The notes beneath the pieces are model-generated. The model saw nothing but the letters and a program-made list of their open reading frames with translations. It ran no database searches and had not been told where the DNA came from. From Naumovozyma dairenensis CBS 421 (Eukaryota > Ascomycota > Saccharomycetes > Saccharomycetales > Saccharomycetaceae): a stretch of DNA of 64,000 bases. Shown here in pieces: positions 1 to 64,000 of the stretch (the stretch's first letter is position 1; every line of letters starts with the position of its first letter). The stretch is from contig NC_016481.1 of NCBI RefSeq assembly GCF_000227115.2, positions 634,189 through 698,188 on the forward strand, in the 5' to 3' direction. The translations under genes were made by a program, and so were the position numbers.

Positions 1-1004
1 GTACCAAATACTTTTTTGATATCTCTTAGTAAATTAATAAAGTTTTCATCTATTTCGTCTTTCGTTATTCTCAATCTACCGATATCTTCTTTACCGATGA
101 CCATATAGACCATGGCTAATGCTAATTGATTTCTACCGACTGCTGCACTTGTCGATATTTCCTCTAGGAGACGATATGCTACTAATTGACCGATATCTTC
201 TGGAACATCACCTGCGTCACCAATTGCCTCTGTTAAGTAACACCAACCTTTTTTCGTTTCTGCAACTAATGTAATCCCCCAACCTGGACTCTTACCTGAA
301 TTTTCACCTCTCCAAACATCTGCAGTTATTTCTACGGGGCAACTAATATCTTTCAATACTTTCTTTGCAGAGTCAATCATTCTATTAACCATTGATGGAC
401 TTACACGTGTTGAATATGCGACACCTCTTATGGTTGCTATAGTTGGTCTTTCCAATTCATGCATAGTGATAGGTTGAGCAATTAGAGAATCCACGACGAG
501 ATGAACTTCCCCACCACCATTTGGAGGGGATCCTCTTTTCAATGTATGTAATGCACATTCTCTACAACCGAATTTCTCTAATATTGGTAATAGTCCCCAT
601 TTAATTGCTTCAATACCTGCATCTTGATGAGATGCAGTGATACCTTTAAATAAGATTGAGAATTTCTTCTTGGAGAAGGGTGCTAGGTATAACATTGGTT
701 CTACGAAATATCCTACTGGTTTTGATGGGGGACAATTATGTGTATGTGCACCACCTGTGATTATACCTGGTTTATAAAGGATTGTTGTACCTGTGTATGA
801 GATTTCAATGACGGAACCATTAGTTACTGATTCTATTAATCTTAAGAAGGAAACTTCATAATCTTTTAGACCTGGATTTAAATCAGTGGAACGGATTTTC
901 TCAATTTTAATTGGTTTCCCAGATAATGTGGAAAGAATGATTCGTAGTCTGAAATTTTGTGAACCTTGGAACGTGATGTATGGTTTTGGTTTGGCAGTTG
1001 ACAT
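1..1004 (-). CDS. RCL1: RCL1, RNA 3'-phosphate cyclase-like protein (C-terminus cut by window edge)
   Basis: Reading the minus strand from the ATG at 1004 gives an open frame of 334 codons to the window edge, beginning MSTAKPKPYITFQGSQNFR. The protein resembles Rcl1, a relative of RNA 3'-terminal phosphate cyclases that has lost cyclase activity. It works with Bms1 in the nucleolus on early pre-18S rRNA processing. Cyclase-family stretches are visible, such as GGAHTHNCPPSKPVGYF and RGSPPNGGGEVHLVV. The yeast protein is about 367 residues, so roughly 30 C-terminal residues lie outside the window. The neighbouring PLB3, HTZ1 and HRD1 match S. cerevisiae YOL010W-YOL013C order, which supports the call. 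A PAC motif and an RRPE-like motif lie 140-210 bp upstream, as expected for a ribosome-biogenesis gene. Confidence 0.95.
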   Translation of the reverse strand, partial: MSTAKPKPYITFQGSQNFRLRIILSTLSGKPIKIEKIRSTDLNPGLKDYEVSFLRLIESVTNGSVIEISYTGTTILYKPGIITGGAHTHNCPPSKPVGYFVEPMLYLAPFSKKKFSILFKGITASHQDAGIEAIKWGLLPILEKFGCRECALHTLKRGSPPNGGGEVHLVVDSLIAQPITMHELERPTIATIRGVAYSTRVSPSMVNRMIDSAKKVLKDISCPVEITADVWRGENSGKSPGWGITLVAETKKGWCYLTEAIGDAGDVPEDIGQLVAYRLLEEISTSAAVGRNQLALAMVYMVIGKEDIGRLRITKDEIDENFINLLRDIKKVFG

Positions 1005-1141
1005 TGTTTTGTGTTTTCTCTTTTGTTTGTATCAATAAAAAATTTCTTTTTTGAATTTTAAACTTAGCTATGTACCCATAATAATGAACAATCAATATTG
1101 TCATATAGTTTGTTTATATGATTTTTTTTTCATTTACAATT

Positions 1142-1154
1142 GCGATGAGATGAG
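1142..1154 (-). promoter_or_regulatory. PAC motif in the RCL1 promoter
   Basis: GCGATGAGATGAG matches the full PAC consensus (bound by Dot6/Tod6 in yeast). It sits about 140 bp upstream of the RCL1 ATG and is extended by two further GATGA repeats. PAC motifs mark ribosome-biogenesis genes. Confidence 0.75.
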
Positions 1155-1199
1155 ATGAGATGAGCTACGTTAACCATGTTTCTTAGTTCAGATTTTTTT

Positions 1200-1213
1200 C
1201 AAAAAATTTTCAA
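1200..1213 (-). promoter_or_regulatory. RRPE-like motif upstream of RCL1
   Basis: The plus strand reads CAAAAAATTTTCA, whose complement approximates the RRPE consensus TGAAAAATTTT (Stb3 site). It lies about 50 bp beyond the PAC motif; the PAC plus RRPE pair is typical of ribosome-biogenesis promoters. The A/T run makes the exact match loose. Confidence 0.5.
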
Positions 1214-1387
1214 AATCGTTAAAGGTGATTTTCGAAAGTGTCTGAAAATGTCAGCGATGAAAGAACAGACGACAGCGCGTCAGTAAATAAATTAATAAAT
1301 AAAAGGTTTTTGTTGTTGTTTTTCTTATATTTTATGGCGCGACATAAAACTCCGAGAAATACCGATCCCAATGGTATTGTCTGGCAC

Positions 1388-1603
1388 NNNNNNNNNNNNN
1401 NNNNNNNNNNNNNNNNNNNNNNNNNNNNNNNNNNNNNNNNNNNNNNNNNNNNNNNNNNNNNNNNNNNNNNNNNNNNNNNNNNNNNNNNNNNNNNNNNNNN
1501 NNNNNNNNNNNNNNNNNNNNNNNNNNNNNNNNNNNNNNNNNNNNNNNNNNNNNNNNNNNNNNNNNNNNNNNNNNNNNNNNNNNNNNNNNNNNNNNNNNNN
1601 NNN
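1388..1603. other. assembly gap (216 N) in the RCL1-PLB3 intergenic region
   Basis: A run of N between the RCL1 promoter and the PLB3 3' end. The rest of the 1005-2022 stretch shows A/T-rich sequence with poly-A runs and no convincing gene. Frames that read through the gap do so only because N is untranslatable. Confidence 0.95.
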
Positions 1604-2022
1604 GTCATATTATTTAGATGGAAACTTAGACATTTGGAAGATTTATCAATGACTGGTATGAAATTCAAATTAAATACTCTTTTCTTCTAGAAAAAAAAAA
1701 AAAACAGGAGGAAATACCAAGAACTGAATCTAGACTAAGAGTGGTTTAATGAATCAAAAAAGTAGGCAATAATGAACTGCATGTTGCTCATCAGATTCCA
1801 AGAGACATACGTATGTACGAAGAAGTATGAACAAATGGGTGTATTAAAGAGAAGATATATTAATTAAAATTGAATTAGTTTGTAGAATGTTTGTATATAT
1901 ATACTTATATACGTGTTAGAAAATGTTGCCTTTAAAAAAAAAAAGGTTCTATAAGTGAGGTGAAAAAATTTGGTTCATAATTTGTTGCAGAGTGTGTATT
2001 CGTTTTCCAAGGTAGTTGTATT

Positions 2023-4350
2023 TTATATGAACCCAATTAATATTGTAATTATGCATAATAATACCATAATAATTTTTAAATTTATTATGGGGTGATGATT
2101 TTTTGGATCAATATTTTTTGAATTTGATTTCCGTTGATAATTTCTTGTTCTGCCTGTAGCTGACGGTTTAGTTAGATCAATATCTTGCTCGTCCTCCTCA
2201 TCATCATCATCATCTTGATCATCCAAATAATCATCATTATGATTCAATTGAACATATGGATCAGCGTCTGTTCTATTAAGCCCCACATTAATGAAAGAAT
2301 GATGAAGATCTTGTTTTTCTTCAGGTAATGGAGTAATATCAAGTGATCCATCCCAACAATAATTATTGAAACATGATTGACAATGATCAGGTAAAGTTAA
2401 ATTCAAAGATTCTTGTTTCCTTTTCACTACAGCACAAGCTAAACAAGTGGCAAACATTGGATCATCAGTGAAATTATTTCTTGTTGCAATTTCATATCCG
2501 TTGGATATCATTTGACGTCTTTGTAATTCCGAATATGACATTTTGAAAGCACTTTGATTACTTTCAAAAGAATATTTTGAATTTGGTAAATATACTATCA
2601 ATGGTGGGATATATTCCAAATTAGTTAAATTCTTGGCATCACAACCGAAAAATGTTGGTTTTTCATTTAATCCCAAGTTAACGAAAGTGTTTGAATCAGG
2701 GACATATGGGAAAGCTGTTCCATCACCTTGTTTAACGAATTGTCTTTCAAAAGTATGAACTAAAGATGAACCATCAGGCCAACCTAATTTCATATCAACG
2801 GAATTATCTATGGCGAAAATTATATCTAAATTTCTTTCATGTTGAATTAATGGTAATAATGGAATATTTTCATCATCTTCACCACCATCCACAAGATATA
2901 ATGAATCTGATTGAACTATACTTGTTGAGAAATTTTTGGATTTATCAATGAATTTTGAATTTTTAAATGGGTTTGGATGATATGTAGCTACATCATTAAA
3001 GTCTTGTGAAAGATCCTTTAAAAAATGAGTTGCCAATTTAGTAATAAATTTTGGTAAATTAATTTTTGTAGAATTAATTCTTAAAAGGAATTGATTAAAT
3101 AATGTTGAAGATGTACCCATAATGAATGCTGTATTATCATAACCTTGAACACATTTATCATAATCTCTTGGGATACCGTTTGATACATCCGTACCTAAAT
3201 ATTTGACGTCCGTGAAAGAATTTAAAGAAGGATCCCATGACCCCATTTCGTATGGATTAAATTCGAAGACTGTTGCGTTTAAATTAATTACTTTTGAACC
3301 AGGGTATCTACCATCTGCTACGGAGATTGGGAATGGCATTTCACCATTTTGGAACACTGGAGAATCTCTTAGAGATGACCAAGTATATGCAGCGCCGCCT
3401 CTATATAAATTGGGGAAGAATTTATATGATAAAGCTCTACCCCAAACGTCAGCTAATGAAGTATCGAATCCTGCTTTTTGTTTATCTTGAAGATCATCAG
3501 AGATATGATTCCATCTCATTGCGGATTTGAAAATGTTTTTACCACCTGGGGAGATGATAGAATCTGAAAGATCCCATATATCTTTATCATTGGATTTATC
3601 GTCATCTTTTTTATTATTATTATCTTGATTTGACCAACTATTTAAGATATCTTGTATTGAAGTCCAATTATTATAAGCTAAAGTACCTACAAGCCAATTA
3701 CCACCTGATGCACCTGATAAATATATTGTCGATTGTAAAAGTCCCGCTAAAGATTGTTTTTTATGTGATGATGATGATAAGGAATGATTTGTTCTATTAT
3801 CCATTGCTGCTAGGATTCCAGCACCTGTTAACATTGATCTATAACCACCGCCTGATATAGCTATTCCAATTTTCGGTATATTTGAATCGTTACCTAATAA
3901 AGTTGAAATTAAAGAAGATATTATATATTGGTTATCATCTTTGGTAGCAGTGGAAGTGGAAGTGGAAGTGGATATTGTATTATTTTGTGATGGAATATTT
4001 GTAAAAGAATTATTTAAGAAATTTTTCAATGGGGATTTAATATGTTGTAATCTTTTTTGTAGCCATATTGATTCATTTTGCGAAATGGATGAAGCTTCTC
4101 TTAATAGAGAAGGAATTGATGATAAAAAAGATGAAGATGAAGATGAAGATGAAGATGAAGATGAAGATGAAGATGAAGAAGAAGAAGAAGAAGAAGAACC
4201 ATTTGAAGGTATTAAGAATGCTGGACATTGGACGTATGCAGGAGCATAACTATTAGAAGGATTCCAGGCTAAAGTTGATTGAATATTTAAAAGTAAGGAT
4301 AGAAAAAGGAATATGACTCTTATAGATGATCTCTTCAGTATTATCTCCAT
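2023..4350 (-). CDS. PLB3: phospholipase B / lysophospholipase, GPI-anchored (PLB3 position)
   Basis: The 775-residue protein is a secreted phospholipase B that deacylates glycerophospholipids at the cell surface or periplasm. It has an N-terminal signal peptide (residues ~1-28), then a serine run at about 51-74. The catalytic domain shows the oxyanion/arginine motif [11 protein letters not shown], the serine nucleophile motif LSGASGGNW and the catalytic-aspartate segment [13 protein letters not shown]. Many N-x-S/T sites are present. The C-terminus is acidic, then a hydrophobic tail ([14 protein letters not shown]) typical of GPI attachment. S. cerevisiae has PLB1, PLB2 and PLB3; the RCL1-PLB-HTZ1 order points to PLB3. 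It is longer than Plb3 (~686 aa), partly because of the serine run and acidic insert. Confidence 0.92.
4130..4198. repeat. GATGAA hexamer then GAA trimer repeat inside PLB3 (poly-Ser tract)
   Basis: About eight GATGAA units followed by about seven GAA units encode, on the minus strand, an unbroken run of some two dozen serines just after the signal peptide. It is a likely length-variable tract. Confidence 0.9.
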
Positions 4351-4387
4351 GATGATGATGCTGATGCTGATGCTGATGCTGATGCTG
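4351..4387. repeat. GATGCT repeat at the PLB3 5' leader
   Basis: GATGAT and GATGCT hexamers abut the PLB3 start codon directly. They probably lie in the 5' untranslated region. Confidence 0.85.
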
Positions 4388-4660
4388 TATTATTATGTTT
4401 TATAAAATAGTCCAGATATGAAGTGATGAAATATTTATACTGCAGCTAGTTATGGAGAGGCATATAAAAAAAGAATTAATTGGTATATTATTATTGTTTT
4501 AATGTTATGGCCAACTGGAGGAGAAACTTGTGCAACTATAGCAATGATAACAACCCAAAAAAATGGATGGATGCTGATACAGATGTAGATAGTTACTTTG
4601 TTTAACTTAGCTATACAGTACCTGCAACCATATAGATATAAATATACATGTACATGTATT

Positions 4661-4710
4661 ATAATATAATATAATATAATATAATATAATGTAATGTAAT
4701 GTAATGTAAT
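4661..4710. repeat. (ATAAT)6 (GTAAT)4 microsatellite
   Basis: Six ATAAT pentamers followed immediately by four GTAAT pentamers, a two-phase microsatellite. Confidence 0.9.
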
Positions 4711-5129
4711 ATGATATTTTTCATTAATGTTACATAATTAAGATACCCAAACGGGTAATATAATAAACGGGCACTACGGTACGGTATAAAGTGAAACACG
4801 ACAGGCGAGGGAATGGCAAAGGAAAAGGAAAAGGAAAAGGGAAGCAATCAATCAATCAATCAGTCAGTCAATCAATGTCCATAAGCCAAGAGAAGCGAAG
4901 CCAAGCGAAGCCAAGCCACCTTTTTCGTACTTCACAGTGACTGTGACTGTGACTGTGACCAGACATGTCTGGGTGGGTGGGACAAGCCAGTTGAGATTTT
5001 CGTTTTCGTTTCCGTTGCGAGTGGCGGCAGCAACGCTGCAGCGGCAACTGGGTGAGTGAAATGCCACGAAAAAATATGATTAGGTTTCCTCATCGGGTAT
5101 AAAAATAATAAGGGAAGAAAGGATCACCA

Positions 5130-5206
5130 TCACGTGACTCCACTTCAGACACGTTTGTAAAAAGGTGCGGTTACCCGGTGGACTTGGAAACCCTCCTATC
5201 ACGTGA
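5130..5206 (+). promoter_or_regulatory. HTZ1 promoter sites: two TCACGTGA E-boxes flanking a Reb1 site
   Basis: TCACGTGA occurs at 5130-5137 and again at 5199-5206, with TTACCCGG (Reb1) at 5171-5178 between them. This is 180-260 bp upstream of the HTZ1 ATG. The sequence fits Cbf1 and Reb1, general factors that position nucleosomes; assignment of the factors is inference. Confidence 0.6.
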
Positions 5207-5388
5207 GAACTGTTTCCAGTTCCCAATTTCTTTTGGTAAACAAGTAAACAACACCAAAAACCTCAGAAATAATGAGTATTACAATCAAAACATGCATGAA
5301 AACACAAACTAATAATAACTACAACCTTAATTAATTGATTGGTATTACTTACTATCGATTAAAACTACAAATAAAAAAATAAAAAGAT

Positions 5389-5793
5389 ATGTCAGGGAAA
5401 GTACACGGAGGTAAAGGGAAATCAAGCGGAACTGAAGGTTCCAACTTAAGATCTCAATCATCTTCAGCAAAAGCTGGTTTACAATTCCCAGTGGGTAGAA
5501 TTAAACGTTATTTGAAAAGAAATGCAAGTGGGAAAATTAGAGTAGGTTCCAAAGCTGCCATTTATTTGACTGCAGTATTAGAATATTTGACCGCTGAAGT
5601 ACTAGAATTAGCAGGAAATGCTGCAAAGGATTTGAAAGTTAAAAGAATTACTCCAAGACATTTACAATTGGCCATTAGAGGAGATGATGAATTGGATTCA
5701 TTAATTAGAGCTACCATCTCATCAGGTGGTGTCTTACCTCATATAAATAAAGCTCTATTACTGAAAATTGAGAAGAAAAAATTAAAGAAATAA
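5389..5793 (+). CDS. HTZ1: histone H2A.Z variant
   Basis: The 134-residue protein matches the length of yeast Htz1. It carries the H2A fold ([14 protein letters not shown], then the [26 protein letters not shown] helix region). H2A.Z-specific features are present: GGKGKSSG near the N-terminus, and [19 protein letters not shown] in place of the canonical H2A docking sequence. The lysine-rich ends suit acetylation. Htz1 is placed at promoter-flanking nucleosomes by SWR1. The adjacent HRD1 and PLB3 agree with S. cerevisiae order. Confidence 0.97.
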
Positions 5794-6446
5794 TCAAAAC
5801 AAAACAAAAAAAAAAAGACTCTATCACTTTAATTAATGCACACATTCATTGTTCTTATGTTATTACTTTGCAAAACTTAGACTGTTTTTTTTTTCCCACT
5901 GTAAAAAACCTTAGTATTCAGTTTCATGTTCATCCAAGACTCAGAATATCTCTATCTATTTCTTCTTAATAAATCGTCTATAATTTTTACCCCTTTATGT
6001 ATTATATATATATCAACTTACCATCATTATTCATCATTACCATTATAGTATATCATTTGATTTCTCTTTTTTGAGTTTATTACACTTATTTAATGGGTAT
6101 TTCCCCCATAATTTATCAACATCCAAATTCTCCCGGGCTTTAATATATTTTTTAGATTATCAGTTTTTTAAGGTATACGTAATAAGTTTACCTTAACACA
6201 TACCACATATCTTCATAGATAACTCACTAACATTTAATAAGTAGAACAAGTAAAGAAAGAAAGAAGGAAAGAAACGCTTTTCATCGTCAAAAGTTGGTCA
6301 ACTTTGTCCCAGAAAATATACTATAACATAACATAACATATCAATTATCATAATAGAACTTGTCATAACATAACATTCATACCTATATGCTAAGCAACAA
6401 AAACCATTATCCAAAATAGACTATAAACTAAAACAGCAACAAAAAA
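5794..6446. other. HTZ1-HRD1 intergenic region
   Basis: No gene seen. It contains T-rich sequence just past HTZ1 and CATAA repeats (about 6324-6376) in the probable HRD1 leader. No clear factor site stood out. Confidence 0.6.
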
Positions 6447-8201
6447 ATGGCAATACAAATCTCCATGTTAAATTCAAAAAAATTTCAATTCGTTATATTT
6501 TCAATATCAGTTTATTTAATCACATTCTTCACAATAATTAATGCCGCTAATTCAAGTACTTCATTCTTACATTTATGTTTGAAATTAAATGAAGGTTTCA
6601 ACATAATGATAATAACAATCTTTATCCTATTAAATTCATTACTTTCTTGGAAATTAATTACATGGTTCTTATTCAATGATTTAAGATTAATAGAACAAGA
6701 ACATATAATGGAAAGATTACCATTTACTGTAATAAATTTCATCGTTATGGCAACAATGTTTAATGAAAGATTTTTCTTCACTTTAACCATTTATGGATTA
6801 TTACTCATTTCATTAAGAGTCTACCATTGGATATTAAAGGATAGATTAGAATTCATCATTCAAACAATTAATGATTCTACATCCATGACAAAAATCATAT
6901 TCTCAAAATTTTCATTCAATTTAATTTCATTATCATTAATTAATTTGAAATTAATTCAAAATTGTTTAACTTGGGATGATATAAATTTTTGGAAAAATAA
7001 TCAAAATTTATTTAATTCAATAATGAATTATTTAATTAATCCAATTTCATCAACAACAATATCAAATGGAATCAATAATCATTCAAATCCCGTTTATTTA
7101 ATGTTAGGAATGGAATTCTCAATCTTATTATTGGAATATTTTAATGTATTATTCCATTCACTATTAAGTTTATTCGAATTTTATAAATCAAAACAATTCT
7201 CAATTCAACAACAACAAATTAGACAAAATAATTTAATAAATCGTGCCCAAACTACACAAAATGATGAAAATGAAATTAATATTGGACTTGACATCGATAT
7301 TGATGATGATGAAGAAGATGATGATGAGACTTTTAATGGATTAGAAGGTAAATTCATTTACGAAAAGATAATAGATCTATTCACCAGATTCCTCATGACA
7401 ATCATCCATGTATCTTTACTACTACCATTAAATATACCAATGATATTAGTCAAAGATATCTTATGGGATTTTTTTTCACTCTATAGAAATGCAATGTCAT
7501 TATATAAAATTTGGAAGAATAATCAAAAATTAGAATCAGCTTTACCAAATATGACTCCTGATGATTTACAACACTCTGATAATGTCTGTATCATTTGTAT
7601 GGATGATCTTTTACCATCTTTAGAAACATTGGAACATGCAACCAATGTTTCTTCTACTACTCCTTCTTCGAATCATTATTTGAATATTAAAAAGAAGAAA
7701 AAACCCAAAAAATTACCTTGTGGCCATTTCTTACATTTTTCATGTTTGAAAAATTGGATGGAAAGATCTCAAACCTGTCCCATTTGTAGATTGGATGTTT
7801 TCGATAAAAATGGGAATGTTAAAGTTTATCCGAATACAAATACAAATACGAACGTAAACGATTCGAGTCATGACCAAACTTCGGAAAACAGGCCCCCATC
7901 TACCAGTACTTCAAATATTATTCCTGGTTCAAATACAAATATAACTACAAATACCCCAATCCCTCGAAATATTGACGCATCTAATGGGTCTCACGAAGTT
8001 TCTCCAGCTGCATCTCCATCTCCATCTCCATCTCCATCTTTACCGATACTAAAACACGAACAACATGATGGAAATCCAATAAATAATTTTAATGAGACCA
8101 AGAATTGGTATGAATTTAAAATTGATTCTGATAAATCTACATATGCTAATAATTCACAAACCATTTCATTCCCAATTGAATTTGAAAAAGATAATAATAG
8201 C

Positions 8202-8233
<32 letters not shown>

Positions 8234-8339
8234 TACAATAATAGCAAATTTACTAATTGAAGATAAGATCCAAAATGATTCACATTCACCAGTCATCATT
8301 ATACCTAAAGAATCAATAAATTATCCGGATACTAACTAA
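6447..8339 (+). CDS. HRD1: ER-membrane RING E3 ubiquitin ligase of ERAD
   Basis: The 630-residue protein has a hydrophobic, multi-spanning N-terminal half (about residues 10-350) and then a RING-H2 finger. The first zinc pair is CIIC (Cys381 and Cys384), followed by a lysine-rich insert, LPCGHFLHFSCL, and the last pair CPIC (Cys444 and Cys447). The domain order is that of Hrd1, which retrotranslocates and ubiquitinates misfolded ER proteins with Hrd3. The C-terminal tail is low-complexity: Asn/Thr-rich, SPSPSP repeats and a poly-Asn run near 8200-8231. It is longer than yeast Hrd1 (~551 aa), mainly in this tail. It sits next to HTZ1 as in S. cerevisiae. Confidence 0.94.
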
Positions 8340-8788
8340 TCAATCAGTGCAAAAATCAAATCATTTGTTATACAAGAACATGTAACGTATTTATATAGAG
8401 TATATATATGTATATATCATATATAACATGGAACATCACAAAATCATACTTGTTGGAAAATCAGTGCAATTTTTTATACATGAATACTCAGAGCAGAAAT
8501 GCTATCATTCACTTCTATTCCTGCTTTTAACAATTTACAAGTATTCATAAATATCGGTTTATATAAAAGTTTATGTATGAATACCTCGTCTTCTATATAA
8601 AAAGTTTTTTAGGTACAAGCTTTCCTAAACTATCCTGTAAAAACAACGATACAACTAGTTCTCTTTTGTATTGTACTGTTAAAAAATGATACGACGATTT
8701 ACATATAGAACATTATATAGACTATGCATAAACTCTATTTTTTCTTATATATGATGTGTAATCTAAAGCTTGATTAGAAAAAAAAAAC
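8340..8788. other. HRD1-RNR2 convergent 3' region
   Basis: Both flanking genes end here. The sequence is A/T-rich with TATATA stretches typical of yeast 3' ends. No gene seen. Confidence 0.6.
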
Positions 8789-9988
8789 TTAGAAATCTTC
8801 AGAAATGACGAAGGCACCAGTTTCAGTTTCAGTAGCCTTAGCAATAACACCAGCCTTTTGATAATCAGAAACTCTCTTTTCAAAGAAATTAGTCTTACCA
8901 GCTAAGGAAATATTTTCCATGAAATCAAATGGATTTTCAACCTTGTAGTATTTTTCATTACCAAAAGCAACTAATAATCTATCAGCAACAAATTCAACAT
9001 ATTGGTTCATCAAATCAGCATTCATACCTAATAAAGCAACTGGTAAAGCATCCAAGAAATATCTCTTTTCAATTTCAACAGCTTGAACAATAATGGTTTC
9101 AACAGTACTTGGTTCAATCTTATGCTTCAAATGAGCAAATAATAGACATGCAAAATCAGTATGTAAACCTTCATCTCTACAAATCAATTCATTAGAGAAA
9201 GTTAAACCTGGCATCAAACCTCTCTTCTTCAACCAGAAAATAGAAGCAAAGGAACCAGAGAAGAAAATACCTTCAATAGCAGCAAAGGCAACCAATCTTT
9301 CACCAAATGGAGATTCAGAATCATTAATCCATCTTAAAGCCCATTCAGCCTTTTCCTTAATTTGTGGAATAGTTTCAATAGCATTGAATAAAAATTCACT
9401 TTCCTTTGGATCCTTAATATAAGTATCAATCAATAAAGAATAAGTTTCAGAATGAATATTTTCAATCATAATTTGGAACCCATAGAAAGCTCTAGCTTCT
9501 GGAATTTGAACTTCAGCAGAGAAATTTTCAACTAAATTTTCATTAACAATACCATCAGACGCAGCAAAGAAAGCCAAAACTCTTGAAATGAAAAATCTTT
9601 CATTTGCATTCATTCTATTATTCCAATCATGTAAATCCTTAGAAAGATCAATTTCTTCGGCAGTCCAGAAAGAGGCTTCAGCTCTCTTATAAGCTTGCCA
9701 GATTTCATGATACTTGATTGGGAATAATGTGTGTCTATCATTATCATATGTTAATAATGGTTCTTCCTTTTCTTCGGCCTTCAATTTATGACGTTGAATT
9801 CTGTGAGAGTATAAGTATTGCTTATGTTTTTCAGCAGCTTCACTTAATCTCTTGTTAAGAGCAGCTTCTTGAGCTTCAAGATCTTCAGAAACTGGGTTTA
9901 ATGTAGAAGATAAATTCTTAGAAGCATCTTTGATTTCTAAATCAGATAGAGCGGCAGCAGCTTGCTTAGATGGAGTTTCTTTAGCCAT
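8789..9988 (-). CDS. RNR2: ribonucleotide reductase small subunit (beta)
   Basis: Starting at the ATG at 9988 (MAKETPSKQ) gives 399 residues, the length of S. cerevisiae Rnr2; an upstream in-frame ATG at 10048 would add 20 unconserved residues and is not favoured. The enzyme reduces ribonucleotides to deoxyribonucleotides. Diiron and radical residues are in place: Asp145, Glu176, His179 and Tyr183 in the ENIHSETY motif. This shows it is the catalytic Rnr2 type, not the Rnr4 type that lacks iron ligands. The C-terminus ends in an acidic/aromatic tail (ISEDF) like the peptide that docks on the large subunit. X-box-like half-sites lie roughly 0.9-1.2 kb upstream. Confidence 0.97.
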
Positions 9989-10889
9989 ATTGTATGTGTT
10001 CTTACGATTGAGTGTTTGTTTTGAAGGAAGTATACGATTTTTTATCAATTGTATATTACTGATCTGCTTCCTCTTTAAGAGATAAAAAAAATAAAACTTA
10101 AGAAGAAAAAAGGGGATATATAAGAGATCTTAATTGGAAATTATTAATCAACGTTTATATACAAAAGGGATGAAATAGATTTGAAGAATTATTGAATTAC
10201 TTTTGGGAAGAGAAAAAAAAATTCAAATCTTAAAATTTTTCATAATTAAAAAAAAAAAAGTGCGTACCAAAGAAATGGCCGCGCAACGTACGAAACAAAA
10301 AAACCCTAAAAATTCAAGTAGAGTACGTAACAAAAGACGTACGTAATCATTGATCAATTCACCCATCAGTTTTGGTAACTAAACAAAAAAACATTTATTT
10401 TTCCCTTAGCAACATAACTCATAGGAACCGAAACAATATACGTTATTCTCACTTGATCTTCAATGAGAACTCACCTAAACTTTGAGAACTTCTATCAACC
10501 AACTATGCTTACAAATTCTTAAGAAGCCCTTTTCTCCCCGTTGCTTAGAGAGATTTTTTCAATAGAAATCGTTTAAACTAATTTCAATCATCCCTGCGCG
10601 TGTTTCACAGGTTTCTATGACAATCAAAGAAAGGTGTCTGGATGTTTCCGACCGAGGGGAAAATTTGCTTTTTGAGGGGGGAAATCAAATCTGTGGGAAT
10701 TTTTATTCATTTACCCTAGCTAATTTGACATATTACCAAGTAAAGCGTGTAGAAATCTAAAACTTTAATCGAACCCTAATCGGAATTCCAGAACAAAAGG
10801 TGATACCCTACCTTTTATGGAAAATTGGGTGAACAAAGAAAAATAACTGCTACGCTGCTTTCACTGAAAAAAACCCAACAACCACACTT

Positions 10890-11184
10890 GGTTGCCGTGG
10901 TTATCTATTTCCTAAAAAGTAAATGTCTTTTTTCCTTTGGTCGCCTGTAGCAACAACTTTTACCATAGTGATAACTACGTATATGCTTTGTGGTACCAAA
11001 TGATCGTAGAGCTCAACCACACTGCATGTGGAAAAACATTAATTGGGTCTATCATTGTTTATACACAAGCTCTGAAACGCGTCTCACCAAAACAAAAAAA
11101 TTACTGGTTGCTATGCCATTTCCACGCGAATTGTTTTAATTTATTTTATCTTTCTCGGTGGGCAGAGACTGTAGCAACCAGTAA
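10890..11184 (-). promoter_or_regulatory. cluster of X-box-like half-sites upstream of RNR2
   Basis: GGTTGCC (10890-10896), GTAGCAAC (10947-10954), GGTTGCTATGCC (11106-11117) and AGCAACC (11173-11179) resemble halves of the Rfx1/Crt1 X-box, the element that represses RNR genes until DNA damage. The last two belong to a perfect 13-bp inverted repeat, TTACTGGTTGCTA at 11101-11113 and its complement at 11172-11184. The distance to RNR2 is unusually large, so the link is inference. Confidence 0.35.
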
Positions 11185-11486
11185 ATTCCTTTCAAACGCA
11201 GCCTCCAAAGTTAGCATAAACAAAAAAACCTAAAGCCTGAGAAACCACAAAGTAGGTCTTCTCGTAAACACCTAATAGTACGTGCTTTCGTCGACATGGT
11301 ACATAGTAAATAAGGAATAATTAATCAAAATATCTTTCAATATTATGTAAACAACGCGAAATATACCAAACACATTCAGGAGTTTCAGTGTTTCTACCAA
11401 AATTAGCTTAACAGATCAACATAAGGTACCTTGCTTTCTCTATGGAAAAATCTTCAAAACTCATTTATTGGTATTTGGAATAATCT

Positions 11487-11500
11487 AAAAAAATAAAAAA
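11487..11500 (-). terminator. Pol III terminator of tRNA-Leu
   Basis: The plus strand has A-runs just beyond the tRNA 3' end, which read as T-runs on the transcribed minus strand. Confidence 0.7.
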
Positions 11501-11504
11501 TATA

Positions 11505-11622
11505 TGGTTGCTAAGAGATTCGAACTCTTGCATCTTACGATACCTGAGTGTTCCTGCAGTTTTCTGCAGTCAAGAACTTTTTTCCTTGAATCAGGCGCCT
11601 TAGACCGCTCGGCCAAACAACC
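11505..11622 (-). tRNA. tRNA-Leu(CAA) with a 36-nt intron
   Basis: The minus strand reads a complete tRNA with a long variable arm. Box A (TGGCCGAGCGG) and box B (GTTCGAATC) are present, and the acceptor stem pairs GGTTGTT with AGCAACC. The anticodon CAA lies at 11586-11588. The intron spans 11549-11584 after the base 3' of the anticodon, as in S. cerevisiae tL(CAA), and its CTTGA pairs with TCAAG of the anticodon loop. The full sequence closely matches the S. cerevisiae gene outside the intron. Confidence 0.97.
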
Positions 11623-11988
11623 ACTTATTTACGCTTTTCAATCCTACGGTAAGATTTTGATCCGCTACGTTCACATGTTGACCACTCACTTACTGGTATA
11701 TATAATTGAAGAAGGTTCTATACTTAGCGTATTTCATATACTCCTGGAACATGTTATGATTCATTTACAACTTTATAGTGTGCTTCATATAATCACCATG
11801 TTATTCTTTAGTTCATGATTTACATGAATGTAACGAATATTACTAGTTAGATGCCCTGATAAGAAGAGTATAAATAAAGTGTCTTAGAGAAAAGATAATT
11901 ATGATAACTAAAATATATTATGGAACCTTACTCGAAGTTCTCTAACAAAAACATTTATAAAATGTATATATGGTCTTTATTATATAAT
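11623..11988. other. tRNA-Leu to HSP26 spacer
   Basis: No gene seen. It contains the 5' flank of the tRNA and the 3' flank of HSP26. Confidence 0.6.
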
Positions 11989-12606
11989 TTATTTCTCCCA
12001 ATCTTGATCTGAGACAATTTCGATTCTACGAACTTGTTCCTTATCGGCATCGCTTGGTTTAACCTTAGGAACCTCTAAAGTTAAGATACCACTTGTGTAA
12101 TCTGCTTTAGCCTGTTCTACATTTATTTTAGGATATTCAGGCAAAGTGACAGAACGCCTGAACTTACCAGATGCACGTTCTTGGACTCTAACATTCCCAC
12201 TTCTTTCTTCTGTGATAATTGGTGGGATTTCTCCACTGATTGAGAACTGGTTTTTGTTCTTATTATATTCCAAGCTAATGTTTTTCTTTTGCCTAACCCC
12301 CGGAATATTGACTTTAATTTCATAATTATTATCATGGTCTAAAATGTCAATAGGAACAGTTAAGTTTCGGGTGCTACCGAAACCCATAGGAACTAAAGGG
12401 ATGTCAGTATCAAACCAATTATCTAAATCCGAAGGGCCGTAACGAGGAACTACCATGGAATCATTGTTTCCAGGCCTTATCAATCCCCCTTGGATATTAC
12501 TATTCCTGTTCGTTTGGGGTCTACGAGCTCTACTCATTGTGCTATCCACTATTCCGAACCCTTCATCAAAATCTTCAGAAAAGTTGTGAAATGGATAATA
12601 AGACAT
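11989..12606 (-). CDS. HSP26: small heat-shock protein Hsp26
   Basis: The 205-residue protein has a short aromatic N-terminal region, a Gly/Asn-rich middle and an alpha-crystallin domain (about residues 80-190) with VPIDILDHDNNYEIKV, SGEIPP and FRRSVTLPEYP. It is nearly as long as S. cerevisiae Hsp26 (~214 aa) and aligns with it throughout. The family forms large cytosolic oligomers that hold unfolding proteins for Hsp104 and Hsp70. In S. cerevisiae HSP26 is on chromosome II, so its place beside RNR2 and POL31 is not conserved. A heat-shock-element-like sequence and TATA box lie upstream. Confidence 0.95.
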   Translation of the reverse strand: MSYYPFHNFSEDFDEGFGIVDSTMSRARRPQTNRNSNIQGGLIRPGNNDSMVVPRYGPSDLDNWFDTDIPLVPMGFGSTRNLTVPIDILDHDNNYEIKVNIPGVRQKKNISLEYNKNKNQFSISGEIPPIITEERSGNVRVQERASGKFRRSVTLPEYPKINVEQAKADYTSGILTLEVPKVKPSDADKEQVRRIEIVSDQDWEK

Positions 12607-12706
12607 TGTAGTTTATTGATGTATCGACTATTCCTTTCGTCTACTTGATAAAGTTAATGACAATAGACAAACAATGTATAAAATGGATTACTTGCACCTA
12701 CTTATA

Positions 12707-12715
12707 TATACTTGA
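12707..12715 (-). promoter_or_regulatory. TATA box of HSP26
   Basis: TATATAAG on the minus strand, about 100 bp upstream of the HSP26 ATG, fits a stress-inducible TATA promoter. Confidence 0.55.
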
Positions 12716-12725
12716 GCAATTTTAG

Positions 12726-12770
12726 GAAGTATTCAGATGAATCATTTGCGTGTTCTGGAAGAACCTGAAT
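12726..12770 (-). promoter_or_regulatory. heat-shock-element-like array upstream of HSP26
   Basis: A perfect two-unit TTCnnGAA within GTTCTGGAAGAAC (12752-12764) is flanked by further GAA and TTC units at looser spacing. It is about 150 bp upstream of HSP26. Binding by Hsf1 is inferred. Confidence 0.5.
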
Positions 12771-13448
12771 AGTTTCCCAAACGCTAAGGGAGAAGGTATC
12801 CTTTTTACGATAATGCCTAACCTTAGAATAGTAGCCGTGTCCTAGATTTTCTATTACACACACCACAGATAATTTAGAGCTCCTATCTTTTCAGAATCCA
12901 TGCACCAAAAGTTATTGTAGTACTTTACAAATAACAGTTTCCGAACATGAAATCTTTTGTATGAGTGAATATGGAATTAAGTAATTAATACTAACCTAAG
13001 CAAATATTTCTACATGAGTACTGTTCTACATACTGTGAATCAAAATATCTACATATAAAAGAAATACAATTTTTTGGCACTTTTTATTTACTTTCCACTA
13101 GAAGATTTTACGATTCTAACGACCTTCCAATTTATTCTCAAAACTAAAATAGATAACACTCAAAAGTAAATAAAACATAGAAAAATTTGGAACATTCAAC
13201 TCATATTATTCAGTTACTTATGTTGTTCGATTTAAGTCTTCAAGATACCTTAAGATATATCATCGACTGTATACCACCATCTCGATAGAACAGAAACTGT
13301 AAGTACTAAACTATAGAATAATATATGTAAAGTGAAAGTTTCCAAATTAAGGCTCTGTTATATTAGAGTGGTAGTTTTATACTAAATTGCATAAAAAAAT
13401 TAGTAGGTGCAACGTCCTAAGTATTGATGAAATACGTTAGATGCTTTC

Positions 13449-14864
13449 TTAAAGTTCAATTGTTACAACTTCAGATTCCAAGTTATTTAAATCAAGTAAA
13501 ATCACCGAACCTGTCTTACTAAATTCAGGCACAGAAATAATCTTAACGTTAACGCCGTCATTCAATGTGAGGTCCCTAGTACCATACTCAGGTTGATTAG
13601 CAACTATATACACATGTGGCCATTCTTTTAATACGAAAGGGTCTTCTTCTTTAAATGGATAACACCATACAGTGTCTGGTGCTGTCGGAGCAATGTTTTG
13701 CCACTTCATTGTACATTCCATCAAGTCTAATCTATGTTCAATATCCTCTTTTGGAGTCTCGTCTAACGAATTATTCTTCATCGGTATAACATATTTATGG
13801 ATATCGTTGACACTTTGCCCCGAAACTGTCAATAAATCAACATCGTTTATATTGAATTGATAAGGATTTGTGACCAAATTTAAAAGCTTATTATTAACCT
13901 TGTCAAAATATGGTCTTAATGCCTCACTGAACAATGCTTTGTTAAACGGTTGTTGAGGCAATGCTCTAGCACTTGGATCTTTAACACCTGGCATTAAATC
14001 GATCGAAATACTCTGAAGTGAATTTCCTAGAAATTTCCCAAACTCTGCAAGACTGTTAGCCAGATCTCCCGGCGTTTCTTCTCTGGCATTAAAATCTACA
14101 GAATTTCCACATATAATCAGCTTCCCAATCTTGGAAACTCTCTCATCGTTCGAATCCAACCTCCCCATCAAATATTCCTGCAATAATTGCAACCTTAATG
14201 CATGTCCTGGAGACTTTGAATTAATATTTATACCTGAAACTAAGGCGACTGATCCCTTATCTTTTCTATTTTTATCTAATAAAAGAGGTTTCTGAGGTAA
14301 AGCTGCCGGATAACATATGTCTAAAACTTGGAATGTTCCTGCATCAGCTTCCATACCTAATATACCTATTACGGTACCTGTAATAAACGGAGTTGACCTA
14401 ATATAATCTCCGACTAGTAACACCCTACCACTTTCATCTTCTAACATGATTTCATCGCTTCCTTCTAAATCAGTGTAACTTTTCACTATATCTGGAGCTC
14501 CATAGGTATCATTTGTCACTTCTTCTAAAATATTTGGCTTATATTTCATTTCACAATAAATTGTACCAATACACCAACATGGTTCATTTCCTTGGATATC
14601 TAAAACTTTCTCCTTTTTAATAACAGATCTTCCTTTCAACTTAAACCCATTATCCCATCTCTTGACACATTCTTTTGTAACTCTTTCTTTGAAAGTATCC
14701 AGACGATATTTATAAATATGATAGAATTGAGAGTTATAATCTCTACCTTTGTAACTTAATAAGAAGGGATTGTTGGTATCATATTTTTGATTTAATATGA
14801 CTCTATCAATTGCTTCTTTATCGTCACCTCTGTTCTCATTAAATTTCTCCAATAATTCGTCCAT
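13449..14864 (-). CDS. POL31: DNA polymerase delta regulatory subunit B (p50)
   Basis: The 471-residue protein matches the B-subunit family: an N-terminal OB-like domain (about 1-170, ending in the EDESGRVLLVGDYI segment) and a C-terminal inactivated phosphodiesterase domain with LIICGNSVDF, SIDLMPGVKDPSARALPQQP and TVWCYPFKEEDPFVL. Yeast Pol31 is about 487 residues. It bridges Pol3 and Pol32 in Pol delta and also serves Pol zeta. The divergent neighbour LSO1 is the same as in S. cerevisiae (YJR005C-A/YJR006W), though SUI2, which follows POL31 there, is 30 kb away here. Confidence 0.95.
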   Translation of the reverse strand: MDELLEKFNENRGDDKEAIDRVILNQKYDTNNPFLLSYKGRDYNSQFYHIYKYRLDTFKERVTKECVKRWDNGFKLKGRSVIKKEKVLDIQGNEPCWCIGTIYCEMKYKPNILEEVTNDTYGAPDIVKSYTDLEGSDEIMLEDESGRVLLVGDYIRSTPFITGTVIGILGMEADAGTFQVLDICYPAALPQKPLLLDKNRKDKGSVALVSGININSKSPGHALRLQLLQEYLMGRLDSNDERVSKIGKLIICGNSVDFNAREETPGDLANSLAEFGKFLGNSLQSISIDLMPGVKDPSARALPQQPFNKALFSEALRPYFDKVNNKLLNLVTNPYQFNINDVDLLTVSGQSVNDIHKYVIPMKNNSLDETPKEDIEHRLDLMECTMKWQNIAPTAPDTVWCYPFKEEDPFVLKEWPHVYIVANQPEYGTRDLTLNDGVNVKIISVPEFSKTGSVILLDLNNLESEVVTIEL

Positions 14865-15803
14865 TATATCCTTGATATTCGAAAAGCTAAAAAGTTTTGA
14901 GCATATATTATTTCGACTCCAATAAAGAGTGGTAAGTTCCCAAGATTCTTTTGAGCTTGGTCTTAAGACGGTACTATTACCTTGCCTTTTTACATGGATT
15001 TTTGATGATTATTTCAAACTTCAGAGTCTGATATTCCATTAATAAGGTGTCTGGGTTCGTCCTCTGAAATTTTTTTGGTGTCACTTCTTTACGCGACATA
15101 AAGGATGTGAATATATTATTATTAATTACGTACGTATAAAGAAGGTGTCTCGGAGATTAGCATTCAGAGATCACTGATAAAATATTCTGGAGAAATGTTA
15201 TATGGAACCCTAATGTAGCTATCAATCTGAATGTAATATTTTAGTCCTTCATGAAAACCCTTAAGCACGAAGAGGATAATTATACATAAAGTACGTTGTA
15301 GCTCTATTTCCTTTAATTAGTCAGCGTGGTGAAAACAATCAGGCTGAACAACAAGGGGAATCCTAACCCTCCAGAGTTGAATATTACACATTCGGTTTAT
15401 GTTAAATATAGTCCAATTAATAAGTTGCCGTAGGCTTCAAGTAGCGTTACATTTGGTTATACCTAAAAAGTACGTAGGTTTCAGATCGTTGCCTATTTTA
15501 ACCTTTTTTCCCCGACAGAGATGCATAAAATAACCCTGCACCCTTTTAATTCAACGACGTTCTATAACAATAGAGAACAGAAAAGACACCCAGAAACGCC
15601 TTACCTGATTGTTATTGTTTATTGATTTATCAGCATGTATTAAATATGAACTTATATAAAGGCAAGTTGCTTTTAGTGACAAAACACAGCTTAGAACTAG
15701 TTTTGCTTATTTTTTCTATCAATTTATACAGATTTAAAATTTTATAGGAAGCGGACCAACTAGGCATAAATAAATTAACAAGTTATATACAGATCAAGGC
15801 AAA
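14865..15803. other. POL31-LSO1 divergent intergenic region
   Basis: No gene seen. An ACGCGA (~15089) could be a weak MCB for POL31, and the LSO1 side holds TGCACCC. Confidence 0.6.
15537..15543 (+). promoter_or_regulatory. Aft1/Aft2-type iron-responsive site upstream of LSO1
   Basis: TGCACCC fits the Aft core (PyPuCACCC), 261 bp upstream of the LSO1 ATG. S. cerevisiae LSO1 is induced by iron deprivation through Aft1, so the site supports the orthology. Seven bases can occur by chance. Confidence 0.45.
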
Positions 15804-16090
15804 ATGCATAAATCAGGTAAAAGATATTCGGAAACCGCTGCAAAGGTTGCTGCTGGTAGAGCCAGAAAGAGAAAGCAAGCCTATGAAAAGGAAAGAGCTG
15901 AAAGGGAAAAGGCTGCAGAGGAAGAAGCTAAGAAATGGGAACAAGGTGCTCGTGAACCAAATCAAAAGAAGCTATTAGAAGACAAAAAAAGCAAGAGAAG
16001 TTAAGAGCGAAGAAAGAACGTGCAGAACTCTTAGCTGCTGAAGAAGAAGCTATCGGGAAAGGTGGTAAAGGAATTAGGAAACAACACTAA
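15804..16090 (+). pseudogene. LSO1: LSO1 homologue interrupted by a one-base frameshift
   Basis: The first frame gives MHKSGKRYSETAAKVAAGR and onward, the start of the small ribosome-associated Lso1/Lso2 family (about 90 residues), but stops at 16004 after 66 codons. In the next frame the expected rest follows at once: QEKLRAKKERAELLAAEEE and GKGGKG, with a stop at 16088-16090. The break is in a seven-A run at 15984-15990; one more A would join the frames. The C-terminal half shows no other damage, so a sequencing error or reading-frame slippage is more likely than decay. Lso proteins bind ribosomes, Lso1 being iron-responsive in S. cerevisiae. Position next to POL31 favours LSO1 over LSO2. 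Confidence 0.85.
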
Positions 16091-16387
16091 AGAACGTTCC
16101 AATGTTAGTCAAATCAGGAAACAAAGGAACGGATCACGTGGGGGCCAAAATGGTGGACCTCTATCGCATCCAGAATATGTCATGGTCAGTAGATTGTGGA
16201 ATGTAAAACTAATGCGTTAAAATTTTTTCTTTCTTTTTGATTAAATGATTATTTCAAATCTAATTTGACCATGACTCACTGGCAAAAACAATAATATATA
16301 TATGTATATTTATATCTTACCAACGTTCTAAATTGAATATATAATTGTTGAATAGGAATAATTTTTTCTGCCTACCTATTTTTGTAT
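16091..16387. other. LSO1 to PET130-like convergent spacer
   Basis: A CACGTG palindrome lies at about 16136, but both genes end here, so it has no obvious target promoter. No gene seen. Confidence 0.5.
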
Positions 16388-17383
16388 TTATAAATCCGAA
16401 CTGTTATCAGCAGTGATGGTATTGGTAGTATCATCGTCGGAAGCAGATGCAGTAACCGTATCTATATTGCGTGTTCGTACTAAACGAATCGGCATATCGA
16501 TCTCTTCAAGAATTCTATTGAATCTATCAATATTTACGGAATCATTTACATTCTGGTTCGATTTCTTTTTCGTATTGGGGTCACATTCAAATTTCTTCCA
16601 CTTCAAATAAGCTACAACTCTAACACTTTTCCTAAGTTCTGAAAGGAATTCATCCCAATTATATGACACAGGGAAATAATGTAATTGGTAAGAATAGAAT
16701 CCATCTTTAGATACACCAATTTTTGTCCTTCCTTTATCATCCAGCCATTTGTAATCTTTCAATTCAACGGTTTTTTCAGATGTCAAAGCTCTTTTCATAG
16801 CTATTTGTTCATCGACAGCTATATGTCCATAGAGGGCACACCATTCCATCTGAAACTCATCTCTCAAAATACGACGACTATTCCTTCTCCAAAATGAATA
16901 GTTCCTCGGATATTGTTTCCTTGAATCTGAATATATTCTAGATATTAACGCAAGATCTTCCTGTTTAATATTATTCTGAAGCAATTTGCCGTTGAAAATA
17001 GCAGGAGGTTTCTTCGTAGGAGTAACAGAGACAGCAGGTTTACTCTTTCGGAAAAGAGACAGGAAATGGCTAGGTGGATAGTAGTTTAATGTGAAATATT
17101 TACATTTATAATATGTATAGCTTTTAGAGCCACGGACAAAAGAATTCTCAATTTCTTTTACAAGTCCCTTTAGTTGAGAATGTGGTTTCAAAGAAGATGC
17201 CAAATCAACATTCCCAAATGGCTGAATAAAAGTGTTCCCTATTTTATGTAAAGCTCCGACTCTCTGCGCTCTTCGAGGAGATACAGCTCTTGTGAAATCC
17301 GTTACAGGTAATATTTGTACTTCATGCTTTCCAATGTCGAGGAATTTCAATTCCAAATGCAGTAAGGGTCTGCTGCTGTTCAT
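16388..17383 (-). CDS. PET130: probable Pet130 homologue (respiratory growth, mitochondrial)
   Basis: From the first ATG (17383, MNSSRPLLHLELKFL) the protein is 331 residues; the frame extends ten codons further but with no ATG. I do not recognise a domain. It is basic in the middle (YPRNYSFWRRNSRRILRDE), rich in aromatic residues, and has a short acidic Ser/Thr/Asp tail. The call rests on position: S. cerevisiae has PET130 (YJL023C, ~347 aa) immediately beside BBC1 on the same strand, as here, followed by MPS3 and TPH3. Pet130 is needed for respiratory growth by an unknown mechanism. The size and orientation fit; sequence identity was not tested. Confidence 0.6.
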   Translation of the reverse strand: MNSSRPLLHLELKFLDIGKHEVQILPVTDFTRAVSPRRAQRVGALHKIGNTFIQPFGNVDLASSLKPHSQLKGLVKEIENSFVRGSKSYTYYKCKYFTLNYYPPSHFLSLFRKSKPAVSVTPTKKPPAIFNGKLLQNNIKQEDLALISRIYSDSRKQYPRNYSFWRRNSRRILRDEFQMEWCALYGHIAVDEQIAMKRALTSEKTVELKDYKWLDDKGRTKIGVSKDGFYSYQLHYFPVSYNWDEFLSELRKSVRVVAYLKWKKFECDPNTKKKSNQNVNDSVNIDRFNRILEEIDMPIRLVRTRNIDTVTASASDDDTTNTITADNSSDL

Positions 17384-17535
17384 TCGTAATGGCTGTGATC
17401 TTTGGCCTGTCAATCGGTTGTTTAAGCTAAAAAAGACTTTACATAAGCCGGCTTAAATAACTTCTTAGTTCATGAAATTTTTATTTAAACTTTATCGCCT
17501 ATATAAAAATATTTACGTCATACATTCATATCTAT

Positions 17536-20469
17536 TTACCATCCTATATATTTTCTTGGTACGGCTCTGAAAACCTTTAGTTTACCTGATTTCATATGAT
17601 CAACCTTGTAACTAGCCTGTACGATTTTACCGGCATGTTCCTCGATAACTCTGAATTTACCTTTAGTAAAATCATATTCTGTGATTATAGATGAATGGGG
17701 AACATCCATACCAACAGAGATGACATCTTTCATTCCTAATTTATTATGGCTTTCAAATCGACCCTTTCTAACCACAAGAATGTCACCTGATCTTATTTTC
17801 TTTAATAAATTACCATCAATGGAGGTAGAACCATCTGCTTTATAATCAAGAATTGAAACACCGAAGGTCCTCGATGCGATAGGGGGAAGAATGCCACTTT
17901 CCTTTGCAATATCTCTAAAGATTAAACTGACAAATTTGCCCGACATTCCTTGGGTTTGCGATCCTATCTTTGAATGCGCCTTTTGTGCAATGATACCATT
18001 GAATCTTTTAGAAAAGTTCTCTAAATCGGCATCTGTAATATTGGAATTAGTACTTTCTTTAAAATTTTGTTGACATATGACCGATTCATGCGGTGAGCTC
18101 TTATTGAATATTAAAGAAATTTGTAATTGCGAATAATCTTCAAATAAAATATAATAGTCTCTGACTATCCATGTTTCATTAGATCTCTTATGTATAACAT
18201 TGTCATCAATTTCAAAGATGTGTTTGTATTTCAAATCTGGAGGAGCTTGTTTCTCATACCACCATGTGGCTTGTGCGTCAAACGGAATCTCCATATTTGA
18301 GGAAGATCCCTTAAATTCTGTAGCTGTAGTTGTCGACCTTCTCATAATACTGGGAAAGGGTTCAGTTTGTGTTTCTATAGTGTGAATCGACTTATTTTGT
18401 TCATTGTCTTTATGAGTGCCAATCGATGATGTGTTTACATCATGACGTGGCTCAGCTGCAGGTACTGATGGGATTGGTGGTGGTGGAGGCATTGCTTTTG
18501 AAGTAGATGGAGGAAGAGGTGGAGGCGGAATAGAAATATCTGGTGGAGTTGAAAACTTATCTGTAACATCGTCAGCATCTTCTACCGGTAGAGGAAAAGC
18601 TGTCGAGTAACGATTCGTGAATTCAGGGAGAGAAGGTGGAGGTGGTGGAGCTCTTGGCAACGGAGGCTGTGCTACCTCATCACCTTGCTGCGCACCTAAT
18701 AATGGCGGAAATGGGGCAGATGGGATCGGAGGTACATGTGGTGTTTCAACAGATAGAGAAGGCAAAGTAGAGGCATGGGGTTGAATAATGTTAGCCATGA
18801 TACTTTGGTCCTCATAATTCCGGACTGGAAGAGGTGGGATAGCCATAGTATCGTCTCGTTCTTCATCGATAGAAGTTTTGCGAGGAGGAGGTGGAGCTGA
18901 GGGAGGCATGTCTACTGTGGTATCGATTTCTTCTTCAGGAATACTACGCGTTGGATCCAGTGTTTTTTGCGGATGAGGTAGAATTGGAACATCGGGTGAA
19001 GCCGGGTTAAATCTGGACTTTGAGTCAGGCAAATCTGTGTGGCTCTCGGTCAATTTGTGGTCCGAGGCTTCTACTTCTTTCTTAGCATTTAACACATGAG
19101 GTTCTTCCTTTGGAATGTTAGGATTCGGGATTGTTGATTCAGTATCATAGAAATCTCCCTCATTTTCTTCTGCTTCAATGCTTTTCGTTGCTGAAGAAAT
19201 TGACGATGGTTTTACGAATTTGTGGTAGGCATGGGATTTAGCAGTTTCCTCTTCCAGTGAAACTGTGGGATCTGATTTTTTTTTGTCCGATTCTCCTTCC
19301 TCAGGGACAGGAGGACTTTCTATTTCTTCATTTTTCTCGTCAGTTAATTTTTGGTTCAAAAAAGAAAGGGCATTTGGATCTGCGAAAGGCATAATTGGGA
19401 TGGCTTGTGGTAAATTTTCTCTTTCTGATTCTGATGCCTCATTAATTTTAGGTTCTTTTTTCTTTTTCTTTTTTGTCCCAGTAGTATCACCTGCAGCTGC
19501 CGCTGGCGCACCAAACGGGTTGAATCCGACAGCGGTACCGAATCTACCAGCACCTGATAGCTTAGCCATTCTGTCTCTCAAAGCAGTTCGACGTGTTTCT
19601 TCGGTGTCTTCTTCTTCACTTTCTTCGTCATTTTCATCTGCCGAACTGCTATTTTCGTGGGCATTATCATTTTGAGCTTCTTGCTCTCTATTTTCTTGAT
19701 TAATTGAGAGACTTTCTACGTTTGTCTTCTTGATACTGATAGAGTCATGGTCAACTTCATCTTCTCTCTTTCCTTCACTATCATTTAAAAGTTCGTCAAT
19801 CTCATTACTTTCTTGAATAGGTTCATTTATGCTCTCATGAGCAGATGCATGATCAATAGAGTGATTTTCCTCCATGCTTGAGAACACCTCTGCAGACTGT
19901 CTACGTTGTGCTTTCTCATGATGATGATGCTGCTGTTGTTTGGCTTTTTCTTCATCCTGTTGAGCTTGTAGCCTCTGTTGTTCTTGTAACAAAGCAATTC
20001 TTTCTTTCAAGCTCATCTTTGGTAAATCTTCTTCAGCGTGGTCTTGTTTAACGATCGGATGTTCCTCGTTGTTAGTTGGAACAAATTCCTTGGGTAAGGA
20101 TGGCTTCCTAGCCAATTTGTTCTTTACTGGAGATTGGTCGTTAGAAACAGTATGTGGGACAGGCGGAATGTCAGTAATAACATCTTCTTGAGGAAGAGAT
20201 TTGGACAACACATGTTCAGGTTCTACAGGTTGCACAGTTGGTAGTTGTTTTTGGGTAGGTTCTTTTTCCAAAGCTACTGCAACGAAACTTTTGGGAAAAA
20301 TACCTTCCAATACATGAGTTCCATCATTATACTCACCATAATACCATTCGTCGTCTTCGATGGAAGTGACCGTGATAACTTGGTCTTTTTCAAAATTCAG
20401 ATCATCCTCATATCCTGATTGATAAGGGAACTGGGCTACAACTTTAAAAGGTGGTGCTGGCTCACTCAT
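17536..20469 (-). CDS. BBC1: SH3-domain actin-patch regulator Bbc1/Mti1
   Basis: The 977-residue protein opens with an SH3 domain (about residues 5-66: [37 protein letters not shown]). A long low-complexity middle follows, with acidic/Gln-rich stretches, coiled-coil-like [14 protein letters not shown] and many polyproline blocks (about 500-680). The C-terminal ~250 residues form a folded domain. This is the layout of Bbc1, which inhibits Las17-driven actin nucleation at endocytic sites and contacts type I myosins. It is shorter than yeast Bbc1 (~1157 aa). MPS3 is the divergent neighbour, as in S. cerevisiae. Confidence 0.92.
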
Positions 20470-20921
20470 TATGTACTTGCAATTTGTAAAGTCCCTTGCT
20501 GTGAGAATTTAGCAACTATGTTCTGTTTTTGCAACGTTTGTGATGCAGTTTATAAGAAGTTAATAACTCTTATCTTCTCGATCTTTGCAAAAGCAATATT
20601 ATACATTATTATCCCCCTTTTCTGTTTAGGGTTAGAGGAAACCCTGTTTACCAAAGCCCTAATAGTTTTTATGTCATCGAGCTACCAAACCCTGACGCGT
20701 AAATTATTATCAGTACTAATAACGATAACAAAAGACTAATGCATTACCTAGTATTGACAGGTTAGTAAACATAGCTATCTCTCCTAGCGCACATAACAAA
20801 GCTACCACCACACCCCAACCTTGTGTCTAGTGTTATTCCACTACTTTCAAGTTACATTGAGTTCTCTTCCAGACAGTAAGTTCTTTGAACTTTAAGGTTT
20901 AGGAGCAGCAAATACTGAGTG
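20470..20921. other. BBC1-MPS3 divergent promoter region
   Basis: An MCB-type ACGCGT at 20695-20700 lies about 225 bp upstream of MPS3. No gene seen. Confidence 0.5.
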
Positions 20922-22808
20922 ATGGCGCACAGAGAAAGCTCATATATTGGTGTACCAGATGATGATGGCATGTCTGGAGAATATGACCATACACCTTATT
21001 TAATAGGTATTACTGCATCTCCTTTGCGAAACAAATATAGAGATATGTTGATGCAGAAAGTAGAGCAGTTTGACGGTATCGATTCGCAGAATAAAGAAAA
21101 CAAGAATGCTACGGATGATGCTGGCAATTCTAGCTATGATGAGTGGATAAACTTCGAACCTTCCTTTCAAAAACAGCGGTCTTTTTCTGGTGAGAGCTCA
21201 GAAGAGGAATTTACAATTAACTCTAGCTTGGGCGACGTAATCTATACTGATGATGACGATGCCGATGACTTTACGGATAACGAAGAGGAACCTCAAGAAG
21301 AACCTGTTTACTCTGAAGGATCAAATTACTATTATGATGGAAACGAAAACGAAGATTTTGCTGAAGATCCGATGCTGACCCATTTAACATCTATACTTTC
21401 TCATCTTGCTAGGGTGAGTACACTAAAAAAGATACTAAGCGCTAAGTTTCTTTTAATGATAGCGATAACTATGGCAGTTGCTTCGGGAATTTTATTTAAT
21501 CATCCCAACCGATCGAACTTAGATTCCACAACAGTGAATGCTCAACGCTTCAAAAATGAAAACAATTCGGCACTAATGCTCCAAAAACAGTTGGATCATA
21601 TTTCAAGAGAATTATCCCAGAGAAATCAAAATATAAAGCTTGCTATGAACCAAAGAATTACTATTTTGATTTCACAGCTTGAAAAAAATATAAAGAGTGT
21701 TATACCGACTAACGAAAAAAAGATAGCCCAAGATCTAGATATCCTAAATAGAGACCTCAAATTTATTTCTTCCATAATATCTTCTCGTAAGTTAGAAAAT
21801 AAGAAGGGAGATCGAAAAAATATGTTACCAAATGAAATAGACATATTAATCAATAACAATATTACAGGAAAACAACAATCATCGCTTATAACAGATCCAA
21901 AGTTACAAGATTTTGTTGTAAACACACGGTCAGCACTAAAGTCGATTTTCCGACTAGAACCAAATATTGATCTGTTGAACATAAGGGCAGTTCTAGATAA
22001 CTACACTAGCTCAGATGCAATGGATTATGTTACGCGTGAATATATGTCTAACATCGTATCAAAATCATTTTCCAAAACTAAGTCTGATATACTAGATTAT
22101 TTGAATCTAGAAATTCATTCTCTAAGGGGCAAGCAATGTGACGACGAGACGTCTATCAAGGCTTTTATTTCACAATTAATTGATTCTTTAACAGTACATG
22201 TGGATAATGAATTAGATTATGGTACATTGGAACAAGGTAGTCAGATCTTACCATACCTGACATCGAGATCATACAGAAGGTCGCAATATAATAGTAATCC
22301 ATTAACTGCCTTCCAATCGAATGAACTATTCTATTGCAAATCAGAGCCTTCTTGTTCAATAGCCATTCGTTTTAAGGAACCAATCTATTTAACTTCATTA
22401 AAATATAGCCATGGAAGATTTACAAATAACGTACATGCTTTGAACTCTGCACCCAAGATTATCGTAGTTTACATTAAACTCCATACCAAAGATGCAATGA
22501 TACTGAAAACGTTTGTGGAAAGCGCCTACAAACATAGCAGATCGTCGAATTCAGAAGGCAATATATTCTATGATAAAGATAAGAGTTATATCAAAATTTC
22601 CGAATCTGTTTATGACCTGGCGAATAATAAAATAACTCAAGATCTCTCCCTACCCCTATGGTTTACTAATATGAAACTGCCAGTACGATCTATAATATTT
22701 GAAGTGCATGAAAATTACGGGCATACTCAGTATACTGCATTTGGGAAGGTATCTATCAATGGAATAACTCAAGAAGATCTAAATCTAATGATTGGTGAGA
22801 ATGATTGA
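20922..22808 (+). CDS. MPS3: SUN-domain protein of the spindle pole body and nuclear envelope
   Basis: The ATG at 20922 gives 628 residues. The N-terminal ~170 residues are acidic and nucleoplasmic in Mps3. One membrane span follows (about 175-192, FLLMIAITMAVASGILF), then a lumenal coiled-coil-like part and a C-terminal SUN domain (about 430-628: AIRFKEPIYLTSLKYSH, VRSIIFEVHENYGHTQYT). The layout equals Mps3, which anchors the half-bridge, telomeres and H2A.Z-linked chromatin at the nuclear envelope. S. cerevisiae Mps3 is ~682 residues. TPH3 follows on the same strand, as in S. cerevisiae. Confidence 0.93.
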   Translation: MAHRESSYIGVPDDDGMSGEYDHTPYLIGITASPLRNKYRDMLMQKVEQFDGIDSQNKENKNATDDAGNSSYDEWINFEPSFQKQRSFSGESSEEEFTINSSLGDVIYTDDDDADDFTDNEEEPQEEPVYSEGSNYYYDGNENEDFAEDPMLTHLTSILSHLARVSTLKKILSAKFLLMIAITMAVASGILFNHPNRSNLDSTTVNAQRFKNENNSALMLQKQLDHISRELSQRNQNIKLAMNQRITILISQLEKNIKSVIPTNEKKIAQDLDILNRDLKFISSIISSRKLENKKGDRKNMLPNEIDILINNNITGKQQSSLITDPKLQDFVVNTRSALKSIFRLEPNIDLLNIRAVLDNYTSSDAMDYVTREYMSNIVSKSFSKTKSDILDYLNLEIHSLRGKQCDDETSIKAFISQLIDSLTVHVDNELDYGTLEQGSQILPYLTSRSYRRSQYNSNPLTAFQSNELFYCKSEPSCSIAIRFKEPIYLTSLKYSHGRFTNNVHALNSAPKIIVVYIKLHTKDAMILKTFVESAYKHSRSSNSEGNIFYDKDKSYIKISESVYDLANNKITQDLSLPLWFTNMKLPVRSIIFEVHENYGHTQYTAFGKVSINGITQEDLNLMIGEND

Positions 22809-23383
22809 ACAAGAAGCGATTGAAATACACTGGCACACTTTTCTGTCCAACATGTAATATTCTTTAAGCGTCTCAATCTCGTATCAACCGATCACAAGAG
22901 ACACTCCGAATGGGTTTACTCCTAAGCCTTCCGCTCTGTGTGCGCGATTTCCCTTTTTGGCGGGCCGTTTTCCCTATTCGGGCAAAGCAATCAGACTGCC
23001 GTTACGTAATACAGTCCTTTTAACGTGTAAATTACACGTTAGACAGGCCGAACATGCGGCCCCTACGTAATTTCTTTGCAGTTGGCAAAATAATGGCTTA
23101 CGAATTAAAGGTTGGTTGGCTAGTTAGTTAGTCAGTACACGTAGTCTTTAGGAACGAAGCCAGATCATGGTGCAAAAAATAGTGTCTCCTCACGATATAT
23201 ATACCTCTTCCTTTGTTTCTGCTCCACTAAATCTTATAAGGAATTGCATTGATCAATTAGTTCAACTATCCTTCCCAACTCCCCAACTTAAAATTAGAGA
23301 CCAACGGCATCTAACATATATTGAATTTCGAGAGTCAGCCTCTACCCATATACTAGTCATAACCACCAATTGCCTCATCAAAC
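22809..23383. other. MPS3-TPH3 intergenic region with a palindrome
   Basis: It holds a near-perfect palindrome at 23021-23041 and a 77-codon upstream open frame (23167-23400) that overlaps the TPH3 start by 17 bases in another frame. No independent gene is supported. Confidence 0.5.
23021..23041. repeat. 10-bp inverted repeat with 1-base spacer
   Basis: TAACGTGTAA at 23021-23030, one base, then its exact complement TTACACGTTA at 23032-23041, about 345 bp upstream of TPH3. It could be a bZIP-type site or an RNA hairpin. Confidence 0.7.
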
Positions 23384-24997
23384 ATGAAATTCTTGGATAG
23401 CTTAAAGAAACCAATCGTTATAAAAAGAAGAGCGGATTCAAACCATCCATCATCAATAATAACATCATCATCATCCTCAATCTTCTCTGATCATGCTATG
23501 ACCCCTCCTCAGAGAACTCCAGCCAATATACTAAAGGAACTACAACCGACCTTATTGAAATCAGTATTACCCATCTTAGTTCTTTTGAATGCACAAAGTT
23601 CGAAGAAATATTTCGAATGGAACAATACATCTGATACAAAGATCAATAGTAAATGGAATTTGGTAACGAGTGGGAACACGTCAGAAACGCTACCATTAGT
23701 GACTATCATTTTAACCGGTACAAAATTAAGAATAATAACATCAAGCAGGAAAAGGGAATTAACAATTGATTTATTAAAGCAAAATATCGAATTATTTCCA
23801 ACTTTATTAGAATTTAAAAACAACGATTTTTCATTATCTTGCTCATCTCCCGATGCTTTATTGACATTATACAGATTTTGCTTACTGTCCATTTTTGAAC
23901 ATTTTTCTATCTTTAAATCATTGACAGGCACTTTGACCTCCGTGTTGGGTCTACGTATGTTTGATATGCATATCATATTGAATACTCAATTTAACTTCAA
24001 AGATTGGTGTGAAATATACATTGAAGGGGAAGGATGGGTGAAAGCTTGGTGTGTAGTGAAAAAGAAGAAAAACGGTAATAGTGAAATCAGGTTTTATAAA
24101 AATAATAATTCATTAGCAACGAAGAATTTAATTTGTTTTATTTCCCCAGAAAAGGCTTCAATTCAAGATATTATGTTTTATAATGATAAAAATACGGAGA
24201 TTATTGGTGACGATGACGATGATGTGTGTGTTGGAAACACTTCGAAGTTTCAAGATATACATTCATTCTTAAATCAACTAAGAACTATTAAAGTCATTGG
24301 TAATATTTGCTTTTTGAATAATGATGGTGGTACTTCAAGTAAAAATTCTTCTAGATCTTCTTCTATTTCCAACATGTCTCAAATCGATGGCACTAATGTT
24401 TCCTCACCTCCTAAGAGGAAGATGTTTTCTCCCTCTAACAAAGGTCATGCTAGAAGTAGTTCCCATGTTAGTTCTATGACTATGCGTTCTAGTAAATCTA
24501 TAAAGGATACTGATTATACAATAAACTCTAGTGGGCTATTGATCAGACCAACACCACATAATGGTGTTTTCCATTTAGAAGCATTAATTCGTGTCATAAT
24601 TCCGATGATGGATGTAATGAAGTTGTATGGTCGTCCAATGAGATTTAAGAACGCAAGAAATGATCCAGACTCGTTAATGTTCGGTTTACCAAGATTACCA
24701 AATATTGATTACCTAGCTAAGGAAGAAATTGATTCATTTCTATCAGAAAAAAATCCAGAGATAGATGCAGATGAAGCTATTGAAGATACTAAAACCTCAG
24801 CTTTGAAGTTATTAGGCAAAGTATTATTTGATAACCTGTCGCGCAATGAAAACAGAGATACTGAATTATTATTTACCAGGTTAAGTGATCTGTCAATTAA
24901 TCAACCTAATGAAGGATTTAATGTGGTATCAGCAGAAAAAAATGGTTTGTCTAAAGAAAGCGTCTATACTTTAGCACCTTGCTCGCAGGTCGTCTAG
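23384..24997 (+). CDS. TPH3: pleckstrin-homology protein of the Tph3/Caf120/Skg3 family
   Basis: The 537-residue protein shows two PH-like segments: one around residues 70-190 (FEWNNTSDTKINSKWNL to the LYRFCLLSIFEHF helix) and one around 205-310 (FKDWCEIYIEGEGWVKAWCVV). A serine-rich linker follows, then a conserved region near 380-440 (LIRPTPHNGVFHLEALIR, MKLYGRPMRFKNARND). This fits S. cerevisiae YJL016W/Tph3 (~561 aa), of little-known function. MPS3-TPH3 order and strand match S. cerevisiae. Confidence 0.85.
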   Translation: MKFLDSLKKPIVIKRRADSNHPSSIITSSSSSIFSDHAMTPPQRTPANILKELQPTLLKSVLPILVLLNAQSSKKYFEWNNTSDTKINSKWNLVTSGNTSETLPLVTIILTGTKLRIITSSRKRELTIDLLKQNIELFPTLLEFKNNDFSLSCSSPDALLTLYRFCLLSIFEHFSIFKSLTGTLTSVLGLRMFDMHIILNTQFNFKDWCEIYIEGEGWVKAWCVVKKKKNGNSEIRFYKNNNSLATKNLICFISPEKASIQDIMFYNDKNTEIIGDDDDDVCVGNTSKFQDIHSFLNQLRTIKVIGNICFLNNDGGTSSKNSSRSSSISNMSQIDGTNVSSPPKRKMFSPSNKGHARSSSHVSSMTMRSSKSIKDTDYTINSSGLLIRPTPHNGVFHLEALIRVIIPMMDVMKLYGRPMRFKNARNDPDSLMFGLPRLPNIDYLAKEEIDSFLSEKNPEIDADEAIEDTKTSALKLLGKVLFDNLSRNENRDTELLFTRLSDLSINQPNEGFNVVSAEKNGLSKESVYTLAPCSQVV

Positions 24998-25427
24998 CTA
25001 CCCGATCTACGTGAGAGGAGCCTAGAAAATAATCTAAATACCCACCTTTCATATATACATGCCTTATGATAATGATTAATAATATTAAAAATCCTATCCT
25101 TTTCTTTCATAAACTATATAACTAAATTATAAAGTAGCAGAATTCGGTTTTTCAACAAGCTAGGTTTTACAAACTTAAACTTACCTGACTTTCGCAGCCT
25201 GGCTTCGAATTTCCCCAAAGTTCAAGCTTAAGCTTATTTCTAAAATATTTTAATTAAAAATAGAAGAATCCAAGGTAAATATTATAGTTTTTTTATTTCA
25301 TTTCGTTTATAAAAGTTCTATATATGATTTAGCATAATTTTTTCAATAGGCATCTTCCCACTGCACAGTATTGTGAATGAGTATATAAGAGGCGGTATTG
25401 CTACATCCCCAGATATTGCACTTATAC
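24998..25427. other. TPH3-THI4 convergent 3' region
   Basis: A/T-rich, no gene seen. S. cerevisiae has CCT3 (YJL014W) after TPH3; no trace of it is visible here. Confidence 0.6.
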
Positions 25428-26390
25428 TTAATCAGAGAAATGCTTGACGATTTCCAAACCAGCCTTGACACCAGAAATCAACATACTGGAAAATATCGGA
25501 CCCATACGGTTAATACCATACAATTCGGCAGATTCCATACCAGCAAAGTAAATGTTATCAACACCTGGATACTTACCAGCGTGGTTAACTACACCTCTTT
25601 CGGCGCTGTTCATATCTAGACCTTTCATCCCACCTAATTTCATATTGTCATCTAATTGAACAATTCTTTTGGCACAGAAAGCACCAAATGGGCCATCATG
25701 ACCAGTAGTGGACAAGATAACACCATGCTTCTGAGTAGCATCACGGGAACCATCGTCACTGTAACCAGCTAATTCGATGACGTTTGGATCCATACAACTT
25801 TGAGTGTCATGGGCTAAAGTTACTAAAGTCCAGTTAGTGACAACACCGCTGACTGTTAGTTTACCATGCTCATTGGGCTTGGTGACTAAGTCTTCAACAC
25901 AGGTACCGTTATATAATTTGACGTTTGGAAAGGCTAGGATCTTGGACAAGATGGTAGAAGTAAATAGAGCCGCATGCTTGACGACAACATAGTCACCTTG
26001 GTCTTCATACTCAACACCAATTTCCTTCAATAATAGATCAGCTGGTTTTCTTAAAACCATGGCACTCAATAATTGACCGGAAACCCAACATCCACCACCT
26101 GGAGCCAAATTCTGTTCGATAATGGCTATTTTCAAGTCTGGTCTGTTTTTAGCAATGACATAAGCAGCAGATAAACCAGAAGAACCGGCCCCGACAATGA
26201 CGACGTCAGAAATGGCATATTTATCCATATCTTGATAATAACGAGAAGTCATAGCACGAGAGACAGTAGCTTCACGAATTGGAGCAAATTGGAAATCATT
26301 CCAGTTGTCAATTTTGGCTAATTCACCCAATGGGTTTTCAGCGACAGAGTTCAATTGTAATTGAGAAACAGAAGTTTGAGTGGTAGACAT
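25428..26390 (-). CDS. THI4: thiamine thiazole synthase
   Basis: The 320-residue protein makes the thiazole half of thiamine from NAD and glycine. Its sulfur comes from its own active-site cysteine, so each molecule acts once. The NAD-binding motif [14 protein letters not shown] (glycines about 67-72) and the glycine-rich [12 protein letters not shown] loop are intact. The sacrificed cysteine is Cys199 in [13 protein letters not shown], equivalent to Cys205 of the S. cerevisiae protein (326 aa). The protein is cytosolic or mitochondrial in yeast and repressed by thiamine. Part of its upstream region (26687-27042) is repeated, inverted, at the window's right end. Confidence 0.97.
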
Positions 26391-27394
26391 TATTGTAAGT
26401 TGTAGGGTATTGTTTTTTATTGGCTCTTGGTTTATTGGTTGTTTTCTTAAGAGAGAGGGAAAAGTTCTTTTCTAGATTCATACAGAAACACTTGATCTAT
26501 TTATACTATTTAGATTCAGACCAATATTGTTTCGCAGTTTTTTTAAAGTAACTAAGAGAACGAAAATGTATAGTCGTTCCCTATGTGCAATGGGGTTAAG
26601 GCAAGTACTCCAATTTGCAACATGCTACGAATGTTTCAGACGCCACATCGAATCAGAATCGCATATTTCATCCTTTTCTCTAATTAAATTGCCTTGACTG
26701 GCATTATTATCGAAATATTGATGAGTTGTTTTTTTTACGTAACATTCATTATGAATTTCGGAAACCGAACATTTATTCTTTTAAGAGACCTCTAGCCCAA
26801 TGTCTTAAAGGAGTATATTGTCTGTTTCTTTGTAGTTTGATGCTTCCATTACTCTTGTTGATTCTTTAACAATTTGTGGCACTTCTCGGAAATGGAAACT
26901 GTTGGATTTCTTTCGGCCGACACGGAAAGTGTGACGCGTTTTGAAGTTATGAACTTCCCTGAACTTCCAAGAATTGCATATTACGGTTGAAGCAAATAAT
27001 GAATCTAAAGGACTAATTTGACTAATAGGATAAAGAAATGTTCACAACCACCGCATTAACAGATATTTCGCTCTATCCATCAGGTTGATCTGAGCAACAG
27101 CGAAAGTGTGCAAGTATGATTCATTTCTTAAAACTATAACATAAAGGAAACAACGTTAGCTTGCTCCATCATACCGGGAGCGCCGTCCAATTTAATTGCT
27201 TTGTTACAAGTGGCCTAATAATCAACAATAAGAGAAGAATTTTTAACAATATATCCATTCAATGGACTATTAATGCTTGTTGCAGTTATAAATAAATAAT
27301 ATATAATAAATAAGTAAAATTCCCGTAATGTTCTTTCATGCAGGCTCAAACTATTTTTTCTCAAAACCTTCTTCTATACCTTCAATGGGTATCA
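26391..27394. other. THI4 promoter and ILV3 3' flank containing an inverted-repeat arm
   Basis: No gene seen. The central 26687-27042 is the left arm of a long inverted repeat; the THI4-proximal 300 bp is its promoter. Confidence 0.7.
26687..27042 (+). repeat. left arm of a ~350-bp inverted repeat (partner at 63650-64000)
   Basis: This arm is the reverse complement of 63650-64000. Reading base by base I find two substitutions, a T-run of eight versus four, and one single-base indel. The right boundary is sharp at 27042; the left continues to the end of the window in the partner, so the true repeat may be longer. No LTR-type TG...CA ends or open frame is seen. Confidence 0.95.
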
Positions 27395-29167
27395 TTACAC
27401 ATCAGCGTCGTCAGCGTCCAAGACACAACCCAAAGAGGCGTCTGAAACCAATTTGGAGTAACCAGCTAGAGTACCTCTAGTATAACGTGGAGCTGGAGCA
27501 ACCCATTGGGATTTACGTTGGGCCATTTCTTCTTCACTAACCATTAAATCAATCTTATTGTTGTCGGAATCAATAACAATTTCGTCACCGTCTTTAACTA
27601 AACCAATTGGACCACCTTGAGCAGCTTCTGGAACAATATGACCAATCAAGAAACCGTGGGAACCACCAGAGAATCTACCGTCAGTTAATAATGCAACATC
27701 TTTCCCTAAACCGTAACCCATTAATGCAGAAGAAGGTTTCAACATTTCTGGCATACCTGGACCACCCTTTGGACCTTCGTATCTAATAATAACCACAGTT
27801 TTTTCACCCTTCTTGATTTCACCATTTTCTAAAGCTGTAATGAATGCATCTTCTTCATCGAAGACACGAGCTTTACCTTTGAAGTAAGTACCTTCTTTAC
27901 CAGTAATCTTACCAACGGAACCACCTGGAGCCAAAGAACCGTAAAGGATTTGCAAATGACCTGTAGGTTTAATTGGATTGGATAATGGACGAATAATATC
28001 TTGATCCTTTGGTAGAGGAGCAGCTTTAGCGGCACGTTCAGCCAAAGTATCACCAGTAACTGTAATTGTGTCACCATGCATGAACCCGTTGTCATATAAG
28101 AACTTAATGACAGCTTGAGTACCACCAACATTTAGTAAATCGGCCATAACATGCTTACCGGATGGTTTGAAATCACCTAATAATGGGGTCTTATCACTGA
28201 TTCTTTGGAAGTCATCTTGTGTAATCTTAACACCTGCAGAATGAGCAACAGCAATCAAATGTAGAACAGCGTTGGTAGAACCACCTGTAGCAATAGCATA
28301 AGTAATTGCGTTTTCGAATGCTTTCTTAGTGAAGATATCACGAGGTAAGACACCTAATTCCATAGTCTTCTTGATACTTTCACCGATGTTATCACATTCA
28401 GCTAATTTTTGTTGAGAGACAGCTGGGAAGGATGAAGAATTCGGTAAAGTAATACCCAAAACTTCAGCTGCGGAAGCCATAGTATTAGCAGTATACATAC
28501 CACCACAAGCCCCTGGACCTGGACAAGAATGTTCGACGACGTCACGTCTTTCAGCTTCAGTGAATTGTTTAGAGATATATTGACCATATGATTGGAAAGC
28601 GGAAACAACATCAATTTTTTCTGGGATCTTGGATGAACCGCAAGTTGGATGACCTGGTAAAATGGAACCACCATAAACCATAATAGATGGTCTATTATGT
28701 CTCCCCATAGCCATCATGACACCTGGCATGTTCTTGTCACAAGATGGGATAGCGATGTTTGCATCGTAATGTTGAGCCATCATGATAGTTTCAAAAGAGT
28801 TAGCAATGATTTCTCTACTTTGTAGGGAATATCTCATACCTTTAGTACCCATAGAGATACCATCAGAAACACCGATTGTATTGAATTGCATAGCTTTCAA
28901 GTTAGCCTTTTCAATGGATGCGGAACATCTATTGTTTAAGTCTAAAAGATGCATATTACATGGGTTACCGGACCACCAACATGAACCAACACCAACTTGA
29001 GCCTTGTTGAAATCATCTTTTTTGAACCCTGTAGCGTAAAGCATAGCTTGGGAAGCACCTTGACCTTTGGGTTCAGTGATCACATATGAATATTTATTTA
29101 ATTTCTTAGCAAGATTTCTCGTCGTAGAGAACTGTCTTGCTGCGGTAGCTTTCATTAACAAACCCAT
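27395..29167 (-). CDS. ILV3: dihydroxy-acid dehydratase (mitochondrial)
   Basis: The 590-residue enzyme catalyses the third step of isoleucine and valine synthesis, dehydrating 2,3-dihydroxy acids with an Fe-S cluster. The start [18 protein letters not shown] is basic, lacks acids and reads as a mitochondrial presequence. Cluster cysteines of the IlvD/Edd family are present: Cys70 (GNPCNMHL), Cys143 (PSCDKNMPG) and Cys221 ([14 protein letters not shown]). The length is close to S. cerevisiae Ilv3 (~585 aa). A Gcn4 site about 215 bp upstream fits general amino-acid control. Confidence 0.97.
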
Positions 29168-29843
29168 TGTTGATTAATAGAATTGGATTTCTCTTGATTA
29201 GTCTAGGAGGTGACTGATAAAAAAAATTAAATAAAGCAAGTTGTTAAAGAAAGAATCAATTCCAATGTACAGCTTAAATAAAAAAAGACTTGAATTCGTG
29301 ATGATTAATGTTGCAGCGAAACCTTAATTATCAACGGAGAGATCTTTACGTAACCTTTATATTATTTGACAGCAACTGACTGACTCACGAAAAAATCAAA
29401 GATTATTTTGACCGTGTTTCTGAAAAATTTTCCCTTCTGTGATTTCGTTAGAGCTCCCGGTTCAGGGCCGAGGAGTGAGAAGAGCCCACGCATAGCCGGT
29501 TCATATTCTTGATATTTAATTATAAACTAGACAAGATATACGTTAAGCTTAACAATTAACTAGAACGCTTTAGCTTTTCGAGGAGATACCTTGGAAAATG
29601 CAGCTATAGGTCCCAATCTAATCGTAGACTATATACAAGATTATTAGGAGTCAAAAATGAATTAAAGTTGGGCAACAAGCTGAAATTTATCAACATTTCT
29701 AGAATTTTTTTTTCTTGACTTTATCTCATTTTATGTAAAGTTTTATTTAACACGTTCAGATGGAGGGAATAAATAATTGGCATAAGGAATGGGACGGCAG
29801 CTCATTATCTCTTGTTAGGAGGAATAAAAAATGCTCCTCTTAA
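29168..29843. other. ILV3 promoter and PCT1 3' flank
   Basis: Besides the Gcn4 site there are CCGG-containing segments near 29456-29500 (CCCGGTTCAGGG, GCCGGTTC) that loosely recall Leu3 sites. No gene seen. Confidence 0.5.
29381..29387 (-). promoter_or_regulatory. Gcn4 site in the ILV3 promoter
   Basis: TGACTCA, the exact Gcn4 core, about 215 bp upstream of the ILV3 ATG. Confidence 0.7.
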
Positions 29844-31670
<1,827 letters not shown>

Positions 31671-32189
31671 CTAACCTACTCTTTTGATTAAATGGACTCC
31701 ACTGTCACTCTCTACTATATCACTAACTTGGTTCACTTTGAGGGCAAATGCAGCTTTTTCAAAACTAGGTTGCATTTCACCCTTTCCAAACCATCCAAGA
31801 TCACCTCCTCTCTTATACGATGAGCAATCAGATCTTTCCTTCGCTAACGATTCGAAAGTATTCTTATTATCATCCAATCTTAACTTGATAGTTTCCAATT
31901 CCTTAATAGCATCTTCCTTACTTAACGTAATATTTTGCGATCTATGAGATGCAGGTCTACGTGAATCCTTATGTTTAATTAAGATATGAAGACATCTTAT
32001 ACGGACTGGATTAACTCTCAAATAGTTTTTCAATTCCTCTTCATTTGTTCCTTCGGGAGATTCCCATTGAGATTGTTTCGATTCTGTATTGAAGAAATAC
32101 TCTCTCTTTTTAGATTTACTGTATCTTACTGTCCATGGCGTTGGTAATCCTGTTTTCCATTCTTCTTCCTTTGATTCGGGGGAACTCAT
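31671..32189 (-). CDS. ESS1: phospho-specific peptidyl-prolyl isomerase (Pin1 type)
   Basis: The ATG at 32189 (MSSPESKEEEWKTGLPTPW) gives 172 residues, close to S. cerevisiae Ess1 (~170); the frame continues upstream but lacks another ATG. A WW domain (about 14-48, LPTPWTVRYSKSKKREYFFN) precedes a parvulin domain (about 60-172) with CLHILIKHKDSRRPASHRS, the phosphate-binding basic cluster, KERSDCSSYKRGGDLGWFG, and the terminal VHLIKRVG. Ess1 isomerises phospho-Ser-Pro bonds in the RNA polymerase II tail. Confidence 0.96.
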   Translation of the reverse strand: MSSPESKEEEWKTGLPTPWTVRYSKSKKREYFFNTESKQSQWESPEGTNEEELKNYLRVNPVRIRCLHILIKHKDSRRPASHRSQNITLSKEDAIKELETIKLRLDDNKNTFESLAKERSDCSSYKRGGDLGWFGKGEMQPSFEKAAFALKVNQVSDIVESDSGVHLIKRVG

Positions 32190-32536
32190 CTTATTTTTCT
32201 TCTTGTAATATATAGTGGAAAGTTTTCGATGTGAGATAAACGACAAGGTCCTAAAGCATTGAGGTAAGTACGATAATTGTTAGTTCCCTTCAAGTAGTTC
32301 TCAATTTGCCTTTCTCTCACACTTAAAATAAGTTCTAAAGAAGTGTTAATACTAGAAAAAATGAAACCCGTACATCTTCTGTTCGTCTAGATCAAAGCCG
32401 TTACTTCACGTTAGGTGATAAAACCAAGATAAATCAAGATGAAAGCTTTGCACAAGGAATATTATTATTATTATTATTATTGTCCCTAGTGTGCGAGGGA
32501 TTATATATGCATATGTATATGTCTTAAATATTATGG
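32190..32536. other. ESS1-TES1 spacer
   Basis: ESS1 promoter and TES1 3' flank, with an ATT trimer repeat (about 32459-32481). No gene seen. Confidence 0.6.
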
Positions 32537-33598
32537 TCAAAATTTTGCCTTGATTTCCTCTTCAGGATCATAAACGACTAAACCTTCCTGCGATACAGTA
32601 GCTATAATATTACCAGAGTTGGAATCGAAATATTCACCTTGTACCAAGTGTTTATCCCAATGAGATCTTGAATTTTTAATTCTTAAATAAATCCAATTAT
32701 TAACCAATGGTAGTTGATGGAAATAAATTGAATGGTCTAATGATACACTAAATTTATGAGAATATAATGGTAGTTGATGGAAATATGGTAATGTTAGTAA
32801 CAGATAAGAGTCAGATAAGTATGCGAATGCGACATAGTTATATCTTGGGTCTGTATCAGGTGTAATTATTTTCAAACTACTAATGTTGTTGTGATTAGAT
32901 GTTGTTTGGCCAGATGAGAATTCTTTTGATTGAATTACTTTATGTCTTATTTTAACATAGTAATCTAGAACGGATGTTCTCCTTTGTGAGTAAAATAAAT
33001 CGTTAGGAAAGTTATATTCAATGGCACCCTTCTCGAAAACTTCTACTTGACGTTTCAAATAGTTTATATCTTTAAATCTATCAGATAAACGAGCGTACCT
33101 TTGTAAGAGACCTTCAGCCATGATTTTTTCAGTATACAATGATGCGGCAGGTTTATATTTATCTGGTGGAGGTGTTGAAGGTAATGATTCAATGTGATCC
33201 AAATGATGTAATGAATCGTGATCTTTATCTGAGTTTTGTTGGGAGAAAAGTATCATTGACTGGAAAATTAATTTATCATGTTGATACGCTCTAATTTGTC
33301 TATGGATGAAATTTTTACCATCTCTCAACTTTTCTACATGGTATAATATATTATTTTTAGGATCACCTCCATTTATGAAATAACAATGCATAGAGGTTGG
33401 CACATACGTCTTAGGTATTGTGTATAATGATGCTAATAACGATTGTGCCACTAGAGTCCCACCAAATGTACCTTTAGATCCGAGAGGAGCTGCAGGCAGA
33501 TTTTTGGTCAAGAATTTAGACGAAGATACTGGAACTAATTCCAATATATGTTCTATGTTCGATAACTTGGACAACTTTGTTACAGCGGGTTTACTCAT
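32537..33598 (-). CDS. TES1: peroxisomal acyl-CoA thioesterase
   Basis: The 353-residue protein is a double hot-dog acyl-CoA thioesterase that hydrolyses fatty acyl-CoA to free acid and CoA. Family motifs include GTFGGTLVAQSLLASLYTI, HCYFINGGDPKNNILYHVE and, in the second half, VSLDHSIYFHQ. It ends in AKF, a peroxisomal targeting signal of type 1 variant also found on S. cerevisiae Tes1 (~349 aa). The order ESS1-TES1 matches YJR017C-YJR019C. Confidence 0.95.
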   Translation of the reverse strand: MSKPAVTKLSKLSNIEHILELVPVSSSKFLTKNLPAAPLGSKGTFGGTLVAQSLLASLYTIPKTYVPTSMHCYFINGGDPKNNILYHVEKLRDGKNFIHRQIRAYQHDKLIFQSMILFSQQNSDKDHDSLHHLDHIESLPSTPPPDKYKPAASLYTEKIMAEGLLQRYARLSDRFKDINYLKRQVEVFEKGAIEYNFPNDLFYSQRRTSVLDYYVKIRHKVIQSKEFSSGQTTSNHNNISSLKIITPDTDPRYNYVAFAYLSDSYLLLTLPYFHQLPLYSHKFSVSLDHSIYFHQLPLVNNWIYLRIKNSRSHWDKHLVQGEYFDSNSGNIIATVSQEGLVVYDPEEEIKAKF

Positions 33599-33948
33599 AT
33601 TCTTTCTTTGATCTTTTCTTTTTTGTTTTTAAAGCAGTAGTTCGCTATTTCGAAACTTTTTATAATGGTAATGTTATTATTTGTTACTTGGTGTTTCTGA
33701 GACTTTATATACTCTACTTGGTTGAATTGGGGATGGAGATGTATTGAGGTAGTAGACTACGCTCTCGAAAGGATAAGGGTATATATGTCCAGGTTATTGA
33801 CTATTTCCGGGCTTTAATTTTTATCTCCCTCCGTTCGACAGACAATTTTGATGGGGGGGATATATGAAAAAGCGACAACTCCCCGTACTATTACGTATTT
33901 GGAGTCGAGGAGCACTCAACTAAAACTCTCGTTTTTTTGTGTAATCAG

Positions 33949-33975
33949 ACTCTCTCTCTCTCTCTTTCTCTCTCG
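33949..33975. repeat. CT dinucleotide repeat
   Basis: An almost pure CT run broken by one TT, about 350 bp upstream of TES1 (GA-rich on the coding strand). Confidence 0.8.
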
Positions 33976-34062
33976 GTTAACTAAGAATAAATGAATGATT
34001 GGCTCGAGTAACACAAAAAACCCATCCAAGTTTCCAAAAAAAAATTTTCTAATTTTTACGGG

Positions 34063-34094
34063 CCCGCGCTGTGCCGCGCTGTGCCGCGCTGTGG
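34063..34094. repeat. GC-rich decamer tandem repeat
   Basis: The unit GTGCCGCGCT recurs with exact 10-bp period, just over three times, within otherwise A/T-rich intergenic DNA. Confidence 0.9.
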
Positions 34095-34368
34095 TTTCGC
34101 GTTGTCTAAAACTCCATTGGTAATGTCTTTTTCAAATAGGATATTATACAAATGCCTCAGAGAATAAACTCCGTGATTTGTTGACTGAGACGTATTGAAG
34201 ATTCAGAGACAATAGTGACTCCATGTGTGAAGTTACTACAAGTTCACATCACCATATTACTGCCTTATAAATGTCGCTATGTCACTCTTTTTTAAATGAA
34301 AACCTTTTTTCCTGGATATATATCCGTACCAACCTTTATATACTGGCACAATCAAGTCAACTTATCAA

Positions 34369-34388
34369 CCCGCGGAACTTTCCGCGGG
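34369..34388 (+). promoter_or_regulatory. paired pleiotropic drug response elements (PDRE)
   Basis: CCCGCGGAA and its exact complement TTCCGCGGG are separated by two bases. Each half reads TCCGCGGG, matching the Pdr1/Pdr3 consensus TCCGYGGR. The palindrome is about 370 bp upstream of an SNG1-type drug-resistance gene. Confidence 0.6.
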
Positions 34389-34755
34389 ATCCATACATGT
34401 GTGGTACGGAAAAGCAACGTTAACGGGAATTTTTGGGGAAATGCGGACACTGTGATATTTAATCCTGTGTAAAACTGCCATAACCTGCAGACTGTTCATA
34501 CGTACGTAAGCCATGTCGGCTCTTGTATAACATGAATAATCACTAACACGTGTGTGTATATATGTTAGCCATTCATAGTTCATCATTTAAACACCACTTA
34601 CTAGCTTAGTCTTGCTCGCAGATTGCTTGATCATCAGATATACAAAGCCTGTAAGGAATAATTACTTTGAACTTATTATTGAACCATAGTTTTTGCGTCG
34701 CAAGGGGGGACTTTTTTGTTAGAAAGGAATTAAAACAAACAACAGCATTTTATAT

Positions 34756-36459
34756 ATGTCTACAGCTATAAATCAGGAAAGTCATAATACAGGAACGTCT
34801 AGTGGTCAAAATCCATCATCAGACCCCTACAATGAACAAGACCTGTCGTCATCTATTTCACATTCTTCATTGTCACCATCTCCATCAACTGAAGATTCAA
34901 TAGCTCAATTTGATGGTCAACTCCAATATGAAGATAGACAGGGTGACATAACATCCAAGGAAGAAGATAATAGATCACTGCAATCAGATCCTATTCAGGA
35001 TACAAATACTAGTCCTAAAGAGAACAATACCAGCGCAACACATTCTCACAATAATAAATCTGATAATTCCGGTGCTTTCAATCCAAATGATGAGGATAAC
35101 GCTTTACAAAGAACAGGTACTAGATATTTTTCTCCAAAATTGAAAAAAGCTAGAAAAGATGTCATTTATAGTTTCATTTTCACTAATGTGGTCTTGGCTA
35201 TCTTTGCATTCACAATTTTCTCACTTTTCTGGGGTGTGAATTATAAAAATTTTGATCGTGCTCATAAAGTTCAAATATTAGCAGTCATCCAAGATGAAGG
35301 TATAACGTCTCCAAATATTTCAACAATTATACCCATTGCAGCTGCTGTACCAACAATAGCAGAAAGTTCCATGGGAACATACCATATTTATAATTCTACT
35401 GGATTCATGGATAAATTTAAGTTACAATCGAATGATGAAATTGATGCTAAAGTAATACATGAGGTTTATGGTGAAAAATATTGGTTTGCTATAAATATTA
35501 AACCCAATGCTACACAAGCACTTTATGACGCCATAGCTGTTCCAAATGCTCCATCTTTCAACACATCACAATACTTTGAAGCTGTCACTATAACAGCTCG
35601 TGATCCGACAAATTATAGACAACTGATATTACCACTCTTACAAGATTTTGAAGCCCGTTACAGTAATTATTATACTTCAACTTATTTCCCACAATTTCTA
35701 AATAATTTAACCACATTTAATAACATTACAACTGTTAATATGACCAATATCGCTTTGGCTGGTACAATGAATTTCTATACAAATGATATCAGATCATTCA
35801 CAGAACGTGTCTTAATTGCACCGTTACTTGTCGGAGTTGCATATTGTTTATTATTAACTTTTTTCCAATTTTTAATTTATTCACAACTGCATCAAGAAGT
35901 TTCAGCTCTTTTAAAACCAAATCATATCTTAATTTACAGAAACATCATGCTTTGGTTAACAATGTTCTTCGCATCACTATTTTTCTGTACCGTATCAGCA
36001 ATTTTCCAAATTGATTTCACTCCTGCATTCGGTAGAGGGGGATTTGTCGTATATTGGATGACCACATGGCTTTTCATGGTAGCTTGTGGTGGTACCAATG
36101 AAAATATGGTCAGTATTCTTTTCACTTTATTTGGTCCAAGATTCTTAGGGATTTGGATCTTATCATTCATTATTCTTAATATCACTCCAACGTTTTATCC
36201 AATGGTAATGGCAAACGTATTTTACCGTTATGGATACATGATGCCTGTTCATAATGCAATTGACATTTATAGAGTCATATTTTTGGATCTTTCGAAACAT
36301 AAGATGGGGAGAAATTATGGGTTATTGATTGCATGGATTGCTATGAACGCAGTTGCATTACCATTAGTTTTCAAGTTTTTACTTATGGTGATAACGAGAA
36401 GAGAGAAGAAGGAAAAGGAATTAGCTGCAGCAGCCGAGGAAGCAAAGTTAAAGAATTAA
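34756..36459 (+). CDS. SNG1: Sng1/Yjr015w-family membrane protein (DUF3533)
   Basis: The 567-residue protein has a ~125-residue Ser/Asn-rich cytosolic start, one membrane span (about 137-160), a large external domain with NxS/T sites, and a block of five or so spans in the C-terminal third. Family signatures include RTGTRYFSPKL, FALTVSAIF-type spans, the highly conserved IDFTPAFGRGGFVVYWM, and YRYGYMMPVHNAIDIYRVIF. In S. cerevisiae, SNG1 gives nitrosoguanidine resistance and YJR015W is its paralogue; TMA22 (YJR014W) next door points to the YJR015W position, while Sng1 is the described protein. A PDRE pair upstream fits a drug-response role. Confidence 0.85.
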   Translation: MSTAINQESHNTGTSSGQNPSSDPYNEQDLSSSISHSSLSPSPSTEDSIAQFDGQLQYEDRQGDITSKEEDNRSLQSDPIQDTNTSPKENNTSATHSHNNKSDNSGAFNPNDEDNALQRTGTRYFSPKLKKARKDVIYSFIFTNVVLAIFAFTIFSLFWGVNYKNFDRAHKVQILAVIQDEGITSPNISTIIPIAAAVPTIAESSMGTYHIYNSTGFMDKFKLQSNDEIDAKVIHEVYGEKYWFAINIKPNATQALYDAIAVPNAPSFNTSQYFEAVTITARDPTNYRQLILPLLQDFEARYSNYYTSTYFPQFLNNLTTFNNITTVNMTNIALAGTMNFYTNDIRSFTERVLIAPLLVGVAYCLLLTFFQFLIYSQLHQEVSALLKPNHILIYRNIMLWLTMFFASLFFCTVSAIFQIDFTPAFGRGGFVVYWMTTWLFMVACGGTNENMVSILFTLFGPRFLGIWILSFIILNITPTFYPMVMANVFYRYGYMMPVHNAIDIYRVIFLDLSKHKMGRNYGLLIAWIAMNAVALPLVFKFLLMVITRREKKEKELAAAAEEAKLKN

Positions 36460-36727
36460 AAAAAGAAAAAGGAAATATTGACATAGCATTCTCACTAATC
36501 CTTATAAACATTCATTGATATAGTCATTATATATATACATATTATAGATACATACACATATACATACAAATTTTTGATAACTTTACTGATACTACTATGA
36601 ATGAATCAAACCCTCTATACGATAGAGAAGGACAATATTAGATTAAAGATAGACTATAAAAAGGATATATATATGTTATATGATACTCCATGCGTTATAT
36701 GCTAGTTTAAAATGACGGCGTTTATTC

Positions 36728-37336
36728 TTATTTACCGGCAGTATTGGCAGCTCCTTCAGTCGGCTTCTTCTTCCTCTTAGCAGAATCAATGGTTTCTACC
36801 TTAACATCTTTTAATCCCTTTTCTTTTAATAGCGAATGTATGTATGCTTCTACTTCCTCTAACACATCACCTTGAACAATAACTTCCTCTTTCTTTTCAG
36901 CATTTTTTGAAACGGAACAACCAGTAGCAAACTTTGAAGCAAACGTCTTGGCCAATTTTTTCATATCAATTTCAAAAACTTCTAAACCTGATATAGCAAT
37001 GATGTACTTCCTCTTTGTTCTTGCTTCTCTCTTAATAATGACTTTAGAAGCTAATTTTTTAGCTAATTCTCGTTGTTCCCTATTTTCTTCTTTAGTTTGT
37101 AATTTCAAAAGATCCTTCTCTAGTTTTTCTTCTCTTGCTTCACCAATACTAGATTCAGCTAGTTTCCCAGCAACAATATCAACATCAGCTGCATCAGATT
37201 CACCATATAATTTGGTATATAAGTCTGGATGGTTTTCCTTCAACCAAACTTTACAACGTTTCAATTTACCTGTAAATTCACAATATTCAGGGGGGTATGA
37301 ACACACACCACAGTATACAACTTCTCTTAATGACAT
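36728..37336 (-). CDS. TMA22: ribosome-recycling factor of the DENR/Tma22 family
   Basis: The 202-residue protein starts with a Cys-rich zinc-binding segment (VVYCGVCSYPPEYCEFTG) and ends with a SUI1/eIF1-like domain (about 100-185) containing FEIDMKKLAKTFASKFATG and VQGDV. This is the Tma22/DENR layout; its partner is Tma20/MCT-1, and together they remove tRNA and 40S subunits after termination. S. cerevisiae Tma22 is ~198 residues. A Lys/Glu-rich helix links the two parts. Confidence 0.95.
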   Translation of the reverse strand: MSLREVVYCGVCSYPPEYCEFTGKLKRCKVWLKENHPDLYTKLYGESDAADVDIVAGKLAESSIGEAREEKLEKDLLKLQTKEENREQRELAKKLASKVIIKREARTKRKYIIAISGLEVFEIDMKKLAKTFASKFATGCSVSKNAEKKEEVIVQGDVLEEVEAYIHSLLKEKGLKDVKVETIDSAKRKKKPTEGAANTAGK

Positions 37337-37650
37337 TTTCCCACTTATTATATATACTTCTTTGGAGCTGATGATAGGAATTAATAGATTGGAATTGTTG
37401 CGTATGGGTAATAGTATTCTCTTGAATATAATTATTCCATTAATAATTTTTTCTTTTTAACATTATTGATAAGATTCAATATGCGATGTACAGATGTTCA
37501 AACAAGATCGAACAAAATAAAAATTCATGTTAATTAGCACAAATGACAGATATATTAAATACAATAATTAAATTAAATTAAATATCTAAATTTTTAGAGA
37601 ATGCCTTCTTAAAGTTTCTTTTTGCAGTATATCTTACAAGTAAAATATTT
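37337..37650. other. TMA22 promoter and SKI6 3' flank
   Basis: A/T-rich; no gene or clear site seen. Confidence 0.5.
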
Positions 37651-38391
37651 CTATCTACTAGATGCATTAGCAACTCTTTTCTCAGCATGGCTTCTAAGTT
37701 CTTCGTCCATCAAGTCTCTAATCCTATGGGCGCCAGCAATACCTATAGCCAACACTGTCTCCATCCTATCTAACGGAATTTTATCCTCCACTAATAACAA
37801 TGATAGTTTTTCTGATTTCCCTACAACACCTAACGTGACACTACTCATCGCAGTTTCTTCCAAAGAATTTACATCTAGAAGAGGAGTTGTATCGTATAAT
37901 CCAACCGATATACCACTAATATAATCGTACATTGCAATCCCTGCATCAATTAAAGCTAACGTAATCCCATTTAATAAACTTCCCATTATCCCTCCATCTT
38001 GTTGTAAAACATGAATTTCAATATCAATTAAAGTTCTTGGATATAAATTTAACATAACATTTTTCTCAAATGTTCTAACTAATGCTGTTTGCATCTCTAG
38101 GACTCTTCTTTCATTTCTATGACTGGATTTACTTCTTTCAAACTTGGAAAATTGTGTAATATTGACACTAATTCGTAAAAGTGCCTTATTCGTATCTACT
38201 TGTGATCGAGATGTTGGTTCCTTTGGACCCTTTACTAGTGTAATAATCTTATTGTTCCCTTGTTCTAAATATGAAGAGCCATCAGAAGCATGAGGATGTG
38301 TATTAATTGAACTTTCGAACCTACGTAATTCGTTCCATCGACGGCCATCTAAACGTAAACCTTCAGGTGAATATATTTCTAATCTTGACAT
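37651..38391 (-). CDS. SKI6: exosome ring subunit Rrp41/Ski6 (RNase PH fold)
   Basis: The 246-residue protein opens MSRLEIYSPEGLRLDGRRW, a hallmark of Rrp41, and continues with the RNase PH fold: SSYLEQGNNKIITLVKGPKEP, YPRTLIDIEIHVLQQDGG and GITLALIDAGIAMYDYI. It matches the S. cerevisiae Ski6 length (246). The subunit is part of the catalytically inert six-member ring of the exosome in nucleus and cytoplasm. An RRPE, a PAC-like site and a Reb1 site lie upstream. Confidence 0.95.
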   Translation of the reverse strand: MSRLEIYSPEGLRLDGRRWNELRRFESSINTHPHASDGSSYLEQGNNKIITLVKGPKEPTSRSQVDTNKALLRISVNITQFSKFERSKSSHRNERRVLEMQTALVRTFEKNVMLNLYPRTLIDIEIHVLQQDGGIMGSLLNGITLALIDAGIAMYDYISGISVGLYDTTPLLDVNSLEETAMSSVTLGVVGKSEKLSLLLVEDKIPLDRMETVLAIGIAGAHRIRDLMDEELRSHAEKRVANASSR

Positions 38392-39113
38392 TATTTTTTG
38401 TTTTGGGAAAAAAGTTCACAACAACGATTAATATAATTCTATATCTTTTTGAAAGAGAAATATCTTCCGTTAACTAAATGGACACCTTGAAAGGTAGTTT
38501 AATGAGCCATCTTTCGAATCAAGTCATCCATCGTTCGTTGATAATAGCCTGTAGAAAATTCTACTACTACAACTACTACTACTACTACTACTTTGTTAGC
38601 AAATTTTTTGAAAAATTTCATGAGATGAAGTTATTTGGTTACCCGGGGCGGTTCAAACTAAAAACAAATCAGTCACACGATGAAAGGTAATATTATTTTT
38701 GGAACTTTACCAGAGAAGAATAATTTCCTAGAAAGTAGGGAACATTACCAACTAAGAAACGGATTAGAAACCTATACGAACTTTCCAAGACCCAATTCAC
38801 AAACTTAGTCTCCTACTTCGGTGGCTTATTCATTCTCTATGAGGTTATAAAGGGTAACGATACCTCAGCGAAAAGGTTCATATCATTTATTAGAGAGTTC
38901 CGAAAATCTCTATCTGAACAGTATTCGTCCAAATAACGTAGCAATCAAAGATAGTATATTATATAAGAGTAATAAAGAATGCCCAGCAATTAAAAAAAAG
39001 TTTTAATTGTATTGTGCGTTTCTATTTAGTCATTAAAAAATCTATAGATTGTGCTTATATAGTGGGGTCATAAAATGATGGATCGGACAATAAACTAATC
39101 AATAGTTCATCGC
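38392..39113. other. SKI6 promoter and TDH 3' flank
   Basis: Contains an ACT trimer repeat (about 38556-38592) and the SKI6 promoter motifs. S. cerevisiae has PDX1 and XKS1 between SKI6 and TDH3; no remnant of either is evident. Confidence 0.6.
38609..38646 (-). promoter_or_regulatory. RRPE, PAC-like and Reb1 sites upstream of SKI6
   Basis: TGAAAAATTTCA (38609-38620, RRPE) is followed by TGAGATGAAG (PAC-like) and TTACCCGG (38639-38646, Reb1), 220-255 bp upstream of SKI6. The set suggests control with ribosome-biogenesis genes. Confidence 0.55.
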
Positions 39114-42564
<3,451 letters not shown>

Positions 42565-44394
42565 ATGACTAAAAAAAGTCCTCTAAATAAAGCTTACTGG
42601 TCAGACATGATTGACGGTTTCAAATCCACTCCAGATGACGCACATTCAGAACAAGAAGGAGAAACCTCCTTCTCAAATATAAGGTCTTTTACATCATCTC
42701 CAATACCAGAGAAATCTTCAGACAACATGACAACATATGTAACTGACTCAAAGACTAAAGAAGGAGGTTCAGAAAAGAATATTGAAACAACACCGTCTGA
42801 ACAATTCTCAATTGCCAAAGAGGATATAAATGAAAACCTAAATAAAGATCTATCAATCCGTCACTTAATTACCCTAGCAGTCGGTGGGTCCATCGGGGTT
42901 GGTTTATTCGTCAATTCCGGTGCTGCATTAGCATCAGGAGGTCCAGCATCATTAGTCATAGATTGGGTTATTATCAGTACATGTTTATTTACAGTCATTA
43001 ATGCATTAGGTGAACTAGCAGCAGCATATCCCGTAGTTGGTGGTTTCAATGTCTATATCACTAGATTCGTCGATCCATCTGTTGCATTCGCTATTAATTT
43101 GAATTACTTAGCGCAATGGTTAGTCCTTTTACCTTTGGAATTAGTGGCTGCATCAATAACCATCAAATATTGGAATGATACAATTAATTCAGATGCTTGG
43201 GTCGCCATCTTCTATTCCGTTATCGCATTAGCTAATATGTTAGATGTCAAATCATTCGGTGAAACAGAATTTGTCTTGTCAATGGTTAAGATTCTAGCAA
43301 TTATTGGATTTACAATTCTAGGGATTGTATTGGCTTGTGGTGGTGGCCCTCAAGGGGGCTTCTTAGGTGGTCATTATTGGCATGATCCTGGTTCATTTGT
43401 TGGAGATAAACCAGGAACCCAGTTTAAAGGTTTATGTTCAGTATTCGTTACGGCAGCGTTTTCCTATTCTGGTATTGAATTGACAGCTGTCTCTGCTGCT
43501 GAAAGTAAAGATCCAAGAAAGACCATCCCAAAAGCTACCAAGAGAACATTTTGGTTAGTCACTGCATCTTATGTCACTATTTTAACAATCATCGGTTGTT
43601 TGGTACCATTTGATGATCCAAGATTATTAAACGGTTCAAGTTCAGTTGATGCAGCAGCATCACCATTAGTTATTTCTATCAAAAATGCTGGTATTAAAGG
43701 TCTAGATTCTTTAATGAATGCCATTATTTTAATATCTATTGTTTCTGTGGCTAATAGTGCAGTGTATGCCTGTTCAAGGTGTATGGTTTCCATGGCTCAT
43801 ATTGGGAACTTACCAAAAGTTTTAAGTCGTGTTGATAAAAGAGGTAGACCTGTCAATGCTATTCTATCCACATTATTCTTCGGTCTTCTATCTTTTATTG
43901 CTGCAAGCGATAAACAAGCAGAAGTTTTCACTTGGTTAAGTGCATTATCCGGGTTATCTACAATTTTTTGTTGGATGGCTATTAACTATTCTCATATTAG
44001 ATTCCGTGCTGCTATGAAAGTCCAAAATAAAACTTTAGATGAATTACCATACCTATCACAATGTGGTGTTATAGGTTCCTGGTATGGTGTGATTGTATTA
44101 TTTTTAGTCTTGGTTGCATCCTTTTGGACCTCATTGTTTCCACTAGGAAGTGGTACAGCAGATGTCACATCTTTCTTCGAAGGTTATTTATCTTTACCAA
44201 TTTTAATTGCTTGTTACGTTGGCCATAAGTTATACGTAAGAAATTTGCAAGTACTTGTTAAATTAGAGGATATGGACCTTGAAACAGGAAGAAAACACAT
44301 AGACGCACATGAACACAGGGCTGAAATCCTGGCAGAAAAGGCAGCATTATCACAAAAATCATTCATTAAAAGATTCTGGCATGTTTGGTGTTGA
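42565..44394 (+). CDS. HIP1: amino-acid permease of the YAT family, probable histidine permease
   Basis: The 609-residue protein has a ~95-residue cytosolic N-terminus, then 12 predicted spans beginning at LSIRHLITLAVGGSIGVGLF, the signature of fungal amino-acid permeases. Family motifs FSYSGIELTAVSAAESKDPRKTIP and SRCMVSMA are clear, and the end FWHVWC matches the conserved tail with a likely palmitoylated cysteine. Assignment to Hip1 (S. cerevisiae YGR191W, ~603 aa) rests on length and on closeness to TDH and CRH1; another specificity within the family is possible. Confidence 0.8.
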   Translation: MTKKSPLNKAYWSDMIDGFKSTPDDAHSEQEGETSFSNIRSFTSSPIPEKSSDNMTTYVTDSKTKEGGSEKNIETTPSEQFSIAKEDINENLNKDLSIRHLITLAVGGSIGVGLFVNSGAALASGGPASLVIDWVIISTCLFTVINALGELAAAYPVVGGFNVYITRFVDPSVAFAINLNYLAQWLVLLPLELVAASITIKYWNDTINSDAWVAIFYSVIALANMLDVKSFGETEFVLSMVKILAIIGFTILGIVLACGGGPQGGFLGGHYWHDPGSFVGDKPGTQFKGLCSVFVTAAFSYSGIELTAVSAAESKDPRKTIPKATKRTFWLVTASYVTILTIIGCLVPFDDPRLLNGSSSVDAAASPLVISIKNAGIKGLDSLMNAIILISIVSVANSAVYACSRCMVSMAHIGNLPKVLSRVDKRGRPVNAILSTLFFGLLSFIAASDKQAEVFTWLSALSGLSTIFCWMAINYSHIRFRAAMKVQNKTLDELPYLSQCGVIGSWYGVIVLFLVLVASFWTSLFPLGSGTADVTSFFEGYLSLPILIACYVGHKLYVRNLQVLVKLEDMDLETGRKHIDAHEHRAEILAEKAALSQKSFIKRFWHVWC

Positions 44395-44891
44395 AAGATC
44401 TTCATAATATCATCAGCCGGTTTACTAGCATTCAATGTAGACGGGCGACTTAATCTAATACAATTTTTCACACGTTGTGGTGACAAACATTGTTATATTA
44501 TATATTTAATTTTTTTATAAATGTACTTGTATACAAACTAAAGAGATAACACATTCACATCGATGCAACTTAGCTAAGCGCAAATAGGAATCAACTGGTG
44601 ATAAAGAGGAGATATCATCATCATATTATTGTTAATTGTCAAAGGGCTACTTAAGAATATGCCATTTATTAAAGACATCTTTTCTTGTTTGCCCGTTACC
44701 CTACGGTGTTGTTTTGTATGACAGAAAATGGAAAAAAATTTCGGACAAAGAAATAATTTTCTTATCATCAAAGTAAATGTAGAAAAAACTATAGAAGAGA
44801 AGAGAAAAGGTCTTTAATGAAGAAAGAAAGGTGAAGAGGAGGCCAAATTTCAAAGCAACCCAAGGAATATATAGAACCACAAGAGAAAAGA
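44395..44891. other. HIP1-SUI2 intergenic region
   Basis: HIP1 3' flank and SUI2 promoter; A/T-rich, no gene or clear site seen. Confidence 0.5.
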
Positions 44892-45800
44892 ATGTCTACT
44901 AACCAGTGCAGATTTTATGAGAACAAGTTCCCAGAAGTCGATGACATTGTTATGGTGAACGTCCAACAGATTGCCGAAATGGGTGCATATGTTAAGTTAT
45001 TAGAATATGACAACATTGAAGGTATGATCTTATTGAGTGAACTGTCTCGTAGACGTATTAGATCCATCCAAAAATTGATTCGTGTTGGTAAGAATGATGT
45101 TGCTGTTGTTCTTCGTGTTGATAAAGAAAAGGGTTACATCGATTTATCTAAGCGTCGTGTCTCCTCTGAAGATATTATTAATTGTGAAGAAAAATATCAA
45201 AAATCAAAAGCTGTCCATTCTATCTTGAGATTCTGTGCTGAAAAATTTCAAATCCCTTTAGAAGATTTGTACAAGACTATTGCTTGGCCATTAAGTCGAA
45301 AATACGGTCATGCATACGAGGCCTTCAAATTATCTATCATTGATGATACCGTCTGGGAAGGTATTGAACCACCATCTAAAGAAATCTTTGATGAATTGAA
45401 AGTTTATATTTCCAAGAGGTTGACTCCTCAAGCTGTAAAGATTAGAGCCGATGTCGAAGTGTCTTGTTTCGGTTATGAAGGTATTGACGCTATCAAAGAA
45501 GCTTTGAAAGCTGCTGAAGATATGTCTACTGAACAACTAGAAATTAAAGTTAAATTAGTTGCTGCTCCATTATATGTTTTAACCACTCAAGCTTTGGATA
45601 AAGATCAAGGTGTTCAAAAATTACAAGACGCTATTGAAAAGATCGAAGAAGTTATTAACAAATATGGTGGTGTTTGTAATATTACTATGCCACCAAAGGC
45701 TGTTACAGCTACTGAAGATGCCGAATTACAAGCTTTATTAGAAAGTAAGGAATTAGATAACAGGTCTGACTCAGAAGATGAAGATGATGACTCAGATTGA
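44892..45800 (+). CDS. SUI2: translation initiation factor eIF2 alpha
   Basis: The 302-residue protein carries an N-terminal S1/OB domain, a helical domain and a C-terminal alpha-beta domain. The Gcn2 target serine is Ser52 here (Ser51 after Met removal) in LLSELSRRRIRSIQK, with the KGYIDLSKRRVS kinase-docking segment downstream. The acidic DSEDEDDDSD tail offers CK2 sites, as in yeast. S. cerevisiae Sui2 is 304 residues. MHO1 follows on the same strand, as in S. cerevisiae. Confidence 0.97.
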   Translation: MSTNQCRFYENKFPEVDDIVMVNVQQIAEMGAYVKLLEYDNIEGMILLSELSRRRIRSIQKLIRVGKNDVAVVLRVDKEKGYIDLSKRRVSSEDIINCEEKYQKSKAVHSILRFCAEKFQIPLEDLYKTIAWPLSRKYGHAYEAFKLSIIDDTVWEGIEPPSKEIFDELKVYISKRLTPQAVKIRADVEVSCFGYEGIDAIKEALKAAEDMSTEQLEIKVKLVAAPLYVLTTQALDKDQGVQKLQDAIEKIEEVINKYGGVCNITMPPKAVTATEDAELQALLESKELDNRSDSEDEDDDSD

Positions 45801-46539
45801 GTGTACCTTTTACCCTCAAATAAAAATAAAATAAAAAAGTAATAAATGAAATGTACTAATAGCTAATATTACTTTTACCAATATATATAAGTGTATATTT
45901 AAATTTATTTATCTATTTTATATACCCAAAGCTCGTATCCATAACCGTAGATTCAAAGAAAGACCTTTGCACATGCTGAATGGTTCTCAAGTTTCATTGC
46001 TATATTTACGTTTGAGTTTATTGAGAGTCATTCATATAAACGTCCGATTTTACTCCTCATCTTGCACTTCATTCTACAAAAATTGAACATTATTTTATTC
46101 ATCTAAAATTCATTCATTCCCTCATTCAGTTGTCGATCATTCATCATTGATTACCCTCACCCTCACCTTCTCGTTTTGTTCCTACGTACATATGGTGTAA
46201 AACGGCTTCTAACACCCCTGTTAATCCCGAAAACAATTTTTAAGGAAAAGGCACTTAACGTTCGTTAACTTTAATTATGATGATTTGATTTTTGCACGTA
46301 CGTAGTTTACAGAAGGGGAGGCAGAAATAACAAGTATTTTCTCTGGTACAAAGAAGAAACTGGAAACTATATAAACCATGGAGGGGGCCAAGTCAAGTAA
46401 AGCTTTTACTTCTTCAATTCTCTTGCTTCTTTCAAGCACTGCCCACATCTAAGATACCAAACCATACTCACTCACTAAACAAAACAAACAAAACAAAGTC
46501 AGATACACAAGTAAAATTTCTTAGACTATAAAGATCATC
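45801..46539. other. SUI2-MHO1 intergenic region
   Basis: About 0.7 kb, A/T-rich at the left and with CA/AC-rich leader sequence before MHO1. No gene seen. Confidence 0.5.
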
Positions 46540-47547
46540 ATGTCATTAAGTCGTCCTGCAACTCATGCCGGTTCGTGGTATTCAAGAAATGCCGCTGAAT
46601 TATCAAGTCAACTACAAACGTACCTTAATAATAGTAAAAAACCAATAGTGAAAAATTCAAGAATAATTATATCTCCTCATGCAGGATATAGGTATTGTGG
46701 TTCTACCATGGCTTACTCTTATGCATCTTTAGATTTAAACGAAAACATCAAGAGAATCTTCATATTGGGACCATCTCATCATATTTTCTTTAGCAATGAA
46801 ATCTTTGTCAGTGCGTTTGATTCGATCTCTACACCCTTAGGGGATTTGAAGGTAGATAAGGATTTATGCTCTAAATTGGTTAGAAAGAAAATATCTGGGA
46901 AGAAAATATTTTCTTTTATGAATCAAGATGTTGATACTGATGAGCATTCATTAGAAATGCAATTTTCAATGTTGGTTCAAACCCTAAATTGGAGGAAAGT
47001 TCCACTAGATAATGTGAAAGTGATCCCAATGATGGTATCACATAACACTAAGGAATTTGATATGTCTGTTGGTAAAATATTATCCGAATATTTAAATGAT
47101 CCTTCAAATTTATTTATAATAAGTAGTGATTTTTGTCATTGGGGAAGAAGATTTGAATATACAGGATATGTGGGGAGTGAAGATGAATTGAAAGAAGCAA
47201 CGGAAGAAGAAACTGAAATTGAAATGTTAACTTCCAGAAGTAAGTTAAAACATCATCAAATCCCAATTTGGAAATCTATTGAAATTTTAGACAAACATGC
47301 AATGAGAACATTAAGTGATACGCAAAATTCAGATAGATATGATGCATGGAAACAATATTTAGAAATTACAGGCAATACAATATGTGGAGAAAGACCCATA
47401 GGCGTTGTTTTAGCAGCATTAGCATATCTTCCAGAAAATAGCAAGGTGACTTTTGAATGGCCTCATTATTCTCAAAGTTCACAAGTCCAGAGTTTGGAGG
47501 AAAGTAGTGTCAGTTACACCTCTGGTTACGTAACTATACAATTGTAA
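46540..47547 (+). CDS. MHO1: Memo-family protein Mho1
   Basis: The 335-residue protein starts with RPATHAGSWYSRNAAEL and has the Memo-family conserved blocks IISPHAGYRYCGSTMAYSY, FILGPSHHIFF, DVDTDEHSLEMQFSML and FIISSDFCHWGRRF. The conserved histidines (HAGY, DEHS, FCHWG) form the metal-binding pocket that resembles extradiol dioxygenases. S. cerevisiae Mho1 is ~338 residues and its role is poorly known, linked to invasive growth and redox metabolism. Confidence 0.94.
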   Translation: MSLSRPATHAGSWYSRNAAELSSQLQTYLNNSKKPIVKNSRIIISPHAGYRYCGSTMAYSYASLDLNENIKRIFILGPSHHIFFSNEIFVSAFDSISTPLGDLKVDKDLCSKLVRKKISGKKIFSFMNQDVDTDEHSLEMQFSMLVQTLNWRKVPLDNVKVIPMMVSHNTKEFDMSVGKILSEYLNDPSNLFIISSDFCHWGRRFEYTGYVGSEDELKEATEEETEIEMLTSRSKLKHHQIPIWKSIEILDKHAMRTLSDTQNSDRYDAWKQYLEITGNTICGERPIGVVLAALAYLPENSKVTFEWPHYSQSSQVQSLEESSVSYTSGYVTIQL

Positions 47548-48029
47548 GAATAATACGGTTCACCGTATGATCCGTTTTTATAATATTGTAATTCTATTTT
47601 AGGTCTATTATCTATAAAATGTCACTACCACCAAGTTTAAGGAGACTTCAAAAGAAAAGCAAATCATATGACAGATAAGGAAAGAAGGTATAGTAATTTA
47701 GTTGTACTTAAAGTTTATTTGCTTTGACTTCCAAATACGGCCTAAATAGCGCACACGATGGCGGCTAAAAAATTTCTGGTATGTATGTAAACTTTTAGTG
47801 TATAAAGTATTAATATTATCGGTCTACCAGTATAGTGCATAAATGTAGTACTTGTTTGTATATAGGAGAGCTATCCAATATAAATATAGGATGCTGTTAT
47901 GGGTATATCATAGAGGAAACTACCAAATTGAAGTTAATGCGTGTTTAAGTCTGGGCATTACATGCAACTCAACATCAATGTATAAAATAACTTCTATAAC
48001 ATTATATATGGAAGTTAAGTTTTTAGAAT
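47548..48029. other. MHO1-GPI14 convergent region, a synteny breakpoint
   Basis: No gene seen. In S. cerevisiae MHO1 is followed by TDH2-MET3-SPC1; here GPI14 follows and that block is reversed, so this stretch holds one breakpoint. Confidence 0.6.
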
Positions 48030-49369
48030 CTATTTTATTTTCTTCCTTTCTTCACAATTACATGTATCGATTGGAATTTCCTTTGCATCGGATATAAATT
48101 GTCCTAAGATCCAAACATTTCCAATGAAGAATGAAACAGCTCCAAAAAATATTCCAGGATAGAAGGCATTCTTACCTTCAAACTCTAAATAATAACCTTG
48201 ACTTAACCAAAATGCTTGAGTGAGAACCCAAACGAAAAGCATCATGATTCCTTTCTTGCCGGTTATAGTGGTTCTTGAAAGAACAATGGGTAGGAAAACC
48301 AGGTACCATATAAAATACTGTGAAGTACAAACTTTGTTAAATATAACAAATGCAAATGTTTGCAAGAATATGACGTTAACTAGATTCATGAAAGTTGCAT
48401 TTATCCATTCTAGGTAAGATAATGGAAAGACAATTAATAATTGAGGAAGAAAAGCCATCTTTGATAAATAAGAGATAGAATCAGCATCTTTGGCGGAATC
48501 GTAGTATAGTAGCATATTCCATAAGGAAAAATTATGTCTATGGTCTGTTCGATAGAGGTGGTAAAAATACGCTTGGTCCAAGAATTCGTAGCCATATATG
48601 TAATACATGATAAATCCTAGCAAAATAATTGTCATTAATGTAGATACACCAACAACAAATAAGTCTTTGAATCTTTTTGAGACAGTTTGATTTTTATTTG
48701 ATCCACTGTCATTATAAAAGATATAGATTGCCATTGAAGAACAATAAATGATTGGATATATCTTAAAATGGATAGATAAACCATAAATTACGCCGGCAAG
48801 CCAATAATGGCCTTCTTGCAGATAATATAGAGATAGCATGATGAAGAAACATAAAAGACTCTCCGCGTTTCCACGAGTGCTAATTGTAATAACCATTGGG
48901 TTCAATAACCAAATACTGCCCAAAAAAGTCAGTTTTAAGTCAGAGATATCAGGTATCAACTTTCTTAATATTCTTAATAGCAAGATGCCCGTTAATAGGT
49001 CATATATGACGAAGAATAACTTACCGAGATGGAACCAACCAAAATAGTGATTAGGAACCAGTAACCAACTCAATAATGGAGTATATCTATAAGTATCTCG
49101 CTGATAAGGTGAGCCATTGACGAACTGACTAGATTTAGAACCCATCAATTGTTTGTACACATAACCTGCAGCGTCGTGGAAAACAAAATAATCGATGTCT
49201 GTATATCTGACTGTGTAATGCGCATCTTGGTAGATGCCATAAAAGAAAAAATGGCACGTAAACCTGCGGATAATATCAACAATTGGCCCTCTTTAAGCAT
49301 TTGTAGGAGCTTGTAATCGGTCTTGTTATCTCGAGATCTTGTCATATATGTCGTTCCATTTCGATACAT
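48030..49369 (-). pseudogene. GPI14: GPI14 mannosyltransferase with a one-base frameshift near its start
   Basis: Two overlapping frames make one gene. The upstream frame (ATG at 49369, 49345 or 49300) reads [20 protein letters not shown]. The downstream frame continues as [19 protein letters not shown] and carries the rest to the stop at 48030, with no ATG of its own near the join. The shift lies in the A-runs at 49241-49251; one added base restores about 423-446 residues, against ~403 for S. cerevisiae Gpi14. The protein is a multi-span ER enzyme (PIG-M) that adds the first mannose to GPI precursors, with the catalytic DID in YTDIDYF. The remainder is undamaged and the gene is essential in yeast, so a sequencing error is likely. 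Confidence 0.88.
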
Positions 49370-49570
49370 GCATTTTTTGCATAGTGTAACGTCTTAAATA
49401 TTTGCAGAATGGTCTAACATAGCGCTGGTTCGGACTCTTAAATAATATAACGACAATGTTCATACAGTTTGCATAAGTCTATAATTCTACATATATACAA
49501 GAAAGGCCTTTCTATATGTAACATCGAATGAATAAACTATCGACAGAGTAGTTGATTATAATAGTTTGTT

Positions 49571-50026
49571 ATGTCCGAAGAACTAACTTTAAATGAATTA
49601 GTAGAGCATATTACCAAGAATAAGCCTGTGCCAAATATAGTTCATGTAGACGATATTGTGCTAGGTGAAGAGTTAACCACAATATCTATAATGGCCCCAC
49701 GGGCAAAGCCATGGGAAACAGCATGTACACATTCTCCAAAGAATATACAACCAGATGATAATAATGGGGGAAGCACTACGCTAGATGCTGTAACATATAA
49801 TGCTGAAGATTTCGAAGATCTAACAAGATACTATGATTTGGAATCTCGATATGTGGCCTCGTTACAAAAAGAAACCGACGCAGAGCTTCCAGATAGAACT
49901 AAAAAAAGAATGAGAATTAAGTTAAATGTTGGTAATTTCTTTCTAAATAATTTTAAAGTGCATATAATGATGTATAACAGTCCAGTTCCTTCCCGAACAA
50001 TGTACCAAGTGACTATAGATCATTAA
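49571..50026 (+). CDS. PEX39: PEX39 / YJR012C homologue (peroxisomal PTS2 import factor)
   Basis: The 151-residue protein lacks a classic domain. It contains the motif KPWE at residues 46-49 (APRAKPWETA), shared by recently described Pex39 proteins and the N-terminus of Pex13. Pex39 (S. cerevisiae Yjr012c) helps Pex7 deliver PTS2 proteins to peroxisomes. Position is decisive: it lies between GPI14 (YJR013W) and a YJR011C homologue. A basic, conserved-looking end (RTKKRMRIKLNVGNFFLNN) follows an acidic middle. S. cerevisiae Yjr012c is longer (~207 aa as annotated). The Pex39 link comes from memory of recent work. Confidence 0.72.
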   Translation: MSEELTLNELVEHITKNKPVPNIVHVDDIVLGEELTTISIMAPRAKPWETACTHSPKNIQPDDNNGGSTTLDAVTYNAEDFEDLTRYYDLESRYVASLQKETDAELPDRTKKRMRIKLNVGNFFLNNFKVHIMMYNSPVPSRTMYQVTIDH

Positions 50027-50343
50027 AGGAAGGGAAGGCAAAAAGTAGTCTATGTACGGTTTTTAAATATATTCATATTCTTTAAAGTTTTCAGTAAGTT
50101 ATGGAAGATCCATACATACGTACTGGCCTTGGTTATAAGTTTCTTTAAACTTCTAAGAACCTGGCTTATGGCCTTTTCGTGACACTTGCCAGATCCTTCA
50201 TACTAAAAAAATACAGGAAATTGAACTGTTTATACAACAAAGAGATATAGCTAAGAACCAAACCAAAAACTAGTTAGGAAGAAGAATGAACTTAGAGCAT
50301 CAAAAGTGAAGCAAACTAAACAATATTACATCCTGGACTCCTC
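50027..50343. other. PEX39 to YJR011C-like spacer
   Basis: A/T-rich intergenic sequence; no gene or site seen. Confidence 0.5.
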
Positions 50344-51219
50344 ATGAAAAGAAGTAAAGAGACAAAGAAAGATGCTTCAACATTTCCACGCAAAGAAGAT
50401 GAAAACTCATCGCCTGATTCGACGCGAAAGAACCCAAATAAAGATGAACGTGTCCCTCAAGAGAAATTTGTAAAGATACTTAATCAAATTGTTCCTTTTA
50501 TATTACATACCTCCTATTATATGACCGATTTGGTATATACATTGTATTACGTCATGAATTGTGAAGTAGAAAAATGGCCAAAAAGCACAGAGGAAAAACA
50601 ACATTTATTACAATTAAAAAATGGATTGAGTACTTTAGTAGTTGACCTAAGAAATAATTTCAGGGCATTGTTAGATGAGTCTGATATTGATGAAGGAGAA
50701 ACACTTATTATTTTGAGAGGTCTCATAAATAAAGATATCATATATATACTCTACCAAGTGAACGACATCCTAAAGACAGAGTTACTGTTGTTTCAGAAGA
50801 AACAATCGCTCATGTTTACTGAAAGTGGTGATCAAATAGAAAAAAACGAACAAGGTATAAATGAGCAGAAAGATACAAATTATGGCGGCTTAATCCTGCA
50901 ACTGCAGAATTGTTTTATTGGTTTCGGTAATCTGATGAATTTTATTAGAAAGATACCGCTGCAAAATAAGTATGGAGTTACCAAGTTCCAATTAGATGTG
51001 TTAATCAATGTAATAGATACTGATTTGTTACCAGGTTGGGAAGTCCAGTTGGATCTTTTGAACTGTAAGTTATTTAACGATCTGGCGCTTAACAAAGACG
51101 TCGTCCGATTGTATAGAGAGAAAACAGGAGACAATACTCCTGACCTGACACAAGGAGAAGCCTTCGGAAATTTTATTGGCTGGCTTAAAGATGAAATCAT
51201 AGGTGATTTTGTTTTCTAA
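50344..51219 (+). CDS. uncharacterised protein, YJR011C homologue by position
   Basis: The 291-residue protein has a basic, Ser/Pro/Lys-rich start (about 1-40) and then a mostly helical body: QEKFVKILNQIVPFILHTSYY, an LVVDLRNNFRALLDE helix, LQNCFIGFGNLMNFIRKIP and a C-terminal NFIGWLKDEIIGDFVF. No signal peptide, clear membrane span or catalytic motif is evident. S. cerevisiae YJR011C (~261 aa, function unknown) occupies the same place between SPC1 and YJR012C. I assign no function. Confidence 0.75.
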   Translation: MKRSKETKKDASTFPRKEDENSSPDSTRKNPNKDERVPQEKFVKILNQIVPFILHTSYYMTDLVYTLYYVMNCEVEKWPKSTEEKQHLLQLKNGLSTLVVDLRNNFRALLDESDIDEGETLIILRGLINKDIIYILYQVNDILKTELLLFQKKQSLMFTESGDQIEKNEQGINEQKDTNYGGLILQLQNCFIGFGNLMNFIRKIPLQNKYGVTKFQLDVLINVIDTDLLPGWEVQLDLLNCKLFNDLALNKDVVRLYREKTGDNTPDLTQGEAFGNFIGWLKDEIIGDFVF

Positions 51220-51509
51220 GAGAAGGAATTTAAACACCGTAACTTCTATATATTGTGACCACTTTTCATTGAAGTTCTTCCAAATGATTTTTCGAAAAAC
51301 TGCTCAGGCGGACAGGGTGATACCCGAAACGAAGTGCAGTCTAAATTTAACAAACCGTTAATAACAACATAGTTTAAAGACTTCTTTACTTTACTTAACT
51401 TCATCAACTTGTACTTTATAAATATATAGAATTAGAGAAGATTGTGGAGCAATAGATATTGAGCGAATACTGTTAACCTACCAATTCAATTACACCACTT
51501 AGAAAATAG

Positions 51510-51791
51510 ATGTCCGAACTACTGCAAGAATTACAAAAGTTTTTAATCTTATCGATCGATTTTCCAAGCCAAAGAAAAACAGCATTGTTACAAAGAAATA
51601 TTCTGATAATTGGGGGTATTATCTCATGTATTGTTGGATTTCAAACTGGCTCACTTAGTTTGTTAATGGGATGCTACGGTGTAGCTTATCTGATTACCGT
51701 GTTAGTTGTCGTACCCGCGTACCCCTGCTTCAATAAGCAAAAGCTACAATGGGTACAACCCAAATTAACATCGATTGAAATCAACAAATGA
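51510..51791 (+). CDS. SPC1: signal peptidase complex subunit Spc1
   Basis: The 93-residue protein starts with a cytosolic segment (LILSIDFPSQRKTALLQRN) and has two closely spaced membrane spans (about 29-45 and 49-70), then a charged tail. This is the layout of Spc1/SPC12, a non-catalytic ER signal peptidase subunit that helps exclude membrane proteins from cleavage. Length matches S. cerevisiae Spc1 (94 aa), and MET3 lies next to it as in S. cerevisiae. Confidence 0.93.
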   Translation: MSELLQELQKFLILSIDFPSQRKTALLQRNILIIGGIISCIVGFQTGSLSLLMGCYGVAYLITVLVVVPAYPCFNKQKLQWVQPKLTSIEINK

Positions 51792-52146
51792 ATGTATTCA
51801 CTTTTTGATTTACCAATATATTACCCGTGATTATGAACAGAAAGTTCTAGTGGAATAGTGCACTAACTAATCTCTATCATTAACCCTTTATGCCGATAAC
51901 AGATTGGAATGAAGGCTTATAAACGTACTTCATCAAAATTGCATTATTGCATGAATTCGACATGTACTTTTCAGTTCCGCTTAAAAAAATCAACTACGTA
52001 GAAGTTCGGTACTTCGCACGAAAACTTCTATTCTTTCCAATTTTCTAATTTTTATCATTACTTTTTGTCTATATACATCATTAATTAATACATACCATCT
52101 TTTAAAATACTAAAAAAATAATCAGTTTTTAAAATCTCATCATTGC
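51792..52146. other. SPC1-MET3 convergent 3' region
   Basis: A/T-rich, no gene seen. Confidence 0.5.
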
Positions 52147-55001
<2,855 letters not shown>

Positions 55002-55789
55002 NNNNNNNNNNNNNNNNNNNNNNNNNNNNNNNNNNNNNNNNNNNNNNNNNNNNNNNNNNNNNNNNNNNNNNNNNNNNNNNNNNNNNNNNNNNNNNNNNNN
55101 NNNNNNNNNNNNNNNNNNNNNNNNNNNNNNNNNNNNNNNNNNNNNNNNNNNNNNNNNNNNNNNNNNNNNNNNNNNNNNNNNNNNNNNNNNNNNNNNNNNN
55201 NNNNNNNNNNNNNNNNNNNNNNNNNNNNNNNNNNNNNNNNNNNNNNNNNNNNNNNNNNNNNNNNNNNNNNNNNNNNNNNNNNNNNNNNNNNNNNNNNNNN
55301 NNNNNNNNNNNNNNNNNNNNNNNNNNNNNNNNNNNNNNNNNNNNNNNNNNNNNNNNNNNNNNNNNNNNNNNNNNNNNNNNNNNNNNNNNNNNNNNNNNNN
55401 NNNNNNNNNNNNNNNNNNNNNNNNNNNNNNNNNNNNNNNNNNNNNNNNNNNNNNNNNNNNNNNNNNNNNNNNNNNNNNNNNNNNNNNNNNNNNNNNNNNN
55501 NNNNNNNNNNNNNNNNNNNNNNNNNNNNNNNNNNNNNNNNNNNNNNNNNNNNNNNNNNNNNNNNNNNNNNNNNNNNNNNNNNNNNNNNNNNNNNNNNNNN
55601 NNNNNNNNNNNNNNNNNNNNNNNNNNNNNNNNNNNNNNNNNNNNNNNNNNNNNNNNNNNNNNNNNNNNNNNNNNNNNNNNNNNNNNNNNNNNNNNNNNNN
55701 NNNNNNNNNNNNNNNNNNNNNNNNNNNNNNNNNNNNNNNNNNNNNNNNNNNNNNNNNNNNNNNNNNNNNNNNNNNNNNNNNNNNNNNNN
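55002..55789. other. assembly gap (788 N) inside TDH copy 2
   Basis: The gap begins in codon 66. A 999-base TDH gene would still need about 802 bases, more than the 788 N, while the sequence after the gap is not TDH coding. The N length is therefore an underestimate. Confidence 0.95.
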
Positions 55790-55811
55790 TATATATATAT
55801 ATATATATATA
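55790..55811. repeat. TA dinucleotide repeat at the gap edge
   Basis: About eleven TA units directly after the gap; its full length may extend into the gap. Confidence 0.9.
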
Positions 55812-56317
55812 ATATGAAGACTTATTATTTTCGTTTTTGTGTCTTTTCATTAATTGGATGAACTATACAGAGATATCATTGACAGATATCTCAGGTCGAC
55901 AATGTAGGAGCACTTAATGGGAATAGTTGAGTCAATTTTTCATGGCATCTTGAATTCCGAATATGAGTCTGAATTTTTCAAAAGTGAAAAGGAGTGGAAG
56001 ATAAGTGCAACACTGGAATATTTGCTTTTATTTATCTCTGATACGTAACTGTCACATCATATTACTTGCTGTTAAAATATAAATCGAAGTAGAGGAAACC
56101 TGCACTAATTCCCTTGCCTTCTAAATAAAAGGGTTAGAGGGTAGGATTTGAAAAGTGAGGAATATAAACTTCTTTCTTAACCAATTTTCGCTTGTAATGA
56201 GTGTAACACACACGATTTAATACTCTACGTACAGTCCAGTGTCGCATATTCTGGATTGACTATCTACTGGCTTATGGCTTATTAGTTCCTATTAAACAAT
56301 AGAAAACCAATAAGTAT
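55812..56317. other. TDH copy 2 3' flank to tRNA-Trp
   Basis: No gene seen. It does not resemble the 3' flank of TDH copy 1. Confidence 0.6.
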
Positions 56318-56424
56318 GAAGCGGTGGCTCAATGGTAGAGCTTTCGACTCCAGTTAAACTCTGGAACTTCCCGGAACTAATAATTGCAATCGAAGGGTTG
56401 CAGGTTCAATTCCTGTCCGTCTCA
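56318..56424 (+). tRNA. tRNA-Trp(CCA) with a 35-nt intron
   Basis: The sequence closely follows S. cerevisiae tW(CCA): GAAGCGGTGGCTCAATGG with box A, then box B in GGTTGCAGGTTCAATTCC. Anticodon CCA is at 56350-56352. The intron is 56354-56388 and exon 2 starts ATCGAAGG. Position 37 is G, and the intron segment CTGGA pairs with TCCAG around the anticodon. The acceptor stem carries an A-C mismatch at the third pair (3-70). A seven-T Pol III terminator follows at 56429-56435. Confidence 0.96.
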
Positions 56425-56428
56425 TATA

Positions 56429-56435
56429 TTTTTTT
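56429..56435 (+). terminator. Pol III terminator of tRNA-Trp
   Basis: Seven consecutive T, five bases after the tRNA 3' end. Confidence 0.8.
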
Positions 56436-56720
56436 ACTTTTTCTTCCTCAAATGCACAGCCATTCGTATTCGCGCCTTCTTTATATTTCTTATTTTACCG
56501 TTGACAGTTTCCAAATTTAGAAGGTCCTCTTGCTGGTCAATTGACGCCTTTTTCTCGAACATTATAGTCGAGTTTTATTTAAATGTCACTGTTAGCATCT
56601 AGTTTCTCGATTATTGAGAAAGGTGAAAGTTTTTATTATGCAAGTAGCTTTCATTATAGACTCGGATACCAACACTCTCTTTGATATATCCTTCAAACCA
56701 TTCGCTTACAATTTTATACT

Positions 56721-58127
56721 ATGGTAAGATTACAATATTCTACAAAACACTTACTGATTCCGCTGATATTATCATCCAATCTTCATACGGTACTAGCAGA
56801 TTCGTCGACAGTATCATGCAATCCGTTGTCAGCAACAAATTGTGCATCAAATCCTGCCCTTGCTACAAGCTTTGCCGAAGACTTTAGTTCAGAACCTGAT
56901 AGGTTTATCGACCAAAAACATGCCGGTACAATCACCTACGGAGGTGATGGTATGAATATGACTTTAGCCAAAAGATTTGATAATCCATCTCTAAAGTCAG
57001 ATTTTTATATAATGTATGGTAAAGTGGAAGTTATATTAAAGGCAGGTAGTGGGACAGGGATTATTTCCTCATTTTATTTGCAGAGTGACGATTTAGATGA
57101 AATTGATATCGAATGGGTTGGTGGTGACGGTACTCAATTCCAATCCAATTATTTCTCGAAGGGGAGCGTTGTAACATATGATAGAGGTGAATTCCATACT
57201 GTTAGTTCTCCACAGACGGAATATCATAACTATACACTAGATTGGGCCATGGATAAGACAACTTGGTATCTTGATGGTACGCCCGTTAGAGTCTTACCAA
57301 ACACTACCTCTGAAGGATATCCTCAAACACCTATGTATATTATGATGGGAATTTGGGCAGGTGGTGACCCAAGTAATGAACCTGGTACAATCGAGTGGGC
57401 AGGTGGACTAACAGACTATAGTCAAGCACCATTTACAATGGGAATTAAGAGAGTGATTGTCACAGATTATTCCACAGGGAAAACGTATTCGTATGATGAC
57501 CAATCAGGTTCTTGGGAATCTATTAGAGCTGAAGATGGTACAGTTAACGGTAGATATGAACAAGCGCAGGAAGATTTTGCATTATTGGCACAAGACCAAT
57601 CAATATCAGGTGCTACTTCATCTAGTACGTCTTCTTCAAAGGTGTCATCTAGCACAGTTTCATCGTCCACTTCATCATCTTCCATCTCATCGTCTTCTGT
57701 ACTAACTTCAGCGGTGATTTTCTCCTCCCCTTCATCGTCAGCCTCTTCTATTCCTTCGTCAAGTTCTGCTTCTAGTTCATCTTCTAGTTCCAGTGTCGAA
57801 ACAACGACCCGCAGTTTAACATCAAAAAACTCAACGTCAAGTTCAAACATCTATGTCTCATCCTCCCCTACCACTTCATCGTCATCATCAATGAGTTCTG
57901 CAAGAACAGTATTGTCCTCTTCCTCTACCAGAATAACTTCTTCTTCTTCTTCTTCTTCTTCATCTGTATCGATATCTGGATCTCCTACTTCTACTTCAAC
58001 TTCTTCTTCTCACTCTGGAAGTTCAACAAGTCATTCTGTGGAAACTTCTTCTGCTGCTGCTACAGCGGTCGTTTTCTTTAATAGAGGCATTACCTTTTTA
58101 CTAGTGTTCATTTGTTCTTTAATATAA
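56721..58127 (+). CDS. CRH1: cell-wall chitin-glucan transglycosylase (Crh family, GH16)
   Basis: The 468-residue protein has a signal peptide (about 1-26), a GH16 domain (about 45-275) and a Ser/Thr-rich stalk (about 290-440) ending in a hydrophobic GPI tail (FFNRGITFLLVFICSLI). The catalytic motif DEIDIEW lies at 126-132, with nucleophile Glu127 and acid/base Glu131 intact. No chitin-binding CBM18 is visible, which favours Crh1 over Utr2 and Crr1. Crh enzymes join chitin to beta-glucan in the wall. S. cerevisiae CRH1 (YGR189C, ~507 aa) lies near HIP1 and TDH3. Confidence 0.93.
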   Translation: MVRLQYSTKHLLIPLILSSNLHTVLADSSTVSCNPLSATNCASNPALATSFAEDFSSEPDRFIDQKHAGTITYGGDGMNMTLAKRFDNPSLKSDFYIMYGKVEVILKAGSGTGIISSFYLQSDDLDEIDIEWVGGDGTQFQSNYFSKGSVVTYDRGEFHTVSSPQTEYHNYTLDWAMDKTTWYLDGTPVRVLPNTTSEGYPQTPMYIMMGIWAGGDPSNEPGTIEWAGGLTDYSQAPFTMGIKRVIVTDYSTGKTYSYDDQSGSWESIRAEDGTVNGRYEQAQEDFALLAQDQSISGATSSSTSSSKVSSSTVSSSTSSSSISSSSVLTSAVIFSSPSSSASSIPSSSSASSSSSSSSVETTTRSLTSKNSTSSSNIYVSSSPTTSSSSSMSSARTVLSSSSTRITSSSSSSSSSVSISGSPTSTSTSSSHSGSSTSHSVETSSAAATAVVFFNRGITFLLVFICSLI

Positions 58128-58543
58128 CAACGAGTATCAAAAGTAGACGCTTTAGTTAATATATATATGCATCTTTAGACTCTTAAAAAAACACCATATT
58201 GTACGTCCCCTTCAATCCTGTAATTACGGCTTCTCAGGCGACTTTCTAATAACCTTTTATAGTTATAATAATAACTGCTGTATTTAGGTTTAGATTTAGA
58301 TAGTCTAGTTTATGTACGTATCGTTAAATTGTTTATCGATTTTAGCCGCCCAGGCCAATTTTTTTTGAAGAGAGAAAAATTAATGTGCCCAACTTTGAAA
58401 TGGCTGATACAATACTAGGAAAAAAAAATAACGTTAAAAAAGTTTGATAATTATACAAGGACTTCAAACTAAACCCGTATTTGACAATATTACTACAAAA
58501 CTCATATGATTCGAAGCTTTTCACATCAACATTAAATAGCAAT
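58128..58543. other. CRH1-RPC17 spacer
   Basis: A/T-rich; no gene or clear site seen. Confidence 0.5.
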
Positions 58544-59050
58544 ATGAAAGTACTTGAAGCTAGAGATGCATTTTTAAGTGATTATGAAGTCCTCCAATTT
58601 TTATCAAAATTAGAAAGACAAAATCATTGGGATGCAGAAACCATACTAGAAAATGAAAAACATCGAAAATCGAAGAACAAAAGAAAAATTAGGAGACCTT
58701 ATAATCATCCTGAGCTACAAAATATCACAAGTACATCACTGAATTTTCTGAATATGAACAAGAATTTCGTCCAACAAGAAGGTGATGAAGAAATGGAAGA
58801 TGAAGAAGCTAAGGTGAAGAACCTAGAGAGAGATATGAAATCACCTCTTTGTAGAATGAACGACGCGAAATTTTCAGAATTTGTCACTCGTCTGAACGAA
58901 TATGAATTGTTCAAAGTGGAAAAATTGCAAATCGTCAACCAATTACCTGGTAACATGGTGCACCTGTATTCAATTGTAGAAGAATGTGACTCGAGATTCA
59001 CCAATGAACAAATAGAAACAATGTTAAGCATAATAAAAGAATATTCATAG
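58544..59050 (+). CDS. RPC17: RNA polymerase III subunit C17
   Basis: The ATG at 58544 (MKVLEARDAFLSDYEVLQFL) gives 168 residues, close to S. cerevisiae Rpc17 (161); the frame extends 21 codons upstream but that part is not conserved. Conserved blocks are RPYNHPELQ, LFKVEKLQIVNQLPGNMVHLYS and EECDSRF. Rpc17 pairs with Rpc25 in the Pol III stalk (the Rpb4-like partner) and contacts initiation factors. A variable acidic insert lies in the middle. VTC4 follows, as in S. cerevisiae. Confidence 0.95.
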   Translation: MKVLEARDAFLSDYEVLQFLSKLERQNHWDAETILENEKHRKSKNKRKIRRPYNHPELQNITSTSLNFLNMNKNFVQQEGDEEMEDEEAKVKNLERDMKSPLCRMNDAKFSEFVTRLNEYELFKVEKLQIVNQLPGNMVHLYSIVEECDSRFTNEQIETMLSIIKEYS

Positions 59051-59710
59051 ATTATGGGTGGGCGTTTATTCTATTGAATAAGTAGTTTACCGAGAATACT
59101 AAATATTAAGTTGCATTATAGAATATATAACATTAAGTTGAAAGTATGGTTTTCCTCATAGGAGTCTATGTAGGCTGAATGTTACCTTTCCATACCATTT
59201 TCTTGCTTAGTTGAGAGACTATCAGGTAAATGTTTGTGTTGCTGTTTTGTACTCATTATAATATTGCGTAACGGTACATCTATCACAGAGCCTCTTCTCA
59301 GATAGTTAATGAAGAGCACGTGTATATAATTCTTTCAAAGTATTACGTTCAGGAAGTAAACTTTGCGTACGTACGTCTGTGAAGAGAATGTTTGATAAAC
59401 TGGCAAAGTATAGTTAAAAACTGTTTGCAATGTTTTCTATACCATACAGTGATAAAAAAGCAGTTTTTATACTTCTATTTATTCGAGCATTTCTTTGTTT
59501 CTTATGGGAGTTTCATACAGTATTTAGACTACTTACAAATTGGCACATGAGATTTCGCGCGTGTCTTATAAGTTCAGATTCCCAATTCATCCTTTAAAAC
59601 TATTTAGTCTTCCTCATTGCAATTCGAATATAAAAGTTAACTTCGAGTTAATTCTTCAAAAGTGAATACTAAATCATTAGAGATAACTCAACGTTATTTT
59701 TTAATTCAGG
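59051..59710. other. RPC17-VTC4 intergenic region
   Basis: No gene seen. It contains a CACGTG at 59317-59322 in the VTC4 promoter. Confidence 0.55.
59317..59322 (+). promoter_or_regulatory. Pho4-type CACGTG in the VTC4 promoter
   Basis: CACGTG, 389 bp upstream of VTC4. VTC genes are PHO-regulated in S. cerevisiae; Cbf1 binds the same core. Confidence 0.45.
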
Positions 59711-61903
59711 ATGAAATTCGGTGAGACGTTGCGCAAGTCCCTAATTCGACAATACAGTTACTATTATATCGCATATGATGATCTGAAAAAGGAGCTAGAA
59801 TACAATTTAGAGGCAAATAATGATGAATGGTCCCAAGATTTGGAAACTTCATTTCTGGAAGCTTTGGAAATTGAGTTGGATAAAGTGTATAGCTTTTGTA
59901 AAGTCAAGCATGGTGAAGTCGTACGAAGAGTTAAAGAAGTTCAACAACAAGTTCAACATACTGTTCGTCAGATTGATTCAAATAATCCTCCAACAGAATT
60001 AGATTTCGAAATTCTAGAAGAAGAACTAAGTGACGTCATCGCTGATGTTTATGATCTTGCTAAGTTTTCACGTTTAAACTACACTGGTTTTCAGAAAATT
60101 ATCAAGAAACATGATAAGAAAACAGGATTTATATTAAAGCCTATCTTCCAAGTCAGATTGAACGCCAAGCCATTCTTTAAAGAAGACTATGATGATTTGG
60201 TTGTAAAAATATCACAACTTTATGATATTGTTAGATCAAGTGGGAGGCCAATTCATGGGGATTCATCTGCTGGGGGTAAACAACAAAATTTTGTAAGACA
60301 GACAACGAAATATTGGGTACATCCAGATAATATTACTGAATTGAAACTGATTATATTAAAACATTTGCCAGTTCTTGTCTTTAACACAAACAAGGAATTT
60401 GAAAGAGAAGATTCTGCAATTACATCTATTTATTTTGATAATGAAAATTTAGATTTATACTATGGTAGGTTACGTAAGGATGAAGGAGCTGAAGCACATA
60501 GGCTAAGATGGTATGGTGGTATGGATTCTGACACTATTTTTGTGGAAAGGAAAACTCATAGAGAAGATTGGACAGGTGAAAAATCAGTTAAAGCGAGATT
60601 TGCATTAAAGGAACGTCATGTTAACGACTTTATCAAAGGGAAATATACGGTTCCACAAGTGTTCGCCAAAATGAGAAAAGAAGGTAAGAAATCGCTGAAA
60701 GATATTGAAAATTTGGAAGCACTGGCATCGGAAATTCAGTACGCTATTTTGAGTAGAAAATTAAGACCAGTGGTAAGGTCGTTTTACAACAGAACCGCAT
60801 TTCAACTACCTGGCGATGCAAGAGTTCGTATATCTTTAGACACTGAGCTTACAATGGTTAGAGAAGATAGCTTTGACGGGGTTGACAGAACGCACGGTAA
60901 TTGGAGAAGGACTGACATCGGCGTGGACTGGCCATTCAAACAACTAGACGATAAGGATGTATGTAGGTTTCCCTATGCCGTTTTGGAAGTAAAATTACAA
61001 ACACAGCTTGGTCAGGAACCTCCAGAATGGGTTCGTGAATTAGTTGGTTCTCATTTGGTGGAACCAGTCCCCAAATTTTCCAAATTTATCCACGGTGTCG
61101 CCACCTTACTAAATGATAAAGTTGATTCCATCCCATTTTGGTTACCGCAAATGGATGTGGACATTAGAAAACCGCCGTTGCCAACAAACATTAATATTAC
61201 CCGTCCAGGAAGAGGCGAAGGTGGTAACGAAGATGATTATGATGAGGATGATGAAGATGACAGCGCCCTTGTTGCAGCTATGACAGATGCTCCAGGTAAT
61301 AGCTTCGATATTGAAGAAATTATTGGATATGGTTCAATAAATCCATCAACGAATGAAGGTCCAGCCCAGAATGCTCAAACAGGAAGCCACATACATACAG
61401 TAGCAAGTGCCAATGCGCCATACTATCAAAGAAAAATAAGAGAAGCTAAGAATCCTATTGGCAAGAAATACTATGAAACAATAGCGTTTTTCGATCACTA
61501 TTTTAACGGTGACCAAATTTCAAAATTGCCAGGTGGGACAGTCTTTGATACACAAATCGAAGCCCCACCTGGGAAATCAATTTGTGTTCCAGTTCGTGTT
61601 GAACCAAAAGTGTACTTTGCAACCGAGAGAACGTATCTTTCATGGGTTTCTATTGCGATCTTATTAGGTGGTGTTTCTACTACATTGTTGACATATGGGA
61701 CGCCAACTACGATGCTGGCATCTATAGGTTTCTTCGTTACTTCTTTGATAACGCTTTTCCATGCAGTTAAAGTGTATGCGACTAGAATCGTGAATATTCG
61801 TTTAAAAAGAGCTATTGATTATGAGGACAAAGTTGGTCCACCCATGATTTGCATCTTCTTATTCCTTTCTATCGCCTTTTCATTTTTCTGTAACTTAGTT
61901 TAA
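59711..61903 (+). CDS. VTC4: polyphosphate polymerase, catalytic VTC subunit
   Basis: The 730-residue protein has an SPX domain (about 1-150, [24 protein letters not shown]), a triphosphate-tunnel polymerase domain (about 190-480), an acidic linker and three C-terminal membrane spans (about 640-730). The tunnel residues needed for polyphosphate synthesis fall at the S. cerevisiae numbers: Lys200, Arg264 and Arg266 (HRLRWYGG), and Glu426 (AVLEVKL). This identifies the active Vtc4 rather than Vtc2 or Vtc3. The complex makes polyphosphate into the vacuole. S. cerevisiae Vtc4 is 721 residues, between RPC17 and MAD3, as here. Confidence 0.97.
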
Positions 61904-62215
61904 TATTATCAGATAGCGTAGCATAATATTTACTCTTCATAATTTAGATTCTCAAGAATTCTACATTTTCTCTTTGTAACTGACCCTATTTTAAAGTGCA
62001 GTGGCTTCTATATTTTGTCGTCTCTTAACCTCTCTCTATATGGATCTAATCCTTCGGTAATTTTGCGTTTGATAGATAATTCGAAATTTTACATATGCCT
62101 CCGATATTATTGAAGAATAGATCAGACATATGCATCATTTATTAACAAATACTTAACATTGCGATTACCATGCCCTAGCGCTCTCGATTTTTCATATAGA
62201 CCATTATTACTGACT
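61904..62215. other. VTC4-MAD3 spacer
   Basis: A/T-rich, no site recognised. An in-frame ATG at 62170 would add 15 codons to MAD3 but is not favoured. Confidence 0.5.
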
Positions 62216-63466
62216 ATGCCTTCTACTATAAAGAATAAAAAGAGGGAAATAATTGATTTTACTAAGATTGAACTAGAAAAAGAGAATATTTTGCCGCTGC
62301 GACAAGGACGATCAGCTGAGCAACTTACAAAAGCTTTAGAGGCTGATGAAAAAGAGAAGAAACGAATAAAGAAGTATTATGAGAGACGTCTTATTGATGA
62401 ATTAGATACATTTGATGACCCTTTGGCGTTACATTTGGAGTATATCAATGCCATTAACAACTTATATCCACAAGGTGCATCATCAAAACAAAGTGGAATG
62501 TTAGAGATTATAGAACGATGTTTAATGCAATTTCAAAATTCCGAAAAATATAGGAATGATATACGATATTTAGAGATGTGGTTATGGTATATTGAGATAT
62601 TTTTTCCTGATGAACCCCAGGAAGAACAGTATATTTTTGTCTTTATGTTAAGAAACAAGATAGGATCTGGATTAGCTCTATTTTATGATTCCTTTTCTTC
62701 ACTCTTAATCGAAATGAAGAGATATGATGAAGCAGCACAGTTACTACGGTTGGGAATTCGTGAGCATTCAAAACCAGCCTATTTGCTGATAAATAGACTT
62801 CAAAGCTTAGAATGCGAATTATTAGATAAGAACATTCCCCTAAATGATAATTTGCCCTTAGAAGCGTATTTCACCAATGTGAACGATCCGCTGATACTTG
62901 GAAGGCACAAAACAGACATCATAACGAGTAATTCTGCCAATAGAGACGATTCTCCACGTGACAGCTGGAAGGAAACCTTGCAATTACATGAAGACATCTT
63001 CCAAGATGAACCAGTCGAAGTGTCTAATATATTTGAAGATTATAGGAAAGATATTACTGCAAAATTGGAACCGAAAAGGGCTAGAAATAAGGAAAATAAG
63101 ATGGGATCGATAGCTTTAGAAGCAAATATTAACCTTGGAACATTACCTCAAGACGAATCGTCTGTTGTGACGGACAGATTTAAAGACAAAATTCCAATAT
63201 ATACAGACCACTTCGGAAGGACCGAACCTGTTTATAAATACATTGAAACCATAAATAGTAAAGCCGAAAAGATTGATTGTAACTTTGGGTTATTCTATGA
63301 GGTTAGCGGGAATGAGTATTGTATCGAAGAAATTTTAGCTATTTCAAGAAACTTATATACTAGAGACAAAGTAGCAAATTCTGGAAGGGCAACAGAAAGC
63401 GTTGAGTTGCCGACAAGAAAAAAAAATAAAGCTAGAACAATGATACAACGGCGACAAAGGAAATAA
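62216..63466 (+). CDS. MAD3: spindle-checkpoint protein Mad3 (BubR1-like, no kinase)
   Basis: From the ATG at 62216 the protein has 416 residues. KEN box 1 (ELEKENILPLRQGR, residues 22-24) precedes a TPR-like Bub1/Mad3 homology domain (about 45-200) with YLEMWLWYIEIFF and LALFYDSFSSLLIEMKRYDEA. KEN box 2 is at 292-294 (ARNKENKMG). Near the end NEYCIEEILAISRNL resembles the Bub3-binding GLEBS motif. No kinase follows. Mad3 inhibits APC/C-Cdc20 within the mitotic checkpoint complex. S. cerevisiae Mad3 is longer (~515 aa). MAD3 and BUB1 arose from one MADBUB gene at the genome duplication. Confidence 0.94.
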   Translation: MPSTIKNKKREIIDFTKIELEKENILPLRQGRSAEQLTKALEADEKEKKRIKKYYERRLIDELDTFDDPLALHLEYINAINNLYPQGASSKQSGMLEIIERCLMQFQNSEKYRNDIRYLEMWLWYIEIFFPDEPQEEQYIFVFMLRNKIGSGLALFYDSFSSLLIEMKRYDEAAQLLRLGIREHSKPAYLLINRLQSLECELLDKNIPLNDNLPLEAYFTNVNDPLILGRHKTDIITSNSANRDDSPRDSWKETLQLHEDIFQDEPVEVSNIFEDYRKDITAKLEPKRARNKENKMGSIALEANINLGTLPQDESSVVTDRFKDKIPIYTDHFGRTEPVYKYIETINSKAEKIDCNFGLFYEVSGNEYCIEEILAISRNLYTRDKVANSGRATESVELPTRKKNKARTMIQRRQRK

Positions 63467-64000
63467 GAAAATTCTGTCAAAATATTCTATGATTTGCTTA
63501 ATTGTTCCACATCGACGCGAAATCGAGGACATCATTTAAGACAATTCGGGTGGTCACTATACGTAAAGTCACGTTGATGAACCCATATTTACCTTTCCCC
63601 ATACCGTGGTCGGTAATATTCGGGAGCGAACATCATAATAATAATTGTAAACATTTCTTTATCCTATTAGTCAAATTAGTCCTTTAGATTCATTATTTGC
63701 TTCAACCGTAATATGCAATTCTTGGAAGTTCAGGGAAGTTCATAACTTCAAAACGCGTCACACTTTCCGTGTCGGCCGAAAGAAATCCAACAGTTTCCAT
63801 TTCCGAGAAGTGCCACAAATTGTTAAAGAATCAACAAGAGTAATGGAAGCATCAAACTACAAAGAAACAGCAATATATTCCTTCAAGACATTGGGCTAGA
63901 GGTCTCTTAAAAGAATAAATGTTCGGTTTCCGAAATTCATAATGAATGTTACGTAAAACAACTCATCAATATTTCGATAATAATGCCAGTCAAGGCAATT
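63467..64000. other. region downstream of MAD3, entering the inverted repeat
   Basis: The first ~180 bp is unique A/T-rich sequence; from 63650 to the window end it is the right arm of the inverted repeat. No gene seen. Confidence 0.7.
63650..64000 (-). repeat. right arm of the ~350-bp inverted repeat (partner at 26687-27042)
   Basis: Reverse complement of the THI4-ILV3 intergenic arm with >99% identity. It is still matching at the last base, so it continues outside the window, in the direction corresponding to the THI4 promoter. Confidence 0.95.

Follow-up and report, generated by a model that had tools for sequence, protein, structure and literature searches.

Inverted pieces of a THI4 locus and of TDH in the window

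The window, i.e. the whole stretch of DNA analysed here, comprises 64,000 nt of Naumovozyma dairenensis CBS 421 (GCF_000227115.2, NC_016481.1, positions 634,189-698,188 of the forward strand), and its genes are arranged by block in Table 1. The names PCT1 and ESS1 are presumed from family and order, while those of SNG1 and TMA22 (block E), of the HIP1-like permease, SUI2 and MHO1 (block C) and of the block D genes are in part presumptive. Within block D, PEX39/YJR012C carries a KPWE domain and YJR011C, which has no family match, was named from gene order. The tRNA scan found none without introns and two in the window once introns were allowed; Rfam at gathering scores returned the same two tRNAs and nothing more in the window.

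Table 1. Features of the window. Positions are those of the window; window-equivalent numbers continue beyond its end.
Feature	Position	Strand	Remarks
Block A, ancestral orientation: MPS3, TPH3	20922..24997	+	family matches
MPS3	20922-22808	+	Sad1_UNC
TPH3	23384-24997	+	PH_26
Left THI4 arm	25288..27047		pieces 25288-25369 and 26687-27047 matched
THI4, thiazole synthase	25428..26390	-	PF01946, 335.5 bits
Block F: ILV3, PCT1, ESS1, TES1	27395..33598	-	family matches and order
ILV3	27395-29167	-	
Breakpoint F/E (TES1/SNG1 interval)	33599..34755		genome search: single-copy
Block E, reversed: SNG1/YJR015W-like (+), TMA22 (-), SKI6 (-)	34756..38391		
TDHa (GAPDH) with 194 bases of upstream DNA	39114..40306	-	left nested arm; matched part 39916-40306
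Dispersed-element piece at E/C breakpoint, beside TDHa	40632..41086		other copies with terminal inverted repeats
Block C: HIP1-like permease, SUI2, MHO1	42565..47547	+	
Breakpoint C/D	47548..48029		without internal inverted repeat
Block D, reversed: GPI14 (-), PEX39/YJR012C (+), YJR011C (+), SPC1 (+), MET3 (-)	48030..53682		
TDHb (GAPDH)	54611..55789	+	right nested arm; bases read to 55001, N 55002-55789 (788 N)
tRNA-Gly(CCC), intron-containing	56317..56425	+	marks former B/C junction; sister adjoins HIP1 on C4
Block B, reversed: CRH1-like, RPC17, VTC4, MAD3	56721..63466	+	
RPC17	58544-59050	+	
VTC4	59711-61903	+	
MAD3	62216-63466	+	
Right THI4 arm, inner part	63645..64000		then 1,070 N, then 82-base match to window-equivalent 65152

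An earlier note on this DNA had placed an inverted repeat near 25 kb and 64 kb, and the alignment bears this out: 26687-27047 matches 63645-64000 in inverted orientation (353 of 361 columns identical), and a second piece, 25288-25369, matches window-equivalent 65152-65071 (80/82 identical). The gene placement given there also stands, i.e. the MPS3-TPH3 block ends at 24997, and RPC17, VTC4 and MAD3 lie on the forward strand, inward of the far arm. THI4 and its near flanks lie between the two pieces of the left arm, opposite a run of N in the right arm. Both flanks of the THI4 locus are present in the right arm around this run (window-equivalent 64001-65070), which begins right at the window end. 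A second THI4 is predicted inside it, the run being 1,070 N long versus 1,317 bases expected from the left arm. That the arms are the THI4 locus, and that the second copies of both repeat pairs run into N, was absent from the earlier note.

The annotated THI4 is the sole full-length match in a genome search. A mobile element was rejected as an explanation of the arm, since the 361-base piece has two genomic matches among the best candidates scored, and these are the two arms; the TPH3-ILV3 interval matched itself and the two right-arm pieces, with nothing else among the matches listed. In S. cerevisiae ENP2 is a neighbour of THI4; no THI4 was found among the open frames adjoining ENP2 in N. 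dairenensis. The ENP2 region is itself rearranged, so the lack of THI4 there says nothing on the origin of the gene.

Nested inside the 37-kb segment is a pair of TDH (GAPDH) genes, in which 39916-40306 matches 55001-54611 in inverted orientation (388 of 391 bases identical). TDHb runs into 788 N, versus 802 bases of TDHa left over; a TA repeat follows directly beyond the N, and the end given for TDHb is provisional. A second, nearly identical TDH is predicted inside this run as well. The first 197 coding bases of TDHb are 99% identical to TDHa and 86% identical to the TDH copy of C4, the contig of this genome on which the duplicated sister region lies. This suggests a recent origin or homogenisation of the pair.

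In 103.3 kb of the contig the THI4 and TDH pairs are the sole inverted self-matches that reach 150 bases and 90% identity, and there are none in a 110-kb sister stretch of C4; two inverted pairs exceed the chance expectation. A lower threshold (100 bases, 75%) adds one inverted pair per stretch: TDHb with a GAPDH gene beyond the window (85.5%, 200 bases) and a pair of 430 bases on C4 (83.7%).

Ancestral gene order and the inversions counted

The ancestral order was built without using the repeats, from the sister region, the S. cerevisiae order and gene tags of S. kudriavzevii and Torulaspora; within blocks, the order of the window was adopted wherever genes of the two sister tracks alternate. 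On C4 the sister region reads MPS3(+) CCT3(+) BUB1(-) CRH1(-) tRNA-Gly CCC(-) HIP1(+) TDH(-) ... SNG1(-), with a single TDH adjoining HIP1. CCT3 is thus next to BUB1 on C4, and tblastn detected no CCT3 remnant in the two junction intervals, one of them mostly N. Part of the order relies on the presumed S. cerevisiae neighbours TES1-REC107-LSM8 and MET3-GPI14-TMA22. The S. kudriavzevii tags are 10G1940 for Tph3 and 10G1960 for Mad3. Whether relatives share the order of the window is answered in part by T. globosa, where TPH3 (0E04810) and TES1 (0E05110) are 30 tags apart, versus four genes between them in the window; another set of T. globosa records gives the same spacing (0E04760, 0E05060). 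By their tags, TPH3 and TES1 are on separate chromosomes in Z. mrakii, as are MAD3 and TES1 in K. africana.

At the level of blocks, the search gave a minimum of four inversions, and all 24 shortest routes share the same four segments. At the level of genes (21 genes; THI4, TDH and tRNA excluded, hurdles ignored), 4 of 190 possible inversions reduce the distance to the ancestor. Two of these are ILV3..MAD3, whose ends are the THI4 arms, and HIP1..MET3, whose ends are the TDH arms; the other two, the ILV3-TES1 block and the MET3-GPI14 block, each have one end in common with the repeats. For two slot pairs drawn at random, the chance that each is one of these four is 3.3e-4, or about 0.002 (hand calculation) if one TDH slot is taken as ancestral. 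The result holds when block D, block F or both are turned round in the ancestor. With block E reversed there, the two repeat-bounded inversions are no longer on every shortest route, being retained in 140 and 123 of 153.

The earlier note had explained the locus by one 37-kb inversion between the arms. This inversion, which is ILV3..MAD3, does restore the TPH3/MAD3 end, as the ancestor has TPH3 and MAD3 flanking CCT3, but it is rejected as the full explanation: three inversions to the ancestor remain, ILV3 rather than TES1 faces REC107, and flips of the ILV3-TES1 block and of the MET3-GPI14 block are needed as well, giving at least four inversions. After the single inversion REC107-LSM8 would adjoin ILV3, on the side where the S. 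cerevisiae numbering puts TES1. POL31, a neighbour of SUI2 in S. cerevisiae, lies at 13449-14864, apart from SUI2, and the region has therefore undergone more events than these four inversions.

Two other candidates at the breakpoints were discarded. The TES1/SNG1 interval is not a dispersed repeat, as a genome search returned just the interval itself. The dispersed element near TDHa was set aside as the cause of the E/C break because none of its 12 matches forms an element at the partner junction; no literature on this element was found, judged by title.

Recombination, duplication or mis-assembly

We consider it fairly probable (about 0.6) that the 37-kb stretch and the nested 14-kb stretch were flipped with respect to the inferred ancestor, likely by recombination between the inverted THI4 and TDH copies. 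The repeat pieces and their identities, the runs of N that interrupt the second copies, the assembled gene order and the order of the C4 sister are read directly from the assembly; the flips, like the inversions of the ILV3-TES1 and MET3-GPI14 blocks, would follow by parsimony. Mechanistically, crossing over between inverted copies (non-allelic homologous recombination) would have caused the flips, and gene conversion would keep the copies alike. Both segments could then flip back, so that both orientations may occur within the species, and the N runs would be assembly gaps, each hiding a further gene (THI4 in one, TDH in the other) that hardly differs from the copy read.

The repeats could also be a product of the inversions, although we regard this as rather improbable. 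In staggered-break inversions a short sequence is duplicated, with one inverted copy at each inversion end, and here staggered breaks flanking a single THI4 and a single TDH would have been filled in, giving one inverted copy per end. Once block D is flipped, one of the breakpoints would coincide with a single TDH. A staggered break spanning this gene would leave one TDH by tRNA-Gly and one by SKI6, in the orientations observed. The edges of both repeat pairs are sharp, and the flanks compared show no further similarity. However, recombination between pre-existing copies gives an identical end state, no ancestral single-copy THI4 is seen at either junction or beside ENP2, and by title the literature on staggered breaks among the matches listed includes work on Drosophila and herring, with none on yeast. 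A bolder version, about which we are slightly more doubtful, is that the two metabolic genes form nested reversible switches with four arrangements, and that it was inversion that duplicated both genes. If true, yeasts would gain additional gene copies through inversion.

Similarly improbable is an assembly artefact, in which one or both segments in truth have the ancestral orientation and their unique flanks were mis-joined through collapsed THI4 or TDH repeats. The right THI4 and right TDH joins rest on scaffolding, with N in the second member of each pair, and the unbroken left arms span 1.2-1.8 kb of near-identical sequence (98-99% across the readable parts), open to mis-phasing by the assembler. 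At both repeat pairs the assembly shows the derived orientation. Turning back either repeat-bounded segment brings the order one step closer to the ancestor. According to Salzberg et al. (2022, PMC9731477), the chromosome XIV inversion of S. cerevisiae was missed in many strain assemblies because short reads fail on its repeats; these, at 4.2 kb, are longer than those described here. On the other hand, the N runs vary in length (216, 788, 1070 and 20 on the contig; 280, 6 and 177 on C4), which fits size-estimated scaffolding. The 788 N near the 802 predicted for TDH would suggest spanning read pairs, while the THI4 values fit less well. N can also stand for withheld sequence, and N runs are present on C4 without such a repeat seen there; an N run alone is therefore no proof of a collapsed repeat. 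Even with a mis-assembly, the repeats would be real and located at the inferred breakpoints.

Comparison with known inversions

To our knowledge, the sequence responsible for a yeast inversion is rarely still visible at the inversion ends. For the two nested inversions described here, the direction of change can be told mostly from the sister region that the genome duplication left on C4. Each of them ends at inverted copies of a gene, which makes the question of cause or product testable. Two assembly junctions on which comparative maps may depend are also flagged. No literature describing the THI4/TDH inversion locus was found by title or abstract start.

It is instructive to set the locus beside the chromosome XIV flip/flop of S. 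cerevisiae (PMC9731477). Both have a gene-containing segment between inverted, near-identical, gene-carrying repeats, and in the assembly as given the segment here is inverted with respect to an ancestor that is in part presumed. The flip/flop segment measures 24 kb versus 37 and 14 kb here. Its repeats are 4.2 kb long, whereas those here reach about 1.8 and 1.2 kb, with part of each second copy reading N. The flip/flop repeats carry Centroid and a second sporulation gene, whereas the arms here carry the THI4 and GAPDH families; unlike the flip/flop, the pairs here are nested, and both orientations are documented for the flip/flop while the present locus is known from one assembly. By analogy the two would resemble each other in working, but this is a distinct locus. 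The flip/flop region showed no flip when about 53,800 mitoses and 950 meioses were followed, so flipping back may be rare.

Staggered-break inversions of Drosophila (a topic of PMC5080602 and PMC7584159) offer a second comparison. Inverted copies at both ends are a shared feature, but the copies here are gene loci and are 98-99% identical. Inversions are common in yeast evolution; Gordon et al. (2009, PMC2675101) count 73 in the line leading to S. cerevisiae after the duplication. The re-use of breakpoints in that lineage has a parallel in the several inversions with common ends described here, and its tRNA-associated breakpoints have one in the tRNA-Gly at the B/C breakpoint. The repeats here differ in being protein genes and not tRNAs or Ty elements.

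Inverted repeats at the THI4 and TDH loci

The nested inverted repeats of gene loci in this region are real and lie at inferred inversion ends; the kind is already known, this example of it is new. The arms of the outer pair, which bracket a 37-kb segment, match in inverse orientation over two pieces, with 353 of 361 columns identical in the first (3 substitutions, 5 gap columns) and 80 of 82 in the second. THI4 sits in the left arm between its matched pieces, and the corresponding part of the right arm reads as 1,070 consecutive N, starting one base past the window end, as against the 1,317 bases expected from the left arm. A search of the genome (13.53 Mb, 11 contigs) with THI4 gave one full-length match and, in other open frames, four short ones of 22-27 bits, of which two stand at the family cut-off. 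On the simplest reading of these sequences the arms would be two THI4 loci, the second collapsed in the assembly, and a second THI4 is predicted in the N run, where N may also stand for withheld bases.

The inner pair brackets a nested 14-kb segment; its inversely oriented arms agree at 388 of 391 positions and take in 194 bases of upstream sequence together with the first part of the GAPDH gene TDHa. TDHb runs into 788 N and then a TA repeat, at a point where 802 bases of TDHa remain. Over its first 197 coding bases TDHb shares 99% identity with TDHa, 86% with the TDH gene of the sister region on C4 and 85% with a further GAPDH gene at 711 kb of C3. The latter gene lies about 12 kb past the right arm, in direct orientation relative to TDHa and 90% identical to it.

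At minimum values of 150 bases and 90% identity, the THI4 and TDH pairs are the only inverted self-matches in 103.3 kb of C3, and the sister stretch of C4 (110 kb) has none. Lowering the bar to 100 bases and 75% adds one inverted pair per stretch, i.e. TDHb with the 711-kb gene on C3 (85.5%) and about 430 bases at 83.7% on C4, the latter between BUB1 and the CRH1-like gene and adjoining an N run. The window contains a further run of 216 N.

Gene order and its ancestral state

Genes were named from Pfam, PDB and homologue matches where available, and the remainder from the S. cerevisiae gene order. The LSM8 call comes from PDB matches, REC107 from two adjoining Mer2 matches, and MDE1 from an aldolase-II match plus position; YJR011C, without a family match, is named from position alone. 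TES1 is 67% identical to N. castellii TES1.

Gene blocks (groups kept together in the ancestral-order reconstruction) and other features. Window numbering, continued past the window end, is used unless a contig is given; C3 is the window's contig (the window is C3:634189-698188) and C4 carries the sister region from the whole-genome duplication.
Feature	Position	Strand	Genes or remarks
Block A			MPS3+ TPH3+, then THI4-
Block F			ILV3- PCT1- ESS1- TES1-
Block E, reversed			SNG1+ TMA22- SKI6-, then TDHa-
Block C			HIP1+ SUI2+ MHO1+
Block D, reversed			GPI14- PEX39+ YJR011C+ SPC1+ MET3-, then TDHb+, tRNA-Gly(CCC)+
Block B, reversed			CRH1+ RPC17+ VTC4+ MAD3+, then right arm and N run
Block G	past window		REC107- LSM8+ MDE1-
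N run	1388-1603
POL31	13449-14864	-	DNA polymerase delta subunit B family
THI4 pair, first piece	26687-27047 / 64000-63645
THI4 pair, second piece	25288-25369 / 65152-65071
TDHa	39114-40112	-	GAPDH
TDH pair	39916-40306 / 55001-54611
Dispersed element	40632-41086		one end kept
Its matches	C8:270192-270938; C7:50238-50658; C7:471986-472281; C5:377430-377851; C10:741936-742529; C3:976300-976363
tRNA-Gly(CCC)	56317-56425	+
Further GAPDH gene	76893-77891 (C3:711 kb)
MPS3-like	C4:492358	+
CCT3	C4:494918	+
BUB1	C4:496708-499785	-
Inverted pair	C4:500245-501892
CRH1-like	C4: about 503466-504236	-
tRNA-Gly(CCC)	C4:504825-504934	-
HIP1-like	C4:505202	+
TDH	C4:507374	-
SNG1-like, two genes	C4:516469-518076; C4:522299-523873

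Six of the 25 window-side proteins (MPS3, MAD3, CRH1, HIP1, TDH and SNG1) match the C4 stretch, and all six matches run there in the order A-B-C-D-E. Beyond TDH follow, by their probable names, PDX1, XKS1, a putative FYV8, SNG1(-), YPP1, a second SNG1-like gene, a putative PMT6 and ELP2. The two SNG1-like (DUF3533) genes of C4 stand either side of YPP1, and a third is in the window. In each of the two duplicated regions the CRH1|HIP1 junction holds an intron-containing tRNA-Gly(CCC); the window copy sits at a breakpoint. CCT3 is present on C4 and was not found in the window region, and for TPH3 the reverse holds, from which we infer reciprocal loss after duplication, which would account for the absence of CCT3 at TPH3|MAD3.

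Blocks D to G were otherwise ordered after S. cerevisiae YJR009-YJR024, and in the interleaved sister tracks the order within blocks was copied from the window. The S. kudriavzevii tags of Tph3 and Mad3 are 10G1940 and 10G1960. In the pre-duplication yeast T. globosa, both record sets place TES1 30 tag units from TPH3 (units of ten assumed); the merged ancestral list predicts a spacing of about 27, and in the window the two are separated by four genes. By their tags, TPH3 and TES1 in Z. mrakii, and MAD3 and TES1 in K. africana, are on different chromosomes, which counts against the reconstructed order, and the region has therefore been broken in other lineages too.

Number and ends of the inversions

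In the block model the window reads A F -E C -D -B G (minus denoting reversal) and the ancestor A B C D E F G. They are 4 inversions apart, and every one of the 24 shortest routes consists of inverting the same four segments, BCDEF, CD, D and F. At the gene level (21 genes, without THI4, TDH and the tRNA; cycle count, hurdles ignored) four of 190 inversions lower the distance, namely ILV3..TES1, ILV3..MAD3, HIP1..MET3 and GPI14..MET3. The ends of HIP1..MET3 are exactly the TDH arms and those of ILV3..MAD3 exactly the THI4 arms; the earlier note, which had placed an inverted repeat at the ends of one apparent 37-kb inversion from the TPH3 side to the MAD3 side, was thus correct as to the outer pair, but a single inversion does not suffice, at least four being needed. 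The chance that two slot pairs drawn at random both fall within these four is 3.3e-4, although about 0.002 (4/190 x 2/19, by hand) is fairer because one TDH slot is ancestral.

If D, F or both are reversed in the ancestor, both repeat-bounded inversions are found in every shortest route; if E is reversed, the two are kept in 140 and 123 of 153 shortest routes. ILV3..TES1 and GPI14..MET3 each have one end in common with a repeat and the other without any repeat found: the genome search gave no repeat at the breakpoint 33599-34755, and examination of the breakpoint interval 47548-48029 itself gave no inverted repeat inside it. POL31, which neighbours SUI2 in S. cerevisiae, is found here beyond MPS3, so that the region has been rearranged more than the four counted times.

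Origin of the inversions

The apparent flips in the window were most likely caused by recombination between the inverted copies: a crossover between inverted near-identical copies would turn the intervening segment round, and gene conversion would keep the copies alike. PMC9731477 proposes the same mechanism for the S. cerevisiae flip/flop region, 24 kb on chromosome XIV, and gives zero flips among roughly 53,800 mitoses and 950 meioses; flips may therefore be rare and fixed over long times. A rival explanation is that the inversions themselves produced the copies through staggered breaks, which would account equally well for the TDH geometry. The third possibility is a mis-turned assembly, in favour of which both derived orientations are flanked by repeats that are only partly read in their second copy; the chromosome XIV inversion was overlooked in many strains' assemblies according to the same paper (PMC9731477). 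Even then the repeats would still be at the inferred breakpoints, and the orientation claim alone would fall.

The dispersed element stands next to TDHa, at the breakpoint between blocks E and C; among its other copies four were read, and three of these carry inverted repeats of some 50-75 bases at their termini (MITE-like).
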